From: Hamiltosporidium tvaerminnensis
Lineage: Eukaryota; Microsporidia; Dubosqiidae
Length of the DNA: 64,000 bases
Reading direction: 5' to 3'
NCBI GenBank assembly: GCA_022605425.2
Contig: CM061249.1
Coordinates: 1,054,001 to 1,118,000 of the forward strand
The notes beneath the pieces were generated by a model. The model was not told the DNA's origin and ran no database searches. It saw only the letters and a list, made by a program, of their open reading frames with translations. The position numbers and the translations under genes were made by a program. Shown piece by piece: positions 1 through 64,000 of the stretch (the stretch's first letter is position 1; each line of letters starts with the position of its first letter).

Positions 1-171
1 AATTATCGTATTTCTAATTTCTATTTTTGATTTCTACTTTAATTTTTTGTAGTTTCTTAATTTGATTATTTATTTTTGATTTTAATTTTTATTTTTGATT
101 TTTATTTCTAATTTTTTGTGTTTTAACTTATATTTTAATTTATTTATTTTTGATTTTATAATATTTTTATT

Positions 172-660
172 GCTAGCCAATGAGTTGGGTCTTATTTATA
201 TGTGTAGTGTTGAGATAATCCCTTATGTGATGACCTGGGACGGTATTGTGACAAAATACCATAAATCTCATCTTAAAAGACTAGAAATACCCATGAATGT
301 AGAAGCATACATTCAGTCTATAGTACTTAAGAAAACAGTCGAAACAATTTCCTTTGATCGACGAAGAGGACTTGAGTCAGGACTAAATGCCGAAGAGAGC
401 TGTGAAAGAGCGTCAATGGGTGTTATTATGAGAGCAGAGATGCATGAGGAACCAATACCCCCTTTAAAAGAAGCGAAAAGAGAGGAAGATGGTGCAAAAA
501 ATTTTAAACCAAAAAATAAAGCACCCTTTATTTCACAAAGAGGAACCACTTAGAGGAACCGACCAATAACATAAATGAAGAGTCGGATTTGGAAGAAGAG
601 ACAAAAGTGGTTAAAGAGGTAGAAGAAAACATATAAAAATGGTAAAATTATTTATTCGAA
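172..660 (+). mobile_element. 5'-truncated LINE 3' fragment (R2/R4/Dong-type endonuclease C-terminus)
   Basis: The reading frame through about 180-552 matches the C-terminal end of the LINE at 47.1-50.9 kb almost residue for residue: NELGLIY, then SVEIIPYVMTWDGIVTKYHK, then IQSIVLKKTVETISFDRRRG. This part lies just after the restriction-like endonuclease core. The match begins abruptly near 172, as expected for a 5'-truncated insertion, and the 3' end fades near 645-670 in a diverged form of the LINE tail. The upstream AT-rich sequence that makes the frame open from 95 is not LINE-like, so the apparent ATG at 95 is probably fortuitous. No target-site duplication could be resolved in the AT-rich flanks. 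The frame ends early (552) relative to the other copies. A dead remnant. Confidence 0.85.
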
Positions 661-688
661 TTCTATAATTTATTTTTAAGATTTATTT

Positions 689-1381
689 TTAATCGCATTT
701 TTTTATTTTAATTAAATCGATAATTAAAATATTTTTTTGAATTTCTTTAAAAAGATTATCAAGTTGTGTAAAATTATGAATCATTCCAACTGTAAGTGCA
801 CATATCTCTTTAATATCACACATATGAATAACATAATCCCATTCAAAATTACTACAACACGAACACTCTGGCTTACTAGAATAATCAGAAATATAAATAA
901 TTTCTGATTTATACGTAATAAGTTGTCCATTATTTACCAATTCATTAATAAAATTGGTAGAAAATATTTTACCGCCATTTTTTAAATTAAAAACGAAATC
1001 TTCAATATTTTTACATTCAATAAAATTGGAAGAAAATATTTTATTTCCTCTTGAAATTATTTTTTTTGTATCAAAATCCATATAAAAATCTGGATTGGCT
1101 TTCTCTATAAATTCTATATACTCATCCTTCGTAAATTTTCTATTTCCTCGTCTGGTTCGTAATAAATTACTTTTATCTTTAAAAGTAACAATTATATTGT
1201 TAGAAACAGAACAGAACTCTTTTATAGGTAAAACATCTTTGTTTAAATAATAACTTCCATTGTAAATAAAATCATCGACATAAATTTGAAAAGTTTTATT
1301 AAAACATTTCATATCTTTATAATCAACAACATGTGGTATAGAACCGTATTGTGTTGTTATTACAAAGTCGTGTGATTGCAT
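689..1381 (-). CDS. Shortened queuine tRNA-ribosyltransferase accessory subunit-like protein (QTRT2/TGT family)
   Basis: This is a 230-residue protein. The N-terminus (FVITTQYGSIPHVV, about residues 6-19) resembles the start of QTRT2, and the stretch around FTKDEYIEFIEKANPDFYMDF (about 82-103) resembles the following QTRT2 segment. The C-terminus, from GGKIFSTNFINELVNNGQL through ECSCCSNFEWDYVIHMC to KEICALTVGMIHNF, matches the zinc-binding end of tRNA-guanine transglycosylases. In that family CxCx2C plus a distant His bind zinc. Here one cysteine of the motif seems shifted or lost, although CSCC and the IHN histidine remain. Family members are about 400 residues, so most of the central TIM barrel is missing. 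QTRT2 is the non-catalytic partner of QTRT1 in exchanging guanine for queuine at the tRNA wobble position. A CCC motif lies 6-8 bases upstream of the ATG, a typical microsporidian start context. The family call is inferred from memory of the motifs. The protein could be a relic with a changed role. Confidence 0.6.
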   Translation of the reverse strand: MQSHDFVITTQYGSIPHVVDYKDMKCFNKTFQIYVDDFIYNGSYYLNKDVLPIKEFCSVSNNIIVTFKDKSNLLRTRRGNRKFTKDEYIEFIEKANPDFYMDFDTKKIISRGNKIFSSNFIECKNIEDFVFNLKNGGKIFSTNFINELVNNGQLITYKSEIIYISDYSSKPECSCCSNFEWDYVIHMCDIKEICALTVGMIHNFTQLDNLFKEIQKNILIIDLIKIKKCD

Positions 1382-1711
1382 TATATGGGTTTTTCTAAAA
1401 ATTTGATAGTAAATCTATATTTTTGTAAAAAAAACAGAAAAAATTATAAAAGGGACTTAAATTTATTCAAAATATTGTATTTAACTTATGATTGTATTTA
1501 ACTTGGTTTTATTTAACTTAATTGTATTTAACTTATAATTGTATTTAAAAGAAATTTTATTTAACTTACAATTTGATTCAAAAGAAATTTTATTTTTTTA
1601 ATTCTCTTTAATCATATCAATGAGTCTTTAATTCTCTTTGAATCTCAATGCTAGTAATAAAATTTGTATTTCTTTGAATCTTAATGTTAGAAATAAAAAT
1701 CTTTACTATTT
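1382..1711. repeat. AT-rich intergenic with TGTATTTAACTTA-like micro-repeats
   Basis: Between the QTRT2-like gene and the SINE-like copy lies AT-rich DNA. Around 1485-1575 it carries several imperfect copies of a GTATTTAACTTA-type unit, and around 1615-1720 repeated TTTGAATCTNAATG-type units. No gene is seen. Confidence 0.6.
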
Positions 1712-1724
1712 GTATTTCTTTTTC

Positions 1725-2449
1725 AGGTGGAGGGAGGATAACCACAAAAAAAACTTTCTGCTTGGCAATGAGTGTGTGAAACTGGTGTGAGATCATTGTT
1801 TGGATTTTTAGTGGGAATAAAACCACACTACATCTTCGGTTGTTCCATGGGAGTTTGTATGAGGAGGAGAGGTCTAAGAAATGGAGAAACTTTTTCTACA
1901 AATTTATTTGTAGTTTTTTACGTAACCAGATTGCAGACCGCAGCTGAACATGTAGGTAATTGCCATGTAAAAGCATGGAAACCTAGCCTTGCTCACTCGG
2001 GTTAGAAGACTTAGCGCCTGCGAGATATAAAACGAAAAACCATTTAAAGCCAGGAAAGCTAAGTAGTAGGTTATACCTATTGGTATGACATTGCACTGTC
2101 TAGGTGGACCCCATGTAAATCTCTGAAATATATCTTAGCTAGAAGTTTATTGGGTTCAGAAAGTGTAGAGTAAGTGGGAATGCTGCATAGTCTTGGGGGA
2201 GCCCAGGGGGGGCTATGGCCTTCGATCACACTCCATGCAACGGACATAAACGAACTCCGGGCAACTGCCTCGCCTAGTAATCAGGTTCTACACACCTGGT
2301 ATATTAAAGTCTTTGGGACGTAGGTATCGCAGGGGTTACTGATGGAGTTTTGGGGTAGCAGTTATTTATGTTAAACCTAGAACTGCGTTAATGTCATGAA
2401 AACAAATATAACACTTGCCACTATTTTAAAAAACATATTTTTAAATAAA
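1725..2449 (+). mobile_element. SINE-like element copy S1, with 13 bp target-site duplication
   Basis: This is one of six copies in the window of a ~725 bp sequence. It begins (A)GGTGGAGGGAGGATAACCAC and ends TTTTTAAATAAA. It is flanked by a perfect 13 bp direct repeat, GTATTTCTTTTTC, at 1712-1724 and 2450-2462. It is clearly more GC-rich than its surroundings and has several short potential hairpins, such as CTACAAATTTATTTGTAG and CCATGTAAAAGCATGG. No conserved protein is encoded: the longest frame opens only at GTG and is interrupted in other copies. No convincing Pol III A/B box was found. The AATAAA-containing end could serve as a polyadenylation signal. The length is unusual for a classical SINE. 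It could also be an internally deleted non-autonomous LINE. Confidence 0.85.
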
Positions 2450-2610
2450 GTATTTCTTTTTCCAATAAATTATCTTTTAAAAAAATTTTATATTTTTATT
2501 TTAATATTTTTAAAAAATAATTACTTTAAATATCTAATTGTTCATTATTTCTACCTAAAAAATTATAAATTTAAATCTTTTAATTATTATCTATAATTTT
2601 TATTTAGTTA

Positions 2611-3130
2611 TTTTTATTTCAGATAAGACAACTATTATTCTTTTACTTCATTTAAGTATTTCATTTTTAATTAAATTCTTATTTTTATTTCAGATAAGAC
2701 AACTATTATTCTTTTACTTCATTTAAGTATTTCATAATTAATTAAATTCTTATTTCATCAGATCAGATAATATTTATAATCACATTTGGTGTTACAATTA
2801 TATCAAATATAAAAGATAACTAATAATTATTTGTGTAATTTATCGTTTATTATAAATATTATCTAATATGTTGAAATAAGAATCAATATTTGTAATTTTA
2901 TGTAATTTAAAACACATACTTATAAGATATAATATTTATTTTCTAAGGTCTTCTTCTTTTTAATACATCATATTTAATATAAAATAATAACTTAGAATTT
3001 CTAAATTACAATCTACATTTCCAATCTGAATACTAGAATTTGATATAAAATATAACTTAGAATTTCTAAATTACAATCTACATTTCAACTCTGAATACTA
3101 GAATTTGATATAAAATATAACTTGGAATTT
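2611..3130. repeat. Short tandem duplications (71 bp x2; about 65 bp x2)
   Basis: A 71 bp unit starting TTTTTATTTCAGATAAG is repeated at 2611 and 2682. A separate unit of about 65 bp, starting TAACTTAGAATTTCTAAATT, is repeated at 2988 and 3053 with a partial third start at 3118. Both are non-coding and AT-rich. Confidence 0.8.
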
Positions 3131-3540
3131 AAACAATTTAAACAATTTAAACTTACAAATACAAGATTTATTTGTTTAAAGAACATTTAAAGGGAAATAT
3201 TTCTATTACATATATTTTAACCAAATTTATTTATAATTAATTTAATATTTTTCTCTTTTATATACTTCTTCTCATACATATATTTTAACCTAATATTTAT
3301 TTATAATTAATTTAATTTGTAATTTCTTTGTTAAATATTTATTAAATTCTTAATAAATAATTTTTTTATTTCCAAATAATTTATTTATAGTGAATTGAAG
3401 GTTATTTTTACTTAAAATTTATTCTTAAATATTGCTGGTAAGCGTGTGGAAATTAACTAAATTTAAATTAATCAAAAATACTTGAAAAAATGGATTTTTT
3501 TTATTTAGATCAGTAGCTAAATACCAATAAATTAATATCT

Positions 3541-3660
3541 TTTACAAGCCTATTGGTCATCGCTTGGTTTATTTACCAATATATTATTATATTATTATCT
3601 TTTACAAGCCTATGGGTCATCGCTTGGTTTATTTACCAATATATTATTATATTATTATCT
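3541..3660. repeat. 60 bp direct tandem duplication
   Basis: Two adjacent 60 bp units differ at one position (TATTGGTCATCGC versus TATGGGTCATCGC). Nothing coding is visible in 3131-4170 apart from this duplication. Confidence 0.85.
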
Positions 3661-4179
3661 TTTATTTTTACATTTTTAGCAACTGATAAACAATTTCTTA
3701 ATTAAAATCCAGAATATTTTTTAAATCAGCATATTATTCTTGTTCTAATCTACTCGCTTATACTATTTTTAATGTAAAATTTATTTTCTGTTTATTCTAT
3801 TCAGTTTACAATCTATTTTTTATTTCTTATTGTTTGGTATTCATTCGTTTGAACCGTTTTTGGGTTTTCAAAAAAAAAACTGTCTTTCTATGAAGTATGA
3901 TGTAAAAGTCAATTCTATAATTGAAATTTCTATATTCGGTTTATCAAGAAAGTTATAATCTAACAATGTATATAATTATAAAGTATTATATTAACTTATA
4001 GTTTTCTTGTACCTCTGTATTCTGGTTTTTTTGATATTTTTCGAAGAATAATTGTTTTGATGAACATTATTATGAGTTTAAATAAATTTTATAAAAAAAA
4101 AAGCTTGAAAATATAAATTCAAGTTTAATTCTGTTTATTTATAACTGAAACTTTTTAGAAAATTAGTAAGAAAAGAAGT

Positions 4180-4450
4180 AAGAAAATACGAACCGAGTAA
4201 ATAAATTTGATTGTAATTTTATAAAAATTATATAAAAAAGCTTTTTATTAAAAAATTAGTAAAAAAATACGAATCGAGTAAATAAATTTGATTGTAATTT
4301 TATAAAAATTATATAAAAAAGCTTTTTATTAAAAAATTAGTAAAAAAATACGAATCGAGTAAATAAATTTGATTGTAATTTTATAAAAATTATATAAAAA
4401 AACTTTTTATTAAAAAATTAGTAAAAAATACGAATCGAGTAAATAAATTA
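4180..4450. repeat. About 81 bp tandem array, roughly 3.3 copies
   Basis: The marker AATCGAGTAAATAAATT recurs at about 4191 (as AACCGAGTAA), 4272, 4353 and 4433, giving a period of 80-81 bp. The units are nearly identical, indicating recent expansion or homogenisation. Non-coding. Confidence 0.85.
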
Positions 4451-4740
4451 TTAAATAAATTAAAAAACTTTTTATTAATTCTTTTATTATTATTTATTAC
4501 AATCTATAAAGGTAATTTACCCTACGTTAGTGCGAATATTTTTTTTGTCAATTAAAAAATTTAAAATTTTCTATTTCTGTAGTTTATTTTATATTTTAAG
4601 TTTTGATAGATACATGGATGAATATTGAAGTGTAATATAAGTATTCATACATAATTATTTTGTATCTTATATTTTTAGAACTTTTAAAATACTTCGAGGT
4701 GAGTATTTGGTGTTGAATTACTTAATTAACAATACAAAGA

Positions 4741-5060
4741 TATAATTTTTATTTTTTAAGAATTTACAAAAAATAAAATTGAAAAATAAAAATTATTTAC
4801 AATTGGATTTTTATTTTTTAAGAATTTACAAAATAAAATTGAAAAATAAAAATTATTTACAATTGGATTTTTATTTTTTAAGAATTTACAAAATAAAATT
4901 GAAAAATAAAAATTATTTACAATTGGATTTTTATTTTTTAAGAATTTACAAAATAAAATTGAAAAATAAAAATTATTTACAATTGGATTTTTATTTTTTA
5001 AGAATTTATAAAAAAGAAAATTGAAAAATAAAAATTATTTACAATTGGATTTTTTATTTT
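4741..5060. repeat. 60 bp tandem array, about 5 copies
   Basis: An exact 60 bp period contains ATTATTTACAATTGGATTTT. Because 60 is divisible by three, it creates an artificial open frame across the array, which is not a gene. It lies about 300 bp after the 81 bp array. Confidence 0.9.
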
Positions 5061-5629
5061 TTAAACAAAGTATAATTCGTTAATTATTTTTTTAATATTA
5101 AATCGTTCTCAATATTCTTCTGTGATTCATTGAAAAATAAATTATATAAAAATTCTTTTTTGTAAAATTCAATAATTATTCAGTTAGTTGTATGAATTTT
5201 TTGACTTTCTAATGATAATATTTCTATGTTTTTAGATGTTTGATGTACAAATAAATCTTTAAAATCATCTTTTTATGATTAAAAACAAAAGAATTAAATC
5301 ATAAGTTTATATCCAAGAATAACTGATTACTACTTAAAATCATCTTATATCATATGTTCTTAAATAATTAAATCATAACTTTATATACAAGAATAACTGA
5401 TCAATACTTAAAATTATCTTTAGCATATTTTCTCAAAGAATTGAGTTTACAGGGAAATTTAGAAATTATCATTATTATCTGTTTTAATTCATTGGAAATA
5501 CTTTTGAAATATTTATATATTTATTTTTCATACAAAAGAAGTTTAAATATCTTACGATTCTGAAAAAAAGTATGAATTTCATTACACATATGTATCAAAT
5601 AATTTTATCGTACTGTTTTTCCATATGAT
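5061..5629. other. AT-rich intergenic, no gene seen
   Basis: Contains a loose duplication around 5270-5420 (AATCATAA followed by a TTATATCCAAGAATAACTGAT-like unit). No coding region or RNA gene was recognised. Confidence 0.5.
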
Positions 5630-5869
5630 TTACTTTGAACTACGACGACTTGATTTTTTAGATTTCTTAGGTTTTCCGGATTTTCCGGATTTCGAGCCAC
5701 TTGCGGAACCTGCCGCAACTGCTTTTGAGACAACGTACGTTGTTATGACTAATTTTGTTTCTGCTTCTGCTTATGCTTCATCTTCTTCTTCCTAGGATTC
5801 TTCTTCCTAGGATTCTTCTTCTGGCTCTTCTTCTTCTGGTTTTCCAGCGGGATCACCAATTACGTTCAT
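5630..5869 (-). pseudogene. Broken acidic-to-basic tail segment with three in-frame stops
   Basis: One frame from an ATG at 5869 to a TAA at 5630-5632 reads like protein: an MNVIGDPAGKPEEEEPEEES acidic start, a hydrophobic middle, and a Ser/Lys/Arg-rich end (SGKSGKPKKSKKSSRRSSK). Two TAG codons and one TAA interrupt the acidic part. The two TAG codons lie in repeated GAAGAAGAATCC units. GC content is higher than in the surroundings. The ATG overlaps the stop of the preceding Cys-rich frame in a different frame. It is therefore either the decayed second half of that gene after a frameshift or a separate dead gene. The family was not recognised. Confidence 0.45.
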
Positions 5870-6153
5870 ATGAAAGCATATATTTCTGAAGGTGGTACAG
5901 CTGGTTTTTGTTCAGAACAGCAGCTAGGTGATTTCTGTTTACAAGCACACTCTTCTTTCTTGTCTTCTTGAGATAATACAATGTTAACATTTAAACTTTC
6001 TTTTTCAGAATTATCGTTACATGGACTTTCGGAAGATAAAAAATAATTTCGAACTTCTGGTTTTCTACAACATGGATTACTGAAACATGGAGTACAAGGA
6101 CGTGGTCTACATGAAGTAGGTACTCTAAAACATCTAAAATCCTGCATTCCCAT
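5866..6153 (-). CDS. Small Cys/Pro-rich protein, unrecognised
   Basis: This is a 95-residue protein with cysteine clusters: CFRVPTSCRPRPCTPCFSNP followed by CC in the first 30 residues, and CACKQKSPSCC near residue 70. No signal peptide or membrane segment is obvious. The ATG at 6153 is preceded 12-15 bases upstream by GGGG on the coding strand, similar to the start context of other genes here. The frame ends in EIYAFI, and its stop overlaps the ATG of a protein-like segment broken by stops (5630-5869). The true gene may therefore have been longer and this part may be its surviving N-terminus. A structural Cys-rich protein is possible, but no function is assigned. Confidence 0.5.
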   Translation of the reverse strand: MGMQDFRCFRVPTSCRPRPCTPCFSNPCCRKPEVRNYFLSSESPCNDNSEKESLNVNIVLSQEDKKEECACKQKSPSCCSEQKPAVPPSEIYAFI

Positions 6154-8690
6154 ACCGAAACAAACCCCAATATAAGTTATTAAGATATATAAACTACATT
6201 AAAATTGTACAGATACTTTCTTCATGAATATCAAGTTCGTCTGCTTATTTATACTTTGCAGATATAAATTAAATTAAATTTTTTTAATTTAAATAACCAG
6301 TTATATTCTATTATTTAAATATAAATCGATTACCAAATATTAAAATATAAATGTAAATTCTTACAAAACAATGTAAAACACGAAATATTTAACTTTTTAA
6401 AAACAAATTTATGTTATTACAAACGTATATTAAAAATAAATAGAAAATTTTAATTTAATCGTAAAAACCGAAAAAAATCGTTCTTCTTTGAATCTAATTA
6501 CTATGAATTATTTAAATCGATATATTTGTTTATATTTGATTAAAATTAAAAAATTAAGCTATTATTTCAGGCAAAATATTAATTATTTCAACAAAATATT
6601 GATTCGCTATCAGAAGCAGCAGATTCACTCTTTTAAAACATAAAATTTTAATTAATCTTTTTCCGCTGAGACTTGTAAATCCCATCAATATAATATTTTT
6701 AATTTTTATAAAAAACACTTTAATATTCAAAATTATAAAATACAGTTTAAGTAACCAAATTTGGAAATGAAAAGTCTTAATTCAAATATTATTCTATTTT
6801 AAAGTTTAACGGTTTAAACATCCTTTTTTAGATATCAAAACTGTTTAATTATCGGTTTCTAAATTATCTTTACAATATAAATACAGAAAATTATTAATTT
6901 CCTATAAATTTGATAAAAAAAGAAACTTCTTATAAATCTAAGAATCATAATTTATATTTTATTTACTAAAGTTTCATTCGATATTATATTATAAATATTA
7001 ATGATACGCTTCTTTATATCCCATATCACTTATATTTTATGTCGAACTTTTTTCATAACCATTGCTTAATTCCATTACCAAAACAAAGAAACAATAAAAA
7101 TGTTTTTTTGAATTGAGATATTCATTTCAACATATTTTTCTAAAACTTAAAATACAAATTTTTTGTTTCACATGTTTGGAGAAAAATTATATTTTGATTT
7201 GCAAATAAAATTTTGTCCAATGAAACATATTATGACAAATATATAATTTAAAAGCTTCAATAAATTCAAGATTTTTTAAAAAATAAGGTTTTCATTTGAA
7301 TTGCTATTATAAAAGACTGTTTACAACACAAGTACTTCTGAATTTATGTCGAGACAGTCAGATATACTTGAAAGATATTGATAATATACTCAAAAAAGTA
7401 ATTAAATTGATAGTAAGATAAAATGAGCTAATTTTTATCTTTTTTATTTCATACTTATTTACTTATCCCGGTCCTCTTTTACCTCTCAGAGCTGAGAATG
7501 AACAAATAGAAGTTTCATATTTCTTTCTTTTAATCTGTTATACTGCGGGGTTATAAGGAATTGGTTCATAGATCCAGTGTAGTTTATATCCTTTAGACAA
7601 TTAAACAATTGTTTTTAAACAATTATACACACTTTTTCTAAACAGAAAGTTTTTAAAATATTTATTCTTCCTTCAACATCTTTATATTTCATGATCATAG
7701 TTTCGCTGGGAAGCGAGGCTCTAAGAATGATCATAAATCTTGCTGGTTAAGACCAACACGAATGTAGATATAATTTCGAACATGCCATAATGAATAACTT
7801 TGTTAAGCATAATGATGCAATTCAGACAGAATTGAAAATCTATAATAATAAAGAAAAAAAAAGATTGTGTTAATTTGCTAAACCAACCTTGAGATAATAT
7901 CGAAAATAAACAAATCTTTCACATTCCGGATGTAAACATAAAGTTTTTATTTTTTATACAATTATGTAATATAAGAAATCAGTCTTACAAATTCAACTAT
8001 TCTCCTCGTTTTTCAAGAAAGTGCTCTCGAAATTTATCAAAAAGACGAATAAAAATAATTATTAAACAGATATGATCTGAATATAATAAATTATTTATCC
8101 TCGGAAGATAAAGACGCATTCCAGTAAGCAAAAACAAGCCTAAAAGTTCTATAAAACTTGTGCGAAAATCGCAAGTGAAAAGTTGATAATAATCTCGCTA
8201 TAAACGATCGAATAATTTAATTGTGAAACCAAGATAAGCTAAATCACAACTAGATAAGAAAATAAAGTAATTGTACAAAAGACCATGTGCTTGTATAGAT
8301 ATAAGATATGTAGGTACGAAGAAGATTCTTTAAGCTCTGAAAAAAAAGAACTTTTAAAAACACGAATTCAAACCTCAAGGTGTGTCATTTAATTAAGATA
8401 AGTATATTTTAAATGAAAAGATCAAATAGTATAGTTTTTAATGTCTCATTTAAATATCAAAATAAATATGTAATTCGTACGAAAAAAATCTTTGTATAAG
8501 CTTCTTTCTCTATAAATTTAATCTTAGAGATATACTGATACATATAATGATATCAGATACAAAATAATGTTAAATATCATTTTTAGCTATTTTTTTGAGA
8601 AAAAAAATTAATATTGGTTTTAAAAGTTTTTATCATCAATATATTACAATATAATCAGTTATTCTTTCACCACCACATCAGGTGTAGAAT
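6154..8690. other. AT-rich intergenic region without recognisable gene
   Basis: No convincing coding frame. A short segment at 7461-7488 has a related copy at about 42.83 kb. A local GC rise at 7450-7780 shows no gene that I recognise. Confidence 0.5.
7461..7488 (-). repeat. Old dispersed repeat, partner at about 42,831
   Basis: The complement reads GAGAGGTAAAAGAGGACCGG. At 42,832 the plus strand reads GAGAGGTAAAAGAGAACCGG. Weaker similarity continues for about 20 bases on one side. This suggests two relics of one old element whose identity is unknown. Confidence 0.5.
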
Positions 8691-8698
8691 TAATTTGG

Positions 8699-8893
8699 AG
8701 TATTCTCTGCTTGTTGTAAGAGGCGACACAAAGGGACTAGTTTCCAAGTTGAACGTATTGCGAACATCTTTCCCTTTAAAACCACCTTGTTACGAAACCC
8801 GAAAAAGTAAATAAATACACTGGAAAAAGACCGGCGGGCGGTATTATTGAGTGCGTCCAAGGCTTTATTAAGGCAGTAATGCCAAGGGTAACA
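8699..8893 (+). repeat. Dispersed repeat copy R-a (related to 55,345-55,530 minus)
   Basis: A segment of about 190 bp with higher GC than its flanks contains TTGTAAGAGGCGACACAAAG, CCCTTTAAAACCAC and AAAGACCGGCGGGCGGTATTA. The complement of about 55.35-55.53 kb has the same blocks in the same order and spacing (GTAAGTGGCGAGTAAAAGGG, CCCTTTAAAACCAC, AAAGACCAGTGGTCGGTATTA). From memory, the phrase GTAAGAGGCGACTAA is common in dispersed repeats of arthropod genomes. That is recollection, not a search result. No intact protein is encoded. Confidence 0.65.
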
Positions 8894-10280
8894 AAAATCA
8901 GTTATTCTAATCGTTACAGATATAATTTTTACAATGAAAAAATTGTAAATTTTCTCATATTCTACTCATATTTTTCTTATACGAATCATATTTTTTAATT
9001 TTTAATGACTTAATTATTATAAGAATTATAAATAATTCATAAGTTTTTTAAAAAAATCAAAAAATCTATACTTTTGAAAAAACTGACTATAAAAATAAAT
9101 ATTTCATAGTTTAAAATAGAAATATTAAACACAAACAATCAAATATATTTTATTTAATAACTATTTAATATTTAATATCTTATTTAATATTTATTTGATA
9201 TTTATTCCCTATTTATTTACTTGATTTAATATTTATTTAAAATCTATTCCCTATTTATTTAATATCTTATTCAATATTTATTTAATATTTATTTACTTGA
9301 TTTAATATCTTATTCAATATTTATTTGATATTTATTTAATATCTTATTCATTAGTTATAATTTATTTATTCACTATTTAATATTTATTTAAAATCTTTTT
9401 ATAATTTAATTAAAATCTTATTCACTATTTATAATCTATTTATAATTTATTTATAATTTATTTATTTACTATTTAAAATCTTTTAAAAGAATTACAAGAA
9501 AAATCTAATAATAATTTACAAAGAATACTATAAGAATAATAATTTAAACTTCTGTTGTTTGGAAATAAAATTATATAAATTTCTAAATTTATTATATCTC
9601 ACACCATCTTTAATCTCCATTTTTTATTAAATTCCTTGATAATTAAATATATATTTTTATATCACTAATAAGGAATAATTAATATAACCAATCTATTATA
9701 AATAAGATATAAAAGATTTGATCTATCAATTATTAAATGAGATATAAAAGATTTGACATATAAATTATTTAAATAAATTATACAACCTATCTATTGTACA
9801 AATAATAATACAGCTATATCTATCCTATGAATATATAAAGATATAACCTATATCTATTCTATGAATAATAATACAGCTATATCTATTCTATGAATATATG
9901 AAGATATAACCTATATCTATTCTATGAATATATGGTATAATACACTTATACCATCAAGATATAATATAATACACATATCTATTCTATGAGGATATAATAC
10001 AATGCAACTAATTCAATCAAGATATAAAGATATAACCTATCAATATCCTCAAGACATATAAAAATATAACCAATCTATCATATAAATAAGATAGAAGATA
10101 TAAAACACTAAGAATATAATTTAGATAAGAAATACAAATAGATTTTATTTATATAAAACAATAAAAATATTGTTTTAAACAAATATAGAAGTGGTTTGTA
10201 TAAAATATAAATATTTATTTGTAAATACAAATAAAAATATAAAAAAATTATCTGAAACAAAAATTTTCATTTTTAAATAC
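8894..10280. repeat. AT-rich intergenic with simple repeats
   Basis: Between about 9130 and 9480 the sequence consists of many variants of TATTTAATATCTTATTCAATA. Between about 9780 and 10,040 units such as GATATAACCTATATCTATTC recur. No gene is seen before the CCC motif at 10,285 that precedes the RNF121-like gene. Confidence 0.7.
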
Positions 10281-10284
10281 AAAG

Positions 10285-10287
10285 CCC
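10285..10287 (+). promoter_or_regulatory. CCC start-context motif of the RNF121-like gene
   Basis: AAAGCCCTCTTAC lies 17 bases upstream of the ATG. CCC- or GGG-type motifs just before start codons are a known microsporidian promoter feature. The same arrangement is seen 5 bases before the Mot1 ATG and 6-8 bases before the QTRT2-like ATG. Confidence 0.45.
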
Positions 10288-10303
10288 TCTTACAAACAAA
10301 TAT

Positions 10304-11575
10304 ATGACAGCAGATATTTTAAAAGATAAAAATAAAGTAAAAGAAATAAAAAGTGAGAATTTGAATGAGAATCAAGTAAGAGAAATGAAGAACAGTAATA
10401 CAGAGGTAAGGGATAATAAAAACTTGAAGGATAAGGAAGCAAGAGATAATGGTGTAAGAGATAATGGTGTAAGAGATAATGGAATAAGAGATAATGGTGT
10501 AAGAGATAAGAATAAAGTACAGGAGGCAAGGGACAATATAAATGTTGACAATTCTTCTTCCGACATAGATCGACCTACTGAGTCACGGGAGAGAAGATTT
10601 ATTTTTATGAAAGAAGAAGACAATGACATAAAGATAGAACACAAGCAGAATATAGAAGACGATGATAATATGTTGGTTCTTAAAGGAAAACCAGTATCGA
10701 TGCAGAGGAGGGTAACGATTGCACGGGGACCTGGTGGAATACCAATTTTACGAGAAATAATAATTATTGAAACCGAAGCTTCAATTTCAAGTATTTTGCG
10801 CGTTTTAGGTGTTTTATTTCTTTATGCTTTGCTTTTTCAAACAGTTTTTTCGTTGTGGAATAAATTTCACAAAAAAAGTTGTAAATTTACCATTTTTGGT
10901 ATTTTATGGCTTTTTCCGCCACTTTTTTCTATTTTTGTAAAAGATTATATTTTTTTCTTTTTGTGTGCTTCGTATTCAATATTAATACTACAATCAGTCT
11001 ATAAAATTTTAAAAAAACCGATGCCTAAAAAAGTACCGAGAGATACGTATAAATTGTTTAGATCGCTGTTCTTTACATCGTATATCGGTGTCATACTTGG
11101 ACATATTTTGGTTATCGGGTCACTTTTTAAAATATTAGATTTACTTGGTTTGGGTATAATTATACTCGCCATTTCTCTGTACTTTGGTCTGCTCAGCAGA
11201 GAAATTATAGACGTTTTAAGTGAAATTATGGCAGTAAATTTAGGTTACTACAGTAAAGATGGAATGCCAGAAAAGGCGCTAAAAAATGATGTTTGCTCCA
11301 TCTGCGACACAGACTTCTCTAGCACATCAGAAAGAACACATACACTCGTATGTGGACATTCATTTCACGAATTATGTATCAAAGGATGGTGTTTCATCAG
11401 TAGTAAAGAGTTTTGTCCCTGCTGTCGCGAAAAAGTAGATTTTAAATCAATTCCAGCCGATTTGTGGCAAAAAAGTGAACTCTTTTTTTCGTACCTCCTC
11501 GATATTTTAAGAAGTTTTATTGTTTTTTGCCTTTGTGTTGTTGTAATGACTATGTATTACAAAATTAAACAATAA
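10304..11575 (+). CDS. RNF121/RNF175-like multi-pass membrane RING-H2 E3 ubiquitin ligase
   Basis: This is a 423-residue protein. Residues 1-130 are charged and low-complexity, with tandem RDNGV units at about 45-70. Around residue 133 begins RRVTIARGPGGIPILREIII. Hydrophobic segments follow at about 160-183, 194-212, 215-238 and 255-300. Next comes the family signature YYSKDGMPEKALKNDVCSIC, leading into a RING-H2 domain: CSIC, CGHSFHELC, KGWCF and CPCC, about 331-386. A last membrane segment lies at about 398-420. The order of membrane bundle, GYYSK.GMP, RING and C-terminal helix is that of RNF121, an ER/Golgi ubiquitin ligase in animals. All RING ligands are present, so it looks active. The N-terminal repeat region is extra relative to the animal protein. 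AATAAA overlaps the stop codon, a compact polyadenylation arrangement. Confidence 0.88.
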   Translation: MTADILKDKNKVKEIKSENLNENQVREMKNSNTEVRDNKNLKDKEARDNGVRDNGVRDNGIRDNGVRDKNKVQEARDNINVDNSSSDIDRPTESRERRFIFMKEEDNDIKIEHKQNIEDDDNMLVLKGKPVSMQRRVTIARGPGGIPILREIIIIETEASISSILRVLGVLFLYALLFQTVFSLWNKFHKKSCKFTIFGILWLFPPLFSIFVKDYIFFFLCASYSILILQSVYKILKKPMPKKVPRDTYKLFRSLFFTSYIGVILGHILVIGSLFKILDLLGLGIIILAISLYFGLLSREIIDVLSEIMAVNLGYYSKDGMPEKALKNDVCSICDTDFSSTSERTHTLVCGHSFHELCIKGWCFISSKEFCPCCREKVDFKSIPADLWQKSELFFSYLLDILRSFIVFCLCVVVMTMYYKIKQ

Positions 11576-11639
11576 AGCTTAAAAATGAAAAATAATTATA
11601 ATTTATTTCTATATCCTATCTATATAATTTGTTTATACT

Positions 11640-11940
11640 TGATTATTTTATAGTATTTATATTATCTTATTATATATATGTATCTCTTATTAGTATCCCT
11701 CTATTAGTATCTCACTAAAATAATCCCTCTATTAGCATCCCTTATTAGTATCTCTCTATTAGTATCTTACTAAAATAATGCCTCTATTAGTATATCTCTT
11801 ATTAGCATCCCTTATTAGTATCTCTCTATTAGTATCTCTCTAAAATAATCCCTCTATTAGTATATCTCTTATTAGTATCTCACTATCATCTCTTATTAGT
11901 ATCTCTCTATTAGTATCCTTTATCCTTTATCTAGATATTA
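11640..11940. repeat. TATTAGTATCTC-type microsatellite array
   Basis: Degenerate units of about 12-20 bp (CTCTATTAGTATCTC and similar) fill this intergenic stretch downstream of the RNF121-like gene. No gene is seen in 11,576-12,179. Confidence 0.8.
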
Positions 11941-12179
11941 CTGATTTACTTTTGTTTCTATTAAAAATCTAATTTAAAATTAATTTTAATTTATCAAATA
12001 ATTTTTTAAAATATTTTTTTTCTATCTTTTAATAACAAATTTAAATACAAATTTTTAATAGAAATTATAGGAAATAAATAAAATTAATTTTAGCGAATAA
12101 GTGTTATTACTCTGTTAGTATTTAAAAAAGAAAAATTAAAAATTTATTCAAAAGTTTATTCCTTTTTCTTATTCTGGTC

Positions 12180-13412
12180 TCAAGCAATATTTCTACGATT
12201 CGTTAGAGGAAAAGGATAATCCACTATTGTTTCCTCATAACATCTACTTCCGTATGAATCATCTTCGCTATTATTTCTGTAACATATCGAATCAGAGGGA
12301 TTTAGATAAGAGAATGATATATCATCTGAGAATGTTTCTGTGTGCTGGGGACTTGTTTTTTTATGAATTGATGAACTTTTTGGATTCAAAAAATTGTTTT
12401 TTAAAATAAAATTATCGAAATTTTTGGTGTTTTTTTTAGGTGTCGAGCAAAAGTATTGTATCTCAGGTTGGGAGTAACTCGATACATTGTTTTCTTCAGA
12501 TATAAAATTATTTCCTTCTGAACTTACTTCTATACCAGAAGAATCTTGCGTATTTTTCATATTTTTATTAGGAATATCGTGATTAATTATATCTTTCTTC
12601 TCAATCTCATCACAAGATTCTTTATTTTTTCCTGTGTCTCTTGATATAAAAATATCTTTCTTCTCAATCTCATCACAACATTCTATATTGTTTCCTGTAT
12701 CTCTCTCTATAAAATTATTCTTTTCAATCTCATCACAAGATTCTTTATTATTCTCTGAGCTTTTTATTTGATTTAAATCTTCAGTTTTTATAAAATTTTG
12801 ATTTTCAAGTTCCGTAACAATAAAATTCAAAGTTTTACTGTCATTTTCAAACTCACTTATAAAATATTTTTGTTTATTTCTAAGCGTCTCAATAAAAGAC
12901 ATATCTTGATTTCCAAATTTAGAAATAAAATTTTCATTTCTAATAAAATAATTGGAATAAAAAATTATTTTCTCTGTATTCTCTATCTTTAAACAAATAT
13001 ATCTTTTAAAATCACCTAAAATACCCGTCTTCTCTCTTCTTAACCTAAAAATCTCATTCTTTATCCTTAAAATCTCTTTCTTTTCAATTTTTGATTTATG
13101 AATGTAAGAATCACTTCTCTTACTCTCTTCAATATCAGAAATAATTTGATTTGTATTGTTTAATAATTTTTGTATTTTTCTTAAATTTATTTCACTTTTT
13201 TTTATTAAAATATTCAATTCGTTATTTTCCTTTAATTTCGCTTTTATTACTTGTAACTCATTATATTCCCGTTTTATACGAAATGCATTATTCAATCTAA
13301 ATTTCTTACCTATTTGATCTTTTCTAAGACAATAAGTTGTATTCATTTCAGTGGTTTGTATACTTAGAATGTCTGGTAATAGAAATGTAAATAATACAAG
13401 TATTCGTTTCAT
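12180..13412 (-). CDS. Secreted coiled-coil protein, paralogue A
   Basis: A 410-residue protein with an N-terminal signal peptide-like segment (MKRILVLFTFLLPDILSIQ). A long charged, helical coiled-coil region follows at about residues 35-200. After it, a Ser/Asn/Glu-rich region contains three tandem copies of an NKESCDEIEK-like unit (about 215-285), and the C-terminus is Ser-rich. It shares NNAFRIKRE.NEL near residue 42, SKFGNQDMSFIETLRN near residue 168, and the overall layout with the neighbour at 14,126-15,349, so the two arose by tandem duplication. Both are on the minus strand. No known domain was recognised. The secretion signal and fast-changing low-complexity tail suggest an exported or spore-wall/polar-tube-associated protein, but that is inference only. 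Confidence 0.75.
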   Translation of the reverse strand: MKRILVLFTFLLPDILSIQTTEMNTTYCLRKDQIGKKFRLNNAFRIKREYNELQVIKAKLKENNELNILIKKSEINLRKIQKLLNNTNQIISDIEESKRSDSYIHKSKIEKKEILRIKNEIFRLRREKTGILGDFKRYICLKIENTEKIIFYSNYFIRNENFISKFGNQDMSFIETLRNKQKYFISEFENDSKTLNFIVTELENQNFIKTEDLNQIKSSENNKESCDEIEKNNFIERDTGNNIECCDEIEKKDIFISRDTGKNKESCDEIEKKDIINHDIPNKNMKNTQDSSGIEVSSEGNNFISEENNVSSYSQPEIQYFCSTPKKNTKNFDNFILKNNFLNPKSSSIHKKTSPQHTETFSDDISFSYLNPSDSICYRNNSEDDSYGSRCYEETIVDYPFPLTNRRNIA

Positions 13413-14125
13413 ATGAAAAGAGATTGAGTTTCATTCTATTTATAGTTAAATGTAAACTTAAATTTCTTATTTAAATTTTTTATTTCCATTTTTAGAAAAT
13501 TAATTTATCTCATTAAATGTTTTTAAATCGTTAAAATTTGTATTATAATTAATAAATCTTAAATCTTAAATTTTAAACGTTAGTTTTAGATTCCTATTGT
13601 TTAAAAATCTTATTTTTAAAATTCTTCTAATATAAAAATTTTGAATCTAGAATATAAATATTTTCAAAATTAAAAAAATCGTAAATCTTAAAAAACTAAT
13701 AGGAATTAAAAAAAATCTTAAAAAACTACTAAGAATTAGAAGTCTTAAAAAGCTACTAAGAATTAAAACTTAAGAAAATCTAACAAAGATTCAAGAACTT
13801 AACTTTATAAAATATTCTTTTGTTATTCTATTTGATAAAAAAAATTATTTTTAAATAGAAACCCAACTGAATCATATAAATAAGAAAAATATTTCAAATG
13901 AATTTTATCAAAACTGTAAATTAAAAAATTGCAAAAAAAAACGTTTAGTAGATAAAATAAAATTAAAAAAAATAAAAACAAGTTATAAAAAAAAATTACA
14001 ACTGTAAATTAAAAAAAAATTAAAAAAAAATAGAAAAAATAGAAAAAATTAAAAAAATAGAAAAATCTGAAAAATCTGAAAAAAAAAATTTAAATACCAA
14101 ATCATAAATTAATTTTTTAATTAAA
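13413..14125. other. AT-rich spacer between the paralogues
   Basis: Contains short reiterated AAAAAACTACTAAGAATTA-like units at about 13,690-13,760 and A-rich runs near 13,920-14,090. No gene is seen. Confidence 0.5.
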
Positions 14126-15349
14126 TCATTGACTCTTTCCTCTTTTTCTTAATTTTATTTCAAAACAATATTCTGTACTTCCACCAAATCTAAATGAATT
14201 ATCAAACACAGTTTTGTTTTGACATAAATTTGTTGTAGAAACTGATTTTTCCTTAAAATCTCTTAAATTATTTTCTGTATTTATTGATGTGCACGGATTA
14301 CACAAAGAGGTATTTAAATGTTCATTACTGATAGATTGATGAATAGGTTGCGGCTTGAGACTTACTAGATTCTCTTTTGCACTCTGAAATTCCAAATCAC
14401 TTTCTTCTGATCTGAGAGTAGAAGATAGAAATTTACCGGGAGAAATCGGTATTTTCTCATTTGAAAGTAAATCCGTATCTAATTCTCCATCAAATTCAAC
14501 CAAATCATCCAATTTATTTGTCTCAACCACAACACCAGAAGTATCATTCATAGATTTATTATTTAATTTACTTTTATTATCAAAATCCGTTTCTTTCTTT
14601 ATTTCGTCTCTTAAAATACTTTTATTTTGAATTAAAGTTTCTAATTCCTGAACAGAAGTCTGTAAAACTTCATTGTCACAGTCACATTCCTTTCTAAACT
14701 CTTCATATCTACCTCGAAGTGTCTTTATAAAAGAAATATCTTTGTCACCAAACTTACACAGAAATTTATCATTTTTAATAAAATATAAAGATAATTCTAT
14801 TATTTTTCTTGTTGCACATATTTTTGAGTAAAGAATTTCACTTTTTTTAAGTAAAAACTCCGTTTTTTCTTTTTTCAGTTTAGAAATCTCTTCATTCAAT
14901 TTCTTCTGTTCCTTCAACTTATCACTCTTGACAATATTAACAGAATTACCAGAATTACCAATACTACCAGAAATACCAGAATGACCAGAATGACCAATAT
15001 TACCAATACTACATATACTACCAGAATTACCAGAATTATTCTTCATTTCACTTTCAGTAGTCAGATTGACAATTAATAAATTTTTTTGTTTTAATAAATT
15101 TTTATTTCTTTTTAATTTATCTTCACATTCTTTCAAAGAAAAACAATACGATTCTCTCACTTTCATTTGTTCTTTAATTTCTTTCAAATCATTACTCTCT
15201 TTTCTCATACGAAATGCATTGTTCATAACAACATTCTTCATAATTTTATCTTTTTGAGATACTTTATTCAAATATTGTTTACTATCACATTCTTTTTTAT
15301 TTTTTAGTGTAGATAGTACTACCATTATATATATAAATATAAATTTCAT
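14126..15349 (-). CDS. Secreted coiled-coil protein, paralogue B
   Basis: A 407-residue protein with a short hydrophobic N-terminus (MKFIFIYIMVVLSTL) fitting a signal peptide. Its core resembles the neighbour at 12,180-13,412: NNAFRMRKESNDLKEIKEQM near residue 43, then KKEKTEF, IELSLYFIKNDKFLCKFGD and KDISFIKTLRGR. A Gly/Ser/Asn-rich repeat (SGNSGSICSIGNIGHSGHSG-like, about residues 108-135) interrupts the coiled coil. It lies where paralogue A has only a short linker. Asp/Ser/Thr/Asn-rich sequence makes up the C-terminal third. No catalytic motif was seen. Divergence is concentrated in the low-complexity tracts while the coiled-coil blocks are kept, so the helical core is probably the functional part. 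Confidence 0.75.
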   Translation of the reverse strand: MKFIFIYIMVVLSTLKNKKECDSKQYLNKVSQKDKIMKNVVMNNAFRMRKESNDLKEIKEQMKVRESYCFSLKECEDKLKRNKNLLKQKNLLIVNLTTESEMKNNSGNSGSICSIGNIGHSGHSGISGSIGNSGNSVNIVKSDKLKEQKKLNEEISKLKKEKTEFLLKKSEILYSKICATRKIIELSLYFIKNDKFLCKFGDKDISFIKTLRGRYEEFRKECDCDNEVLQTSVQELETLIQNKSILRDEIKKETDFDNKSKLNNKSMNDTSGVVVETNKLDDLVEFDGELDTDLLSNEKIPISPGKFLSSTLRSEESDLEFQSAKENLVSLKPQPIHQSISNEHLNTSLCNPCTSINTENNLRDFKEKSVSTTNLCQNKTVFDNSFRFGGSTEYCFEIKLRKRGKSQ

Positions 15350-15419
15350 GGTATTCTCATCTTTTTGTGTATTTATAACAAAAAAATACGTTTTTATCGT
15401 TTTATAACTAAAAATTCCA

Positions 15420-15780
15420 TTTCAGGTAAATTAATTTGTAGGAAAAAATATTTTTATTGATTATAAATTATTTGTAATAGAAACTATACTTATTGAGAAT
15501 GAATTGAGTTCAAATAATAAAGAAATTTATTGATAATAAATTATTTGTAATAGAAACTATACTTATCGATTATTTGTAATAGAAACTATACTTATTGAGA
15601 ATGAATTGAGTTCAGATAAAAATATTTTTATTGATAATAAATTATTTGTAATAGAAAAGATATTCACAACCATTTTACAACATATTAACAATATATTAAC
15701 AACATTTCACAATATATTTTACAACATACATACAAGATATTTCACAAGATATTTCACAAGATATAATAAATAAGAAAATA
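15420..15780. repeat. Reiterated 50-60 bp AT-rich units
   Basis: Variants of TTATTTGTAATAGAAACTAT and ACTTATTGAGAATGAATTGA recur three to four times between 15,440 and 15,650. ACAATATATT/ACAAGATATT units follow to about 15,770. Nothing coding is seen in 15,350-16,150. Confidence 0.75.
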
Positions 15781-16149
15781 TTTAAGTTTTGATAGTAAAA
15801 CTTCTTTTTATATTTTATTTCTAACTTATTTCTAAGAATTAATTAAAATCTATGATTAAAGACTTTAAATAAAAAATTTTAATTTAAAATCTAAATTTTA
15901 TAAAATATTTTTAAAGAAAATACAGTTTTTTTAGGAAAGATAAAGAAATTATAAAATTAAAACTGTAAGTCATATGAATATATATTTTAAAGAAAATTTA
16001 AGAATTTCTATAATTTAAAACTAATCAGTAGAATAAATAAAAATGAATTATATAAAAGTAGAATGACTTAGAAAATTATTTGAAATAAATAATTATTTAA
16101 TAAATGAAATGAATAATTATTTTAAAGAATTAATATCAGTTTAAAAAAA

Positions 16150-17268
16150 TAAATATTATTTAATAAAATTCTGGGTAAACAAATTTTTCTCTTTTCTAAA
16201 TAATTCTTTCCACAATTTCAACCACTTCTTCTCTTCCTCCAACTCCAACTCTTCATTTATATTAGTTGTTGGTTCCTTTGCCGTGGTTATACCATCCAAA
16301 ATAAGGGGTAAAATATTTTTTGTATTTTCCTTTTTAACATCATCATCCTCGTTGTCTACTTGCTTTAAAGGGGGTATTGGTTGTTTATGTATCTCAGCTC
16401 CTAAAATAACACTTAATGATGCTCTCCCCCAGCTCTCCTCGGCATTTGGTCCAGACTCAAGTCCTCTCTGTCGATCAAAAGAAATTGTTTCGACTGTCTT
16501 CTTGAGTACTATGGATTGTATATATGCCTCTACATTCATGGGTATTTGCAGTCTCTTAACATACGTCTTATGGTATTTTGTCACAATACCGTCCCAGGTC
16601 ATCACATAAGGAATTATCTCTACACTGCATTTATAAATAAGACCCAACTCATTGGCTAATAGGTTATACTTCCTAAGCTTCTCTATTTCAACTATTTGAA
16701 GAGAGTCTTGGGATGTGATTCCTACTTCAATGAGGGTTATCCTATTATGTCTCTTGTCTAAAATAAATATATCTGGTCTGTTACACCGAATCTTGACATC
16801 AGTTTTTATTCTTGTGTCTACTCTTAGCTCTGCATACTCGTTATCAAGAATTTATTTAACTAATAGGCTTCTAAATGTTTCGAAGACTTAAACTTATATT
16901 TATTTAGCAAGAGTAAATGTATACATCGTACCACTTCATTATGTCGTCTAGTATAGTCATGACCAAGCATTTTTTCACATCTCGTCGCTAAGTGATCTAC
17001 TGTTTTCCTAGATTGGTTGCAGTGTTGACACATACCTTCTGCCCCCCAGAATACATTTCTATCCTGGATATAACAGAACACTGCTTCATCACGTGGTCTT
17101 ACACTTCCTTTCTTTAACCATCTTGAGGAGTCATTTACACTTACCCGCTCGTTATTTCTAGCGCTATATAACTTTGAATGTAGTTTTCGGCTTTTGATTT
17201 CGTTATATAGGTTAGCTAGTTGAGCTTCTTCCAATTTCTTTTTTGTGACTTCCTCTTCCAACAAAAAT
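16150..17268 (-). mobile_element. 5'-truncated LINE copy (zinc finger plus restriction-like endonuclease)
   Basis: It matches the C-terminal third of the 47.1-50.9 kb LINE. The upstream part (17,264-16,860) encodes the CCHC finger (CQHCNQSRKTVDHLATRC, spacing Cx2Cx8Hx4C) and a following HNEVVRCIHLLL helix. After a stop and frameshift near 16,855, a new frame runs to 16,156. It carries the endonuclease core (RIKTDVKIR, RPDIFILDKRHNRITLIEVG) and the C-terminal block ending near LFRKEK. The PD...D/E-x core of R2-group nucleases is recognisable. The 3' end CCAGAATTTTATTAAATAA matches the tail of the other copy. The 5' break is near 17,267. No clear target-site duplication was found because both flanks are A/T repeats. 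Confidence 0.88.
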
Positions 17269-17579
17269 TAAATAAATAAATAATTATCTTAAATAAATGA
17301 AATAAATAATTTTAAATAAGGAATTTTAAACATTTATTTGTTTATTACATCTATAGAATACTTATATAAATACTTATATAAATACTGTTATATTTTGGTT
17401 ATATTATTAAGACTATAATTACTTAAATTAACTTATAAAGAGTTATTAGATTCTTTTAAATAAATAAATTTTAAATATTAAATAAATAAATAAGAAATGT
17501 GTTTAATTTGTAAGTAATTATAGAGAATAGATAGAAATATTTAAAATTGTGTTTGATTTTTTGTTATATAAAGTGTAAA

Positions 17580-17760
17580 AATATTATTATTTTTACTGTT
17601 TAAAAATGTGATTTGTGTATGTAAGTCTTGAATTATATGATTTGTTACATTAGAAACATATATGTATTATTATTTTTAATGTTTAAAAATGTGATTTGTG
17701 TATGTAAGTCTTGAATTATATGATTTGTTATATTATAAACAGTTATGTATTGTTATTTTT
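17580..17760. repeat. 83 bp tandem duplication
   Basis: The units start at about 17,598 and 17,681 with GTTTAAAAATGTGATTTGTG and share ATGTAAGTCTTGAATTATAT. A partial third start is visible. No gene is seen in 17,269-18,327. Confidence 0.8.
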
Positions 17761-18327
17761 ATAAGTAACCATTTTAACCAAGAAATTTTATTAAATAGAT
17801 TGATATAATCTACATTCTTATCTAAAAATATATAAAAGAATAAAAGAATAAAATATATAAAAGAATAAATAATGTGTTAAGATTGCTATTTTTATAATTC
17901 TAATTATGTTTTTTAGATTATGCATGAATAGTTATAACAGCTTACATAATCGAAGATATGTCAAATATCTCAAAACGTATGAAAATATTGCTATATCTTA
18001 ATATTTATTGAATTTAAAAATTTTTACTCTAAAAGTAAGTATAATAAGAATTAGAAAGATTAGTGGTATTCTAAGACATAAATTTAATCAAATTGAACAT
18101 CTATATAAATAATTATTAAATGAAGACTGAAATATCTAAAAAAAATAAAGTTTAAATTATCTTTATTATAACCTTAGGATATTACTTATGAAGGTAAATA
18201 AGAATATTTTATATAGAATCACGAAATATTTGAATATTCTTAGAAAGAAACCAATTACTCATTTAAAAAAAACCAAAATTTGAAATTTAGAATAAATATT
18301 AAAATAATATTTTACTTTTACCGGTTT

Positions 18328-19005
18328 TTATTGATTAACATTTTTACACAACAAATCGTTAAGACTGGCCCGTATTTTAGATGTAATAGCATCAATACGT
18401 TCATTGCTTATACTCAAATCCTTTTCAATAATATCACCAACATCTCTAATATATATCCCAGTGTCTCCGTTGGGTTTTTTGAGACGACAAAGACAATCAA
18501 AAAGTAAAATTAAATTTTCTTGTTTTCTGTTTGTAGAGTCGATAGCATTTTCCAAATAAACTATCAGCTCTCTTAAAACATTATCGTAGTCGATTATTGC
18601 TTCTTTTAGATCTTGCAACTCCCCACCAAGTCTGCGTTCTCGGTTTTCTAATTCCTTGAGATGCCCCGCTTTTTTTTCTCGGCTTTTTTTTGCTGCGAGT
18701 CTGTTGCGTTCCTTTTTCCAGACAATACGCATAGCGTTTATATCCATTCTATCGTCAGTATTTCCCAGATCTACGTATGCAGGACAAGACATCCTGGGAC
18801 CACGACTGTATTTTCTTTTACCATCACTCTCCACATATTCATACGGATAATCATTATATTCATCACAATACTCCTTTTTCTGATAATAATATGGCGGAAC
18901 TGATTCATTAAAACGGTATTTATCATTTATGTGTTGATAATCTTTGTATTGCATCATCTCAGGATACAAATTTTTCCCAGTATTTTCACCTTCATTTTTT
19001 TTCAT
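18328..19005 (-). CDS. bZIP transcription factor-like protein
   Basis: A 225-residue protein. Residues 1-75 are rich in Tyr, Asp and Glu (YPYEYVESDGKRKYSRGPR). The basic region WKKERNRLAAKKSREKKAGH (about 97-116) has the bZIP signature N-x3-A-x2-S-R. A helix with heptad-like spacing follows (LKELENRERRLGGELQDLKE, then IIDYDNVLREL), so it should dimerise and bind DNA. The C-terminal ~80 residues (LLFDCLCRLKKPNGDTG and after) are helical and of unknown role. The protein is presumably nuclear. A perfect TGACTCA element lies only 13 bases upstream of the ATG. Because this is the canonical AP-1/Gcn4 site, self-regulation is a reasonable inference. No alternative family fits the basic region better. 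Confidence 0.85.
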   Translation of the reverse strand: MKKNEGENTGKNLYPEMMQYKDYQHINDKYRFNESVPPYYYQKKEYCDEYNDYPYEYVESDGKRKYSRGPRMSCPAYVDLGNTDDRMDINAMRIVWKKERNRLAAKKSREKKAGHLKELENRERRLGGELQDLKEAIIDYDNVLRELIVYLENAIDSTNRKQENLILLFDCLCRLKKPNGDTGIYIRDVGDIIEKDLSISNERIDAITSKIRASLNDLLCKNVNQ

Positions 19006-19017
19006 TTTATTTTGTTG

Positions 19018-19024
19018 TGACTCA
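19018..19024. promoter_or_regulatory. AP-1/Gcn4-type site TGACTCA upstream of the bZIP gene
   Basis: The perfect 7 bp pseudo-palindrome TGACTCA starts 13 bases upstream of the bZIP ATG (19,003-19,005 on the minus strand). It is the binding site of AP-1/Gcn4-class bZIP dimers. In such AT-rich DNA a chance match at this position is unlikely but possible. Confidence 0.45.
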
Positions 19025-19860
19025 TGGTTTCTTTAAATGAATCTATAAACTATTACTATATCTTAAAAAGGCAATATATTTATTATAGATCATTCTAGAA
19101 ATTGAAAAATATAATATCAGCAACAAAAAACCCATATCCTCCGATATAAAAGAAACCGAATAATCATATAATCCATATAATTATCCAGATGCCTGTAAAT
19201 CTAAATATATTTCTTATTTTCTTAAATATTCTTTGTAAATTTATATCTCCTTTTATCCTCTCTATAATCTTCCTTCTTTCACTTTCTAATCATTCTTATA
19301 CTTTCTTATCTTCTCTATAATACATCCTATAATATATTATTTCTCTATAATACTTCTTCTCTATAATACTTCCTCTTTATAATATACTTCCTCTCTATAA
19401 TACTTCCTCTTTATAACATACTTCCTATGATATACTCTATTTATATTATATACTTCTCCTTTATTATCTTAATATCCTCTCAACCATAATATAGACAATT
19501 TGACACTTAAAGAAATTATTTTAATAAGTTAAATCCAAGTTTCCTTAAATAGTAAGAATCGTTATTATAATTTATTTATTAAAACTACCTTTTTAATACA
19601 TAATTACACTACAAACCACTTTAAAGACATTAGAAAATAAATTTTAAGAATCATAAATCTCTTAGCAAAGTCACTTCTTTATATTTAGAAATTAATAAAA
19701 ATATTTAAAGACAATCTAGTTATTTAAAACCCCTTTAAAATAATTAGATTAACAAGGTTTTAATAAAGGTATTTTTACTAATAGGGGTTTTAATAAAGGT
19801 ATTATTACTAACAAGGTTTTAATATACGAGACTATTACTAATAGGGTTATATACAGTACT
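19025..19860. other. Intergenic, CT-rich simple repeats
   Basis: CTCTATAATACTTCCTCTTTATAA-like units fill about 19,310-19,445. From 19,745 onward TAATAAAGGTATTTTTACTA and related units lead into the C-rich array before Mot1. No gene is seen. Confidence 0.55.
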
Positions 19861-19864
19861 ATTA

Positions 19865-20085
19865 TTAAAACCCCCTTATCCCCTACCCTTATAATTAACA
19901 CCCTCTTATTCCATAATGCACTCCTCAATACATATAATACCCTCTTATCCCCTACCTTTATAATTAACACCCTCTTATTTACTAATACACCTCTCCATAC
20001 ATATAACACCCTCTTATCCCCTACCTTTATAATTAACACCCCCTTATTTACTAATACACCTCTCCATACATATAACACCCCCTAT
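19865..20085. repeat. About 69 bp C-rich tandem array upstream of Mot1
   Basis: CCTCTTATCCCCTACC-type units start at about 19,872, 19,941 and 20,010 (period about 69 bp). They include TTAACACCC, the reverse complement of the GGGTGTTA motif that fills the Mot1 gene. The array stops about 40 bases before the Mot1 start codon. It also keeps a long frame open on the other strand, which is not judged to be a gene. Confidence 0.85.
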
Positions 20086-20119
20086 AACCCTGCTACCCTT
20101 TAAATACCATTAATTTACA

Positions 20120-20122
20120 CCC
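20120..20122 (+). promoter_or_regulatory. CCC start-context motif of Mot1
   Basis: ACACCCTTCAATG places CCC 5 bases before the ATG, the classic microsporidian arrangement with almost no 5' leader. Here it also belongs to the local ACACCC repeat, so it may be fortuitous. Confidence 0.4.
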
Positions 20123-20126
20123 TTCA

Positions 20127-23100
20127 ATGAATCAATTAGAAAAGATTTTCTCAAACATTTTATCTTCCACAAACAAATACCACAAAAAGCTTTTAATAAC
20201 AGATTTAACACTTCAAATAAAAGAATACCTCGATTTTACAACACCATTGTTACAAACAACATACACACTTCTTACTTCAGAAGTATGGGATGATCGTATT
20301 TTAGGCGCTACACTTCTTGGCAGTTTATATCCGTCACATATAAAATATAAAATAGATTTTAAAGATTTACCTTCTTTTTCTCTTCATTCTCATTCATTCT
20401 TCTCTACACGTATTACCTCTTATACTGAGTGTAGTGTTTCATTCCAGGAACAACAAAATTTAATTACTAAGAAGTTAGGACTAACACCTTTTGAACCAGA
20501 CAATTCACTTATTACTAAGAAGGATGTTATAACAGAGGAAATAAAGATAGATAATAAGAGGGGTGTTAGTAAAGAGGCTAGGAAGAGGGGTGTAAGTAAG
20601 GATAATAATTACAGGGGTGTTAATAAGGACCTAGATAGTTATAGGGGTGTTAATAAGGACATAGATAGTTATAGGGGTGTTAATAAGGACATAGATAGTT
20701 ATAGGGGTGTTAATAACAGTACTTATAAACAACAGGGTGTTAACAACTGTACTTATAAACAACAGGGTGTTATTAACAGTACTTATAAACAACAGGGTGT
20801 TAACAACCTATCAAATGAACAACAAGGTGTTAACAACACCCCATCCAACACTATATCCAATACACCTCCTATTCTTTCTAAAAGAGAAGAATTAGCACAA
20901 AAAAGAAAAAACAAACTATCATACGAAAAAGAAGAAAATGAAACAGAAGAAGTAAAAATACAGAACACAAACCATTTTTTTATAAAATTATATGAAAATT
21001 TACTTTCAGTTGAGTGGACCAAACGACACGGTGCTTTTTTAGGATTTTGTTCTATTTTTATGCAATTGAAAATGACACCTCTCAATTTGTATAATGAAAT
21101 GCATAAACAAAATAAGTATAAATATAACCAAACACCAGAAAAGCATAAAAATAAAGAAATTGTAGAAGAAGAAGAAGAAGAAATAAATAAGAATTCTAAT
21201 ATAAGTAATAAAGATAATACTAAAGATAATATAAGTAATAAAGATAATATAAGTAATAATATAAATAATAAAGAAATAAATACCTTAGATCATGATATAG
21301 ATAATACACACTCTAACAATACTATTCTACTTAATTCTACTCTTATATCTTCAATCCTACAAATACTATATCATGACAAATTTAATGACTTTATTTCAGA
21401 TAAAACAACAGCACCTGTAAGAGAATCTTCTGCACATCTATTATCTTTAATATTTCCTTTTCTTTCTATAAAATTACAAAATTATATTTTTAAGATTTTA
21501 TTTTCTTTTTTAGAAAATACAGATTGGCAAATACAATGCTCAGCTTTAAATTCTTTAATTTTGTTAAAAGAATTTATTATTTATAATAAAAATACAAATA
21601 ACAGTGTTTTTATTAATAAAATGGTTTGTTTAATGAAAAGTGAAGATGAGGATGTTAAATATCTGTCAGCAGACCTTATAATACCCTTTATTGATATGTT
21701 ATGCAAAATAAAGGGTGATAAGGATAATAGTAGATTAGAGGGTGTTAGTGATATAAAGGGAGTAGGGGGTGTTAGTAACAGTAGGGTAGAGTTAGAGGGT
21801 GTTAGTCACACTACAGATGAACAACACCCTTTAAATAATACATCATATGAACAACACCCTTTAGACTATTTACCAGGTGAACAACACCCTTTAAATAATA
21901 CACTATATAAACAAAACCCTCTTAGCAACAATACAGGTGAACAACACCCTGTTAACAACAATATAGAACAACACCCCTTTAATAATCTATCTAATACATA
22001 TAACACTTCTATTGATTCTTCTATCAATAACTCTATTGATACACCCTTTATTTCTATTAATACCCTTAAGGATAACACCCTGTTAACTAACATATCTTAT
22101 ACCTGTTGGATATCTTTACAAAATGAAAATGAAATTGCTCTTTCTAAAACCTCTATATTAAGACTTATAACAGAAATATATAAATTAGGAATTTTAAAAC
22201 ATTTTGATTTGAATAAAATAACACCTTGTTTTAGGTCACCTTTAATTGATGTAAGAAGTAGTGTTATTAGTATGATGGAATGTATAATAAAGGGTGTTAA
22301 GTATAGTGGTAGTGAACAAGAGGGTGTTAATTATAGTGGTAGTAAGGAAGAGGGTGTTAATGATAGTGTTATTGAGTTAGAGGGTGTTAGTAACACTAAT
22401 AGTAAACAAGAGGGTGTTAAGGATAAGAGTAGTAAGAAGGAGGGTGTTAATGATAGAGTAGGACTACAAGAGGGTGTTAATGAAATAATAGTGGAACAAG
22501 AGGGTGTTAATCATTATACTAATAATTATAACCCTAACAACAATACTAATACTTATAACCCTAACAATAATACTAGTAATTATCACCCTGTTAATAATAT
22601 ACCTAATGATACTAACGATAATACTAATACTTATAACCCTAACAATAATACTAGTAATTATCACCCTGTTAATAATATACCTAATGATACTAACGATAAA
22701 GACCTCTTACATCTTTATCCTATAAATAACACCCTTTTATCTAGGGACAGTTTAATAACAATATTTAAATTATTAATACATAACATTCTTATAGAAGATA
22801 ACACCTCTTTAAAAGAAAGATCTTTCTTATTATTTAAATTACTGTTAAATAACAATAATTGGTTAAGTAAGTATTTAAAACCTTTTATTATAGGAATAGG
22901 ACAGTCTTGTTATGATTATTATACCTTTTATTCTTATGAAAGTAATTCTTTATATTTTAACAGTGGAATTATTATTATTGGAAGAGAAAGTGTTATGGAT
23001 GGTAAGGTTATGTTATTAAAGGGTGTTATAGGATGTAAGGGTATAGAAAAGATAGAAGAAGAAGGAGATTTATATAGAAGGGTTATAATAAGAGTATATA

Positions 23101-26100
23101 ATGAGATAGGAGGGGTAAGTATGTTAAGGGGTTATAATAATAAATGGTTGGAGGGTGATAATAAGAGTATAGATAGTAAACAACAGGGTGTTACTAATAT
23201 AAATACTAAACAACAGGGTGATAATAATATAGATAAACAACAGGGTGTTAACGGTATACATACTAAACAACAGGGTGTTAACAGTATAGATAAACAACAG
23301 GGTGTTAACGGTATACATACTAAACAACAGGGTGATAATAATATAGAATGTAAACAACAGGGTGTTAATGAAACTACTAATGACCAACAGAGTGTTAATA
23401 ACAGTATAGATAAACAACACCCCTTTAACAACTTACATTATGAACAACACCCCTTTAACAACTTACATTATGAACAACACCCCTTTAACAATGTACATTA
23501 TGAACAACACCCTGTTAATATCACTACCCTACCTGATAATATTCTCTCTTTATTTACACCCTTTAATTTACCTGTGAATTTAATACTTAAAAAAATTAAC
23601 ACCCCTTTAAAGTGTACTACATTAGAAATGGATTCTATTTTTATAGAATATATAAGACTAACATGTCTTACTTATTATAACACTAATGATTTACTGTTAT
23701 TACATAGAATTGATTGGTCTTCTTCTTTCTGTGAGTTAATAACACAGTTATATAAATTAAAGGGTGTTAATTTATTAGAAATAAGTTATAGTATTTATAG
23801 GGTTATTTTAGAAGGTAAGAAAGAGGGTGTTAGTAATGGTATTTCTTTTTTTAAGGTTAACAAGGATATTCTTAACAGTGATGTGTTTATAAGGGGTGTT
23901 AATTATACAGGTAGTAATTATAGGGGTGTTAGTAATAATATAGAAGAGGGTGTTAGTTGTATAGAAGATAAGTACAATTTTTATGGAAAGGTTATTCAGT
24001 TTTGTGATCTTAAAAAAGTAGAATTTATTTTTTATGAGATTCTAAGAAATAACACCTTATATTATAATGGTAGTGTAGTAGGTGATAAAGGAATTGTAGG
24101 GGGTGTTAGTAGTACTAACAATAGCCTTAATAAACAAGAGGGTGTTAACAATCATAACAATAAACAAGAGGGTGTTAATAACAATAACAATAAACAAGAG
24201 GGTGTTAACAACAATAACAATAAACAAGAGGGTGTTAATAACAATACTAATAATACTAGTAATATAAAGGGTGTTAGCAATAAGAAATCTAATGTTAAGA
24301 ACCCTCTTAATAATTCTTCTTGTTTAGAGGGTGTTAATGACATATTTGATATAAATAATAATAATGATAAAACACCCTTTAATAACAGTATAAATACTAT
24401 ATTAACACACTTTATAAGTAATAACAGGTCTTATTTAGAAGATTTTATATCTTTTATGTTAGAAGATCTTAATCCTATACAGTTATACCCTTTAATAGAC
24501 CTTATAAGTATAGAATACCTTTGTATGTTAGTTAAACCCCTTTTAAGAATAATTAATGGTAGTAATATAAAGGGTATTAGTGATAGTAATAGGTTAGAAG
24601 GTGTTAGTGATACTAGTAGGTTAGAGGGTGTTAATGATAGTAGTAGGATAGAGGGTGTTAATGATAAGGGTAATAAGGACTATGGATTAGAGGGTGTTAA
24701 TGATAAGGGTAGTAATTATAAGGGTGTTAGTGATAAGGGTAATAATTATGAGGGTGTTAGTAATAGTAAAGATAGTAGAGAGGGTATTAGTAATAATACT
24801 AATATTTATAAGGGTGTTAATACTACTACTAGTAAACAAGACCCTGTTAGTAATAGTACTAATACCTTACACCCCCTTACCACCTCTGACTATAGAAACT
24901 ACGCTTTAATGTGTTTCTCTAAGATAATACCTTTACTTGTTATTTCTATAGATATAAATAAAGTATCTAACACCTTTAAACAAAGAGTATTAGAAAATAA
25001 AAGGGATATTGATGAATTAATATTTAATAAAGAAATAACACCTTATAAAATAGAAGTACCTATAAATGTAGTCTTAAGAGATTATCAACTTAAAGGTATT
25101 CAATGGATAGCCTTTATGTGTAAGTATAGTTGTAATGGGGTGTTAGCAGATGATATGGGATTAGGTAAGACCATACAGGTGTTAACTTATATAGCTAATG
25201 AGATATACAAGTATAAGAAGGTAAAGGGTGTTAATGATAAGGGTATGGTAGAGGATATGGTAGAGGGTAATGATACTAAGGTGGGTAATGTAAAGGATAT
25301 GGTAGAGGGTAATGATACTAAGGTGGGTATGGTAAAGGATATGGTAAAGGATATGGTAGAGGGTGTTAATGAGAGTAAGGAGGGTAATGTAAAGGGTGTT
25401 AAGGATAAGGGTAGTAAACAACAGGGTGTTAATAACAGTAGTAGTAATATAAAGGGTGTTAACAAACCATCAGATAAACAACACCCTCTTAGTAACACAC
25501 CAGATAAACAACACCCTCTTAGTAATACTATAGGTAATCTTAATGGTGTTATTAAAAAGACTAAAATAAAACCTGTTAAAAGTAAAAACACCAAACAAAA
25601 AAGAAGTAACCCTATAAGTAGTAACACTAGTAGTATAAGTAGTAATGTTAACCCTATAGATAGTAATATTGTTGTTAGTAGTAGTAACACTAGTAGTACT
25701 ACAAGCAGTACTATAACTAACAACATAACTACTACTAACCCTAATACCATAACTACTACTAACCCTAACCCTAACCCTAACCCCAATATCATAACTACTA
25801 CTAACCCTGACTTTATAACTACTACTAACAACAATATTACTAACAATAACTATAAAGTCCTTGTTATTTGTCCTTCTAGTTTAACAGGTCATTGGTTATC
25901 AGAGGTTAACAATATATTCCCTACACTAACAGCTAGTCTATACAGTAAGGGTGATAGTAGGGATAGTAAGTTAAGTGGTAGTAGTAAGGATAAGGATAGT
26001 AATAAGGTTAGTAAGGATAAGGATAGTAAAGATAATAGAAACCCTACAACCACTAACCCTACAACTACTAACCCTACAACTACTAACCCTACCACAACCA

Positions 26101-27716
26101 CTACCACAACCACTACCACTACCACCACCACTCCATCTGACATTACTATATTGTCTTATGATGCTTATAGAAATGACTATCTAAATATCTCTAAGACTAC
26201 CTTTTACTTTATAATACTAGATGAAGGTCATTTACTAAGAAATAGAGATACTGTTATTTATAAAAGAATATTATTATTAAAATCTACTTATAAAATAATA
26301 TTAACAGGTACTCCTATACAGAATACAATAGAAGATATTTTTTCTTTATTTAATATATTAATGCCTTGTTATTTAGGAACAGAAAAAGAATTTAATAATA
26401 AATTTAAAAATATAAATTATAAAGAAAAAAGTGAAGAAGAGTATTTTAAAATGGAGAAATGTATTGAAGAGTTGCATAAAAAGATTTTACCTTTTGTTTT
26501 AAGAAGAATGAAAAGTGATGTTTTAAAGGATTTACCACCTAAGGTTATAAGGGATATTGTTATTGAGATGTCAGAGTATCAAAGGGAAGTATACAAGGGA
26601 ATAGAGATGGGTGAATTAGAAGGGGATATGGGTGAGGGTGATAGGTTGGAGATGGGTGAGGGGGATAGTGAGTTAGAGGGTGATAGGTTAGAGATGGGTG
26701 AGTTAGAGGGTGATAGTTATAGTATAGATGATTATAAGGGTGATAGTTATAAGAGTACTAAGGAAGAGGGTGTTAGTAATAATAGTAGTAAACAACAGGG
26801 TGTTATTAACAGTGTAGATGATTATAGGGGTGTTATTAACAGTATAGATAAACAACAGGGTGTTAGTTATAGTATAGATAAACAACAGGGTGTTAGTAAT
26901 AAGAGTAGTAAACAACAGGGTGTTAGTTATAGTATAGATAAACAACAGGGTGTTAACAATCTATCTAATAAACAACAGGGTGTTAACAATCTATCTAATA
27001 AACAAGGTGTTAACACATATACTACTACTAACACATATACTACTAAACACGCTAAACAGACTAATACCTCTAAGAAACTAAAACTCTCTTACTCCTCTGT
27101 TGATAAGAAGTCTAACACCTTCTTAAAACTCTCTAAACTACTTAAAGTATGTTCTCACTTATCATTAATAGGTATTAACACCTCTTATACTAACTCTTGT
27201 AAAATGAAAGCTTTAGAAGACCTTTTAAATTTATGTGGTAATACTGATATGAGAAACAAGGTGTTAATATTTTGTCAATTAAGAAATACAATAGATTTAA
27301 TAATAAAAGATTTATTATTAATAAATTATAAGAATATGTATTGTAGATTAGATGGTAGTGTTAATATAAAAGATAGAAATAAAACAGTAGAAGAGTTTAA
27401 TAAAGGAAGTAAGAGTATTATGTTATTAACTACTAGTGTAGGAGGGTTAGGGTTAAATCTTACTAGTGCTGATACTGTTATTTTCTATGAACATGATTGG
27501 AATCCTTTTAATGATTTACAGGCTATGGATAGAGCACATAGGATAGGACAGAAGAAGACTGTTAATGTGTTTAGGTTGGTTGTTAAAGATACTGTTGAGG
27601 AAAGGGTTATGAATTTACAGGCGTTTAAAATACATGTGGCTGGTAGTCTTATATCACAACAGAATACAGATATTGAAAGAATGGAGACATGTGGGTTATT
27701 AGAGAGGTTTGGGTAA
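20127..27716 (+). CDS. MOT1: Mot1/BTAF1-like SNF2-family ATPase, expanded by satellite-encoded repeats
   Basis: A 2529-residue protein. The N-terminal ~1650 residues carry HEAT-like helical blocks (WTKRHGAFLGFCSIFMQL, VRESSAHLLSLIFPFLSIKL, ENTDWQIQCSALNSLILLKE). These are separated by low-complexity tracts of KQQGVNN, EQHPLNN, DRGVNK and similar units. The SNF2 ATPase starts near residue 1648 (LRDYQLKGIQWIAF). Motif I is ADDMGLGKT (about 1675), motif Ia is VLVICPSSLTGHW, motif II is LDEGH (about 2031), motif III is LTGTPIQN, then LRRMKSDVLKDLPPK. After another repeat tract come VLIFCQLRNT (about 2377), TTSVGGLGLNLT and DRAHRIGQ (about 2465), ending CGLLERFG. DEGH and this ending are typical of Mot1, which removes TBP from DNA. 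All motifs are intact. Family members are usually 1300-1900 residues; the excess is repeat-derived, including ~350 residues between motifs I and II. Confidence 0.93.
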   Translation: MNQLEKIFSNILSSTNKYHKKLLITDLTLQIKEYLDFTTPLLQTTYTLLTSEVWDDRILGATLLGSLYPSHIKYKIDFKDLPSFSLHSHSFFSTRITSYTECSVSFQEQQNLITKKLGLTPFEPDNSLITKKDVITEEIKIDNKRGVSKEARKRGVSKDNNYRGVNKDLDSYRGVNKDIDSYRGVNKDIDSYRGVNNSTYKQQGVNNCTYKQQGVINSTYKQQGVNNLSNEQQGVNNTPSNTISNTPPILSKREELAQKRKNKLSYEKEENETEEVKIQNTNHFFIKLYENLLSVEWTKRHGAFLGFCSIFMQLKMTPLNLYNEMHKQNKYKYNQTPEKHKNKEIVEEEEEEINKNSNISNKDNTKDNISNKDNISNNINNKEINTLDHDIDNTHSNNTILLNSTLISSILQILYHDKFNDFISDKTTAPVRESSAHLLSLIFPFLSIKLQNYIFKILFSFLENTDWQIQCSALNSLILLKEFIIYNKNTNNSVFINKMVCLMKSEDEDVKYLSADLIIPFIDMLCKIKGDKDNSRLEGVSDIKGVGGVSNSRVELEGVSHTTDEQHPLNNTSYEQHPLDYLPGEQHPLNNTLYKQNPLSNNTGEQHPVNNNIEQHPFNNLSNTYNTSIDSSINNSIDTPFISINTLKDNTLLTNISYTCWISLQNENEIALSKTSILRLITEIYKLGILKHFDLNKITPCFRSPLIDVRSSVISMMECIIKGVKYSGSEQEGVNYSGSKEEGVNDSVIELEGVSNTNSKQEGVKDKSSKKEGVNDRVGLQEGVNEIIVEQEGVNHYTNNYNPNNNTNTYNPNNNTSNYHPVNNIPNDTNDNTNTYNPNNNTSNYHPVNNIPNDTNDKDLLHLYPINNTLLSRDSLITIFKLLIHNILIEDNTSLKERSFLLFKLLLNNNNWLSKYLKPFIIGIGQSCYDYYTFYSYESNSLYFNSGIIIIGRESVMDGKVMLLKGVIGCKGIEKIEEEGDLYRRVIIRVYNEIGGVSMLRGYNNKWLEGDNKSIDSKQQGVTNINTKQQGDNNIDKQQGVNGIHTKQQGVNSIDKQQGVNGIHTKQQGDNNIECKQQGVNETTNDQQSVNNSIDKQHPFNNLHYEQHPFNNLHYEQHPFNNVHYEQHPVNITTLPDNILSLFTPFNLPVNLILKKINTPLKCTTLEMDSIFIEYIRLTCLTYYNTNDLLLLHRIDWSSSFCELITQLYKLKGVNLLEISYSIYRVILEGKKEGVSNGISFFKVNKDILNSDVFIRGVNYTGSNYRGVSNNIEEGVSCIEDKYNFYGKVIQFCDLKKVEFIFYEILRNNTLYYNGSVVGDKGIVGGVSSTNNSLNKQEGVNNHNNKQEGVNNNNNKQEGVNNNNNKQEGVNNNTNNTSNIKGVSNKKSNVKNPLNNSSCLEGVNDIFDINNNNDKTPFNNSINTILTHFISNNRSYLEDFISFMLEDLNPIQLYPLIDLISIEYLCMLVKPLLRIINGSNIKGISDSNRLEGVSDTSRLEGVNDSSRIEGVNDKGNKDYGLEGVNDKGSNYKGVSDKGNNYEGVSNSKDSREGISNNTNIYKGVNTTTSKQDPVSNSTNTLHPLTTSDYRNYALMCFSKIIPLLVISIDINKVSNTFKQRVLENKRDIDELIFNKEITPYKIEVPINVVLRDYQLKGIQWIAFMCKYSCNGVLADDMGLGKTIQVLTYIANEIYKYKKVKGVNDKGMVEDMVEGNDTKVGNVKDMVEGNDTKVGMVKDMVKDMVEGVNESKEGNVKGVKDKGSKQQGVNNSSSNIKGVNKPSDKQHPLSNTPDKQHPLSNTIGNLNGVIKKTKIKPVKSKNTKQKRSNPISSNTSSISSNVNPIDSNIVVSSSNTSSTTSSTITNNITTTNPNTITTTNPNPNPNPNIITTTNPDFITTTNNNITNNNYKVLVICPSSLTGHWLSEVNNIFPTLTASLYSKGDSRDSKLSGSSKDKDSNKVSKDKDSKDNRNPTTTNPTTTNPTTTNPTTTTTTTTTTTTTTPSDITILSYDAYRNDYLNISKTTFYFIILDEGHLLRNRDTVIYKRILLLKSTYKIILTGTPIQNTIEDIFSLFNILMPCYLGTEKEFNNKFKNINYKEKSEEEYFKMEKCIEELHKKILPFVLRRMKSDVLKDLPPKVIRDIVIEMSEYQREVYKGIEMGELEGDMGEGDRLEMGEGDSELEGDRLEMGELEGDSYSIDDYKGDSYKSTKEEGVSNNSSKQQGVINSVDDYRGVINSIDKQQGVSYSIDKQQGVSNKSSKQQGVSYSIDKQQGVNNLSNKQQGVNNLSNKQGVNTYTTTNTYTTKHAKQTNTSKKLKLSYSSVDKKSNTFLKLSKLLKVCSHLSLIGINTSYTNSCKMKALEDLLNLCGNTDMRNKVLIFCQLRNTIDLIIKDLLLINYKNMYCRLDGSVNIKDRNKTVEEFNKGSKSIMLLTTSVGGLGLNLTSADTVIFYEHDWNPFNDLQAMDRAHRIGQKKTVNVFRLVVKDTVEERVMNLQAFKIHVAGSLISQQNTDIERMETCGLLERFG
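20555..27010. repeat. GGGTGTTA/TAACACCC repeat tracts inside the Mot1 reading frame
   Basis: Dense coding clusters occur at about 20,555-20,840, 21,715-22,085, 22,295-22,700, 23,150-23,520, 23,890-24,300, 24,560-24,890, 25,200-25,560 and 26,600-27,010. The plus-sense core GGGTGTTA is read as (Q)GVN or (K)GVS. The same core inverted (AACACCCTTTAAT) is read as HPLNN or HPFNN. Units are 24-60 bp long and always a multiple of three. Additional simple tracts (ACTACTAACCCT at about 25,730-25,830 and 26,040-26,130) encode Thr/Asn/Pro. Confidence 0.9.
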
Positions 27717-27795
27717 GGAATAGTCTTATATCACAACAGAATACAGATATTGAAAGAATGGAGACATGTGGGTTATTAGAGAGGTTTGGGTAAGG
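27644..27795. repeat. 77 bp tandem duplication of the Mot1 3' end
   Basis: The last ~75 bases of the coding region including the stop codon (TAGTCTTATATCACAACAGA ... TTTGGGTAAGG) are repeated immediately downstream at 27,721-27,795, with no visible difference. The duplicate lies after the stop codon and is not translated. A very recent event. Confidence 0.92.
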
Positions 27796-28019
27796 GTATT
27801 GTGATTTAAGGTTATATACTGGTAATAGGGGTTAAGGTTCTAACTTATTAATAAGAGGTTAGGGTTATATTAGTAATAGGGGTTATTAATATGGGGTTAA
27901 GATTTTATATTAGTAATAGGGGTTATTAATAAGATATTAGTAATAAGTGCTATTTATAGTATATTAGTTATAAGATATTAGTAATAAGTGCTATTTATAG
28001 GGCTTGTATTAGTAATTAG

Positions 28020-28375
28020 TGTTATTTAAGAATGTAATATTAAAGGGTGTTATTTATAGTATAGTTGCTATTATTAGTTATAAGGGTGTTATTTATAGTA
28101 TAGTACTTATTATTAGTTATAAGGGTGTTATTTATAGTATAGTTGCTATTATTAGTTATAAGGGTGTTATTTATAGTATAGTTGTTATTATTAGTTATAA
28201 GGGTGTTATTTATAGTATAGTTGCTATTATTAGTTATAAGGGTGTTATTTATAGTGTAGTACTTATTATTAGTTATAAGGGTGTTATTTATAGTATAGTT
28301 ATTATAAGGGTGTTATTTATAGTATAGTTATTATAAGGGTGTTATTTATAGTATAGTACTTATTATTAGTTATTT
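28020..28375. repeat. 39 bp tandem array containing AAGGGTGTTA, about 8 copies
   Basis: GGG of AAGGGTGTTATTTATAGTAT falls at about 28,045, 28,084, 28,123 and so on, giving a 39 bp period. The last units are shortened. It uses the same core as the Mot1 coding repeats but is non-coding; the open frame through it exists only because 39 is a multiple of three. The 27,796-28,019 interval is filled with related TTAGTAATAGGGGTTATTAA units. Confidence 0.9.
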
Positions 28376-28416
28376 ATAGCAAAACCCTTTATTTAAAGAA
28401 CAAAAAGATATTTTTC

Positions 28417-28506
28417 TAAAAAACTAAATTAATAAAAATAATGAATTTTTATATTTGGAAGAACAGACTTTATAAAATTCGTTATTTTTATTAATTTAGT
28501 TTTTTA
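28417..28506. repeat. Long inverted repeat (33 bp arms, 24 bp loop)
   Basis: The left arm 28,417-28,449 (starting TAAAAAACTAAATTAATAAA) is the reverse complement of 28,474-28,506, with one difference that would be a G-U pair in RNA. It lies just beyond the 39 bp array, downstream of Mot1. Possible meanings are a strong hairpin 3' element for transcripts of this domain, or the relic of a small inverted-repeat transposon. Confidence 0.85.
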
Positions 28507-28539
28507 AAATGAAAATTTAAAGAATAAAATAATATGCAG

Positions 28540-28660
28540 ATTAGGGTCAGGGTTAGGATTAGAAATAAAATTGAAAAAAAGGAATTTAAATTATAAGGGT
28601 TAGGAATAACATTAGGATTGATAGTTAGGGATAAGGTTAGGAATAACACCTATAAATCAT
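28540..28660 (+). repeat. Telomere-like TTAGGG/TTAGG-rich segment
   Basis: Contains TTAGGGTCAGGGTTAGGATT, then further TTAGG and TTAGGG units mixed with GGAATAACA. The units are degenerate and not in a regular array. Confidence 0.4.
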
Positions 28661-28763
28661 ACTTAGAAATAACATATAGGAATAACACCTAGAAACTATA
28701 CTTAGAAATAATACTGTAAACAACAATATATATAACAACAGTTTTCATATAGAAATAAATTCC

Positions 28764-29490
28764 CTTTATTTAAAAGTATCACATCTTTTTAAAATAGTGG
28801 CAAATGTTATATTTGTTTTCATGACATTAACGTGTTCTAGGTTTAACATAAATGACTACTACCCCAACACTCCATCAGTAACCCCTGCGATACCTACGTC
28901 CCAAAGCCTTTAATTTACCAGGTATGTAGAACCTAATTAATAGGCGAGGCAGTTGCCCGGAGTTCGTTAATGTCCGTTGCATGGAGTGTGATCGAAGACC
29001 GAAGCCCCCCCTGGGCTCCCCCAAGACTATGCAGCATTCCCACTTACTCTACACTTTCTAAACCCAATAAACTTCTAGCTAAGATATATTTCAGAGATTT
29101 ACATGGGGTCCACCTAGACAGTGCAATGTCATACCAACAGGTATAACCTGCTACTTAGCTTTCCTGGCTTTTAATGGGTTTTTATTTTATATCTCCCAGG
29201 CGCTAAGTCTTCTAACTCGAGTGAGCAAGGCTAGGTTTCCATGCTTTTACATGGCAATTACCTACATGTTCAGCTGCGGTCTGCAATCTAGTTACATAAA
29301 AAACTACAAATATATTTGTAGAAAATGTTTCGCTATTTCGTAGACCTCTCCTCTTCATAACAACTCTCATGGAACAAACAAAGATGTAGTGTGGTTGTAT
29401 TCCCACCAAAAATCCAAACAATGATCTCACACCAGTTTCACGCACTTTTTGCCAAGCAGAAAGTTTTTTATGTGGTTATTCTCCATCCAC
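28764..29490 (-). mobile_element. SINE-like element copy S2
   Basis: Full length on the minus strand, with 5' start GTGGATGGAGAATAACCAC at about 29,490 and 3' end CTTTTAAATAAAG at 28,764. It is close to S1 and S3. No matching flanking direct repeat was found. Its 5' end abuts, and appears to have replaced, the outer part of the terminal repeat of the mariner-like element that starts at 29,494. Later rearrangement may thus have removed the duplication. Confidence 0.85.
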
Positions 29491-29493
29491 TTT

Positions 29494-30823
29494 TTGCAAT
29501 CAATATCACAATTATTTTTAACAAATAAAAATAGAAAAAATAATTTATTTCATTAAAAATTGGCTTTCATGTACAACTCTTTTCCATTTAAAAATACCAA
29601 CAAAAATAAATATTTTTTTTATAAAGGTGAACCCCCAGAATGTATAGAGTGTGAAAATGACGATGGTTTGGAGTGTCTTTTGCAAACATCGGGATTTAGA
29701 GCTGGAAATATCCCTTATCCTCATTTCCAACTCTGCGGAAACAACTAGTTTCCAATGATGATCTAAGAGCGCATAATTGCAAAGACATTTCTAGGTCATT
29801 CTATGCCTATAACTGCTTCGATGTTCCGAATAAATCATCAGATGGTTAATAGTATTGTGCCAAGATATTTTAAAACCGGCTTAGTATTTGTCGAGAAAAG
29901 AGGTGGTGATAGGTGCTCAAAGTTAACTTTGGAAATCAAAGAGAGCTTACAAACCTATGTTGATTTGAAGGGTACAAAAACCCTGCATGAGTTGGCAGAA
30001 TGAGTCCAAAGTACTTTTAATATTGATGTGTCAACTAGTACAATTGATCGTGTTCTAAGAGAGTTCCATTACACTCTAAAGCGTGTAACATTAGTGCCTG
30101 TGCGTCGAAATTAACCTTCACAATTGAGCTCAGAACCAATTACGAAACCAGTTCTCCTAAGTTTGAGGTTGATAACGATGACAAAAACTTTGTATTTTTA
30201 GATATAGTTGGGGTCGCGGTAGTAACACGCCACATTAGAAGCCGTAATATAAAAGGCGAATCTGTGAACCTTCTGTAACTGAAGCCTAAGTAAAAACATT
30301 TCGGTTGTCGCAGCAATGAACAAATGTAGTATGATATACCATAAGATTCATGAAACGGCAGTAAATAGAGAGGACTTCAAATTATCCATTAAGGAGATAT
30401 AAGTTGTTAACGGATGTAAGTTTGAGTTTTATCTTTGTAATAGACAATGCGAGAATTCATAACTATCGTGGATTGGATGATGATGAGGAAATTGTCTTGT
30501 ATCGAATAAAACACCTCTTCTTTACCCTTCACTTCTTAATTCAATTGAGAATATATTCTCGGTCTATAAAAATAAAGTAATTCGAGGTTGTGGGCCTACT
30601 GAGTCTCACTTGAGAATATTTTTTTGGGAGAAATTTTATGAGATTATGGGAGAACTTGTAGTTCCGTTTAACAAAATGTTAGGGTATTTGCAATGCCTGA
30701 AGTAAGACAAGTGATTCCTAAATAATAAATCTCAAGGAATATTTATACTTTCCTCTTTTTAAATGTTTGTTTATTAAAAATAATTATTATATTGATTGCA
30801 ATGATTATTATATTGATCGAAAA
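29494..30823 (+). mobile_element. Tc1/mariner (IS630-Tc1)-like element copy A, inactive
   Basis: The inner terminal repeats CAATCAATATCACAATTATT (left) and the complement of AATAATTATTATATTGATTG (right, about 30,779-30,798) match. On the right a further related unit ending TATTGATCGAAAA makes a two-unit terminal repeat. The transposase is broken by stops and frameshifts. A helix-turn-helix region (MPITASMFRINHQMVNSIV) and a second one (LKGTKTLHELAE, then VSTSTIDRVLREFHYTLKR) remain. Of the DDE core, the second Asp block FVIDNARIHNYRGLDDDEE is still present. The first Asp block is degraded (about 30,190) and the LNSIEN-like third block survives at about 30,535. It is the same family as copy B at 57.3-58.65 kb. 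Confidence 0.82.
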
Positions 30824-33800
30824 CGCTATAATTATTTAAAACTCCAAAAATATCAATATATGTACCAAATATTGCAGATAACTGTTTTTGTACTTATAAC
30901 ATATAAATTATTAGAAATAAAGCCAAAAAAATCTAATTAAAGGATAATTATATTTTTTAGGTTCTACGAAACGTTGCTAGTAGATTTATATTACAAAAAT
31001 AATTAAACTAAAATTAATACTTTATTATGACACATCAAAGCTAAATGTGATTTTAAGGACATAAATACATTAGGAGGAAGACTTGTTTGTAAGTTTAGCA
31101 TCAATTTGTCTGGATATAAATTCATAGAGGCCAATAAAATTCTTTGGAGCTAAGAATTTTAATAAGAGGGATAGAGAAATAAACTAGACCGGTAAAAGCT
31201 TACACAATTGAATAACTGTGAATTTAAGCGTATTGAATGTTTGAGACTTTACATTCATAAAACAAATTCTTTAATTTGAATTAAGATAAACTAAAATACA
31301 AACTTAACTAAATATTTGGCATAAATACATATTTTAAATGTGTATGTGTAAATTTCTGTTTAACATATATAAATTTCAGTTCAGATTTGTAAATCTAATA
31401 AATCTCTAATGTAGAAAGTGTTTCTATTTCGTGCATTCATATAAATTTGAAAATAATCGTATATTTACTTTTTGCTTTTGCTATGAAAAAAAAGTCATAA
31501 GTGATAGATTTGCAGCTTTGGGATTTCGAGAGATATTGCATTTTCTCATTCTAAATCTATCTTAGCTGCAATTTAAATCATTTCTGAATTTGAAAAATTT
31601 TATAAGCAGATTTTTTCACAAACAAAAATCACAGATAATATATTAGTATTTAATGTGTATTAAAATTACCTACGCCAAAGAATCAAAAATCTAAACATAT
31701 ACAATCGAAATGTAATATAAAGGGTTTTACTTATTAAAGGAGCCTTCTCAATATGATTTCCATTTAAATATCTTTTTCGCAGCACTTAGGCACTCCATAT
31801 CCAGTTAATGAAATTTACAGCCATCTAGACTATATATAGCCTCGTAACTTTCTTTTGAATGTCATTTTTGTATTTTTTTCTGTAAAATCTCAAACAGAAC
31901 ACCTTATTTGTCAGAAAAAAGCATTTACTAATGTAGCTCAGTTCCCACATGAAGTCGATATAACTTCCATGTTTCGTATGTATTTTTAAAAATGACATTT
32001 GACATTTAAAGAATAAATCACTCAATATTCTTCGTGCATCGGTAAGATTTTTGTCAACATATGAAATCATATTCTTAGTGTGACTTTCTTCTTTTCGTCA
32101 GAGTATTTTGACTAACAGTTTCGGAGTATCTTTTTCTTGTTCTTTAAATTGATTGCCAAATCTCTTTAATTTTAAATATAACTTACTTCTCTTTTTCCGA
32201 TTAAATTTAATTAAGATTTATTTTTAATCAGCTTTTGCATGTTTTTCGGCATCGCCCTTCATAGCAGATAGATCTATGACATATATTTCTCCTAGGCTCC
32301 GTAGAATGAGAACTTATTTAAATAATAAAGTGGTGTCTTTATAATATCTACTAAATACAGACGAATTTCTTATGTTATGTTAAAATGTTTCTATGCTGAC
32401 ATTTACATGAATGAAAACATCTTTTAATTTACTTGTTAATAATCCTTACAATTTATATTAGACAGAGCGTCCTTGGAAGAAAATTTTTTTTTGTAAACCT
32501 TTAACTTTGATCTATACATGATTTTATATGAAGTAAAGGTTATGCCAATATGATGAAATCGGGTTTTCAAAATCCGAACGAAAGTAAGGTTTTAAAGTAT
32601 TAATTTCTCTTGTTGTTCTCTACCTCATACAAAAAAATATCTCATACACAATTAGTAAAACTTTCTACACAGCCTTGACTTGCAAGTGTCGTGGCTTCCC
32701 ATGCCTAGCGTTAACTTAACTCACATTCCCATAGAAATTTAATAGACTTTCGAAAATACTCATCCTTCGGCTTTCTTCATTACAGGAGGTGCTCTAAAAA
32801 ATGTTAAAATCTCTAAATTACTCTGCAACCTTCGTCTATACATATGTTCTGGTATGTTAAACTTTAATAAATCTAGTTTAATTATATTGGTATACAAACA
32901 TGGATTTTATGGTCAATAGACTGACTACATGTCAATCAATGGAATTGGCGTCTTGAATTCCTTTTCTAGGTAATGGGTTCTTTCCGATCCATTTTTTTTG
33001 ATAAATTGGTTATTTTTCAGGGTACATACATAATCTATATGAGCTACACTTATTTCTCCTGTGATGTTTTTATACTTCAATTTTCTTTTTGCCATAAGAT
33101 ATAACCACTCTCTTAGTTGCAACTTGTGCACCATTTAAACTTTAAGTGCCTATCTCATTTACGTAAAACTATATCGTATCTCTGCCATCTCCAAATCAAC
33201 TCTTTCTATTTGCCTCCTCCAATATCTATGCTTTAAAATGGCATAAATACTGACAATCTTCTAATTTTTCTTTTAACACCTTCTTTTTAGATGCTTCAAC
33301 CCTTTCTATTGACTCTAATTGTTGTAGTTTTGTGCACATTTGTGTGTTCTTTATTTTTTAATGATACAATTAATAAAGAAGTTAAACAAAACGATATGCT
33401 AAAGCATTTACAATTATTAGCACAAAGTTGCTTCATCTAATTTTTGTAGAACAAAAAAAGATTAATCGAAATGACCTTAGTTAAACAGTTATTTCGTTAA
33501 AAATTAAAATGATTATAAGTGAAAATCCGAGAAAAGCATGAAATCGACCAGCGATAATTATACCAGACGTAATTTTCCAAGTCTCTGTCAATTTATTCAG
33601 CGACCAGCGAAATCATAGAAACCAATATTGATCAGCATTATTAAATAAATCTTATATTGCCGTGAAACTATTAGAGTTTTCGCTGTTATTATTTTAAAAT
33701 TTTGATTTCAAAGTCGCTATCATTACTTCCTTGACCAATTAGATTAGTCGTAGTTTATATAATCAACAGTACTTATATAAACTGTCAAGACTTTTTCTTA

Positions 33801-34440
33801 ATCGTGATGAAGAGAACGGGATTCATGATGAAATACGACTGTAATTGAAATGATAGATGTCTGGTGTTCATACAGTGGGTTGAAAGCTAATAATACATAT
33901 AATTCCTAAAAAATATATAGCAAAAAAATAAAGCTTTGCCTAATTTTATGCGGAAAATTCTGAAATCAGATTTTAGTATATTATATTGGGAAGAAGATTT
34001 AATAAAAGAATTTGAAAATAGCCGTATTTGGAGAAAAAACATAAACGAAAAAGCTCTCGCATACTATGTTGTAAAAAATAAATTTGACTTGATCAACTAT
34101 TAAAATAAATGCTAAAACACGAAAATAAAATTTACTGAATAATTTTAATTGAACTTCCATCTCAATAAAAATTTGTTTTTTGAAAATCTATTTACTAAAG
34201 CATATCTACCACATATCTATATATATCTCCTTTGCAAACACTAAAAGATTAAAAAATTCTCAAGGTCATAGGTTTTATTAAGTATTCAATCTTACAGTTG
34301 TCATAACTTAAACAAAAGTCAAGAAAGTATTTGTATTGCTAGATACATTCTTAAGTATAAAATATCTTGGATCTGATTTTCTCACTATTTCTATCATTTC
34401 ATAATCATTTTTATTCGTTACACACAGATAAAAAAAATAT
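30824..34440. other. Intergenic region with possible decayed coding traces
   Basis: No intact gene. Two short minus-strand frames could be remnants. One, at 31,825-32,070, has a coherent 81-residue frame (KNLTDARRILSDLFFKCQMS). The other, at 32,925-33,350, has protein-like stretches in two frames (LQQLESIERVEASKKKVLKE; REWLYLMAKRKLKYKNITGE). Neither was recognised, and both may be chance. The remainder is AT-rich with no RNA gene seen. Confidence 0.35.
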
Positions 34441-34451
34441 TTTGGTTTCCA

Positions 34452-35566
34452 CTAGTTAACTGTTTGTTCCGCGTTACACCAATTGAAATTAAATTCAAAC
34501 GTGATATATGAATGTTTTAATAAAATTTTGAATTTGTAATCATAATCTTCTTTATTTTTTAACGATAAGAAATAATGAAATTCTGTGTTATGGCTAAACG
34601 ATTTAAATTCAAAATTTCTTAGTGGATATGACAGTATAATATCTTCATATAGAGCTGGATCACATGAGAACCCAAAAGATATTATATACTGCTTCATTGC
34701 AGTTTTCAGTGTCGTTTTCCGAATTAAGGTATCTTCTTCGTATAATACAGATCCAATTGTATCAATAAAAAGAGATTATAATTACCAAACAAATAATACG
34801 TGTTTCTTCCAAATGCTTCATTAAATAACTTAATAATTTTGGATTTATCAATATTTTCATTGGGTGTTTCAACTTCTGAGAATATTTTAACGGATAAAAA
34901 ATCATACTTATATTTAATCAATGTTGAAGTTAGTAATTGATATGTGTAGGGTATGTTTTTTGTTATTCCATTGCTTACATCCTCTATTGAAATTTAAGAT
35001 ATATCTTTACAATGAAAAATTGAGATTTTGCGCAAACATTTATACATTTGAAATAATAAAAACAGGAAGAACTTTGATCCTTTTTGACTTAAAATTTTGC
35101 GGCTGTTTCGTACAGAATCTGCTCTGTATGAAAAAGATGGAGATCGTGCAAATGATACCGACCAAGTATGATGATATATTTGTTTTATGTGAAACACTTT
35201 AAATATAATTTGTTTAAATGGAAATTTCGTATTCAAATCTGCCGTATATAGATTTATATTATATACCCTTGAGCTCTTTGATTCAAGATAATTTAATATT
35301 GAACTAGTTGCAAGTTCAAGATGAATATCATAAAACATTAAATATGTAAAATCCATTGAAATTGATTGTGAGAGAAGCTGTTTTGTCTCCATATTATATA
35401 AATCAAGTGTTTTTTTCATGAAGTATTCTCTATATTCATCTATATCGTAATACTTCCCAGTAAAATCCGTAAGCTTGCAAAAGCTAATAAACTTACAAAA
35501 AACTAGAAAATTTTTCTTGAATATTTCAACCATTCCGTTCATGTTTGGGTTAGTGGAAATTTTCAT
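34452..35566 (-). pseudogene. Degraded member of a paralogous family (partner at 53,273-54,573)
   Basis: Three minus-strand frames in order (35,566-34,994; 34,921-34,724; 34,697-34,452) line up with the gene at 53.3-54.6 kb. Matching blocks are YYDIDEYREYFMKKTLDLYN with YNIDEYRDIFVKKSLDLYY, VKIFSEVETPNENIDKSKII with IKVFSEFENFEENIDKDKMI, and YKFKILLKHSYITFEFNFNW with YKFKILLKFSSFTFEFHFNW. The first frame starts with an ATG and a mildly hydrophobic N-terminus (NFLVFCKFISFC). At least two frame changes are needed, and the segment matching the ~1 kb mark of the partner is shortened, so it is almost certainly non-functional. No known domain was recognised. A lineage-specific, possibly exported family is likely. 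Confidence 0.7.
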
Positions 35567-38500
35567 TTAATAGCGATATAGATTTTTTTGTGAGGTTCTA
35601 TTTTATAGTAATTAATGCCATATTTTAAAAAAGACTCACCTCCTTTATTCTAGTCTTTTTATTTCGTTATATCATAACTAATGGTAAAAAACCGAAGAAA
35701 TATTCTATTTAATTATTTGGTGGAGTCATTTTTAAAAAAATTACTTTATGCATTTTATCGCTCGAAGGTGGAACTTTAAGGAATTTTGGATAGAAATCTA
35801 AAAAAGTATCAAAATGATATACAAAAATGACAAAACTAGTTAAAAAACCTAAAATATAATACGTCAAATAACAAATTTATTGAAAATGGATGATTTTATT
35901 GTATGTTTTTTACTTACCCTTGAAAATATTTCTTGTTCCATTTTTTCACATATTTTTGACTTTTAGTACTATTAGTACTATTTTTAAAAATTGGTATAAA
36001 AAAAAGTTGTAACCTAAAACAAAGTAAAATCATAAAAAAAGGCTAAAAAAGGCGATGAGTTTCGAACCAGAGTAAATGAGAATAAAATCTAAGAAAATTA
36101 CACTGTGAATTATCAATTTAAATCCTCTTACGAAAATGCTGAATCCATCACCTTGCCAAACATATAATAACACGCACAACTCTGGGAATTGATATTCAAC
36201 TTAGCTTAATACACAACCCGATCATCAGACAAAATCTCTGAGTACTAGCCTTAGTGCGACATGAAAAACGCGAAACTCAAGCTATTTTCGAAGGTAAATG
36301 TTAAATGCCAATGAATACATTACTCGGTTCCGTAACAACTGAAACGAAGAAATAGTCTCAAATTGTTTTATTTCAGTACGTACAAGATTGTAAGGAGTGA
36401 CTAGAAATGACTGGATAGAGCTTCACATTTACTATAAAGATATTTTGGGTGTGGTATAACCCTTTACCCGTTAAAAAAACCACACAAAATGTTGCGCAAA
36501 TGGAGCTAAAGCAATAAAAATATCGGGAGCGACATGGAATAGCTGCATATTTCCTCCAACCGTGTTCCCCGGATCGAAACCACTCGGTGCATAAACCCTA
36601 GAGATCGTTTTTGCATAAAATCGAAGACATCTTGGAGAACTAATTTGAAAAGCGCGCCTTACTCGAAAAAAAACACAAGTAATTTGTATGACAGAAAAAT
36701 TATGGTATCATGTCTCGAATAGTAAATAACTATGCTAGAGCTCATATACTCGATTCAATCAAAGGTGCCGCGAATATATTAAAAGCTGCGTAGTGATCTA
36801 GAACAAAGCCCCGGATATTGAGAAATTCTAAAATCACTTGACAAGAAAAACATAGAGGGCAAAATCCTCCACTTAACACTGTTTAATGATCTCCTTGACA
36901 ATAATGTAGATAAAAAAACTTACCGCGTCGAAAAAAAATACATAAGACAACCATGCAACAGTTAAATTTGACTTTTTCGGGGTAACTAAATTTTTAAGGC
37001 TTTGGTTAATAAGAATGATTCTTGTAATTTCAATGTTAAAAGCTTACGATGTATGGAACTTAAGGCAATTTTGAAAACTACTATATCTTAAAATTGTTCC
37101 GAAGTCAATTTTTTTAATTCATTTGAGCATTTGACTCACAATGAGATAATATTTCATGAAATTGTTAGTTTTTGTTCTAACTAGAAATAAAATAAAACCT
37201 TGTCACATAAGGTGATATTTATTTTACTTTGGATCAGATAATCATAAGATGATGTTTGATTAACTTTATAAATTAGGAGAATCATTAATTTCAGTTCTAA
37301 CCGGAAAGCTACTGAATATATGGTACTTGCAATTTATTCATCAAGAGGCTAAGAACTCTTTACAAATACTTATGGTATTATGAAAGTTATATGTTTAATT
37401 CTGCAATATATGTTTTCCGAAAATTTTGAGGCACATAATTGAAAAAGTTACTCATAAGTTAATTTGGAAAAGGATTTTAATGAAAACAGAGTCTATCTCA
37501 ATAGATAAATTTAAAATGCGCAATATTAAGTGACAATCTATTTTTTAAATATAAAAAAAATATTGAATCTTTCCAAGAACTATATATTTCCAACGGAATG
37601 ATCTTAAGAAAAAAACAAAAAAATTAATAAAATGTATAAATATGATGTTCTAGTTTTCTTTCAAACCAAAATAAATATAAATCAAATATTTAAGTAGTAT
37701 ATTTGAGTTACACGCTTAATACACGATCTTAATTTATGCCATAGTATAAACAATTATAAACCAGCTGGTATAAAAATTCGACACTAATATACTTTTTATT
37801 ATGTTAATGGAATGGCTCGCCAATAACAGCACAGGTTGGAATCAGAAATGACCAAATCAATGTTGAAATGAAATAAGTCGCAAATTCTTTACTTGTTTTT
37901 ACCAACTAATGGTCTTAATAAATATTTTATCTTTTCATCTAATCTAATATTGATCAGTATTTGAGGAAATGCTATTATAAACGATGATAAATGAACATTT
38001 AAGGTTTCACTTTTATATATTTTAGAGGCGTAAATTTAAAAAAAATTTAAAGTGTCAATATATTTCTAGCATGTTTATTCTATAGTATACCGTTAATATT
38101 TTTTTTGTTGGACAATTAAGCAACAACAAGTTCATTGCGTAAAACATAATATTTTATTTTCTAGTAGTTTAGGGAAAGAAAAAAATCAAAATGTTAATAC
38201 AAATAACCTTTATCTTATCCTAACTTCTGTTTAAATATTTCGAATTAAATTACGTAATATACATATTTCGGGACAATAAAGCACACTTATTAAATATGAT
38301 AGCAGTTCCACATCTTTTTAAATCTATAATTTACTTTAACAAAATATCAATTTCTTTAAGCGACATTGTACATCAATAAGAATTCAATATGATTTTAAGA
38401 TGTTATGAAATTATGTCAACGTGTTTATAATTTTCTTTTATTATTTGTTCAATATATTTTAATAAAACGTATAAACATTAAAGAAGGACAAGGTTTCCTG

Positions 38501-38675
38501 TTAATCACAGATGATTTTGATTTAAATTAAAACAGTGGCAAATTATTAATGTGCTAATCTTTTCGAATGCTGTAAGTCTTCAAAGTAATACCTAAATGAA
38601 ATTCGATGAACTTTTGCTAATTTAAAAGGATATTTATTTAAGGCACGAAATAATAATTAAAATAGCATATTTATT
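35567..38675. other. Intergenic, with a GC-raised segment at about 36,060-36,960
   Basis: The segment 36,060-36,960 has noticeably higher GC and protein-like fragments (for example IVNNYARAHILDSIKGAANI on the plus strand near 36,720-36,780), broken by many stops. It may be an old transposon or gene, but no family could be assigned. The remaining sequence is AT-rich without recognisable features. Confidence 0.35.
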
Positions 38676-38687
38676 ATTTAAAATCCT

Positions 38688-39399
38688 CTTGGCAATGAGT
38701 GTGTGAAACTGGTGTGAGATCATTGTTTGGATTTTTGGTGGGAATAAAACCACACTACATCTTTGGTTGTTCCTTGGGAGTTGTTATGAGGAGGGGAGGT
38801 CTAAGAGATGGAGAAACTTTTTCTACAAATTTATTTGTAGTTTTTTATGTAACCAGATTGCAGACCGCAGCTTAAAATTTAGGTAATTGCCATGTAAAAG
38901 CATGGAAACCTAGCCTTGCTCACTCGGGTTAGAAGACTTAGCGCCTGGGAGATATAAAAATAAAAACCATATAAAGCCAGGAAAGCTAAGTAGCAGGTTA
39001 TACCTGTTGGTATGACATTGCACTGTCTAGGTGGACCCCATGTAAATCTCTGAAATATATCTTAGCTAGAAGTTTATTGGGTTCAGAAAGTGTAGAGTAA
39101 GTGGGAATGCTGCATAGTCTTGGGGGAGCCCAGGGGGGGCTTCGGCCTTCGATCACACTCCATGCAACGGACATTAACGAACTCCGGGCAACTGCCTCGC
39201 CTAGTAATTAGGTTCTACACACCTGGTAGATGAAAGGCTTTGGGACGTAGGTATCGCAGGGGTTACCGATGGAGTGTTGGGGTAGCAGTTATTTATGTTA
39301 AACCTAGAACTGCGTTAATGTCATGAAAACAAATATAACACTTGCCACTGTTTTAAAAAAGATGTGATACTTTTAAATAAAGTAATTAAAAGTAAAGAA
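38688..39399 (+). mobile_element. SINE-like element copy S3, 5'-truncated, with 12 bp target-site duplication
   Basis: It starts at CTTGGCAATGAGTGTGTG, so about 35 bases of the 5' end seen in S1/S4 are missing. It ends with TTTTAAATAAAG followed by an A-rich tail (TAATTAAAAGTAAAGAA). The 12 bp ATTTAAAATCCT at 38,676-38,687 is repeated perfectly at 39,400-39,411. 5' truncation, a variable A-rich tail and a 12-13 bp duplication are the hallmarks of target-primed reverse transcription. The frame that is open in S1 is closed here by a TAA. Confidence 0.9.
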
Positions 39400-39411
39400 A
39401 TTTAAAATCCT

Positions 39412-42400
39412 AATTTACATTTTTAAACCGAAACCGATTTTTTCTAGCTCGCTCTATTATTTAGAAAACCTGCGAAAATACCATCATAAATCTTTTCATC
39501 AATAACTTTATAAAAGTTTTTTCTTAACATTTGTTGCTGATTTTATAAATCAGAGCTGTTGGTTTTTTTATATATTTAATTTTTTTACATTTTTAACTAA
39601 TCCAAAATTTAATTTATCTGTATAAGCAGGGATTGAATATGAGAAATCTTTCTTAGAGCGATGTATAATATTTTTAGGTTTTTTAAATTTCACTAATTAA
39701 TAAAGAAAACCATGTTGCTTATATTTGAGTCGAAATAATGCATTTCCATTAGTACTTCAAGCTAAGAGAACTTTTAAATAAAGTAAAAAAATCTCAAATA
39801 TAATTTACTATCGGAAGATCTTATACTTTCTTCTAAAAATTTCGAAGACAAGTTTGTAAGATACATATCGAATTAAATTTGGTTTACTTCATAATATTAT
39901 AAAAATTTCATACAATCTTTTTTTATTAAATTTATAACCAAAGCTAACGCATAAATGAATTAAATGTGGAAAATTGCATGTTTAAATTGTATATATCAAA
40001 AACATATTACCATATTGATTTCTCAAATAAATAAAATGTATTTTGCAATATCTGAATACATAATATTCAAAAATTTGATATAATTATATAATTGTCTTTC
40101 TCATGCCATAAATGTGTTTGAAAGTAAAAAGGTAATTATTGTAATGATATTAATTAAAATAACTATAACACATAAACTAATATCTTATTATATAGAGTTA
40201 TAGGATCGAACTTTTAATATAAATAAGAATTATCTTTAGATTTTTTGGATTTTTTTTCCATTTAAAGAAAGAAATTCTAGTTAATAATTTCAAAGGAATT
40301 CGAAGCAGCTACACTTGAATTTCCAATAGAATTATATTATAAATGAAACAGCATTTAATATACATCATATTAAATGACCTATTAAATTTTTTTATTATTT
40401 TCTATATATTAAATATTTAACAAATCAACTTCGAAAAAACTTAAAATTTTAATTTTATTAGCCTTATAAATGTAATTTAACAAATTAAAAAGAAAATTTA
40501 TTTGTTATAAAATGCAGTATAAAGAATTAATGATTATTATAAATTTAATTTTGTCTAGAAGTAATTCTATTTCCGAAATAAATTTTAAATTGTTGAGAAA
40601 ATTGGTATTTTTCGATCTAGAACAATACAATTCAAAACAAAACTTTATGTAAGCTATAAACCGTGTTTATATGACATTCTATAAAAGGAAGTAAGAATTT
40701 TATAGAATAATCGATGTAAACAAATTTTCCTAATCCGGACACAAATTTGTTCGAAAAAAAAGTATAAATAGATCGAAAAAACCCTCAAATTATGAAAAAT
40801 TCAAAAGCAATATTTGCTTTGGGTATAGCGAACTAAAAAAATGAAGATGCTTTTATAAAGAGAAGAAGCATCTATGTGCAAGATGCAATTATGAACATGA
40901 TAAAGATACAATGGGGAGGGGGTTTATTTTTAATGAAAGTTTGAAGATCTATATGAAATACAAAGAAAGGGAAAATTTGGTGACGCATAGAAAATAAGGT
41001 CTGTTGTACTGATGGGATTGAAAAAGGAATGCTGAGTGATGGCTCGGAATAGAAAGGTTCGGCTGTTATGCTAAAGATCAAAAAAGATTTTAAGAACCGA
41101 AGACTTTTCGAAGGAAAGAAATGATAAATAGTGTGAAATGTTAGCACAGAAAAAAAAATTTACCTAATAATGTTCGAAACGCAGAAAATCCCCAGAAATA
41201 TTGGCTTTGTTATAAAGCAGTGATGCAAACGAAAACATGAAAAAATTGCTCTCAAATGAGCAGTTCGAAAAAAGAAATACCCCCCTCCCCTACTGAAAAA
41301 AAGTTTTTATCTTAAAAACAATTGAATTGAAAACTTTAGTTTAAAACTTGAATATTTTTTAGAAATGAAAAAAGAAAATTAAAACCATAAAAAAGAATTA
41401 AATTTAAAATAAATAATAAATATGAAATATACTTTAACCTGAAAAGTGGTATGAAAGAAACAAAAGAGATAACGAGAAAATAACAGTGAGAAATATACAT
41501 TGATATAATTATCATTTTCTATTCTAGATTATCATACATTTTGAAACAAAACAAAATTTTAAAAGCCTATAATAAACACAAATTACCCACAACTATTGAT
41601 CCGTCAGAAAGAGTAGTATATAAATCATATAAAATTCATTATAACTTTTAAATAAAGAATATGAAATCTAAAGCAAGTAAAAAAATATATTTTAACCCGA
41701 AATCACGAAAAAGGAAATTCATAAGATCCTAAAAAAATTATAAGATTTAAGTTTACCAACTATTAAGCATTTTTCTATTATACTTTGAACTAAATAAAAT
41801 CTTTAAATAATTCAAAATAAGTAGAAATGTGTGAAAAAATAGAAAATATTTTAATTGATATACTGTTTAAGATCTAAATATGGCTTTAAAGATAATGTGA
41901 AATAATGTAACCAAAACTATCCAGCTTTATTCATCACCATTGATATTAAATTGTTAGTTACTAATGATCTGATAAATACTATACTATAAATCACACTAAA
42001 GATTCTAGAATTATTATCATGAATATTAAAAACATAGACCATAATTTATATTTGCTCCAATCACTTATAACAAGAACAACACCAATAATTTTAATAAAAT
42101 ATCTATCAAAACTTTCATTTCTTTTCATTATTTTTTTTCATTTATAAAATTTCTTTTAAACCTTCTAAAGTTTTTTTTAACAAATAATAATTTGATATAA
42201 AATTTGCTCGGAAGATGATTTAATACCAGCATTATTTTACAAAAAAACTTTTTCGAAATAAATAACTGTAATCAAGCCGTATATTAATATAACCAACGTT
42301 TATAAATGCGTAGAAAATATATATTTAGATTGAAGTTGATTTTTTTAAAAAAATATTTTATTATTAATATCAGTCCAAAAAACATTGCTAATTTTTGAAA

Positions 42401-45400
42401 TAATCTGATATAATAACGATTTAAATTAATAAAACTCTTTTTAAAACCGGTAAACTCAATTAAACGCTGGGTTTTTAAGATACAAACTATAATTTTTCTG
42501 GAAAATTAAATTAAATTTAGGATTATAAACCGCGATCATTTTCAACCGAATTCTTATTTCATTTGAAATTGAAAATATATTGAAAATGTAGTAAATTAAA
42601 TAAAAATAGATTTGAATATTTAATCTTCATGTTTCGAATAAAATTGTAAGTTCGTTTTTATTTGTACTCAAATTTAATTTAATGTATTTTCTAAAACTTT
42701 CTCCATTCATTAAGAAACTAAAATTTCATTGAATATATTCTGAAATTTATTTCCTGTATAATATAATTAAGTGCAAAATATAATATTATAATAAATAAAT
42801 CCGAAAAAAATAAACCACAATTCTAAACACCGAGAGGTAAAAGAGAACCGGAGTACAAAAATATGGAAATACCAAATCCAATGACCATCCTTAATAAGCA
42901 AATATATGTGTTTAATTCAATTTCTTTGGTATTTTTTTAAGTCTTTTACTTTTCTTAACAATGTCTAAATATAGATTAAAACCCGCAAAAATAATATTTT
43001 GTTAAATGCTAAATGTATAAACTATAACTTGAATTCTCCAACTAAAATAAATATATGAAATCAAACCAAACTAAAATACATTAATTGTTAAAAGCGCTAT
43101 GACATGATATATCTAATTTAATAATTTATATATTTTTACAGATATTTTATAGATATTTAAAAAAGGAAAATAGATTAAATTTAATCCAGAATAATTAAAA
43201 TCAAATCTTATTTGTTTAATTAATTTTGTTTTCCAATTCTTTCTTAATTAACTTATTCTTAATTATTAAAGTTTTAGAGAATTTTTTATTTTTGAAAAAG
43301 TAATTTACATTAAAAACAAATTTCTATAAACTTTAGTTCTTAAATTTATTCTGAAAAACCTTCTTTAAAAAGTAATTTAATTATTATTTATAAGAAGTGA
43401 CTTTGTTTGATTCAGATTTTACATCAAAATTTATATATAATTTTCTATAAACTATTAAACTTTTACAGTTAAATTGTAAAAAAAGAAAATTTTTTATAAT
43501 ATGCATTTAAATAATTAATTATTTGGCTTAAGTTCATCTAAATCATTTATATCGGCCAAAGTATAGGCTAATATCTAGTTTTACGTTCTGTTGATTTGAA
43601 GACTACTTATAAATATATTTGAAATACCATCTCACCAAATTAAAATGATATCAAAACGAAAACAATAAAACTTTAAGATTTAGTAATGATAATTACCCAG
43701 GTAGAATACTAGAACATATTGCGAAGGTTTGAAACCCGTAAAAGCTCCTTCTAAGAATATCAGATCGATTAAAGACATCACCACGGACTTTTAAGATTTT
43801 TAAATACAAGGTAAAAGGAAAGGTTAGACAAATATAAATATTATTAAACGAGCCAGTTACAGAAAATGTAGACTAATCTACATAAATCTTACTGGACTAA
43901 GTACTACGATTTTCAATATAACTTTCTATAGATTATATTTGCCGGCTTAAAAAACATCTCTGTTTAAAAAATATTATATTACTTCTTTTCTAATTTTATT
44001 GCAAAAACTTAATAAGATTTCTTTTTGAAAAATTTGGAAGTTTTAAAAGTTTTTTTATCTTAACTAATTAAAGATTAGATAAACATATTTTAAATTTATT
44101 AATTGTTGCTCTGTTGTAATATAAACTTGATTCGTGGATAATATCATAACTTCTCTCTGAGGAAAGATACGTACAAAAATAATGAAAAAAATAAATTCTT
44201 GTCGTATTTCAAACTGTATCTCTCCTCCTTCCGCCTCTTATATTTTGTTTTAATATTAACCGAAGGTGAAGCAACGCTGAAATTTTCTACGGTTAAATAA
44301 GATAAAGGTAATTTGAAAAATAAATGTATTAATGCGTTTTAACGGGAAAGAGTATTTTAGGAAATTTAGCGAATGATTGATTAGAAACCTATAGAAATAA
44401 TCTATAAAAAAAAATTATAGAATTTAAATGGTAAAATAATAATAAATTATAGAAATAAGATTTCAACGTAAAAAAATAGGAAAAAATAATAGAAAAATAT
44501 GTTAAAATAGCAAAAAAAATTATTTATATTTTATATTTTTGTTCTTTTAAACTCTTTATTCAGATGTGTTTGGTTTTATTTGCGCATATTTTTGACTATT
44601 AACATAGCATATTTATGCCATAAAATCTATTAAATATATGTTTCATAATCAGAAAACGAGTCAAAAGAATTCCTTAAAGTTGTATGAATGGAGTTAAAAT
44701 CAATTATATATGATGGTTTCTATTATTTTAAGCAAAATTTATAAATTGAAATTGGCATTTTCAATTCTTTTAAGAGCCAAATTTTCACACTTACGACATA
44801 TATTTACACAATCTTTCAGCGCAGTTGATGGTATTTTACAGTAGTTAAGATTTGTTAGAGGGATTTTCCCTATGATGTAAACTAGCTCTCTTATACACAG
44901 TTTCGATTATCTTTTTAATGACTTTTATTCAAATTGAATCTATTATTAACCTTATTTACTCCAGTTTTTCTAGTGCATTAGTCAATAGTATAATAAAAAA
45001 GATTATTTTTTCCCATAATGCGTTTTTCTGTTCTTTTGCATGTGCATTTAGAGATTAATCTAAGTAGTAATTCCCAAACTATTATAAAATCCATTATTAT
45101 TATATTTTCTCACTATAAATTTTAAGATGCTATACATAATTGAAAAAAAGTATTATAATAGAAATCTATGAGTTCAAGTCCAAAATGTTTTATTTTTTGT
45201 ATATAATGCAACTGTTTCAAAGTTCTTGGCATTTAAGAATGTTATTAACAACAGTTATTCAATATATTTTAAAACAACAAAAATTTTGTAAAAATACAAC
45301 TAAAAGACACATATACGCGGAAAAATAATAAATATATTTGAATTTGTTTTATATTATAATTGTTTGTATTTTTTAAGGGTCCATTCCATACATTTTTGTA

Positions 45401-45697
45401 GTTTATTTTAAGTTTCGTAATTATATAAAATAAATTGAGGCGATGTTAAATTGGAGAATGTTTAAAAAAGACAATTATTTTTTAATTTACTCAATAAATA
45501 TTTCTTTCTATTTAAAATAAATAAAAAAAGTAAATAAAAAGGAAGTTTTATTGTAAATGATAGTAGTATAATTAAAGGAATGCTCTTAATGAGTATTGAT
45601 TTAACACCCTTTTATTAATATGATAGATTATTAAGACCCCGTTATTAATAATTAGTATCATTAACACACCATACCCCCCTACACACATACCTTTTCC
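39412..45697. other. Long AT-rich region without recognisable gene
   Basis: More than 6 kb with no frame over about 90 residues. The only visible features are a small repeat at 42,831-42,858 matching 7.47 kb and slightly GC-richer patches near 40,870-41,290, 43,540-43,940 and 44,120-44,300 that could be old decayed genes or elements. Nothing is assignable. Confidence 0.5.
42831..42858 (+). repeat. Old dispersed repeat, partner at 7461-7488 (minus)
   Basis: GAGAGGTAAAAGAGAACCGG here corresponds to GAGAGGTAAAAGAGGACCGG on the complement of 7.47 kb, with weaker matching toward AATATGGAAATA. Confidence 0.5.
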
Positions 45698-46425
45698 CTA
45701 GTTCTTACTACCCCAACCCACTTTAGGGGAATTAAACTTAAAGTGTATAATATCCCCATCCTCTACAACGTACATCTTCCCTTTAGTATAAACTTTCCCT
45801 TCTTCCTAACCTCAGCCTCACTCCCAACTCATGCAAATCTTTATAATTAAAAACTTCAGCCGAAACAAAATATTTCTCAAAATCCTTATGAATAACACAC
45901 CCTGCCTGTGGCGATATAGTTTTATTTCGAATTTTCCAATTTCTTACTTCATCCTAACCCACAGTAAAATACGTTATCAAATCCAATACACTACATCCCA
46001 TCCTTACCATCTTATCTATAAACACCTTGGTACCTTCCCCCTTCAAACTAAATATTATCGGTTTTACATGTAATATTGATTTTAAAAATCTTTTCATTTT
46101 TATAATCTTGGTTACTTATATTTGCCAAGTAAACAACAGGCTTTGTTGTAAGTAAATTTATAGTACTAATAAATAACACCTCATCATTAGAAAGAGTAAA
46201 ATTAGAGGGGATAGGATTGTAGGTGGGGTCAATATTATTTATGTTAGTATCCTTACAATTACTTATGTTACTAATATTCTTAACTTATCACCATCATTTC
46301 CCCCGTTGTTGAGATACTCGGTAAGCCAACACACTTCTAATATATCCTTTATCTTAACAAGTGTATTATGTTCAAATAACACCCTTTTATCTTTACTGAG
46401 ATTATTTCTATTTTTAATAGATTTT
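45600..46425. repeat. Second cluster of TAACACCC/GGGTGTTA-type motifs
   Basis: TTAACACCCTTTTATTAATA (about 45,600), ATTAACACACCATACCCCCC and AATAACACCCTTTTATC (about 46,375) occur in and beside the OLA1 pseudogene. They use the same core as the Mot1 locus but at low density and without tandem order. Confidence 0.55.
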
Positions 46426-46885
46426 TCTAGAATTTATTGACTAATTATAGGTCTTTAAACGTAACTCATCTTGATAGTGATTATATCATGTGTAGGGTCA
46501 ACATAAGAATCGTAATGTAGGACACAGGTGACTTAAAAGCATCTAACTACATGGAATATACTGTCTGTTGTCGTATATTGTCTAAAAATGCATTTCCTAA
46601 CCTCAAACCAGTAGATGCGCCTTTTACAAGTCTTGCTATATATGTAACGTTAAGATATGAAGGTATTGTATTTTTTGGGGTGTAAATGTTTGAAAGATGC
46701 GATAATCTGGGATCTGGAATTGATACACGACCATCGGTAGGGTCTATTGTACAAAAGGGGTAGTTGTGTGCTTGGACTGAGGAGTTCGTTAGAAGGTTGA
46801 AAAGTGTAGATTTTCCAACGTTTGGCATAAAAACTATTCCCATGGAAAGGTTATGATATTTGGTCGGTCTTGAAAACTTTTGCAT
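45698..46885 (-). pseudogene. OLA1: OLA1/YchF-type Obg-like ATPase, pseudogene
   Basis: The frame 46,885-46,547 starts MQKFSRPTKYHNLSMGIV and keeps the P-loop NVGKSTLFNLLTNSS, then NYPFCTIDPTDGRV and LVKGASTGLRLGNAFLDNIR, typical of OLA1. Further downstream in changing frames come VDPTHDIITI, LTTKPVVYLANIS, SPQAGCVIHKDFEKYFVSAE and VVEDGDIIHFKFNSP with a stop at 45,698-45,700. The gene therefore spans its normal length, about 390 codons, but needs several frame changes and contains stops. Residues of the G1 region and the DxxG motif are also altered (IVFMPNVGKS; TYIARLVKG). OLA1 is a conserved ribosome-associated ATPase, so an intact copy should exist elsewhere. The copy is decayed but still readable, so it died fairly recently or drifts slowly. 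Confidence 0.85.
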
Positions 46886-47100
46886 GGGTTTTTAATGAAG
46901 ATTTAATAGAAATTATTAATGAAGATTTAACTGAAATTTTTAATGAGGATTTACCAGAAATTTTTATAAGAGGGCGTTATAAGACGAAATAGTGATTTAA
47001 TATATATGAGGGTTAGATATTATATAGAAATGGGTTTATAAATAAGAGAATATTAATGAATTTATTTAATAAAATTCTGGGTTAACAAATTTTCTCTCGT

Positions 47101-48027
47101 TTAACTAATTTCTTCCATCACTTTAACCACTTTATTCTCTTTTTCTACATCCGACTTATCATTAATGTCTATCGTCGGTTCCTCTGGTCTGGTTACGTCA
47201 TCTAAAATAAGGGGTAAAATATTTTTTGAATTTACTTGTTTAACACTATCTTCCTCGTTCTTCACTTCTTTTAAGGGGGGTGTTGGCTGTTTATGCATCT
47301 CAGCTCCTATAATAACACTTAATGACGCTCTCTCCCAGCTCTCTTCGGCACTTGGTCCTGACTCAATTCCTCTTCGTCGATCGAAGGAAATCATTTCGAC
47401 TGTTTTCTTAAGTACTATGGACTGAATGTATGCCTCTACATTTATGGGTATTTGTAATCTTTTAAGATAAGTCTTATGGTATTTTGTCACAATACCGTCC
47501 CATGTTATCACATAAGGAATTATCTCTACACTACATTTGTAAATAAGACCCAGCTCATTTGTTAATAGGTCATACTTCCTAAGTTTCTCTGTTTCAACTA
47601 TTTGAAGTGAGTCTTGGGAGGTGATTCCTACTTCAATGAGGGTAATCTTATTTCGTCTCTTGTCTAGAATGAATATATCTGGCTTATTATTTCGAATTTT
47701 GACATCAGTTTTTATTCTGGTGTCCACTCTTATCTCTGCATACTCATTATCAAGAATTTCTTGAACTGAGTTGCTTCTGATTCGTTTTGAAGACTTGAAT
47801 TTATATTTATTTAACAAGAGCAAATGTATACATCGTACCACTTCATTGTATCGTCTAGTATAGTCATGACCAAGCCTTTTTTCACATCTCGTTGCTAAAT
47901 GGTCTACTGTTTTTCTAGACGTGTTGCAGTGTTGACACACACCTTCTGCTCCCCAAAATACGTTTCTATCCTGGATATAGCAGAACACTGCTTCATCACG
48001 CGGTCTTACACTTTCTTTCTTTAACAT
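47101..48027 (-). pseudogene. LINE CCHC finger and restriction-like endonuclease
   Basis: A 308-residue frame. It has a CCHC finger (CQHCNTSRKTVDHLATRC, about residues 31-48), a helix, then the endonuclease core (VDTRIKTDVKIR, KPDIFILDKRRNKITLIEVG), with YKCSVEIIPYVITWDGIVTK and a conserved C-terminal block following. The PD...D and E residues expected of the PD-(D/E)xK fold of R2-group endonucleases are present. It is separated from the RT by a second one-base deletion near 48,030. The last ~60 residues are acidic, low-complexity and variable among copies. Confidence 0.88.
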
Positions 48028-48144
48028 CTCAAGGAGTTATTCACATATAGCAGCTCGTTACTTCTAGCATTATACAACTTTGAATTCATTTCGGTTTTCG
48101 ATTTCGTTATATAACTTGGCTGGTTGAGCTTCATCTAATTTATT

Positions 48145-49221
48145 TTAAGTGACCTCCTCTGCCATCCCGTATTTTACTTGTAAAAAGTCTTTTATTAGTG
48201 CAAGATGGGTTTTATTATCATTCTCCACCTTAAGGATTGCTGCTCTTCTGGTCGATGTTTCTTTAGATTTTTCCAGACAATCCAAGAGTTGCAAAAGCAT
48301 ATGTTCGCTTTTGAACTCAACACTATGAAGACCTCTCCCAAGTTCTGTTCTGGGAAGGTACAGACGCTCTTTACATCCTGGGCGAAGATGTATCTTGTTC
48401 TTTACTAAAACTGCACGTACTGCGTCATCCAACTTTGAGAAGTCGCCAGGTTCAAGTCGAAGTACACCTATATGATAGTTTATTAGAGATATCGCATGTT
48501 GATTGATAGCTTGAAATAAATTTCTTGCATTCAATCTCGTGCGGCAAAGTCTCTCTACCCTCGCTATCAGTTTGGTTTGTACTTCCTCAAACGACTTACG
48601 TGTTGGAATTCCTCTGCTATCTTCTATTATTCCGAGGTATTTGTAAACACCCATTCCTTCAAGAAGAGTAGCAGTATTCTCACAACACGAATCATTTGTG
48701 GCTGACTTCTCTCTGTTTATTTCTAATCCTATATTTTTCATAAACATTTTTACCTCCTCCGTCATCTTTTCAAGCGTTGTTCCATCTTTGGCAAGGAGCT
48801 TAAGATCATCAATGAACAAAAGATGATTGGTAGAGTGGGATGCATCCTCCGTTTGTATTGTCACCTTTGCGTATTCTTCATTGAGTTTACGGCTCAATGG
48901 ATCCATACACAGCACAAACAATAAGGGTGATAAACTATCTCCCTGTAGAATCCCCTTATCAATCTTCTTGTTCATAATTTTTTCAGACCCTACCGAAATA
49001 TCAATTTTCCATTTTGATATTGTTACCTTAATAAATTTCAGGATCCAATCAGATAAATTAAGGTTTTCGATGACTTGTGTCAAATAAGCATGATCTATTG
49101 AATCATACGCCTTTTTGACATCAATCCACGTTGCCTTAAGATTGTTTCCATACTCTTTATTAAGAGCAACATTTAGCAGGGCCTGCTCCTTCGCTCCTTG
49201 CACACCTCTCACTGCACCCAA
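48145..49221 (-). pseudogene. LINE reverse transcriptase, palm and thumb
   Basis: Continues the RT: WIDVKKAYDSIDH carries the first catalytic Asp, GILQGDSLSPLLFVLCM is motif B, and LLFIDDLKLLAKDG holds the catalytic Asp pair (I-D-D in place of the usual Y-x-D-D). KYLGIIEDS and the LVKNKIHLRPGCKERLYLPR thumb region follow. The catalytic triad is intact even though the gene is broken elsewhere. The frame ends at 48,145. The sequence beyond is related to the 17.26 kb copy but disrupted by a one-base deletion. Confidence 0.9.
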
Positions 49222-49875
49222 TTAATTATCTGCTAGTAACCCTCGCCTCTCTACCTCAAACTGAACAACTTTTGTAACACACTTTGTCGTCAGCTTGTAA
49301 AGGTTTGACATACAAGTTATTGACCTATAGTCGTAGCCTTTTTGTGGTACGCTTTTTGGAATGAGATACGTTAGCCCATGATAAAACCAATTAGCTTGTG
49401 GTGTTCCTTCAAAACATATGGCTTTCACAATATCATAAAGATACTTGTGAAGAGTCGTAAGTTTCTTGATATAAAAATTGTAGATCCCATCAATTCCGGC
49501 GGCTTTCCAGTTAGGAAGCCAATTGATAATATCTACAAATTCATCAAGTGAAGGAAACGTGGCCTGGTGAGTATCCGGAACGAAAGGTATCAGATACTCA
49601 TCATAAGTAACTATTTCATTATTTTTGTTCCACATTGTGGACCAAAAACTTACAATTTCGTCACGATTAACCACATGCTCGGATTCCACACGCTCAGACA
49701 GGCCACGATAATATCTACCTCGGAACAGCTCAAACATACGATTCTCTTTTCGGAATTGCTTCTTATTTTCGTACATCGCAAGTTTTTTTTCGTAAACAGT
49801 TATCAGCTCATTCTTCTTAACTAAAGCCTCCGATAGATCATTTGTTTTTTTTAGGTCTAAATTAAACTCTCGCAT
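49222..49875 (-). pseudogene. LINE reverse transcriptase, N-terminal motifs
   Basis: Contains the RT segment NWKAAGIDGIYNFYIKKL (motif 1/2 region), WFYHGLTYLIPKSVPQKG (motif 2a) and DYRSITCMSNLYKLTTKCV (motif 3), close to R4/Dong-type enzymes. It is in the same frame as the preceding 49,933-50,853 segment and stops at a TAA (49,222-49,224). The downstream sequence continues in frame with LGAVRGVQGAKEQ, the next RT motif, so the stop is a nonsense mutation inside the domain. Confidence 0.88.
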
Positions 49876-49932
49876 AATTTTTTTAAGACTTTTAGTTTGA
49901 GAAGAGGAGAGTTCTTCCCGTCTACGTGCTTT

Positions 49933-50853
49933 CTAGAGGATATCTTTTGAAAGTTTTAACACTGAAATTTTACTCTCAATGCTTTCTTTCCACGCTGATC
50001 TTGGCCTCTCTTTACGTGTTTCATCGTCATAACATACCTGGGCTGTCTGGATAATTCGGGCAACGTCTGTTATCGTCATAGGTACATGAGAGTCAGCATA
50101 TTCACCGATTATTCGATTAATAAGATCAAGAACTGTACTGTCAACCAATTCATTTGGAAGCTTTCGAGTTCGGACTACTACTTTTCCGATTTCCTCCTCA
50201 GATATTTTTTTGATATTACTCGAGTATTTTTCTCTCAGGCTTATAAATCGAGTAGTATCGGTCAAGGAACATGGCTCGGCGAGACAAGTGGCGATTCGAC
50301 GTCGCTCTCCATTCTCTTCCTGCCTAATTTCCTCTTCCGTCTTATTGTGTGCCATTCGTTTTAGCACATCGATAGTTTCGGTACAGGAGAACTTCTCATT
50401 ATAGTAGCTCTGTATCTCTTTCCATCCATTTCTAGGCATTCGGTCAAACCTTGTTTGTACTGCAAAAAAAACACATCGAATAAATTCTTGACGCTCGGCC
50501 TCTATAGATCTGAGTATGGATCGGAGTACAACGAGCCTTTCGGAAATAGGTATGGTACAAAGGTTTGGCCCACTAGCAGCTATATCTGGCCTAGGGGTCA
50601 CGGTGCTTGAATGCATAGGGTTAGATGGCGAGGGTATGGTGTTAAGCAAGCATACCTTTGTGCTTGTGTTTGCTTCGCTTGGTTGTATAGAAATGTTATT
50701 TATGATGGTGGATGGTGTGTATGAGCTTGGCTGTGGAATTCCCTGGTCGTTTTTACACTCTCTAATTACCTCATCCACTTCACTTGCCCTGTTTGCAGCC
50801 TTTATAATTTTTTCTTCTTGTTTTTCGCTGCCTACATATTTTCTTATACCCAT
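49933..50853 (-). pseudogene. LINE N-terminal region
   Basis: A 306-residue frame starting MGIRKYVGSEKQEEKIIKAA. It has a Ser/Thr/Pro-rich stretch (about residues 45-95) and then helical, charged sequence. No Cys/His zinc finger or Myb-like domain like those at the start of R2 proteins is obvious. A TAG at 49,933-49,935 stops it, and the next segment continues in the same frame, so this is a nonsense mutation rather than the end of a separate ORF1. Confidence 0.8.
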
Positions 50854-50907
50854 CCTTAGAATATTAATGATATAAGAATATTATGATATAAGAATATTAT
50901 GATAATA

Positions 50908-51636
50908 ATTTTTTTCAAAAATATCACATCGTTTTAAAATAGTGGCAAGTGTATTATTTGTTTTCATGACATTAACGCAGTTCTAGGTTTAACATAAATA
51001 ACTGCTACCCCAACACTCCATCGGTAAACCCTGCGATACCTACGTCCCAAAGCCTTTCATCTACCAGGTGTGTAGAACCTAATTACTAGGCGAGACAGTT
51101 GCCCGGAGTTCGTTAATGTCCGTTGCATGGAGTGTGATCGAAGGCCGAAGCCCCCCCTGGGCTCCCCCAAGACTATGCAGCATTCTCACTTACTCTACAC
51201 TTTCTGAACCCAATAAACTTCTAGCTAAGATATATTTCGGAGATTTACACGAGGTCTACCTAGACAGTGCAATGTCATACCAACAGGTATAACCTGCTAC
51301 TTAGCTCTCCCGGCTTTTAATGGTTTTTTGTTTTGTATCTCCCAGGCGCTAAGTCTTCTAACCCGAGTGAGCAAGGCTAGGTTTCCATGCTTTTACATGG
51401 CAATTACCTACATGTTCAGCTGCGGTCTGCAATCTGGTTACATAAAAAACTACGAATAAATTTGTAGAAAAGTTTCGCCATTTCGTAGACCTCTCCTCTT
51501 CATAACAACTCCCATGGAACAACCGAAGATGTAGTGTGGTTTTATTCTCACCAAAAATCCAAACAATGACCTCACACCAGTTTCACACACTCATTGCCAA
51601 GCAGAAAGTTTTTTATGTGGTTATCCTCCCTCCACC
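50908..51636 (-). mobile_element. SINE-like element copy S4 with 13 bp target-site duplication, inserted beside the LINE
   Basis: Full length on the minus strand, from GGTGGAGGGAGGATAACCAC at 51,636 to TTTTTGAAAAAAAT at 50,908. A perfect 13 bp repeat, TATTATGATAATA, lies at 50,895-50,907 and 51,637-51,649. It sits only 24 bases beyond the target-site duplication of the LINE copy. Without its own duplication it could be mistaken for that LINE's 5' leader. The tail differs from the TTTAAATAAAG ending of the other copies, as expected for a variable A-rich end. Confidence 0.9.
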
Positions 51637-51758
51637 TATTATGATAATATAATATTAATGATTAGGAATAATAAGGAATATAGAGGTTTTATCGGAGCTA
51701 AAAACATCGTTGATTTTGTTTATAAAATAGTAGATTATAATTAAATACTAAAATGCTT

Positions 51759-52690
51759 GGTGGATGGAGGATAGTCAGAGTTAAAATTTCTGGTTTAAAG
51801 ATTGGTTGAAAATTGTGTTTAGTTCATTGTTTTGGATTTTGAGTGAAGAAAAATACCTTACGTTTTTGAGCATTTCATGAGAATGTTTAAGGAAGAGGGT
51901 CGGCGAAAACTGCGAAACTCCTTCAACAAAGAAGGGTTGTAGTTTTTTTATGTAAATTAGATTAAAAATCATGTTTATATGTTGGAGGTGAAGATATGTG
52001 AATCGACGTATGTAGAGGTAGAATATCTCCGTTGATACAGTCAATATCATTCGAATAAGTGGGATTTGCCTTTAGCTGGCAAACTAACTGTCCTAAATTT
52101 AATGTCTAAGACAAATCTTGAATTTTTCCAAGCTCTTATCTAGTTTTGGATTTTTCTATTCATATGAAATTTCGCAAGTTTAAACTAATAATATTGGTAG
52201 TTGCAGCTTACATATGGGTAATGCTATATAAAACGTGTGAAATTTAGCCTTGCCTATTCAGTTTGAAGAGCTGATGTCTACGAGATACAAAAAAACATAC
52301 TTTTTAAAGAAACAGAAAAGCTTAATAGACGATTATATTTGCTGGTTTCACATCGCTAGGTTTAGATTGATTCAATGTAAGTCTTCGCGATATATCTTAA
52401 CTAGAAATCTATTCGGTTAAGGCTCTTAAGTTGCGTGAAAAAGACCGTTTGTCCCAGGAAAGGCCTATGTGTGGTTCGACTTGCGATTTTACTCCATTAA
52501 CGTATATTAAAGAACCTTTGCTGTTTCGCTCATTAAATGGGCTTTACACACCCTTTAGATGAAAAACTTTGGTACTTAGGTATCTTAGGGATCCGAATGA
52601 AGCACTGTGTTGTCTTTAGAAGTAAAACCAAAAACAGCGTTAATGCATTACAATTGCATCAAATATTACACTTAACAATGACCTTAATTA
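51759..52690 (+). mobile_element. Ancient, diverged SINE-like copy S6
   Basis: Blocks of similarity follow the S1-S5 order. GGTGGATGGAGGATAGTCAG comes at the start and TTCATTGTTTTGGATTTTGA next. TTTAGCCTTGCCTATTCAGT lies near 52,246 and CGATATATCTTAACTAGAAA near 52,392. ACTTTGGTACTTAGGTATCT lies near 52,568 and AACAGCGTTAATGCATTACA near 52,635. It is about 200 bp longer than the young copies, with an apparent insertion or partial internal duplication at about 51,990-52,150. Many substitutions separate it from them, so the family has been present for a long time. No target-site duplication remains visible. Confidence 0.75.
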
Positions 52691-53272
52691 AATTAAAAAC
52701 TTCGAATAATATTTTATCAATTATCGATATTTAGAGCAAATCAAGTGAATTTTTATATTTCTGTAAATAACAAATTATTCACTTAAATATTATAATTTAA
52801 GACTGTAAAGTTACAGAAAATTTTAACGAAGTAATTAATAATTATTGACACTTAAAAAGTTTTATGAATTTAAATCATGTGTCTACAAATACTATATATC
52901 TGAGCGTTTTCAAATGTATAACACTTATTTTTAAAGAAGCAGAGGTTTTAATAAAAAAATAAATTGTTTTAAACATAGAATATTGACATTTTTGTTGTTT
53001 TTCTAGACCAATTTCTAGTTTTTAATCTTCAAAATTCACATTTAATATTTACAATATATCATTTTGATGCTTCGATTCGAATAATGGAAGTAAATGTTTT
53101 CTTCTATGATATTTTTATTTCGAAATACACATAGATCAAAGATTTTATTCTTATAATTTCGCAATCTGTAACTGTTTTGTCTAAAAATTCCCTTTTTATA
53201 AAACCAATTTATTTAATTAAAGAAAAAACATTTTTATGAAAACCATAAAAGACTGATCTATATGCCTCATAG
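52691..53272. other. AT-rich spacer, nothing seen
   Basis: No coding frame, array or RNA gene was recognised between the old SINE-like copy and the paralogous-family gene. Confidence 0.5.
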
Positions 53273-54573
53273 ATGCGCACAGTATGTTACTTCGTCAAAA
53301 AAAATACATTTTTATTCCATATATTCGTAGTCGTATGTCTATTCGAAAGAATTTTATCCAGACATTACAATATTGATGAATATAGAGACATCTTTGTAAA
53401 AAAGTCGCTGGATTTATATTATAAAAAAACGAAGGAGCTGGCATCGTGGCTTAGAGCTGTTGATTATACATTTCTATTCTGCTATGATAGCCAGATCAGA
53501 GCCTTTGCTAATGTATTATCAAATCATATACAAGCGAAATCCTCCAATAACTACGAAATTAATATTAATATACCAAATAGTAAGTCTACAAGAAATATAG
53601 AGCGTATAAAGCTAAAGTTATTTAGCATAAATCGAAAAATTAATGACATATGGTCTATATCTAGCATTAATTCTAAGAATAATTGTCAAAGGAGATACAA
53701 AGAAAATGTTATATTTTTGCTTGTAAAAATAAATTTAAAATAATTTTAGATAAGATATTTCGAATGCATAAATGCATAAGAGTTATTACGTGCAGATTCA
53801 ATAATTTAAATAACCATTTTGTTTCAATAGAAGATACTTGTAAAGGCATATTTAAGAAAACACCTAAGAAGTATCTAAGCTATTATATAGATATTTTGCT
53901 TAATTCGAAAAATGGTGTATGGATTAAGGTATTCAGTGAATTCGAAAATTTCGAAGAAAATATTGATAAAGATAAAATGATAGAAATTTTTAAAACTACT
54001 CAGCGCGAAATGTTATGTTTCTCGCATTTGAATTGCACATTATATATCATTGATAAGAGTGATTTAGCATTAGACGAAAGTACATACAGAAAGAAATTCT
54101 TAAAGAAAAGCATAAAAAATCGGTACAAGATCTCATTTCATTCTACACTGCCTAATATTAAGAATGAAACAACAGTATTTCTTTTAAGACAAACTTTCAA
54201 ATTTGAAACTTATTTTTTCGTAACAGAATTCGAATATTTATATTCAACGAAAAAGTCTGATGATTCAGAGTACAAATTTAAAATTTTACTAAAATTTTCT
54301 TCCTTTACATTTGAATTCCATTTTAATTGGTATGTTACTAAACATCCATTTAATAGGTTTAGGCCCGATTCTTTATATTACATTTATGTAATAGCAGGGA
54401 AATTTCCGATATACTTGAAGTTTCACCTAATTCAAAACGAAATTTATTTCAGAATAGAAAAATCAATCACTATAGTGCCTTCTTCGAATTGCGATTACAT
54501 CAGAAATCTCCAAAATCCCGATCGGGATTTTACATTACAGCAATTATTTTATTATTTGGAATTTAAAAGATAA
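53273..54573 (+). pseudogene. Paralogous-family protein, one frameshift (partner at 34,452-35,566)
   Basis: Two overlapping frames (53,273-53,743 and 53,683-54,573) together give about 420 residues. The first starts with a hydrophobic segment (FLFHIFVVVCLFERILS) that would act as a signal peptide or anchor, followed by YNIDEYRDIFVKKSLDLYYK. The second contains IKVFSEFENFEENIDKDKMI, then KFETYFFVTEFEYLYSTKKS and YKFKILLKFSSFTFEFHFNW. The same blocks occur in the same order in the copy at 34.4-35.6 kb. The frame change falls near 53,700-53,740 in an A-rich stretch. It may be a real mutation or a sequencing indel. No known domain was recognised. A lineage-specific, probably exported family is the best description. 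Confidence 0.65.
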
Positions 54574-55344
54574 AGATTCGGTTGAATTTAATATATTCCA
54601 TATATGAATACGGATATATTTCTCCATAATAGAAAACTTTTGAATAAATTTTTGTTTTGAATTTCTATTTAAAATTGCTTAATATTGGTTAAATTTCCTT
54701 TTATTCATGTTTCTAGTGTTCTTTTTTATGCATAGGCATATTCTTTGCTTATTATTATATCTAGATATTTCGGTTTAAAGATGATTGCAAATGAAAAAAG
54801 GTTTAGGACTAGACATTATAAATACTCCTTTTACTTTTGCTAGTGTATTTTCAAGTTCATGATTTTAATAACTTTTATCCAATCAAGTTACACAATTTGA
54901 ATAATTATATCCCAAAAGAATAATTCGATTTAGGTACTCCTTCTATATTTCATGCATGCGTTTGAATTTCTTTTGTAAATCAAATATAATTTTCGACATT
55001 TAGTATTTTAAATATTAAACTTTTTACATTTTCTATTGATTCAACTATTTGATTTACAAAAAATCATAAAAATGATGCATTTCGCAAAGGCTGGATATTT
55101 TAAGTTTTGTCTGTAGAATCGGACTTATTGATAAAATTTTTCGAAGTTTTTTGTCAAACAGAGGAATTTTTTTTTAGTATCCTTGAACTTGGTAAATAGA
55201 AATCCTTTAATTTCGTTCTTCAGTATAGATAAATGCATGTTGAAAAACAGAATATGATTGCTAATGTTTTTATGCTTACCCGGTTTTATTTTTACTATGC
55301 TATATTTACTGATCTTGGAGATAAAATAAAGGTATGAATCATCA
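54574..55344. other. AT-rich intergenic, nothing recognised
   Basis: No coding region above chance and no arrays. Confidence 0.5.
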
Positions 55345-55530
55345 ACGGTACTACAGCCCTGCACGAGCCTTTGCCCCCTTCTGTAATACCGACCACTGGT
55401 CTTTAAGTAGCTTTGTTTACTTTTTCAGGTTTAAAAACAAAGTGGTTTTAAAGGGTGGGTTGTCAGCACTACGCCTAGCCCGGAGGACTAGTCCCTTTTA
55501 CTCGCCACTTACGACAAGACGAGAATATTT
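55345..55530 (-). repeat. Dispersed repeat copy R-b (related to 8,699-8,893 plus)
   Basis: Read on the minus strand it contains TTGTCGTAAGTGGCGAGTAA, AAAGGGACTAGTCC, CCCTTTAAAACCAC and AAAGACCAGTGGTCGGTATT, in the same order as the plus-strand copy at 8.7 kb. Its GC content is well above the background. The plus-strand frame through it (55,334-55,654) runs across the repeat and out the other side and is not judged to be a gene. Confidence 0.65.
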
Positions 55531-55654
55531 CAAGCCAATTATGCTCCGGCATGGTGGAGACAAGGATAAAAATAGACAGGTATTAAGAAAAAAAGCTGAG
55601 ATAGATGCTCAATATGTGATAAAGCAAATAAAAAATCGCGAATTTAGATTTTAA

Positions 55655-56644
55655 AAAACAGCTTAGCAACCAGATGAAACATTTTTTAAACAGTAACTCA
55701 GTTTTTATTTTTTATCGTGGATTTTTATTTTAACTGTAATTTAGACATTTTAAGAAAAACTTTTTCTTCCTAAATTTTAATTCATCTAAAACCTTAAAAT
55801 TGAAAAAAAAGCTGCAATAATATAAAAAACACCTTGAGTGTAACATTTCTTCTCTTCCATTTTTTCAAACAAAATTTACGATGTTATATGTGCCACAAAA
55901 ATATCAAGTTTGTTTATAAATTTATAATTTCCCGTTAATTCTCACATACAGCGTTTGCTTGAAAGTTGTAGAAGCCAAGCGTACGTTATTATCAGAATGT
56001 CTTTGTTGCGAACTTAGAAACTTCATAACACCTCTGATTTACAGAATAATTTTAGGAAAAATAATCGCTTCTTTTCTGCAAAAATTTAATTGCAGGGATC
56101 TTCTAGAAATTTGCAAAAATTATTAAATTATATATTTTTTTCTGCTTTAACTGGTTTGAAATATCTAGAATCAGAAATTTCAAAATTCACTTTTTCTCAT
56201 TATATTTTCTGCTGTGTTTACCAAGGTCGATGTTAATTGAATGAAGAAGAAAAAACAATTTTTGTATTTTAAATATAGTTTAACCACAAAAAAACAGGAG
56301 TTCCTATGTGTAGTAACATCTCTCGAGGCACCTAGATTGAAAGTATCTTTGATAGAGACTGCTGTATCATCAAAATTAAAGGATTTTTTTAATCTGTGTA
56401 ACTAAAAAGTTCTTTCTTAAAGAGGAAAGGTTTATTACTTTGGTTCTTTTGTTACCGTTCTGCCACCATTTGGGTTTTCAAATAGAATATATTTTATATT
56501 TTATAAGAAAATCCCATAACGCATAATCATGTAGTAGAATACTCCACTATGCTTTGTTGATATTTTACTAAATGATTTTTTTTTCATTGTTCTGTAAAAA
56601 TAAATGAATTTGAGCAACGCAGGTCAAGAAACTTTTGATAACGA
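55655..56644. other. AT-rich intergenic, nothing recognised
   Basis: No coding region or repeat was assigned. Slightly GC-richer patches near 55,950-56,110 and 56,300-56,470 show no recognisable protein. Confidence 0.5.
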
Positions 56645-57240
56645 TATGCGAGATAAGAGTGAACACCAGAATAAAAACCGATGTCAAATTCGGAATAATA
56701 GACCTGAGATTCATATTTCATTATAGGTAGAAAGAAGATATTATACATTGAATTATTAATTGCTTCCCGAGATTCACTTAAAATGGTTGAAACAGAAAAC
56801 TTAATAAGTATGACTTGTGTGCCAATAAATTGGTTCTTATTTGTATGTATAATGTTAGAGATAATTTCTTATGTGATGGCATGGGACGGTATTTGATCAA
56901 AATACAGTAAATTATACTGCAAAATACTGCAAACACGAATGAATATAGAGATGTACATTCAATCAATAGTGCTTAAGAAGATTTTTGAAACAATTTTCTT
57001 TGATCGACGAAGAGGAGTTGAATCGAAACGAAATGCCGAAGAGAGTTTGAAAAGTTCAGAGATGGAAGTTATTGAGATATTTGAGGTGCACGAGGGGCCA
57101 ATACGTCCTTTAAGAATGTGTGTACCGAGGAAGATAGGGTTAAAATTTTTAAAAAAACCTAACCCTATTTCAGAAGGAGTAGTCACAATAGATAAACCGA
57201 TAGTACACATCAACAAAGAATTTAATTAGCAGAAAAAACG
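56645..57240 (+). mobile_element. Diverged 5'-truncated LINE fragment
   Basis: It begins with a frame reading RVNTRIKTDVKF, which corresponds to the endonuclease core RVDTRIKTDVKIR of the other copies. After frame changes it continues as MSYVMAWDGI, then MNIEMYIQSIVLKKIFETIF and FDRRRGVESKRNAEESL, matching the C-terminal block. The last open part (56,939-57,229) is only the relic of that block. Divergence from the 47 kb and 16 kb copies is much greater than between those two, so this is an older insertion. Confidence 0.8.
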
Positions 57241-57314
57241 TTTTGGTAAAATAGATAGAAGTACATAGTGTGTTTCAAGCAATATAATACCGCTTTGAAT
57301 CAATCTCATAATAT

Positions 57315-58655
57315 TTCGAGCAATATGACAATCCTTGCTATCGAAATAATAATTATTTTTCACAACAAAAAATTTAAAAAATAAAAGATAAACAGTACTT
57401 ACTATGGATTATTTAGAAATCATTTGTTCTACTTTAGCCTTCTGCAAATATTTAACATTTTTCGATAAGAGGAACTACGATATTCTCCTGTGATTCATTA
57501 ATTTTTTTTAAAAAAATATTCTCAGGTGAGACTCAGTACGCTCACCACCTCGAATTGCATTATTTTTCCAGACTTTAAATATATTTTCAATTGGATTAAG
57601 AAGTGAAGAGTAAAGAGGAGGGTGTTTTATTCGATACAAGGCAATTTCTTCATCATCATCCAATCCGCGATAGTGATGAATTCTCGCATTATTTATTACA
57701 AAGATAGGACTCAATATACATGCCATTAACAAATTTCATCTCCTAATAGATAATTTGGAGTCCTCTCCATTTACTGCCCTCTCATGAATCTTATGGTATA
57801 TTATACCATATTTATTTATCGCTGCGACAACCGAAATATTATAATTCAGGCTACAGTCACAAATAGGTACGCTAATTTCCCTCTCATATTACGACCTCTA
57901 CTGGAACGTGTTACTACCTCAAATCCAACTTCATCTAAAGAGACAAAGTTTTTGTCTTCGTAGGCAACCTCCAACTCACAAAAAATAGTTGTGTAATTGG
58001 TTCTGAGCTCAATTTTAGAAGGTGAATTTCTACGCCCAGGCACTAATAATACACGCTTTAGAGTATAATAGAACTCTCTTATTGCGCGATAAATTGTACT
58101 AGTTGACACATCAATATTAAACGTACTTTAGACACATTCTGCTAACCAATGCAGGGTTTTCGTACCCTTAAAATCCACATAAGTTTGTAAGCTCTCTTTT
58201 TTTCCAAAGGCAACTTTGAGCGCTTATCATCACCTCTTTTCTCGACAAATACCAGGCCGGTTTATAAATATCGTCAAATGATACTATTAACCGTTTGGTA
58301 ATTTATTCGATACATTGAGGTAATTGCAGACTAGAATGACCTTCCAATGTCTTTGCATTTATGCGTTCCCGATCGTATTGGAAACTATTTGTTTCCTCGG
58401 GTTGGAATGGGGGTTAGTAACGGCTTTTCGTTGCGTGATCCCATGTTTCAACAAGACACTTAAAACCCTTGTCCTTTTTACACTTTGTAAATACTGATGT
58501 CGCCTCGATTGAAACGCTATTTGTTCTCGTTGGTATTTTCATGAAAAAAAGTTTGACATGGGAGCCAATTTTTAATGAAATGAATTATTTTGCACATTTT
58601 TATTTGTTAAAAATAATTATTATATTCATTGCAAGGATAATTATATTGATCGAAA
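57315..58655 (-). mobile_element. Tc1/mariner (IS630-Tc1)-like element copy B, inactive
   Basis: Same family as 29.5-30.8 kb. The right terminal region contains up to four related units of ~20-23 bp (CGATCAATATAATTATCCTTG-like). The left one has at least two (CGAGCAATATGACAATCCTTG, then CTATCGAAATAATAATTATT). The minus-strand transposase is fragmented. The frame at 58,109-57,846 has STSTIYRAIREFYYTLKR (second helix-turn-helix) and FVSLDEVGFEVVTRSSRGR with the first catalytic Asp. The frame at 57,732-57,508 has FVINNARIHHYRGLDDDEEI, in which the second catalytic Asp is replaced by Asn (copy A keeps it), and LNPIENIFKVWKN with the third acidic residue. Earlier frames near 58,300 keep the N-terminal part. 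Confidence 0.82.
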
Positions 58656-59272
58656 AATTGTGATATTGATCGCAAGGATTATTATACTGATAGAAAAATC
58701 TTATATATTTGAGATTTGGTATACAGATCAGTGTTAATATTATTTTTACAATATAATTAAATTATTGTTGATTACAGCAAAATAAAAGGAATTTTGAGAT
58801 GACTTTAGCTATAAAATATTATTTTACAACAAAGTTAAATTATTGTTATGTATTGCAAACGAAAAAGAATTTTGAATTGAAAAAAGAATGACAGAAAAAT
58901 ACATTCAATTCTTTCTTAAAATATAAAAGTGAAATAAATTTCTATTTATCATATAAAATATTAAAATTTATTTTAATATTGAAATTATTTAGGTTGAATA
59001 TCGAGTCATATTTTTACCAAAAATTAAGTACAATAATTCCATTCTAAAAAACTTTAAAAAAAATGACGCTGATTATAAAAATAATCTCCGGATAGAATAA
59101 AGGTAACGAGAAATTGATTAATATAATTGAATATATCCTACTTTTGTGTTAAAATAATTATGTGTCACAAATAGAAAATATTTTTTATGAATATAATTAC
59201 TTCAGATTAAAAAGTCCTTGTTGTATTTATCTATATAAACATGAAATATTTATTTTATTTTAAAAACTAGAA
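58656..59272. other. AT-rich spacer, nothing seen
   Basis: AT-rich DNA between the mariner copy and the SINE-like copy S5. No coding frame was recognised. Confidence 0.5.
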
Positions 59273-59285
59273 TATAGATCGTAAA

Positions 59286-60014
59286 CTTTATTTAAAAATA
59301 TCACAGTTTTTTAAAACAGTGGCAAGTGTTATATTTATTTTCATGACATTAACGCGGTTCTAGGTTTAACATAAATAAACTCTACCCTAAAACTCCATCA
59401 GTACCCCCTGCGATACCTACGTCCCAAAGCCTTTGATCTAACAGGTGTGTAGAACCTAATTAATACGCGAGAAAGTTAACAGAAGTTAGTTAATGTCCGT
59501 TGCATCGAGTGTGATTGAAGGCCGAAGCCCCCCTCTCTAGGCTCTTTCAGGACTATGCAGCATTCCACTTATTCTATACTTCTGAACCCAATATACATCT
59601 AGCTAAGATATATTTCAGAGACTTGGATGAGGTTCCCCTAGACAGTGCAATGTCATACCAACAGATATAACCTGCTACTTAGCTTTCCCGGCTTTGAAGG
59701 GTTATATTTTTTAATCTCCCAGGCCCTAAATCTTCTAACCCGACTGAGCAAGAATAATTTATCATGTTTTTACATGGCAATTACCTACATAATCAACTGC
59801 GATCTTCAATCTAGTTAAATAAAAAACTACAAATAAATTTGTAGAAAAAGTTTCTCCATTTCTTAGACCTCTTCTCCTCCTACAAACTTCCTTCGAACAA
59901 CCGAAGATGCATTGTGGTTTTATTCCCATTAGAAATCCAAACAATGGTCTTTACATCAGTTTTACACACTCATTGCCAAGCAGAAATTTTTTTATGTGGT
60001 TATCTTCTCTTCAC
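59286..60014 (-). mobile_element. SINE-like element copy S5 with an imperfect 13 bp target-site duplication
   Basis: Full length on the minus strand, with the 3' end TTTTTAAATAAAG at 59,286 and the 5' end GTGAAGAGAAGATAACCAC at 60,014. The flanking repeats TATAGATCGTAAA (59,273-59,285) and TATAAATCGTAAA (60,015-60,027) match at 12 of 13 positions. The copy has more substitutions and small deletions than S1-S4, so it is of intermediate age, consistent with its slightly mutated duplication. Confidence 0.88.
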
Positions 60015-60027
60015 TATAAATCGTAAA

Positions 60028-60342
60028 AATACTCATTTATTTTTATATTATTATTTTTATATTATTAGATTTATTTCCTTAGAACTATTTTAGTTTAAAC
60101 CAGAATATTTATAGAATCTAAAATTTCGTCTATATACATAAAAATGTTTCTTTTATAACTTTATAGATATCAAGAAAAGTATAAGCTTATATAGTTTTGC
60201 GTAGAATCTTAAAAAAATACGATATTGAATTAGGTTACGAATTAAAATGAATATGTATAGAATATCAATGGAATAAAACATGTTTTAAAAACGGTTTATT
60301 ACGAATATTAAAAAAAATATTTTATTCTATATTTAGAATAAA
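60028..60342. other. AT-rich spacer, nothing seen
   Basis: No coding frame, repeat array or start-context motif was recognised before the ATG at 60,343. Confidence 0.5.
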
Positions 60343-61960
60343 ATGCCATATTTAGTAAATATGTTCGTTCTTAATTTATATTTTTTAAATTTCATCTTGG
60401 ACCTGTTTTATAAAAAACAATTGCTTGGTTTTATATATTTGCTGTGTTCTGTTCTAAGTAAAAAGAAAAAGAGAGTATTAAACAAAATACAAGAATCAAA
60501 AGAAGTTGATACATCATGTGACGATGAAAATACTACACATGTTGTATATTGCAATGTCTCTGAGTATTTGATAGAATATGCGATATATTATGAATCACGG
60601 CTAGAAGCGTTTTTCGAATATTCTAGGAACTTTATAAATAACAGCCACGAGGAATCAAATATAATTGCCGTTAAAAATATCCGTTATAGCATTGAAAAAG
60701 GCGAAAAAAATACTTTTCGGAACATGAATTATATGAAACCTATTATGCTAAGCGTCTAGGAATGATCGAAAATTATATATTAAAGTTATGCTTAGAGTTG
60801 GTACATTTCAACCATTGGGACCGAAATGAATGGTCAAAGTCTAAAAAGTTTTTAGAAGATTCACTTAAAGATTACCTTGTTAAATATCCGATAGATGTAG
60901 CATTAGGCGGTAAAATGCTGAGCCAAACACCAATAAACCCAAAAAGAAAAATGAAAGAAATTAACGAGATAATTAAAGCTATTTCAGAGAATAAAGAATT
61001 AGAAGAATTTATTTTTGTTCAATTTGCGCATTTTTATGTGTCCTTTTTTTACAGGTCAATACTGGAGTTCTTGGGTTTCCACCGCTTTCTCGTATTCTCG
61101 GTTCCAGTAAATTAAGTGAAGCACGTAAGGAGAATAAAAAATCGGAAGTGTATTTTAAATCAATTAGGAATATTTATTCTGCTAAAAAGTGGAATTTTGT
61201 GCAAAATTTGTTTGAGAACAACTACAAAGATATCGATGAACATAAAATGAATTTAATTAGGAGGAATGGATTGTTTGGATTCCGGAAATCTCTTTTTAGA
61301 GGGTTTAGGAATCCATTTGACAGGTTAAACCAGTCTATGTTGAGCATTTATTCTAGCCATTATTCATGGAATGTGTTAAATGATTCATTTACGAATTGCA
61401 TATTTCCAAGATTCAATATCTTTTTTAGTGAAACCGAAATGCCTACTTTTGATTTTTTAAATATGTCAAGGAGAATCAATATGACTGTTATTCTTCAATC
61501 AGAGCCCTCATTAGTGGTTTTCTTGGAATATTTCATCAAAAAAGTCGATGAAAAATATTTTTATAAAATCTTTGTTGCAAAAGATACATCTGAAAAGAAA
61601 TCTCAACTTAGAAAATTGATAGATGGTATTTTTAAAGCAATAAAAAAAATAGAGCCCTTAAATACAGAAATATCAATTGGTCTTTACAATACATTGATCA
61701 ATATTTCAGTTGATGTTCATATTACTTTTGTTTTATATAAATTAGATTCCAGACTCTTCCCGTTCTTGAAAAACGAATTATTGAAGAATATAAAATCCGA
61801 AAATTTAAAGCAGAAAGTAAAAAACGAAATATTTGGCAATTCTGAGATATTCAATGTTTTTTTCGATTTATACAAGACATGTTTCTTAGAATCGACGGAT
61901 ACATTAAAAACATTGAAGCATGTAAAAGAAGTCGAGTTTATAGATTTGCCTAATGAATAA
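60343..61960 (+). pseudogene. Broken gene in three frames, lineage-specific membrane-anchored or secreted protein
   Basis: Three consecutive plus-strand frames (60,343-60,759; 60,762-61,115; about 61,050-61,960) read as one protein of about 530 residues. The N-terminus is strongly hydrophobic (MPYLVNMFVLNLYFLNFILD, then LLGFIYLLCSVLS) followed by KKKKRV, suggesting a signal anchor. The later part is helical and charged (RKLIDGIFKAIKKIEPLNTE). The first break is near 60,750, where YYAKRLG joins the second frame. The second is near 61,050 in a T-rich run, where GVLGFPPLSRILGSSKLSEA leads into the third frame. The family was not recognised. The layout loosely resembles the 34 kb/53 kb family (hydrophobic start, IFK-type block, Phe-rich end), but no firm residue match was found. 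Confidence 0.55.
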
Positions 61961-63099
61961 AAATTATCATTTTCTTAAATTTTAATATTAATATTGTTTT
62001 TTGATTTGTAATTTCTGCATTCAAATTCGATAACGTAGTTTTAAAATATTTAATTGCAAAAAATATTCATTTTCTTCTCTATAAAATGGTAAATTTATAT
62101 TTGGTTTTAAAACACAATTAATTTCAGCAATTAATACGAATTACAGAAATATTATAGATTATAGAAGGATATAATACCTCATTTAAATTATGATCATACA
62201 ACTCAAATTTTCGTAGAATTGTTTTCTAAAGAACATGATAATTTGTTTATCCGTAAGCTTTCCACATTACAAAAGAAATTATCTATTAGTGCCATAACTA
62301 TTTGATAGCTGTTTTCTACACGAATATATTTTCATCTTTTCTTTTAATCTGTTTTTTTTCTAGTTCCTTGACATATATTCTTTACAATTCAACAAAACAC
62401 GGGTAAGCAGACAAAAATTAATAAGATATGAAAAGTTCCTCAAATCATTGAGTGTGTTTATTACACGGAAACCATAGAAGCTTATTTTTAGAAACTAAAA
62501 TAGTCTATGTGTGAAAATCAATATTATTACAAGAAAATTTTTGTCAATAGAATGAAAATTATCAGTGTTAGATGGTATTAAATATTCTTTTTCTAATCAT
62601 TCTATCAAAATATTCAATTCTTACTTTTCTAAAAAAACGTTGTGAAGTCTTTTCTGATAAAAATGTAAACTACTTCATACATTTTTCTTGTTTCTAAACT
62701 ATTCTTGTCTTCCAATAAAATCTACTGAATTGAATTTTAGATTAGATTTAAGCATATTTTCGTTTTACGGTACCCCTTTATGAGAGTGTATGTTTTGCTA
62801 TATTGCACTCGCAGGGTCTCGATAACGACTTTATTTCCTCTACACGTGTCCTCAGCTGTCTTACCAAACCTCCCCAGTTCATTTGTAATTACCCATCTCT
62901 GCGCGCATTTTTATTATAAACGAACCAATAAAAATGATATGCATTGAATATGTAACGACAATTAAGATTGCCGCTAAATGAAAATTACTGACTATTGTTT
63001 CTATGTAGTTTTATTGATGGTTTACATAAGTAACTCGCGACTTTAACTTAGTTCTGATTAAAATTCTTTTTTTGTTGAGGGTTTATCTTTTTAATATCG
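61961..63099. other. Intergenic, nothing recognised
   Basis: Mostly AT-rich. GC rises from about 62,760 toward the transposase remnant, and this part may belong to the same element. Terminal inverted repeats could not be defined. Confidence 0.45.
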
Positions 63100-63930
63100 C
63101 TCCAGGATGAATGTGGAACGTCGCATGAATCTTTGGTTTTTGCATCATTTTAGAAAAAGTTTATTTCGGATCTATAGGTATGTTGTGTGTTTTAAGGACT
63201 TGTATGAATTTCGAGTGGTTATAAGTGTCTTAAGTGCAAGTCTTTTATTAAATTGTATAAACGGCATGAGTTTCTTGATGAGTTTTCGCATCAAAAAGGT
63301 TTCCTCTCATCATGGGAAACAGAGGAACAGGTGTATCTCATGGTTTAGTAAAGTCGATTGTGAATTGTGGAAATCTTTTAAATGCCTAAGTTATTTTGCG
63401 TGATAAGAATCAGATTTAAGTGATATATGAACTGTGTCAGTCAAGTGAATAATTTGTGTGTAACCAGGTTAGTTTTTTGTTTAAGTGTTTGAAAATATTT
63501 ATGAACGAGACTTCCACTAGGATTCGTCGTGAAAGAAATGTAGTTGTGCTTGATTAAAGCGAGTTTGGAAAGAAAAGCGCATACAAACTAAGCGGATTAA
63601 GTATTAATTAGTGTTTGTTGACATGGAGAAGATATCTAACAATTTATATCTTCTAGTTGTCGAATTGATGGATAAGAAGACTCTTTTAAGGATATTAAGG
63701 CAACGATTAGATCAGTAAACATTTATCGTTTTGGATCGCTGGGACTTATTCTCCTCTAAAAGATAAAACCTGTCATCATTTCAAAGTCAACCATACCTTT
63801 GAATTAAAAACTCAAGAATAATGTGCATAGAAACGCAATAGAAGGAATATGGTGTGCCATTAAAAAGGAAAAGCCCAATCGAGTTGTTACTAACTAGCTC
63901 GAAGCCTAACTCGCAGTGTATTAATAGCTA
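63100..63930 (+). mobile_element. Decayed Merlin/IS1016-like DDE transposase
   Basis: Plus-strand fragments in shifting frames follow the IS1016/Merlin order. CLKCKSFIKL near 63,227 recalls the N-terminal zinc-binding region. RRERNVVVLD*SEFGKKSAYK near 63,531-63,590 corresponds to the VEIDESKFGKRKY-type block with the first catalytic Asp; a stop replaces the residue after it. LYLLVVELMDKKTLLRILRQ and TFIVLDRWDLF near 63,645-63,755 contain the second Asp. CHHFKVNHTFEL and HRNAIEGIWCAIKK near 63,770-63,880 contain the IEG-W block with the third acidic residue. Many stops are present, so it is dead. The element may run past the window edge. Merlin elements are rare in fungi-related genomes but reported in some parasites. 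The assignment rests on motif order recalled from the family. Confidence 0.7.
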
Positions 63931-64000
63931 TATATTTTCTAATAATGACAATCTTATGAAAACAACCATTAGGGAAATATAAAAGAATTTACCCTCCCCC

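Follow-up and report, generated by a model that had tools for sequence, protein, structure and literature searches.

A long SINE-like retroposon family and its likely partner LINE in the microsporidium Hamiltosporidium tvaerminnensis

Trypanosomatid genomes harbour short partners of autonomous LINEs, SIDER among them, and the target-site duplications (TSDs) of RIME, NARTc and SIDER are near 12 bp. In the accessible text of PMC2996970, the sequence that RIME and NARTc have in common with their LINE runs the length of the element and includes the 5′ end. The available parts of PMC2996970 and PMC3118788 present EhSINE1 of Entamoeba as a long non-tRNA SINE of 500-600 bp with a LINE partner. A separate paper title describes the endonuclease of EhLINE1 as restriction-enzyme-like. 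TSDs of 4-14 bp are given for the AfuSINEs of Aspergillus fumigatus in the portion available. As for microsporidia, the parts of the literature that were searched gave no detailed description of a SINE, and a single genome table lists the class, with 0.18% 'SINE' in N. bombycis (PMC3614468), the sole mention of the word in the text available. The same table lists Dong-R4 as the LINE type of N. bombycis, and among the retroelements of Microsporidia sp. MB Dong-R4 ranks first in abundance according to the accessible text of PMC13174016. A previous sequence-only reading of the locus described here knew of no described counterpart in microsporidia, a statement that EhSINE1 and the table of PMC3614468 show to be too strong. 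The available text of PMC10542269 attributes 25.45% 'other' repeats to this large-genome microsporidium, which parasitises water fleas, and the family reported here probably accounts for part of them.

The stretch of DNA analysed, referred to as the window, comprises 64,000 nt and contains five near-complete copies of the SINE-like element plus a decayed one (Table 1). The four copies listed by the sequence-only reading were all located at their positions together with their flanking repeats; its list missed, however, a full copy at 28765-29490 and a relative at 52203-52421, for which the alignment used in the analysis spanned about 51990-52760. The copy at 28765-29490 adjoins another repeat that starts at 29494.

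Table 1. Features of the SINE-like family and of its likely partner LINE in the window (identities of SINE-like copies are to the first copy).
Feature	Position	Strand	Detail
Fragment, same LINE family	171..653	+	96% to L044, an active-subfamily copy
TSD left GTATTTCTTTTTC	1712..1724	+	13/13 exact repeat of 2450-2462
SINE-like element, full length	1725..2449	+	ends and flanking repeat; first copy, reference for identities
TSD right GTATTTCTTTTTC	2450..2462	+	13/13 exact
Older 3′ part, same LINE family	16147..17262	-	81% to L044
SINE-like element, full length, without clear TSD	28765..29490	-	92.8%
TSD left ATTTAAAATCCT	38676..38687	+	repeat found at 38676 and 39400
SINE-like element, 5′ end short by 34-36 nt	38688..39381	+	95.1%
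Transduced tail GTAATTAAAAGTAAAGAA	39382..39399	+	from the L021 tail and target site, or those of its duplicate L110
TSD right ATTTAAAATCCT	39400..39411	+	direct repeat
LINE 13-bp TSD, 3′ side (AGAATATTAATGA)	47047..47059	-	direct repeat
Likely partner LINE, degraded, open frame in pieces	47061..50853	-	starts at ATG, ends ...TTATTAAATAAA
RT domain of the partner LINE copy	within 48145-49221	-	RVT_1 E=1.5e-22
LINE 13-bp TSD, 5′ side	50858..50870	-	direct repeat
TSD TATTATGATAATA, 3′ side of element	50895..50907	-	repeated at 51637
SINE-like element, full length	50908..51636	-	94.6%
TSD TATTATGATAATA, 5′ side of element	51637..51649	-	repeat of 50895
Decayed old SINE-like copy	52203..52421	+	~70% identity in best stretch
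Diverged LINE relative	56612..57261	+	74% to L044
TSD TATAGATCGTAAA, 3′ side of element	59273..59285	-	12/13 vs TATAAATCGTAAA
SINE-like element, full length, older	59286..60014	-	86.3%
TSD TATAAATCGTAAA, 5′ side of element	60015..60027	-	12/13 vs TATAGATCGTAAA

The unit is 727 nt long and the duplications lie directly at both sides, which rules out the possibility, raised by the earlier reading itself, that it belongs inside a longer element. Its 3′ end is fixed, with AAATAAA in 51 and TTTTAAATAAA in 48 of the 54 copies that align to the end of the element, followed immediately by a G in 36 of these 54. In 34 of the 36 such copies with a clear TSD, varied sequence of 0-11 nt separates this end from the duplication, and no poly(A), A-rich or simple-repeat tail was seen among the 54 ends, so that the variable, A-rich 3′ ends first claimed had to be given up. 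The 5′ truncation noted before is real for the copy at 38688 but rare as a trait, since 19 of 20 copies sampled by the 3′ motif reach nt 1-5. In agreement with the claim that no protein is conserved, each of the six reading frames of the element carries 10-17 stops, and the longest stretch without one is 77 aa. Two window copies supplied four open stretches for a Pfam search, none of which had a match near the cut-off (best E 0.067). The body of the element matches no tRNA, 5S or 7SL RNA, and thus lacks the head of a strictly canonical SINE: ARAGORN found no tRNA in it, no Rfam family reached its cut-off under gathering and lax thresholds (lax matches fell far below it), and Pol III A and B boxes were no better than in shuffles. 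Moreover, internal T runs count against Pol III transcription, which is unlikely here because the element holds three of T5-T6. Exact 24-mers of the element had 0 matches in IMG/VR and 0 in GTDB contigs, and the one exact pattern joining the end of the element to its start had 0 occurrences genome-wide.

The genome searched comprises 21,638,905 bases in 17 contigs, where 30-mers from the 5′ end and the middle of the element gave 521 and 560 matches, respectively (≤3 mismatches; reversed controls 0), the three copy counts being 521/560/456 with reversed controls at 0. If all 560 middle matches were full length (560 x 727 nt), the family would occupy ~0.4 Mb, or ~1.9% of 21.6 Mb. A near-exact direct repeat (score ≥10) was present around 29 of 36 flanked copies, compared with 1.6% of 1,260 mispaired flanks. 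The sample of 20 copies picked solely by the exact 3′ motif, which is the only one blind to age, showed a clear TSD in 8 (1.8% of 380 mispairings), and a further 20 places, 19 with the exact 5′ motif plus L110, in 13 (1.3% of 380 mispairings). These figures bear out the TSDs as the retroposon signature for which they had been taken; their lengths vary and are mostly 12-14 bp. The sequence-only reading had considered that a lack of duplications in most copies would speak against it: among 56 flanked copies, 38 have a clear one, but 12 of the 20 age-blind copies do not, and in the whole aged population the majority may be without it. TSDs were found in 31 of 35 copies with at least 94% identity to the first copy and in 7 of 21 below. 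In the age-blind sample, their loss with age is weak and not clean (4/6 copies diverged <3.5%, 1/6 at 3.5-6% and 3/8 above). A search of the genome with one decayed copy, in which 40 of 69 candidates were scored, found no close relatives among those 40; the top non-self match was 71% identical, and the best identity, 75%, covered short stretches.

The copy at 38688 shows that the element moves through an RNA intermediate, as the earlier reading had proposed. Over the compared sites it is 100% identical to L021 (C17:643126-643853), and the 18 nt that follow its end match the 3′ flank of another copy, L021 or L110. A 24-mer over this junction occurs at three loci only in the genome, and the other two have common flanks and TSD, being duplicates of the source locus. 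The 3′ flank was therefore transduced, and the same copy is 5′-truncated. For another copy, L010, the tail (GTAATTTAGTG) occurs once in the genome and no source locus was found.

A candidate for the enzymatic machinery lies in the same window. The recently active LINE family has a reverse transcriptase domain (RVT_1 E=2.8e-27 in copy L041), and residues 976-993 of its protein, CQHCGKSGKTVDHLATRC, fit the CX2-3CX7-8HX4C knuckle, a spacing taken from the accessible text of PMC5678591. A PD-(D/E)XK-like candidate, RPDIFILDKKKNKITLIEV, was recognised by eye at residues 1060-1078, where Pfam gave no match, and among the solved structures nearest to the LINE in sequence are L1 and R2 proteins. TSDs flank 20 of the 22 LINE copies evaluated (2.6% of 462 mispairings), two of 24 pairs having been left out for one end that did not fit the end pattern. 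Their median length is 14 (20 LINE copies) versus 12.5 for 38 SINE copies (Mann-Whitney P 0.34). Moreover, target-site profiles were compiled for 42 distinct SINE insertions and 19 LINE insertions, leaving out sites with a TSD score <10, a length >18 or a filler >12, as well as those whose TSD string recurred. The two profiles correlate with r = 0.80, a value reached in 0 of 2000 shuffles; T occupies position -8 in 33/42 SINE and 15/19 LINE sites, and position -2 in 34/42 and 17/19. The last 9 nt of both elements, ...TTAAATAAA, are identical and AT-rich, and the common terminal sequence is limited to them. The agreement in terminal 9 nt and in target preference, with TSDs of similar size, suggests that this LINE, with RT, CCHC and, by motif, a candidate restriction-like endonuclease, is the likely partner of the SINE-like element. 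Two AT-rich places ending in ACTTTTAAATAAAG (window 39770 and 41644), considered as LINE tails, matched no repeat family among the sequences compared.

How much the source RNA has changed can be judged from old copies. Four SINE copies diverged by 19-30%, which had been retrieved for their resemblance to the present-day element, have 48.0 joint differences per pair versus 42.6 expected under independent decay (583 sites). LINE places were taken without those <12% diverged and without L031-L039, which belong to the subfamily of the window copy and are represented by it. In 10 of 15 pairs they have 92-161 joint differences versus 24-35 expected; in the five pairs with the most diverged place the values are 23-30 versus 19-24. 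Between the majority sequence of nine older SINE rows and the consensus, 12 of 727 sites differ; these rows include L061, just 3.7% diverged with a deletion set aside, and the four old copies were preferred. Because the old copies have so few ancestral differences in common, the source RNA appears nearly constant, which suggests that it hardly changed while the LINE did, some change having occurred. Covariation in support of a fold was not obtainable from the copies, since the source sequence hardly varies, and propagated variants were tested against private ones instead, leaving out three segmental duplicates (L055, L017 and L110). The mean rank of fold disturbance was 0.31 for propagated (n=30) and 0.46 for private variants (n=110), the latter control lying slightly under neutral, with a pairing-change value of 0.46 and an energy value of 0.43 (standard error 0.028). 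Without positions 302-330 the propagated value was 0.38 (22 variants), so part of the effect comes from one variable loop. The overall fold energy of the element is unremarkable (z -1.76), and it is the variant test that suggests a structural constraint on the RNA, whose predicted helices hold pairs 111-220, 174-183 and 293-326.

Such constancy would also be expected if all copies were dead retropseudogenes from one slowly evolving host non-coding RNA gene, like those of 7SL or U6. The full length of almost all sampled copies, the similar 5′ and middle counts and the apparent structural constraint of the RNA fit this explanation as well, but the template for the copy at window 38688 was itself retroposed and bears its own TSD, the 29 sites with variants common to at least 6 of 58 young copies mean that several sources coexist, and no known Rfam family emerged; we regard it as unlikely. 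A LINE derivative by internal deletion, in the manner of trypanosome RIME or NARTc, would account for the similar TSD size and the last 9 nt, but it is very improbable, given that two LINE copies compared with the SINE match it in words of 10-14 nt only and that the 5′ ends are unlike (GTGGAGGG versus ATGGGTA). A cut-and-paste DNA element such as a MITE, suggested by a short, non-coding and abundant unit, can practically be dismissed, as by eye the ends GTGGAGGGAGG and TTTTAAATAAA form no inverted repeats, TSD length is variable instead of fixed, and there are a transduced 3′ flank and a truncated 5′ end.

With TSDs of variable sequence, retroposon ends, no coding capacity and an RNA intermediate, the element is most likely a SINE in the broad sense of a non-coding retroposon that depends on a LINE. 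Given its TSDs, its constant 3′ end, the predominance of full-length copies and the 3′ transduction, together with the LINE-like TSDs, end and target, we are quite confident that it is a long, non-autonomous and non-coding SINE, whose ~727-nt RNA is copied into new sites by the resident LINE with its reverse transcriptase and putative restriction-like endonuclease. The LINE protein would recognise the SINE RNA near its UUAAAUAAA end and nick AT-rich DNA ~8 bp downstream of a TA step; cDNA would be primed at the nick, leaving duplications of 12-14 bp. Mobility may depend on an intact sequence and fold over the whole RNA, and this would account for the almost frozen source. More tentatively, and with considerable doubt, the element could be a mobile structured RNA functionally required over its whole ~727 nt, serving as a helper in the docking of the LINE protein or the ribosome, or else being a captured cellular RNA. 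If so, a fungus-related parasite would host a non-tRNA SINE class held constant by selection on RNA structure: the RNA would have stayed essentially the same as the partner LINE changed lineage and the copies diverged in up to a quarter or more of their bases. A SINE-like family and a matched, recently active LINE in one genome make partner choice directly testable, and a long-lived constant RNA without the usual SINE head bears on what a LINE protein needs beyond the last few bases.

Altogether, the long SINE proposed here is, like canonical tRNA/5S/7SL SINEs such as the AfuSINEs, non-autonomous, non-coding and flanked by TSDs, but it is longer than usual for them and differs in having no tRNA/5S/7SL similarity, internal T5-T6 runs and A/B boxes at the level of shuffles. 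As with trypanosomatid RIME, NARTc and SIDER, it would be the short partner of an autonomous LINE, without the sequence in common that RIME and NARTc have with theirs, as judged from two LINE copies. By motif, the likely partner LINE, with its RT, CCHC and candidate RLE-like motifs, may be compared with the Dong-R4 LINEs of microsporidia. A likeness is also seen with EhSINE1/EhLINE1 of Entamoeba histolytica which, from the available descriptions, is also a long non-coding retroposon with TSDs, no tRNA/7SL head and T-enriched targets. These descriptions give EhSINE1 ~70-100 bp of 3′ sequence in common with its LINE, versus the 9 terminal nt found here, and internal repeats of 26-27 bp, versus a nearly frozen source sequence. 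The microsporidian element thus resembles the amoeba SINEs and sets itself apart from them by its unusually unchanging RNA.

The SINE-like element, a non-coding repeat of ~727 nt, is a real and recently active retroposon. The four copies named by the sequence-only reading were found, with their flanking repeats, at exactly the positions it gave, and similarity searches added two further copies in the window (see the table below). One of these, the near-complete fifth copy, shows no clear target-site duplication (TSD); the candidate tried for it, a 10-bp match to the 3′ flank located 1.4 kb off past the adjoining repeat, was unconvincing. The genome containing the window comprises 17 contigs and 21,638,905 bases; the published assembly is described as having 21.64 Mb, 17 contigs, an N50 of 1.44 Mb and 26.6% GC (PMC10542269), and the GC content is 42% in the SINE-like element and 39% in the frame of its likely partner, a LINE. 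Genome-wide matches to 30-mers of the element with up to three mismatches numbered 521 for the 5′ end, 560 for the middle and 456 for the 3′ end, the last count being low partly because its pattern covers an A-run of varying length, and the reversed 30-mers used as controls gave 0 matches each. The similarity search scored the best 40 of 1,365 first candidates and so yields no copy count.

Repeats and a long open frame located in the window (window positions)
Feature	Position	Strand	Remarks
SINE-like element, first copy	1725-2449	+	reference for identity figures
SINE-like element	38688-39399		truncated
SINE-like element	50908-51636
SINE-like element	59286-60014
SINE-like element, fifth copy	28765-29490	-	near-complete; by sequence similarity; no clear duplication
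SINE-like element, decayed copy	around 52203-52421		by sequence similarity
LINE, degraded	47061-50853		own 13-bp duplication
Another repeat	29494-30822		~80% copy, opposite in orientation to the next
Another repeat	57314-58634		~80% copy, opposite in orientation to the previous
2529-aa frame	20127-27716		SNF2 and helicase-C domains, many internal repeats

Under a fixed scoring rule, strict enough for one mismatch in a 12-bp repeat to give a failing score of 9, a TSD score of at least 10 was reached by 29 of 36 copies, compared with 1.6% of 1,260 mispaired flank pairs. The 3′-motif sample, taken from the first 22 exact matches to the 3′ motif regardless of their 5′ ends (two second matches, each 340 bp downstream of another, were skipped), showed TSDs in 8 of its 20 copies against 1.8% of 380 mispairings, and a further set of 19 exact-5′-motif copies plus the copy L110 in 13/20 against 1.3% of 380; the sets include the segmental duplicates L007/L017, L054/L055 and L021/L110, which carry the element between like flanks elsewhere in the genome. 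Duplications measured 12-14 bp in 23 of 38 cases (range 10-23, median 12.5). They were present in 31/35 copies at least 94% identical to the first copy and in 7/21 below that level, and in the 3′-motif sample in 4/6, 1/6 and 3/8 copies diverging from the consensus by <3.5%, 3.5-6% and more, respectively; older copies thus often lack a recognisable TSD, with an uneven age trend. Sampled copies are mostly full length, since 19 of the 20 in the 3′-motif sample extend to nt 1-5 and one begins at 357; incomplete ones include L061 (with a deletion), L115 (which stops at 569) and the window copy at 38688. Among 54 copies aligned to the end of the element, the terminal bases were AAATAAA in 51 and TTTTAAATAAA in 48, and the base directly following was G in 36. 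In the 3′ flank of the copy L117 (C1:661643-662510), the tail is doubled, AAATAAAG then TATTTAAATAAAG, ahead of the duplication, as if reverse transcription had restarted or slipped at the end of the element.

The RNA INTERMEDIATE evidence comes from the window copy at 38688, which is followed by GTAATTAAAAGTAAAGAA and then by its own 12-bp duplication. L021 (C17:643126), another copy of the element, is followed by GTAATTAAAAGTAAAGAA too, and there the final 14 bases of the string form the TSD of L021, present at the left side as well. A 24-mer across the transduced junction occurs genome-wide at three loci, the window, L021 and C17:602385 (L110), the last of which is a duplicated segment of the L021 locus, its printed flanks matching those of L021 on both sides. 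Moreover, no compared site differs between the window copy and L021. The shared tail and this identity show that a transcript of the L021/L110 locus overran the element by at least 18 nt before its reverse transcription into the window, during which the 5′ end was lost, and also that a retroposed copy is able to act as a source.

A search with the reverse transcriptase segment of the window LINE listed at least 114 places from 1,219 first candidates. Twenty of them tie at a score of 691.0, with open frames of 1236-1300 aa in 18, which suggests recent activity of one subfamily; the window copy belongs to another, which differs by ~17% at the 3′ end. In L041, one of the intact copies, the frame spans 1,253 aa (RVT_1, E=2.8e-27) and contains CX2CX8HX4C at 976-993 and RPD...E at 1060-1078; its knuckle spacing fits that reported for RLE LINEs (PMC5678591). 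From 24 LINE copies with both ends, the 22 fitting the start and end patterns were evaluated (of the two left out, one starts TTGGG and the other ends TTAAATAAT), and TSDs were found in 20 of them against 2.6% of 462 mispairings; by this selection all 22 begin at ATG and have AAATAAA-type ends. Between duplication and ATG they carry 0-13 filler bases. In 23 of 24 copies with a 5′ end (L041, L067-L069, L070-L108; window 50853) the LINE starts exactly at ATG, without a 5′ UTR, so that it must either lack a leader or have a promoter outside or inside the element. Minisatellite-like units TTATTATATTGATCGAAAAA / TTGCAAGG recur close to LINEs (L041, about 345-500; 3′ flank of L036).

Duplication lengths of the SINE-like element and the LINE showed no detectable difference (P 0.34), and the use of A and T by position from -12 to +2 correlated at 0.80 between 42 distinct SINE and 19 LINE sites, a value equalled in 0 of 2000 shuffles. 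Both prefer T at positions -18, -8, -4 and -2 and A at -17 and -7, with -18 and -17 falling outside the correlation span, and the ~10-bp spacing of TA steps suggests helical phasing. Otherwise, the element has just 10-14 nt words in common with two LINE copies. The retroposon is very probably LINE-dependent, and its movement is well explained. Another repeat of the window, whose two copies have related terminal stretches, contains peptide pieces such as VIDNARIH / NPIENIF, which we take to be reminiscent of an IS630/mariner-type transposase.

The six frames of the element hold 10-17 stops each, and tests of its body for Rfam families, tRNAs and Pol III boxes were all negative. Four old copies, 19-30% diverged from the consensus (653 substitutions), jointly differ from it at 48.0 sites per pair against 42.6 under independent decay (5.4 more than expected, with 583 sites compared; 40 vs 42.5, 49 vs 35.5 and 63 vs 51.9 as the extremes of individual pairs), and the majority sequence of nine rows classed as old or older departs from the consensus at 12/727 sites, several of which rest on a tie or a margin of one or two votes. 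For LINE places compared with the active-subfamily LINE, joint differences reached 92-161 sites against 24-35 expected in 10 of 15 pairs, a contrast that is partly one between subfamilies, and 23-30 against 19-24 in the remaining 5, which involve the most diverged piece. These counts suggest a change of about 1-2% in the SINE source as against a change of lineage in the LINE, an unexpected near-constancy of the source that is estimated from few old copies, which were picked for their resemblance to the present-day sequence and aligned against the consensus. In mid-age copies substitutions are strand-asymmetric (G>A 31% vs C>T 13%; the consensus has 184 G and 120 C). A second unexpected result was that the 29 sites with variants common to at least 6 of 58 young copies had a mean pairing probability of 0.42 vs 0.57 for base-matched sites (40/5000 draws as low), and private changes one of 0.62. 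In silico, 30 shared variants ranked 0.31 for fold disturbance (0.38 for the 22 variants outside the variable loop 302-330) and 0.33 for energy change (neutral, 0.5), while 110 private variants, a slightly sub-neutral control, ranked 0.46 and 0.43 (standard error 0.028). The overall fold z-score was just -1.76 in sense and -0.51 in antisense (60 shuffles each). Altogether, there is moderate evidence that a folded RNA is the object of selection for spread.

Neither the H. tvaerminnensis genome paper (PMC10542269) nor a survey of microsporidian transposable elements (PMC7313128) has words starting with 'SINE' in its main text, and 'SINE' appears once in PMC3614468, in the N. bombycis row of a table. 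The closest described relative in kind is EhSINE1, of 500-600 bp, with no tRNA head, a LINE partner and T-enriched targets (PMC2996970, PMC3118788), whose LINE has, from the title of a cited work, a restriction-enzyme-like endonuclease. A strict definition of SINEs, with a tRNA or 7SL region carrying A and B boxes (PMC2996970), excludes both elements, for which reason that of H. tvaerminnensis is filed as SINE-like. EhSINE1, however, has 70-100 bp in common with its LINE, whereas the H. tvaerminnensis element does not.
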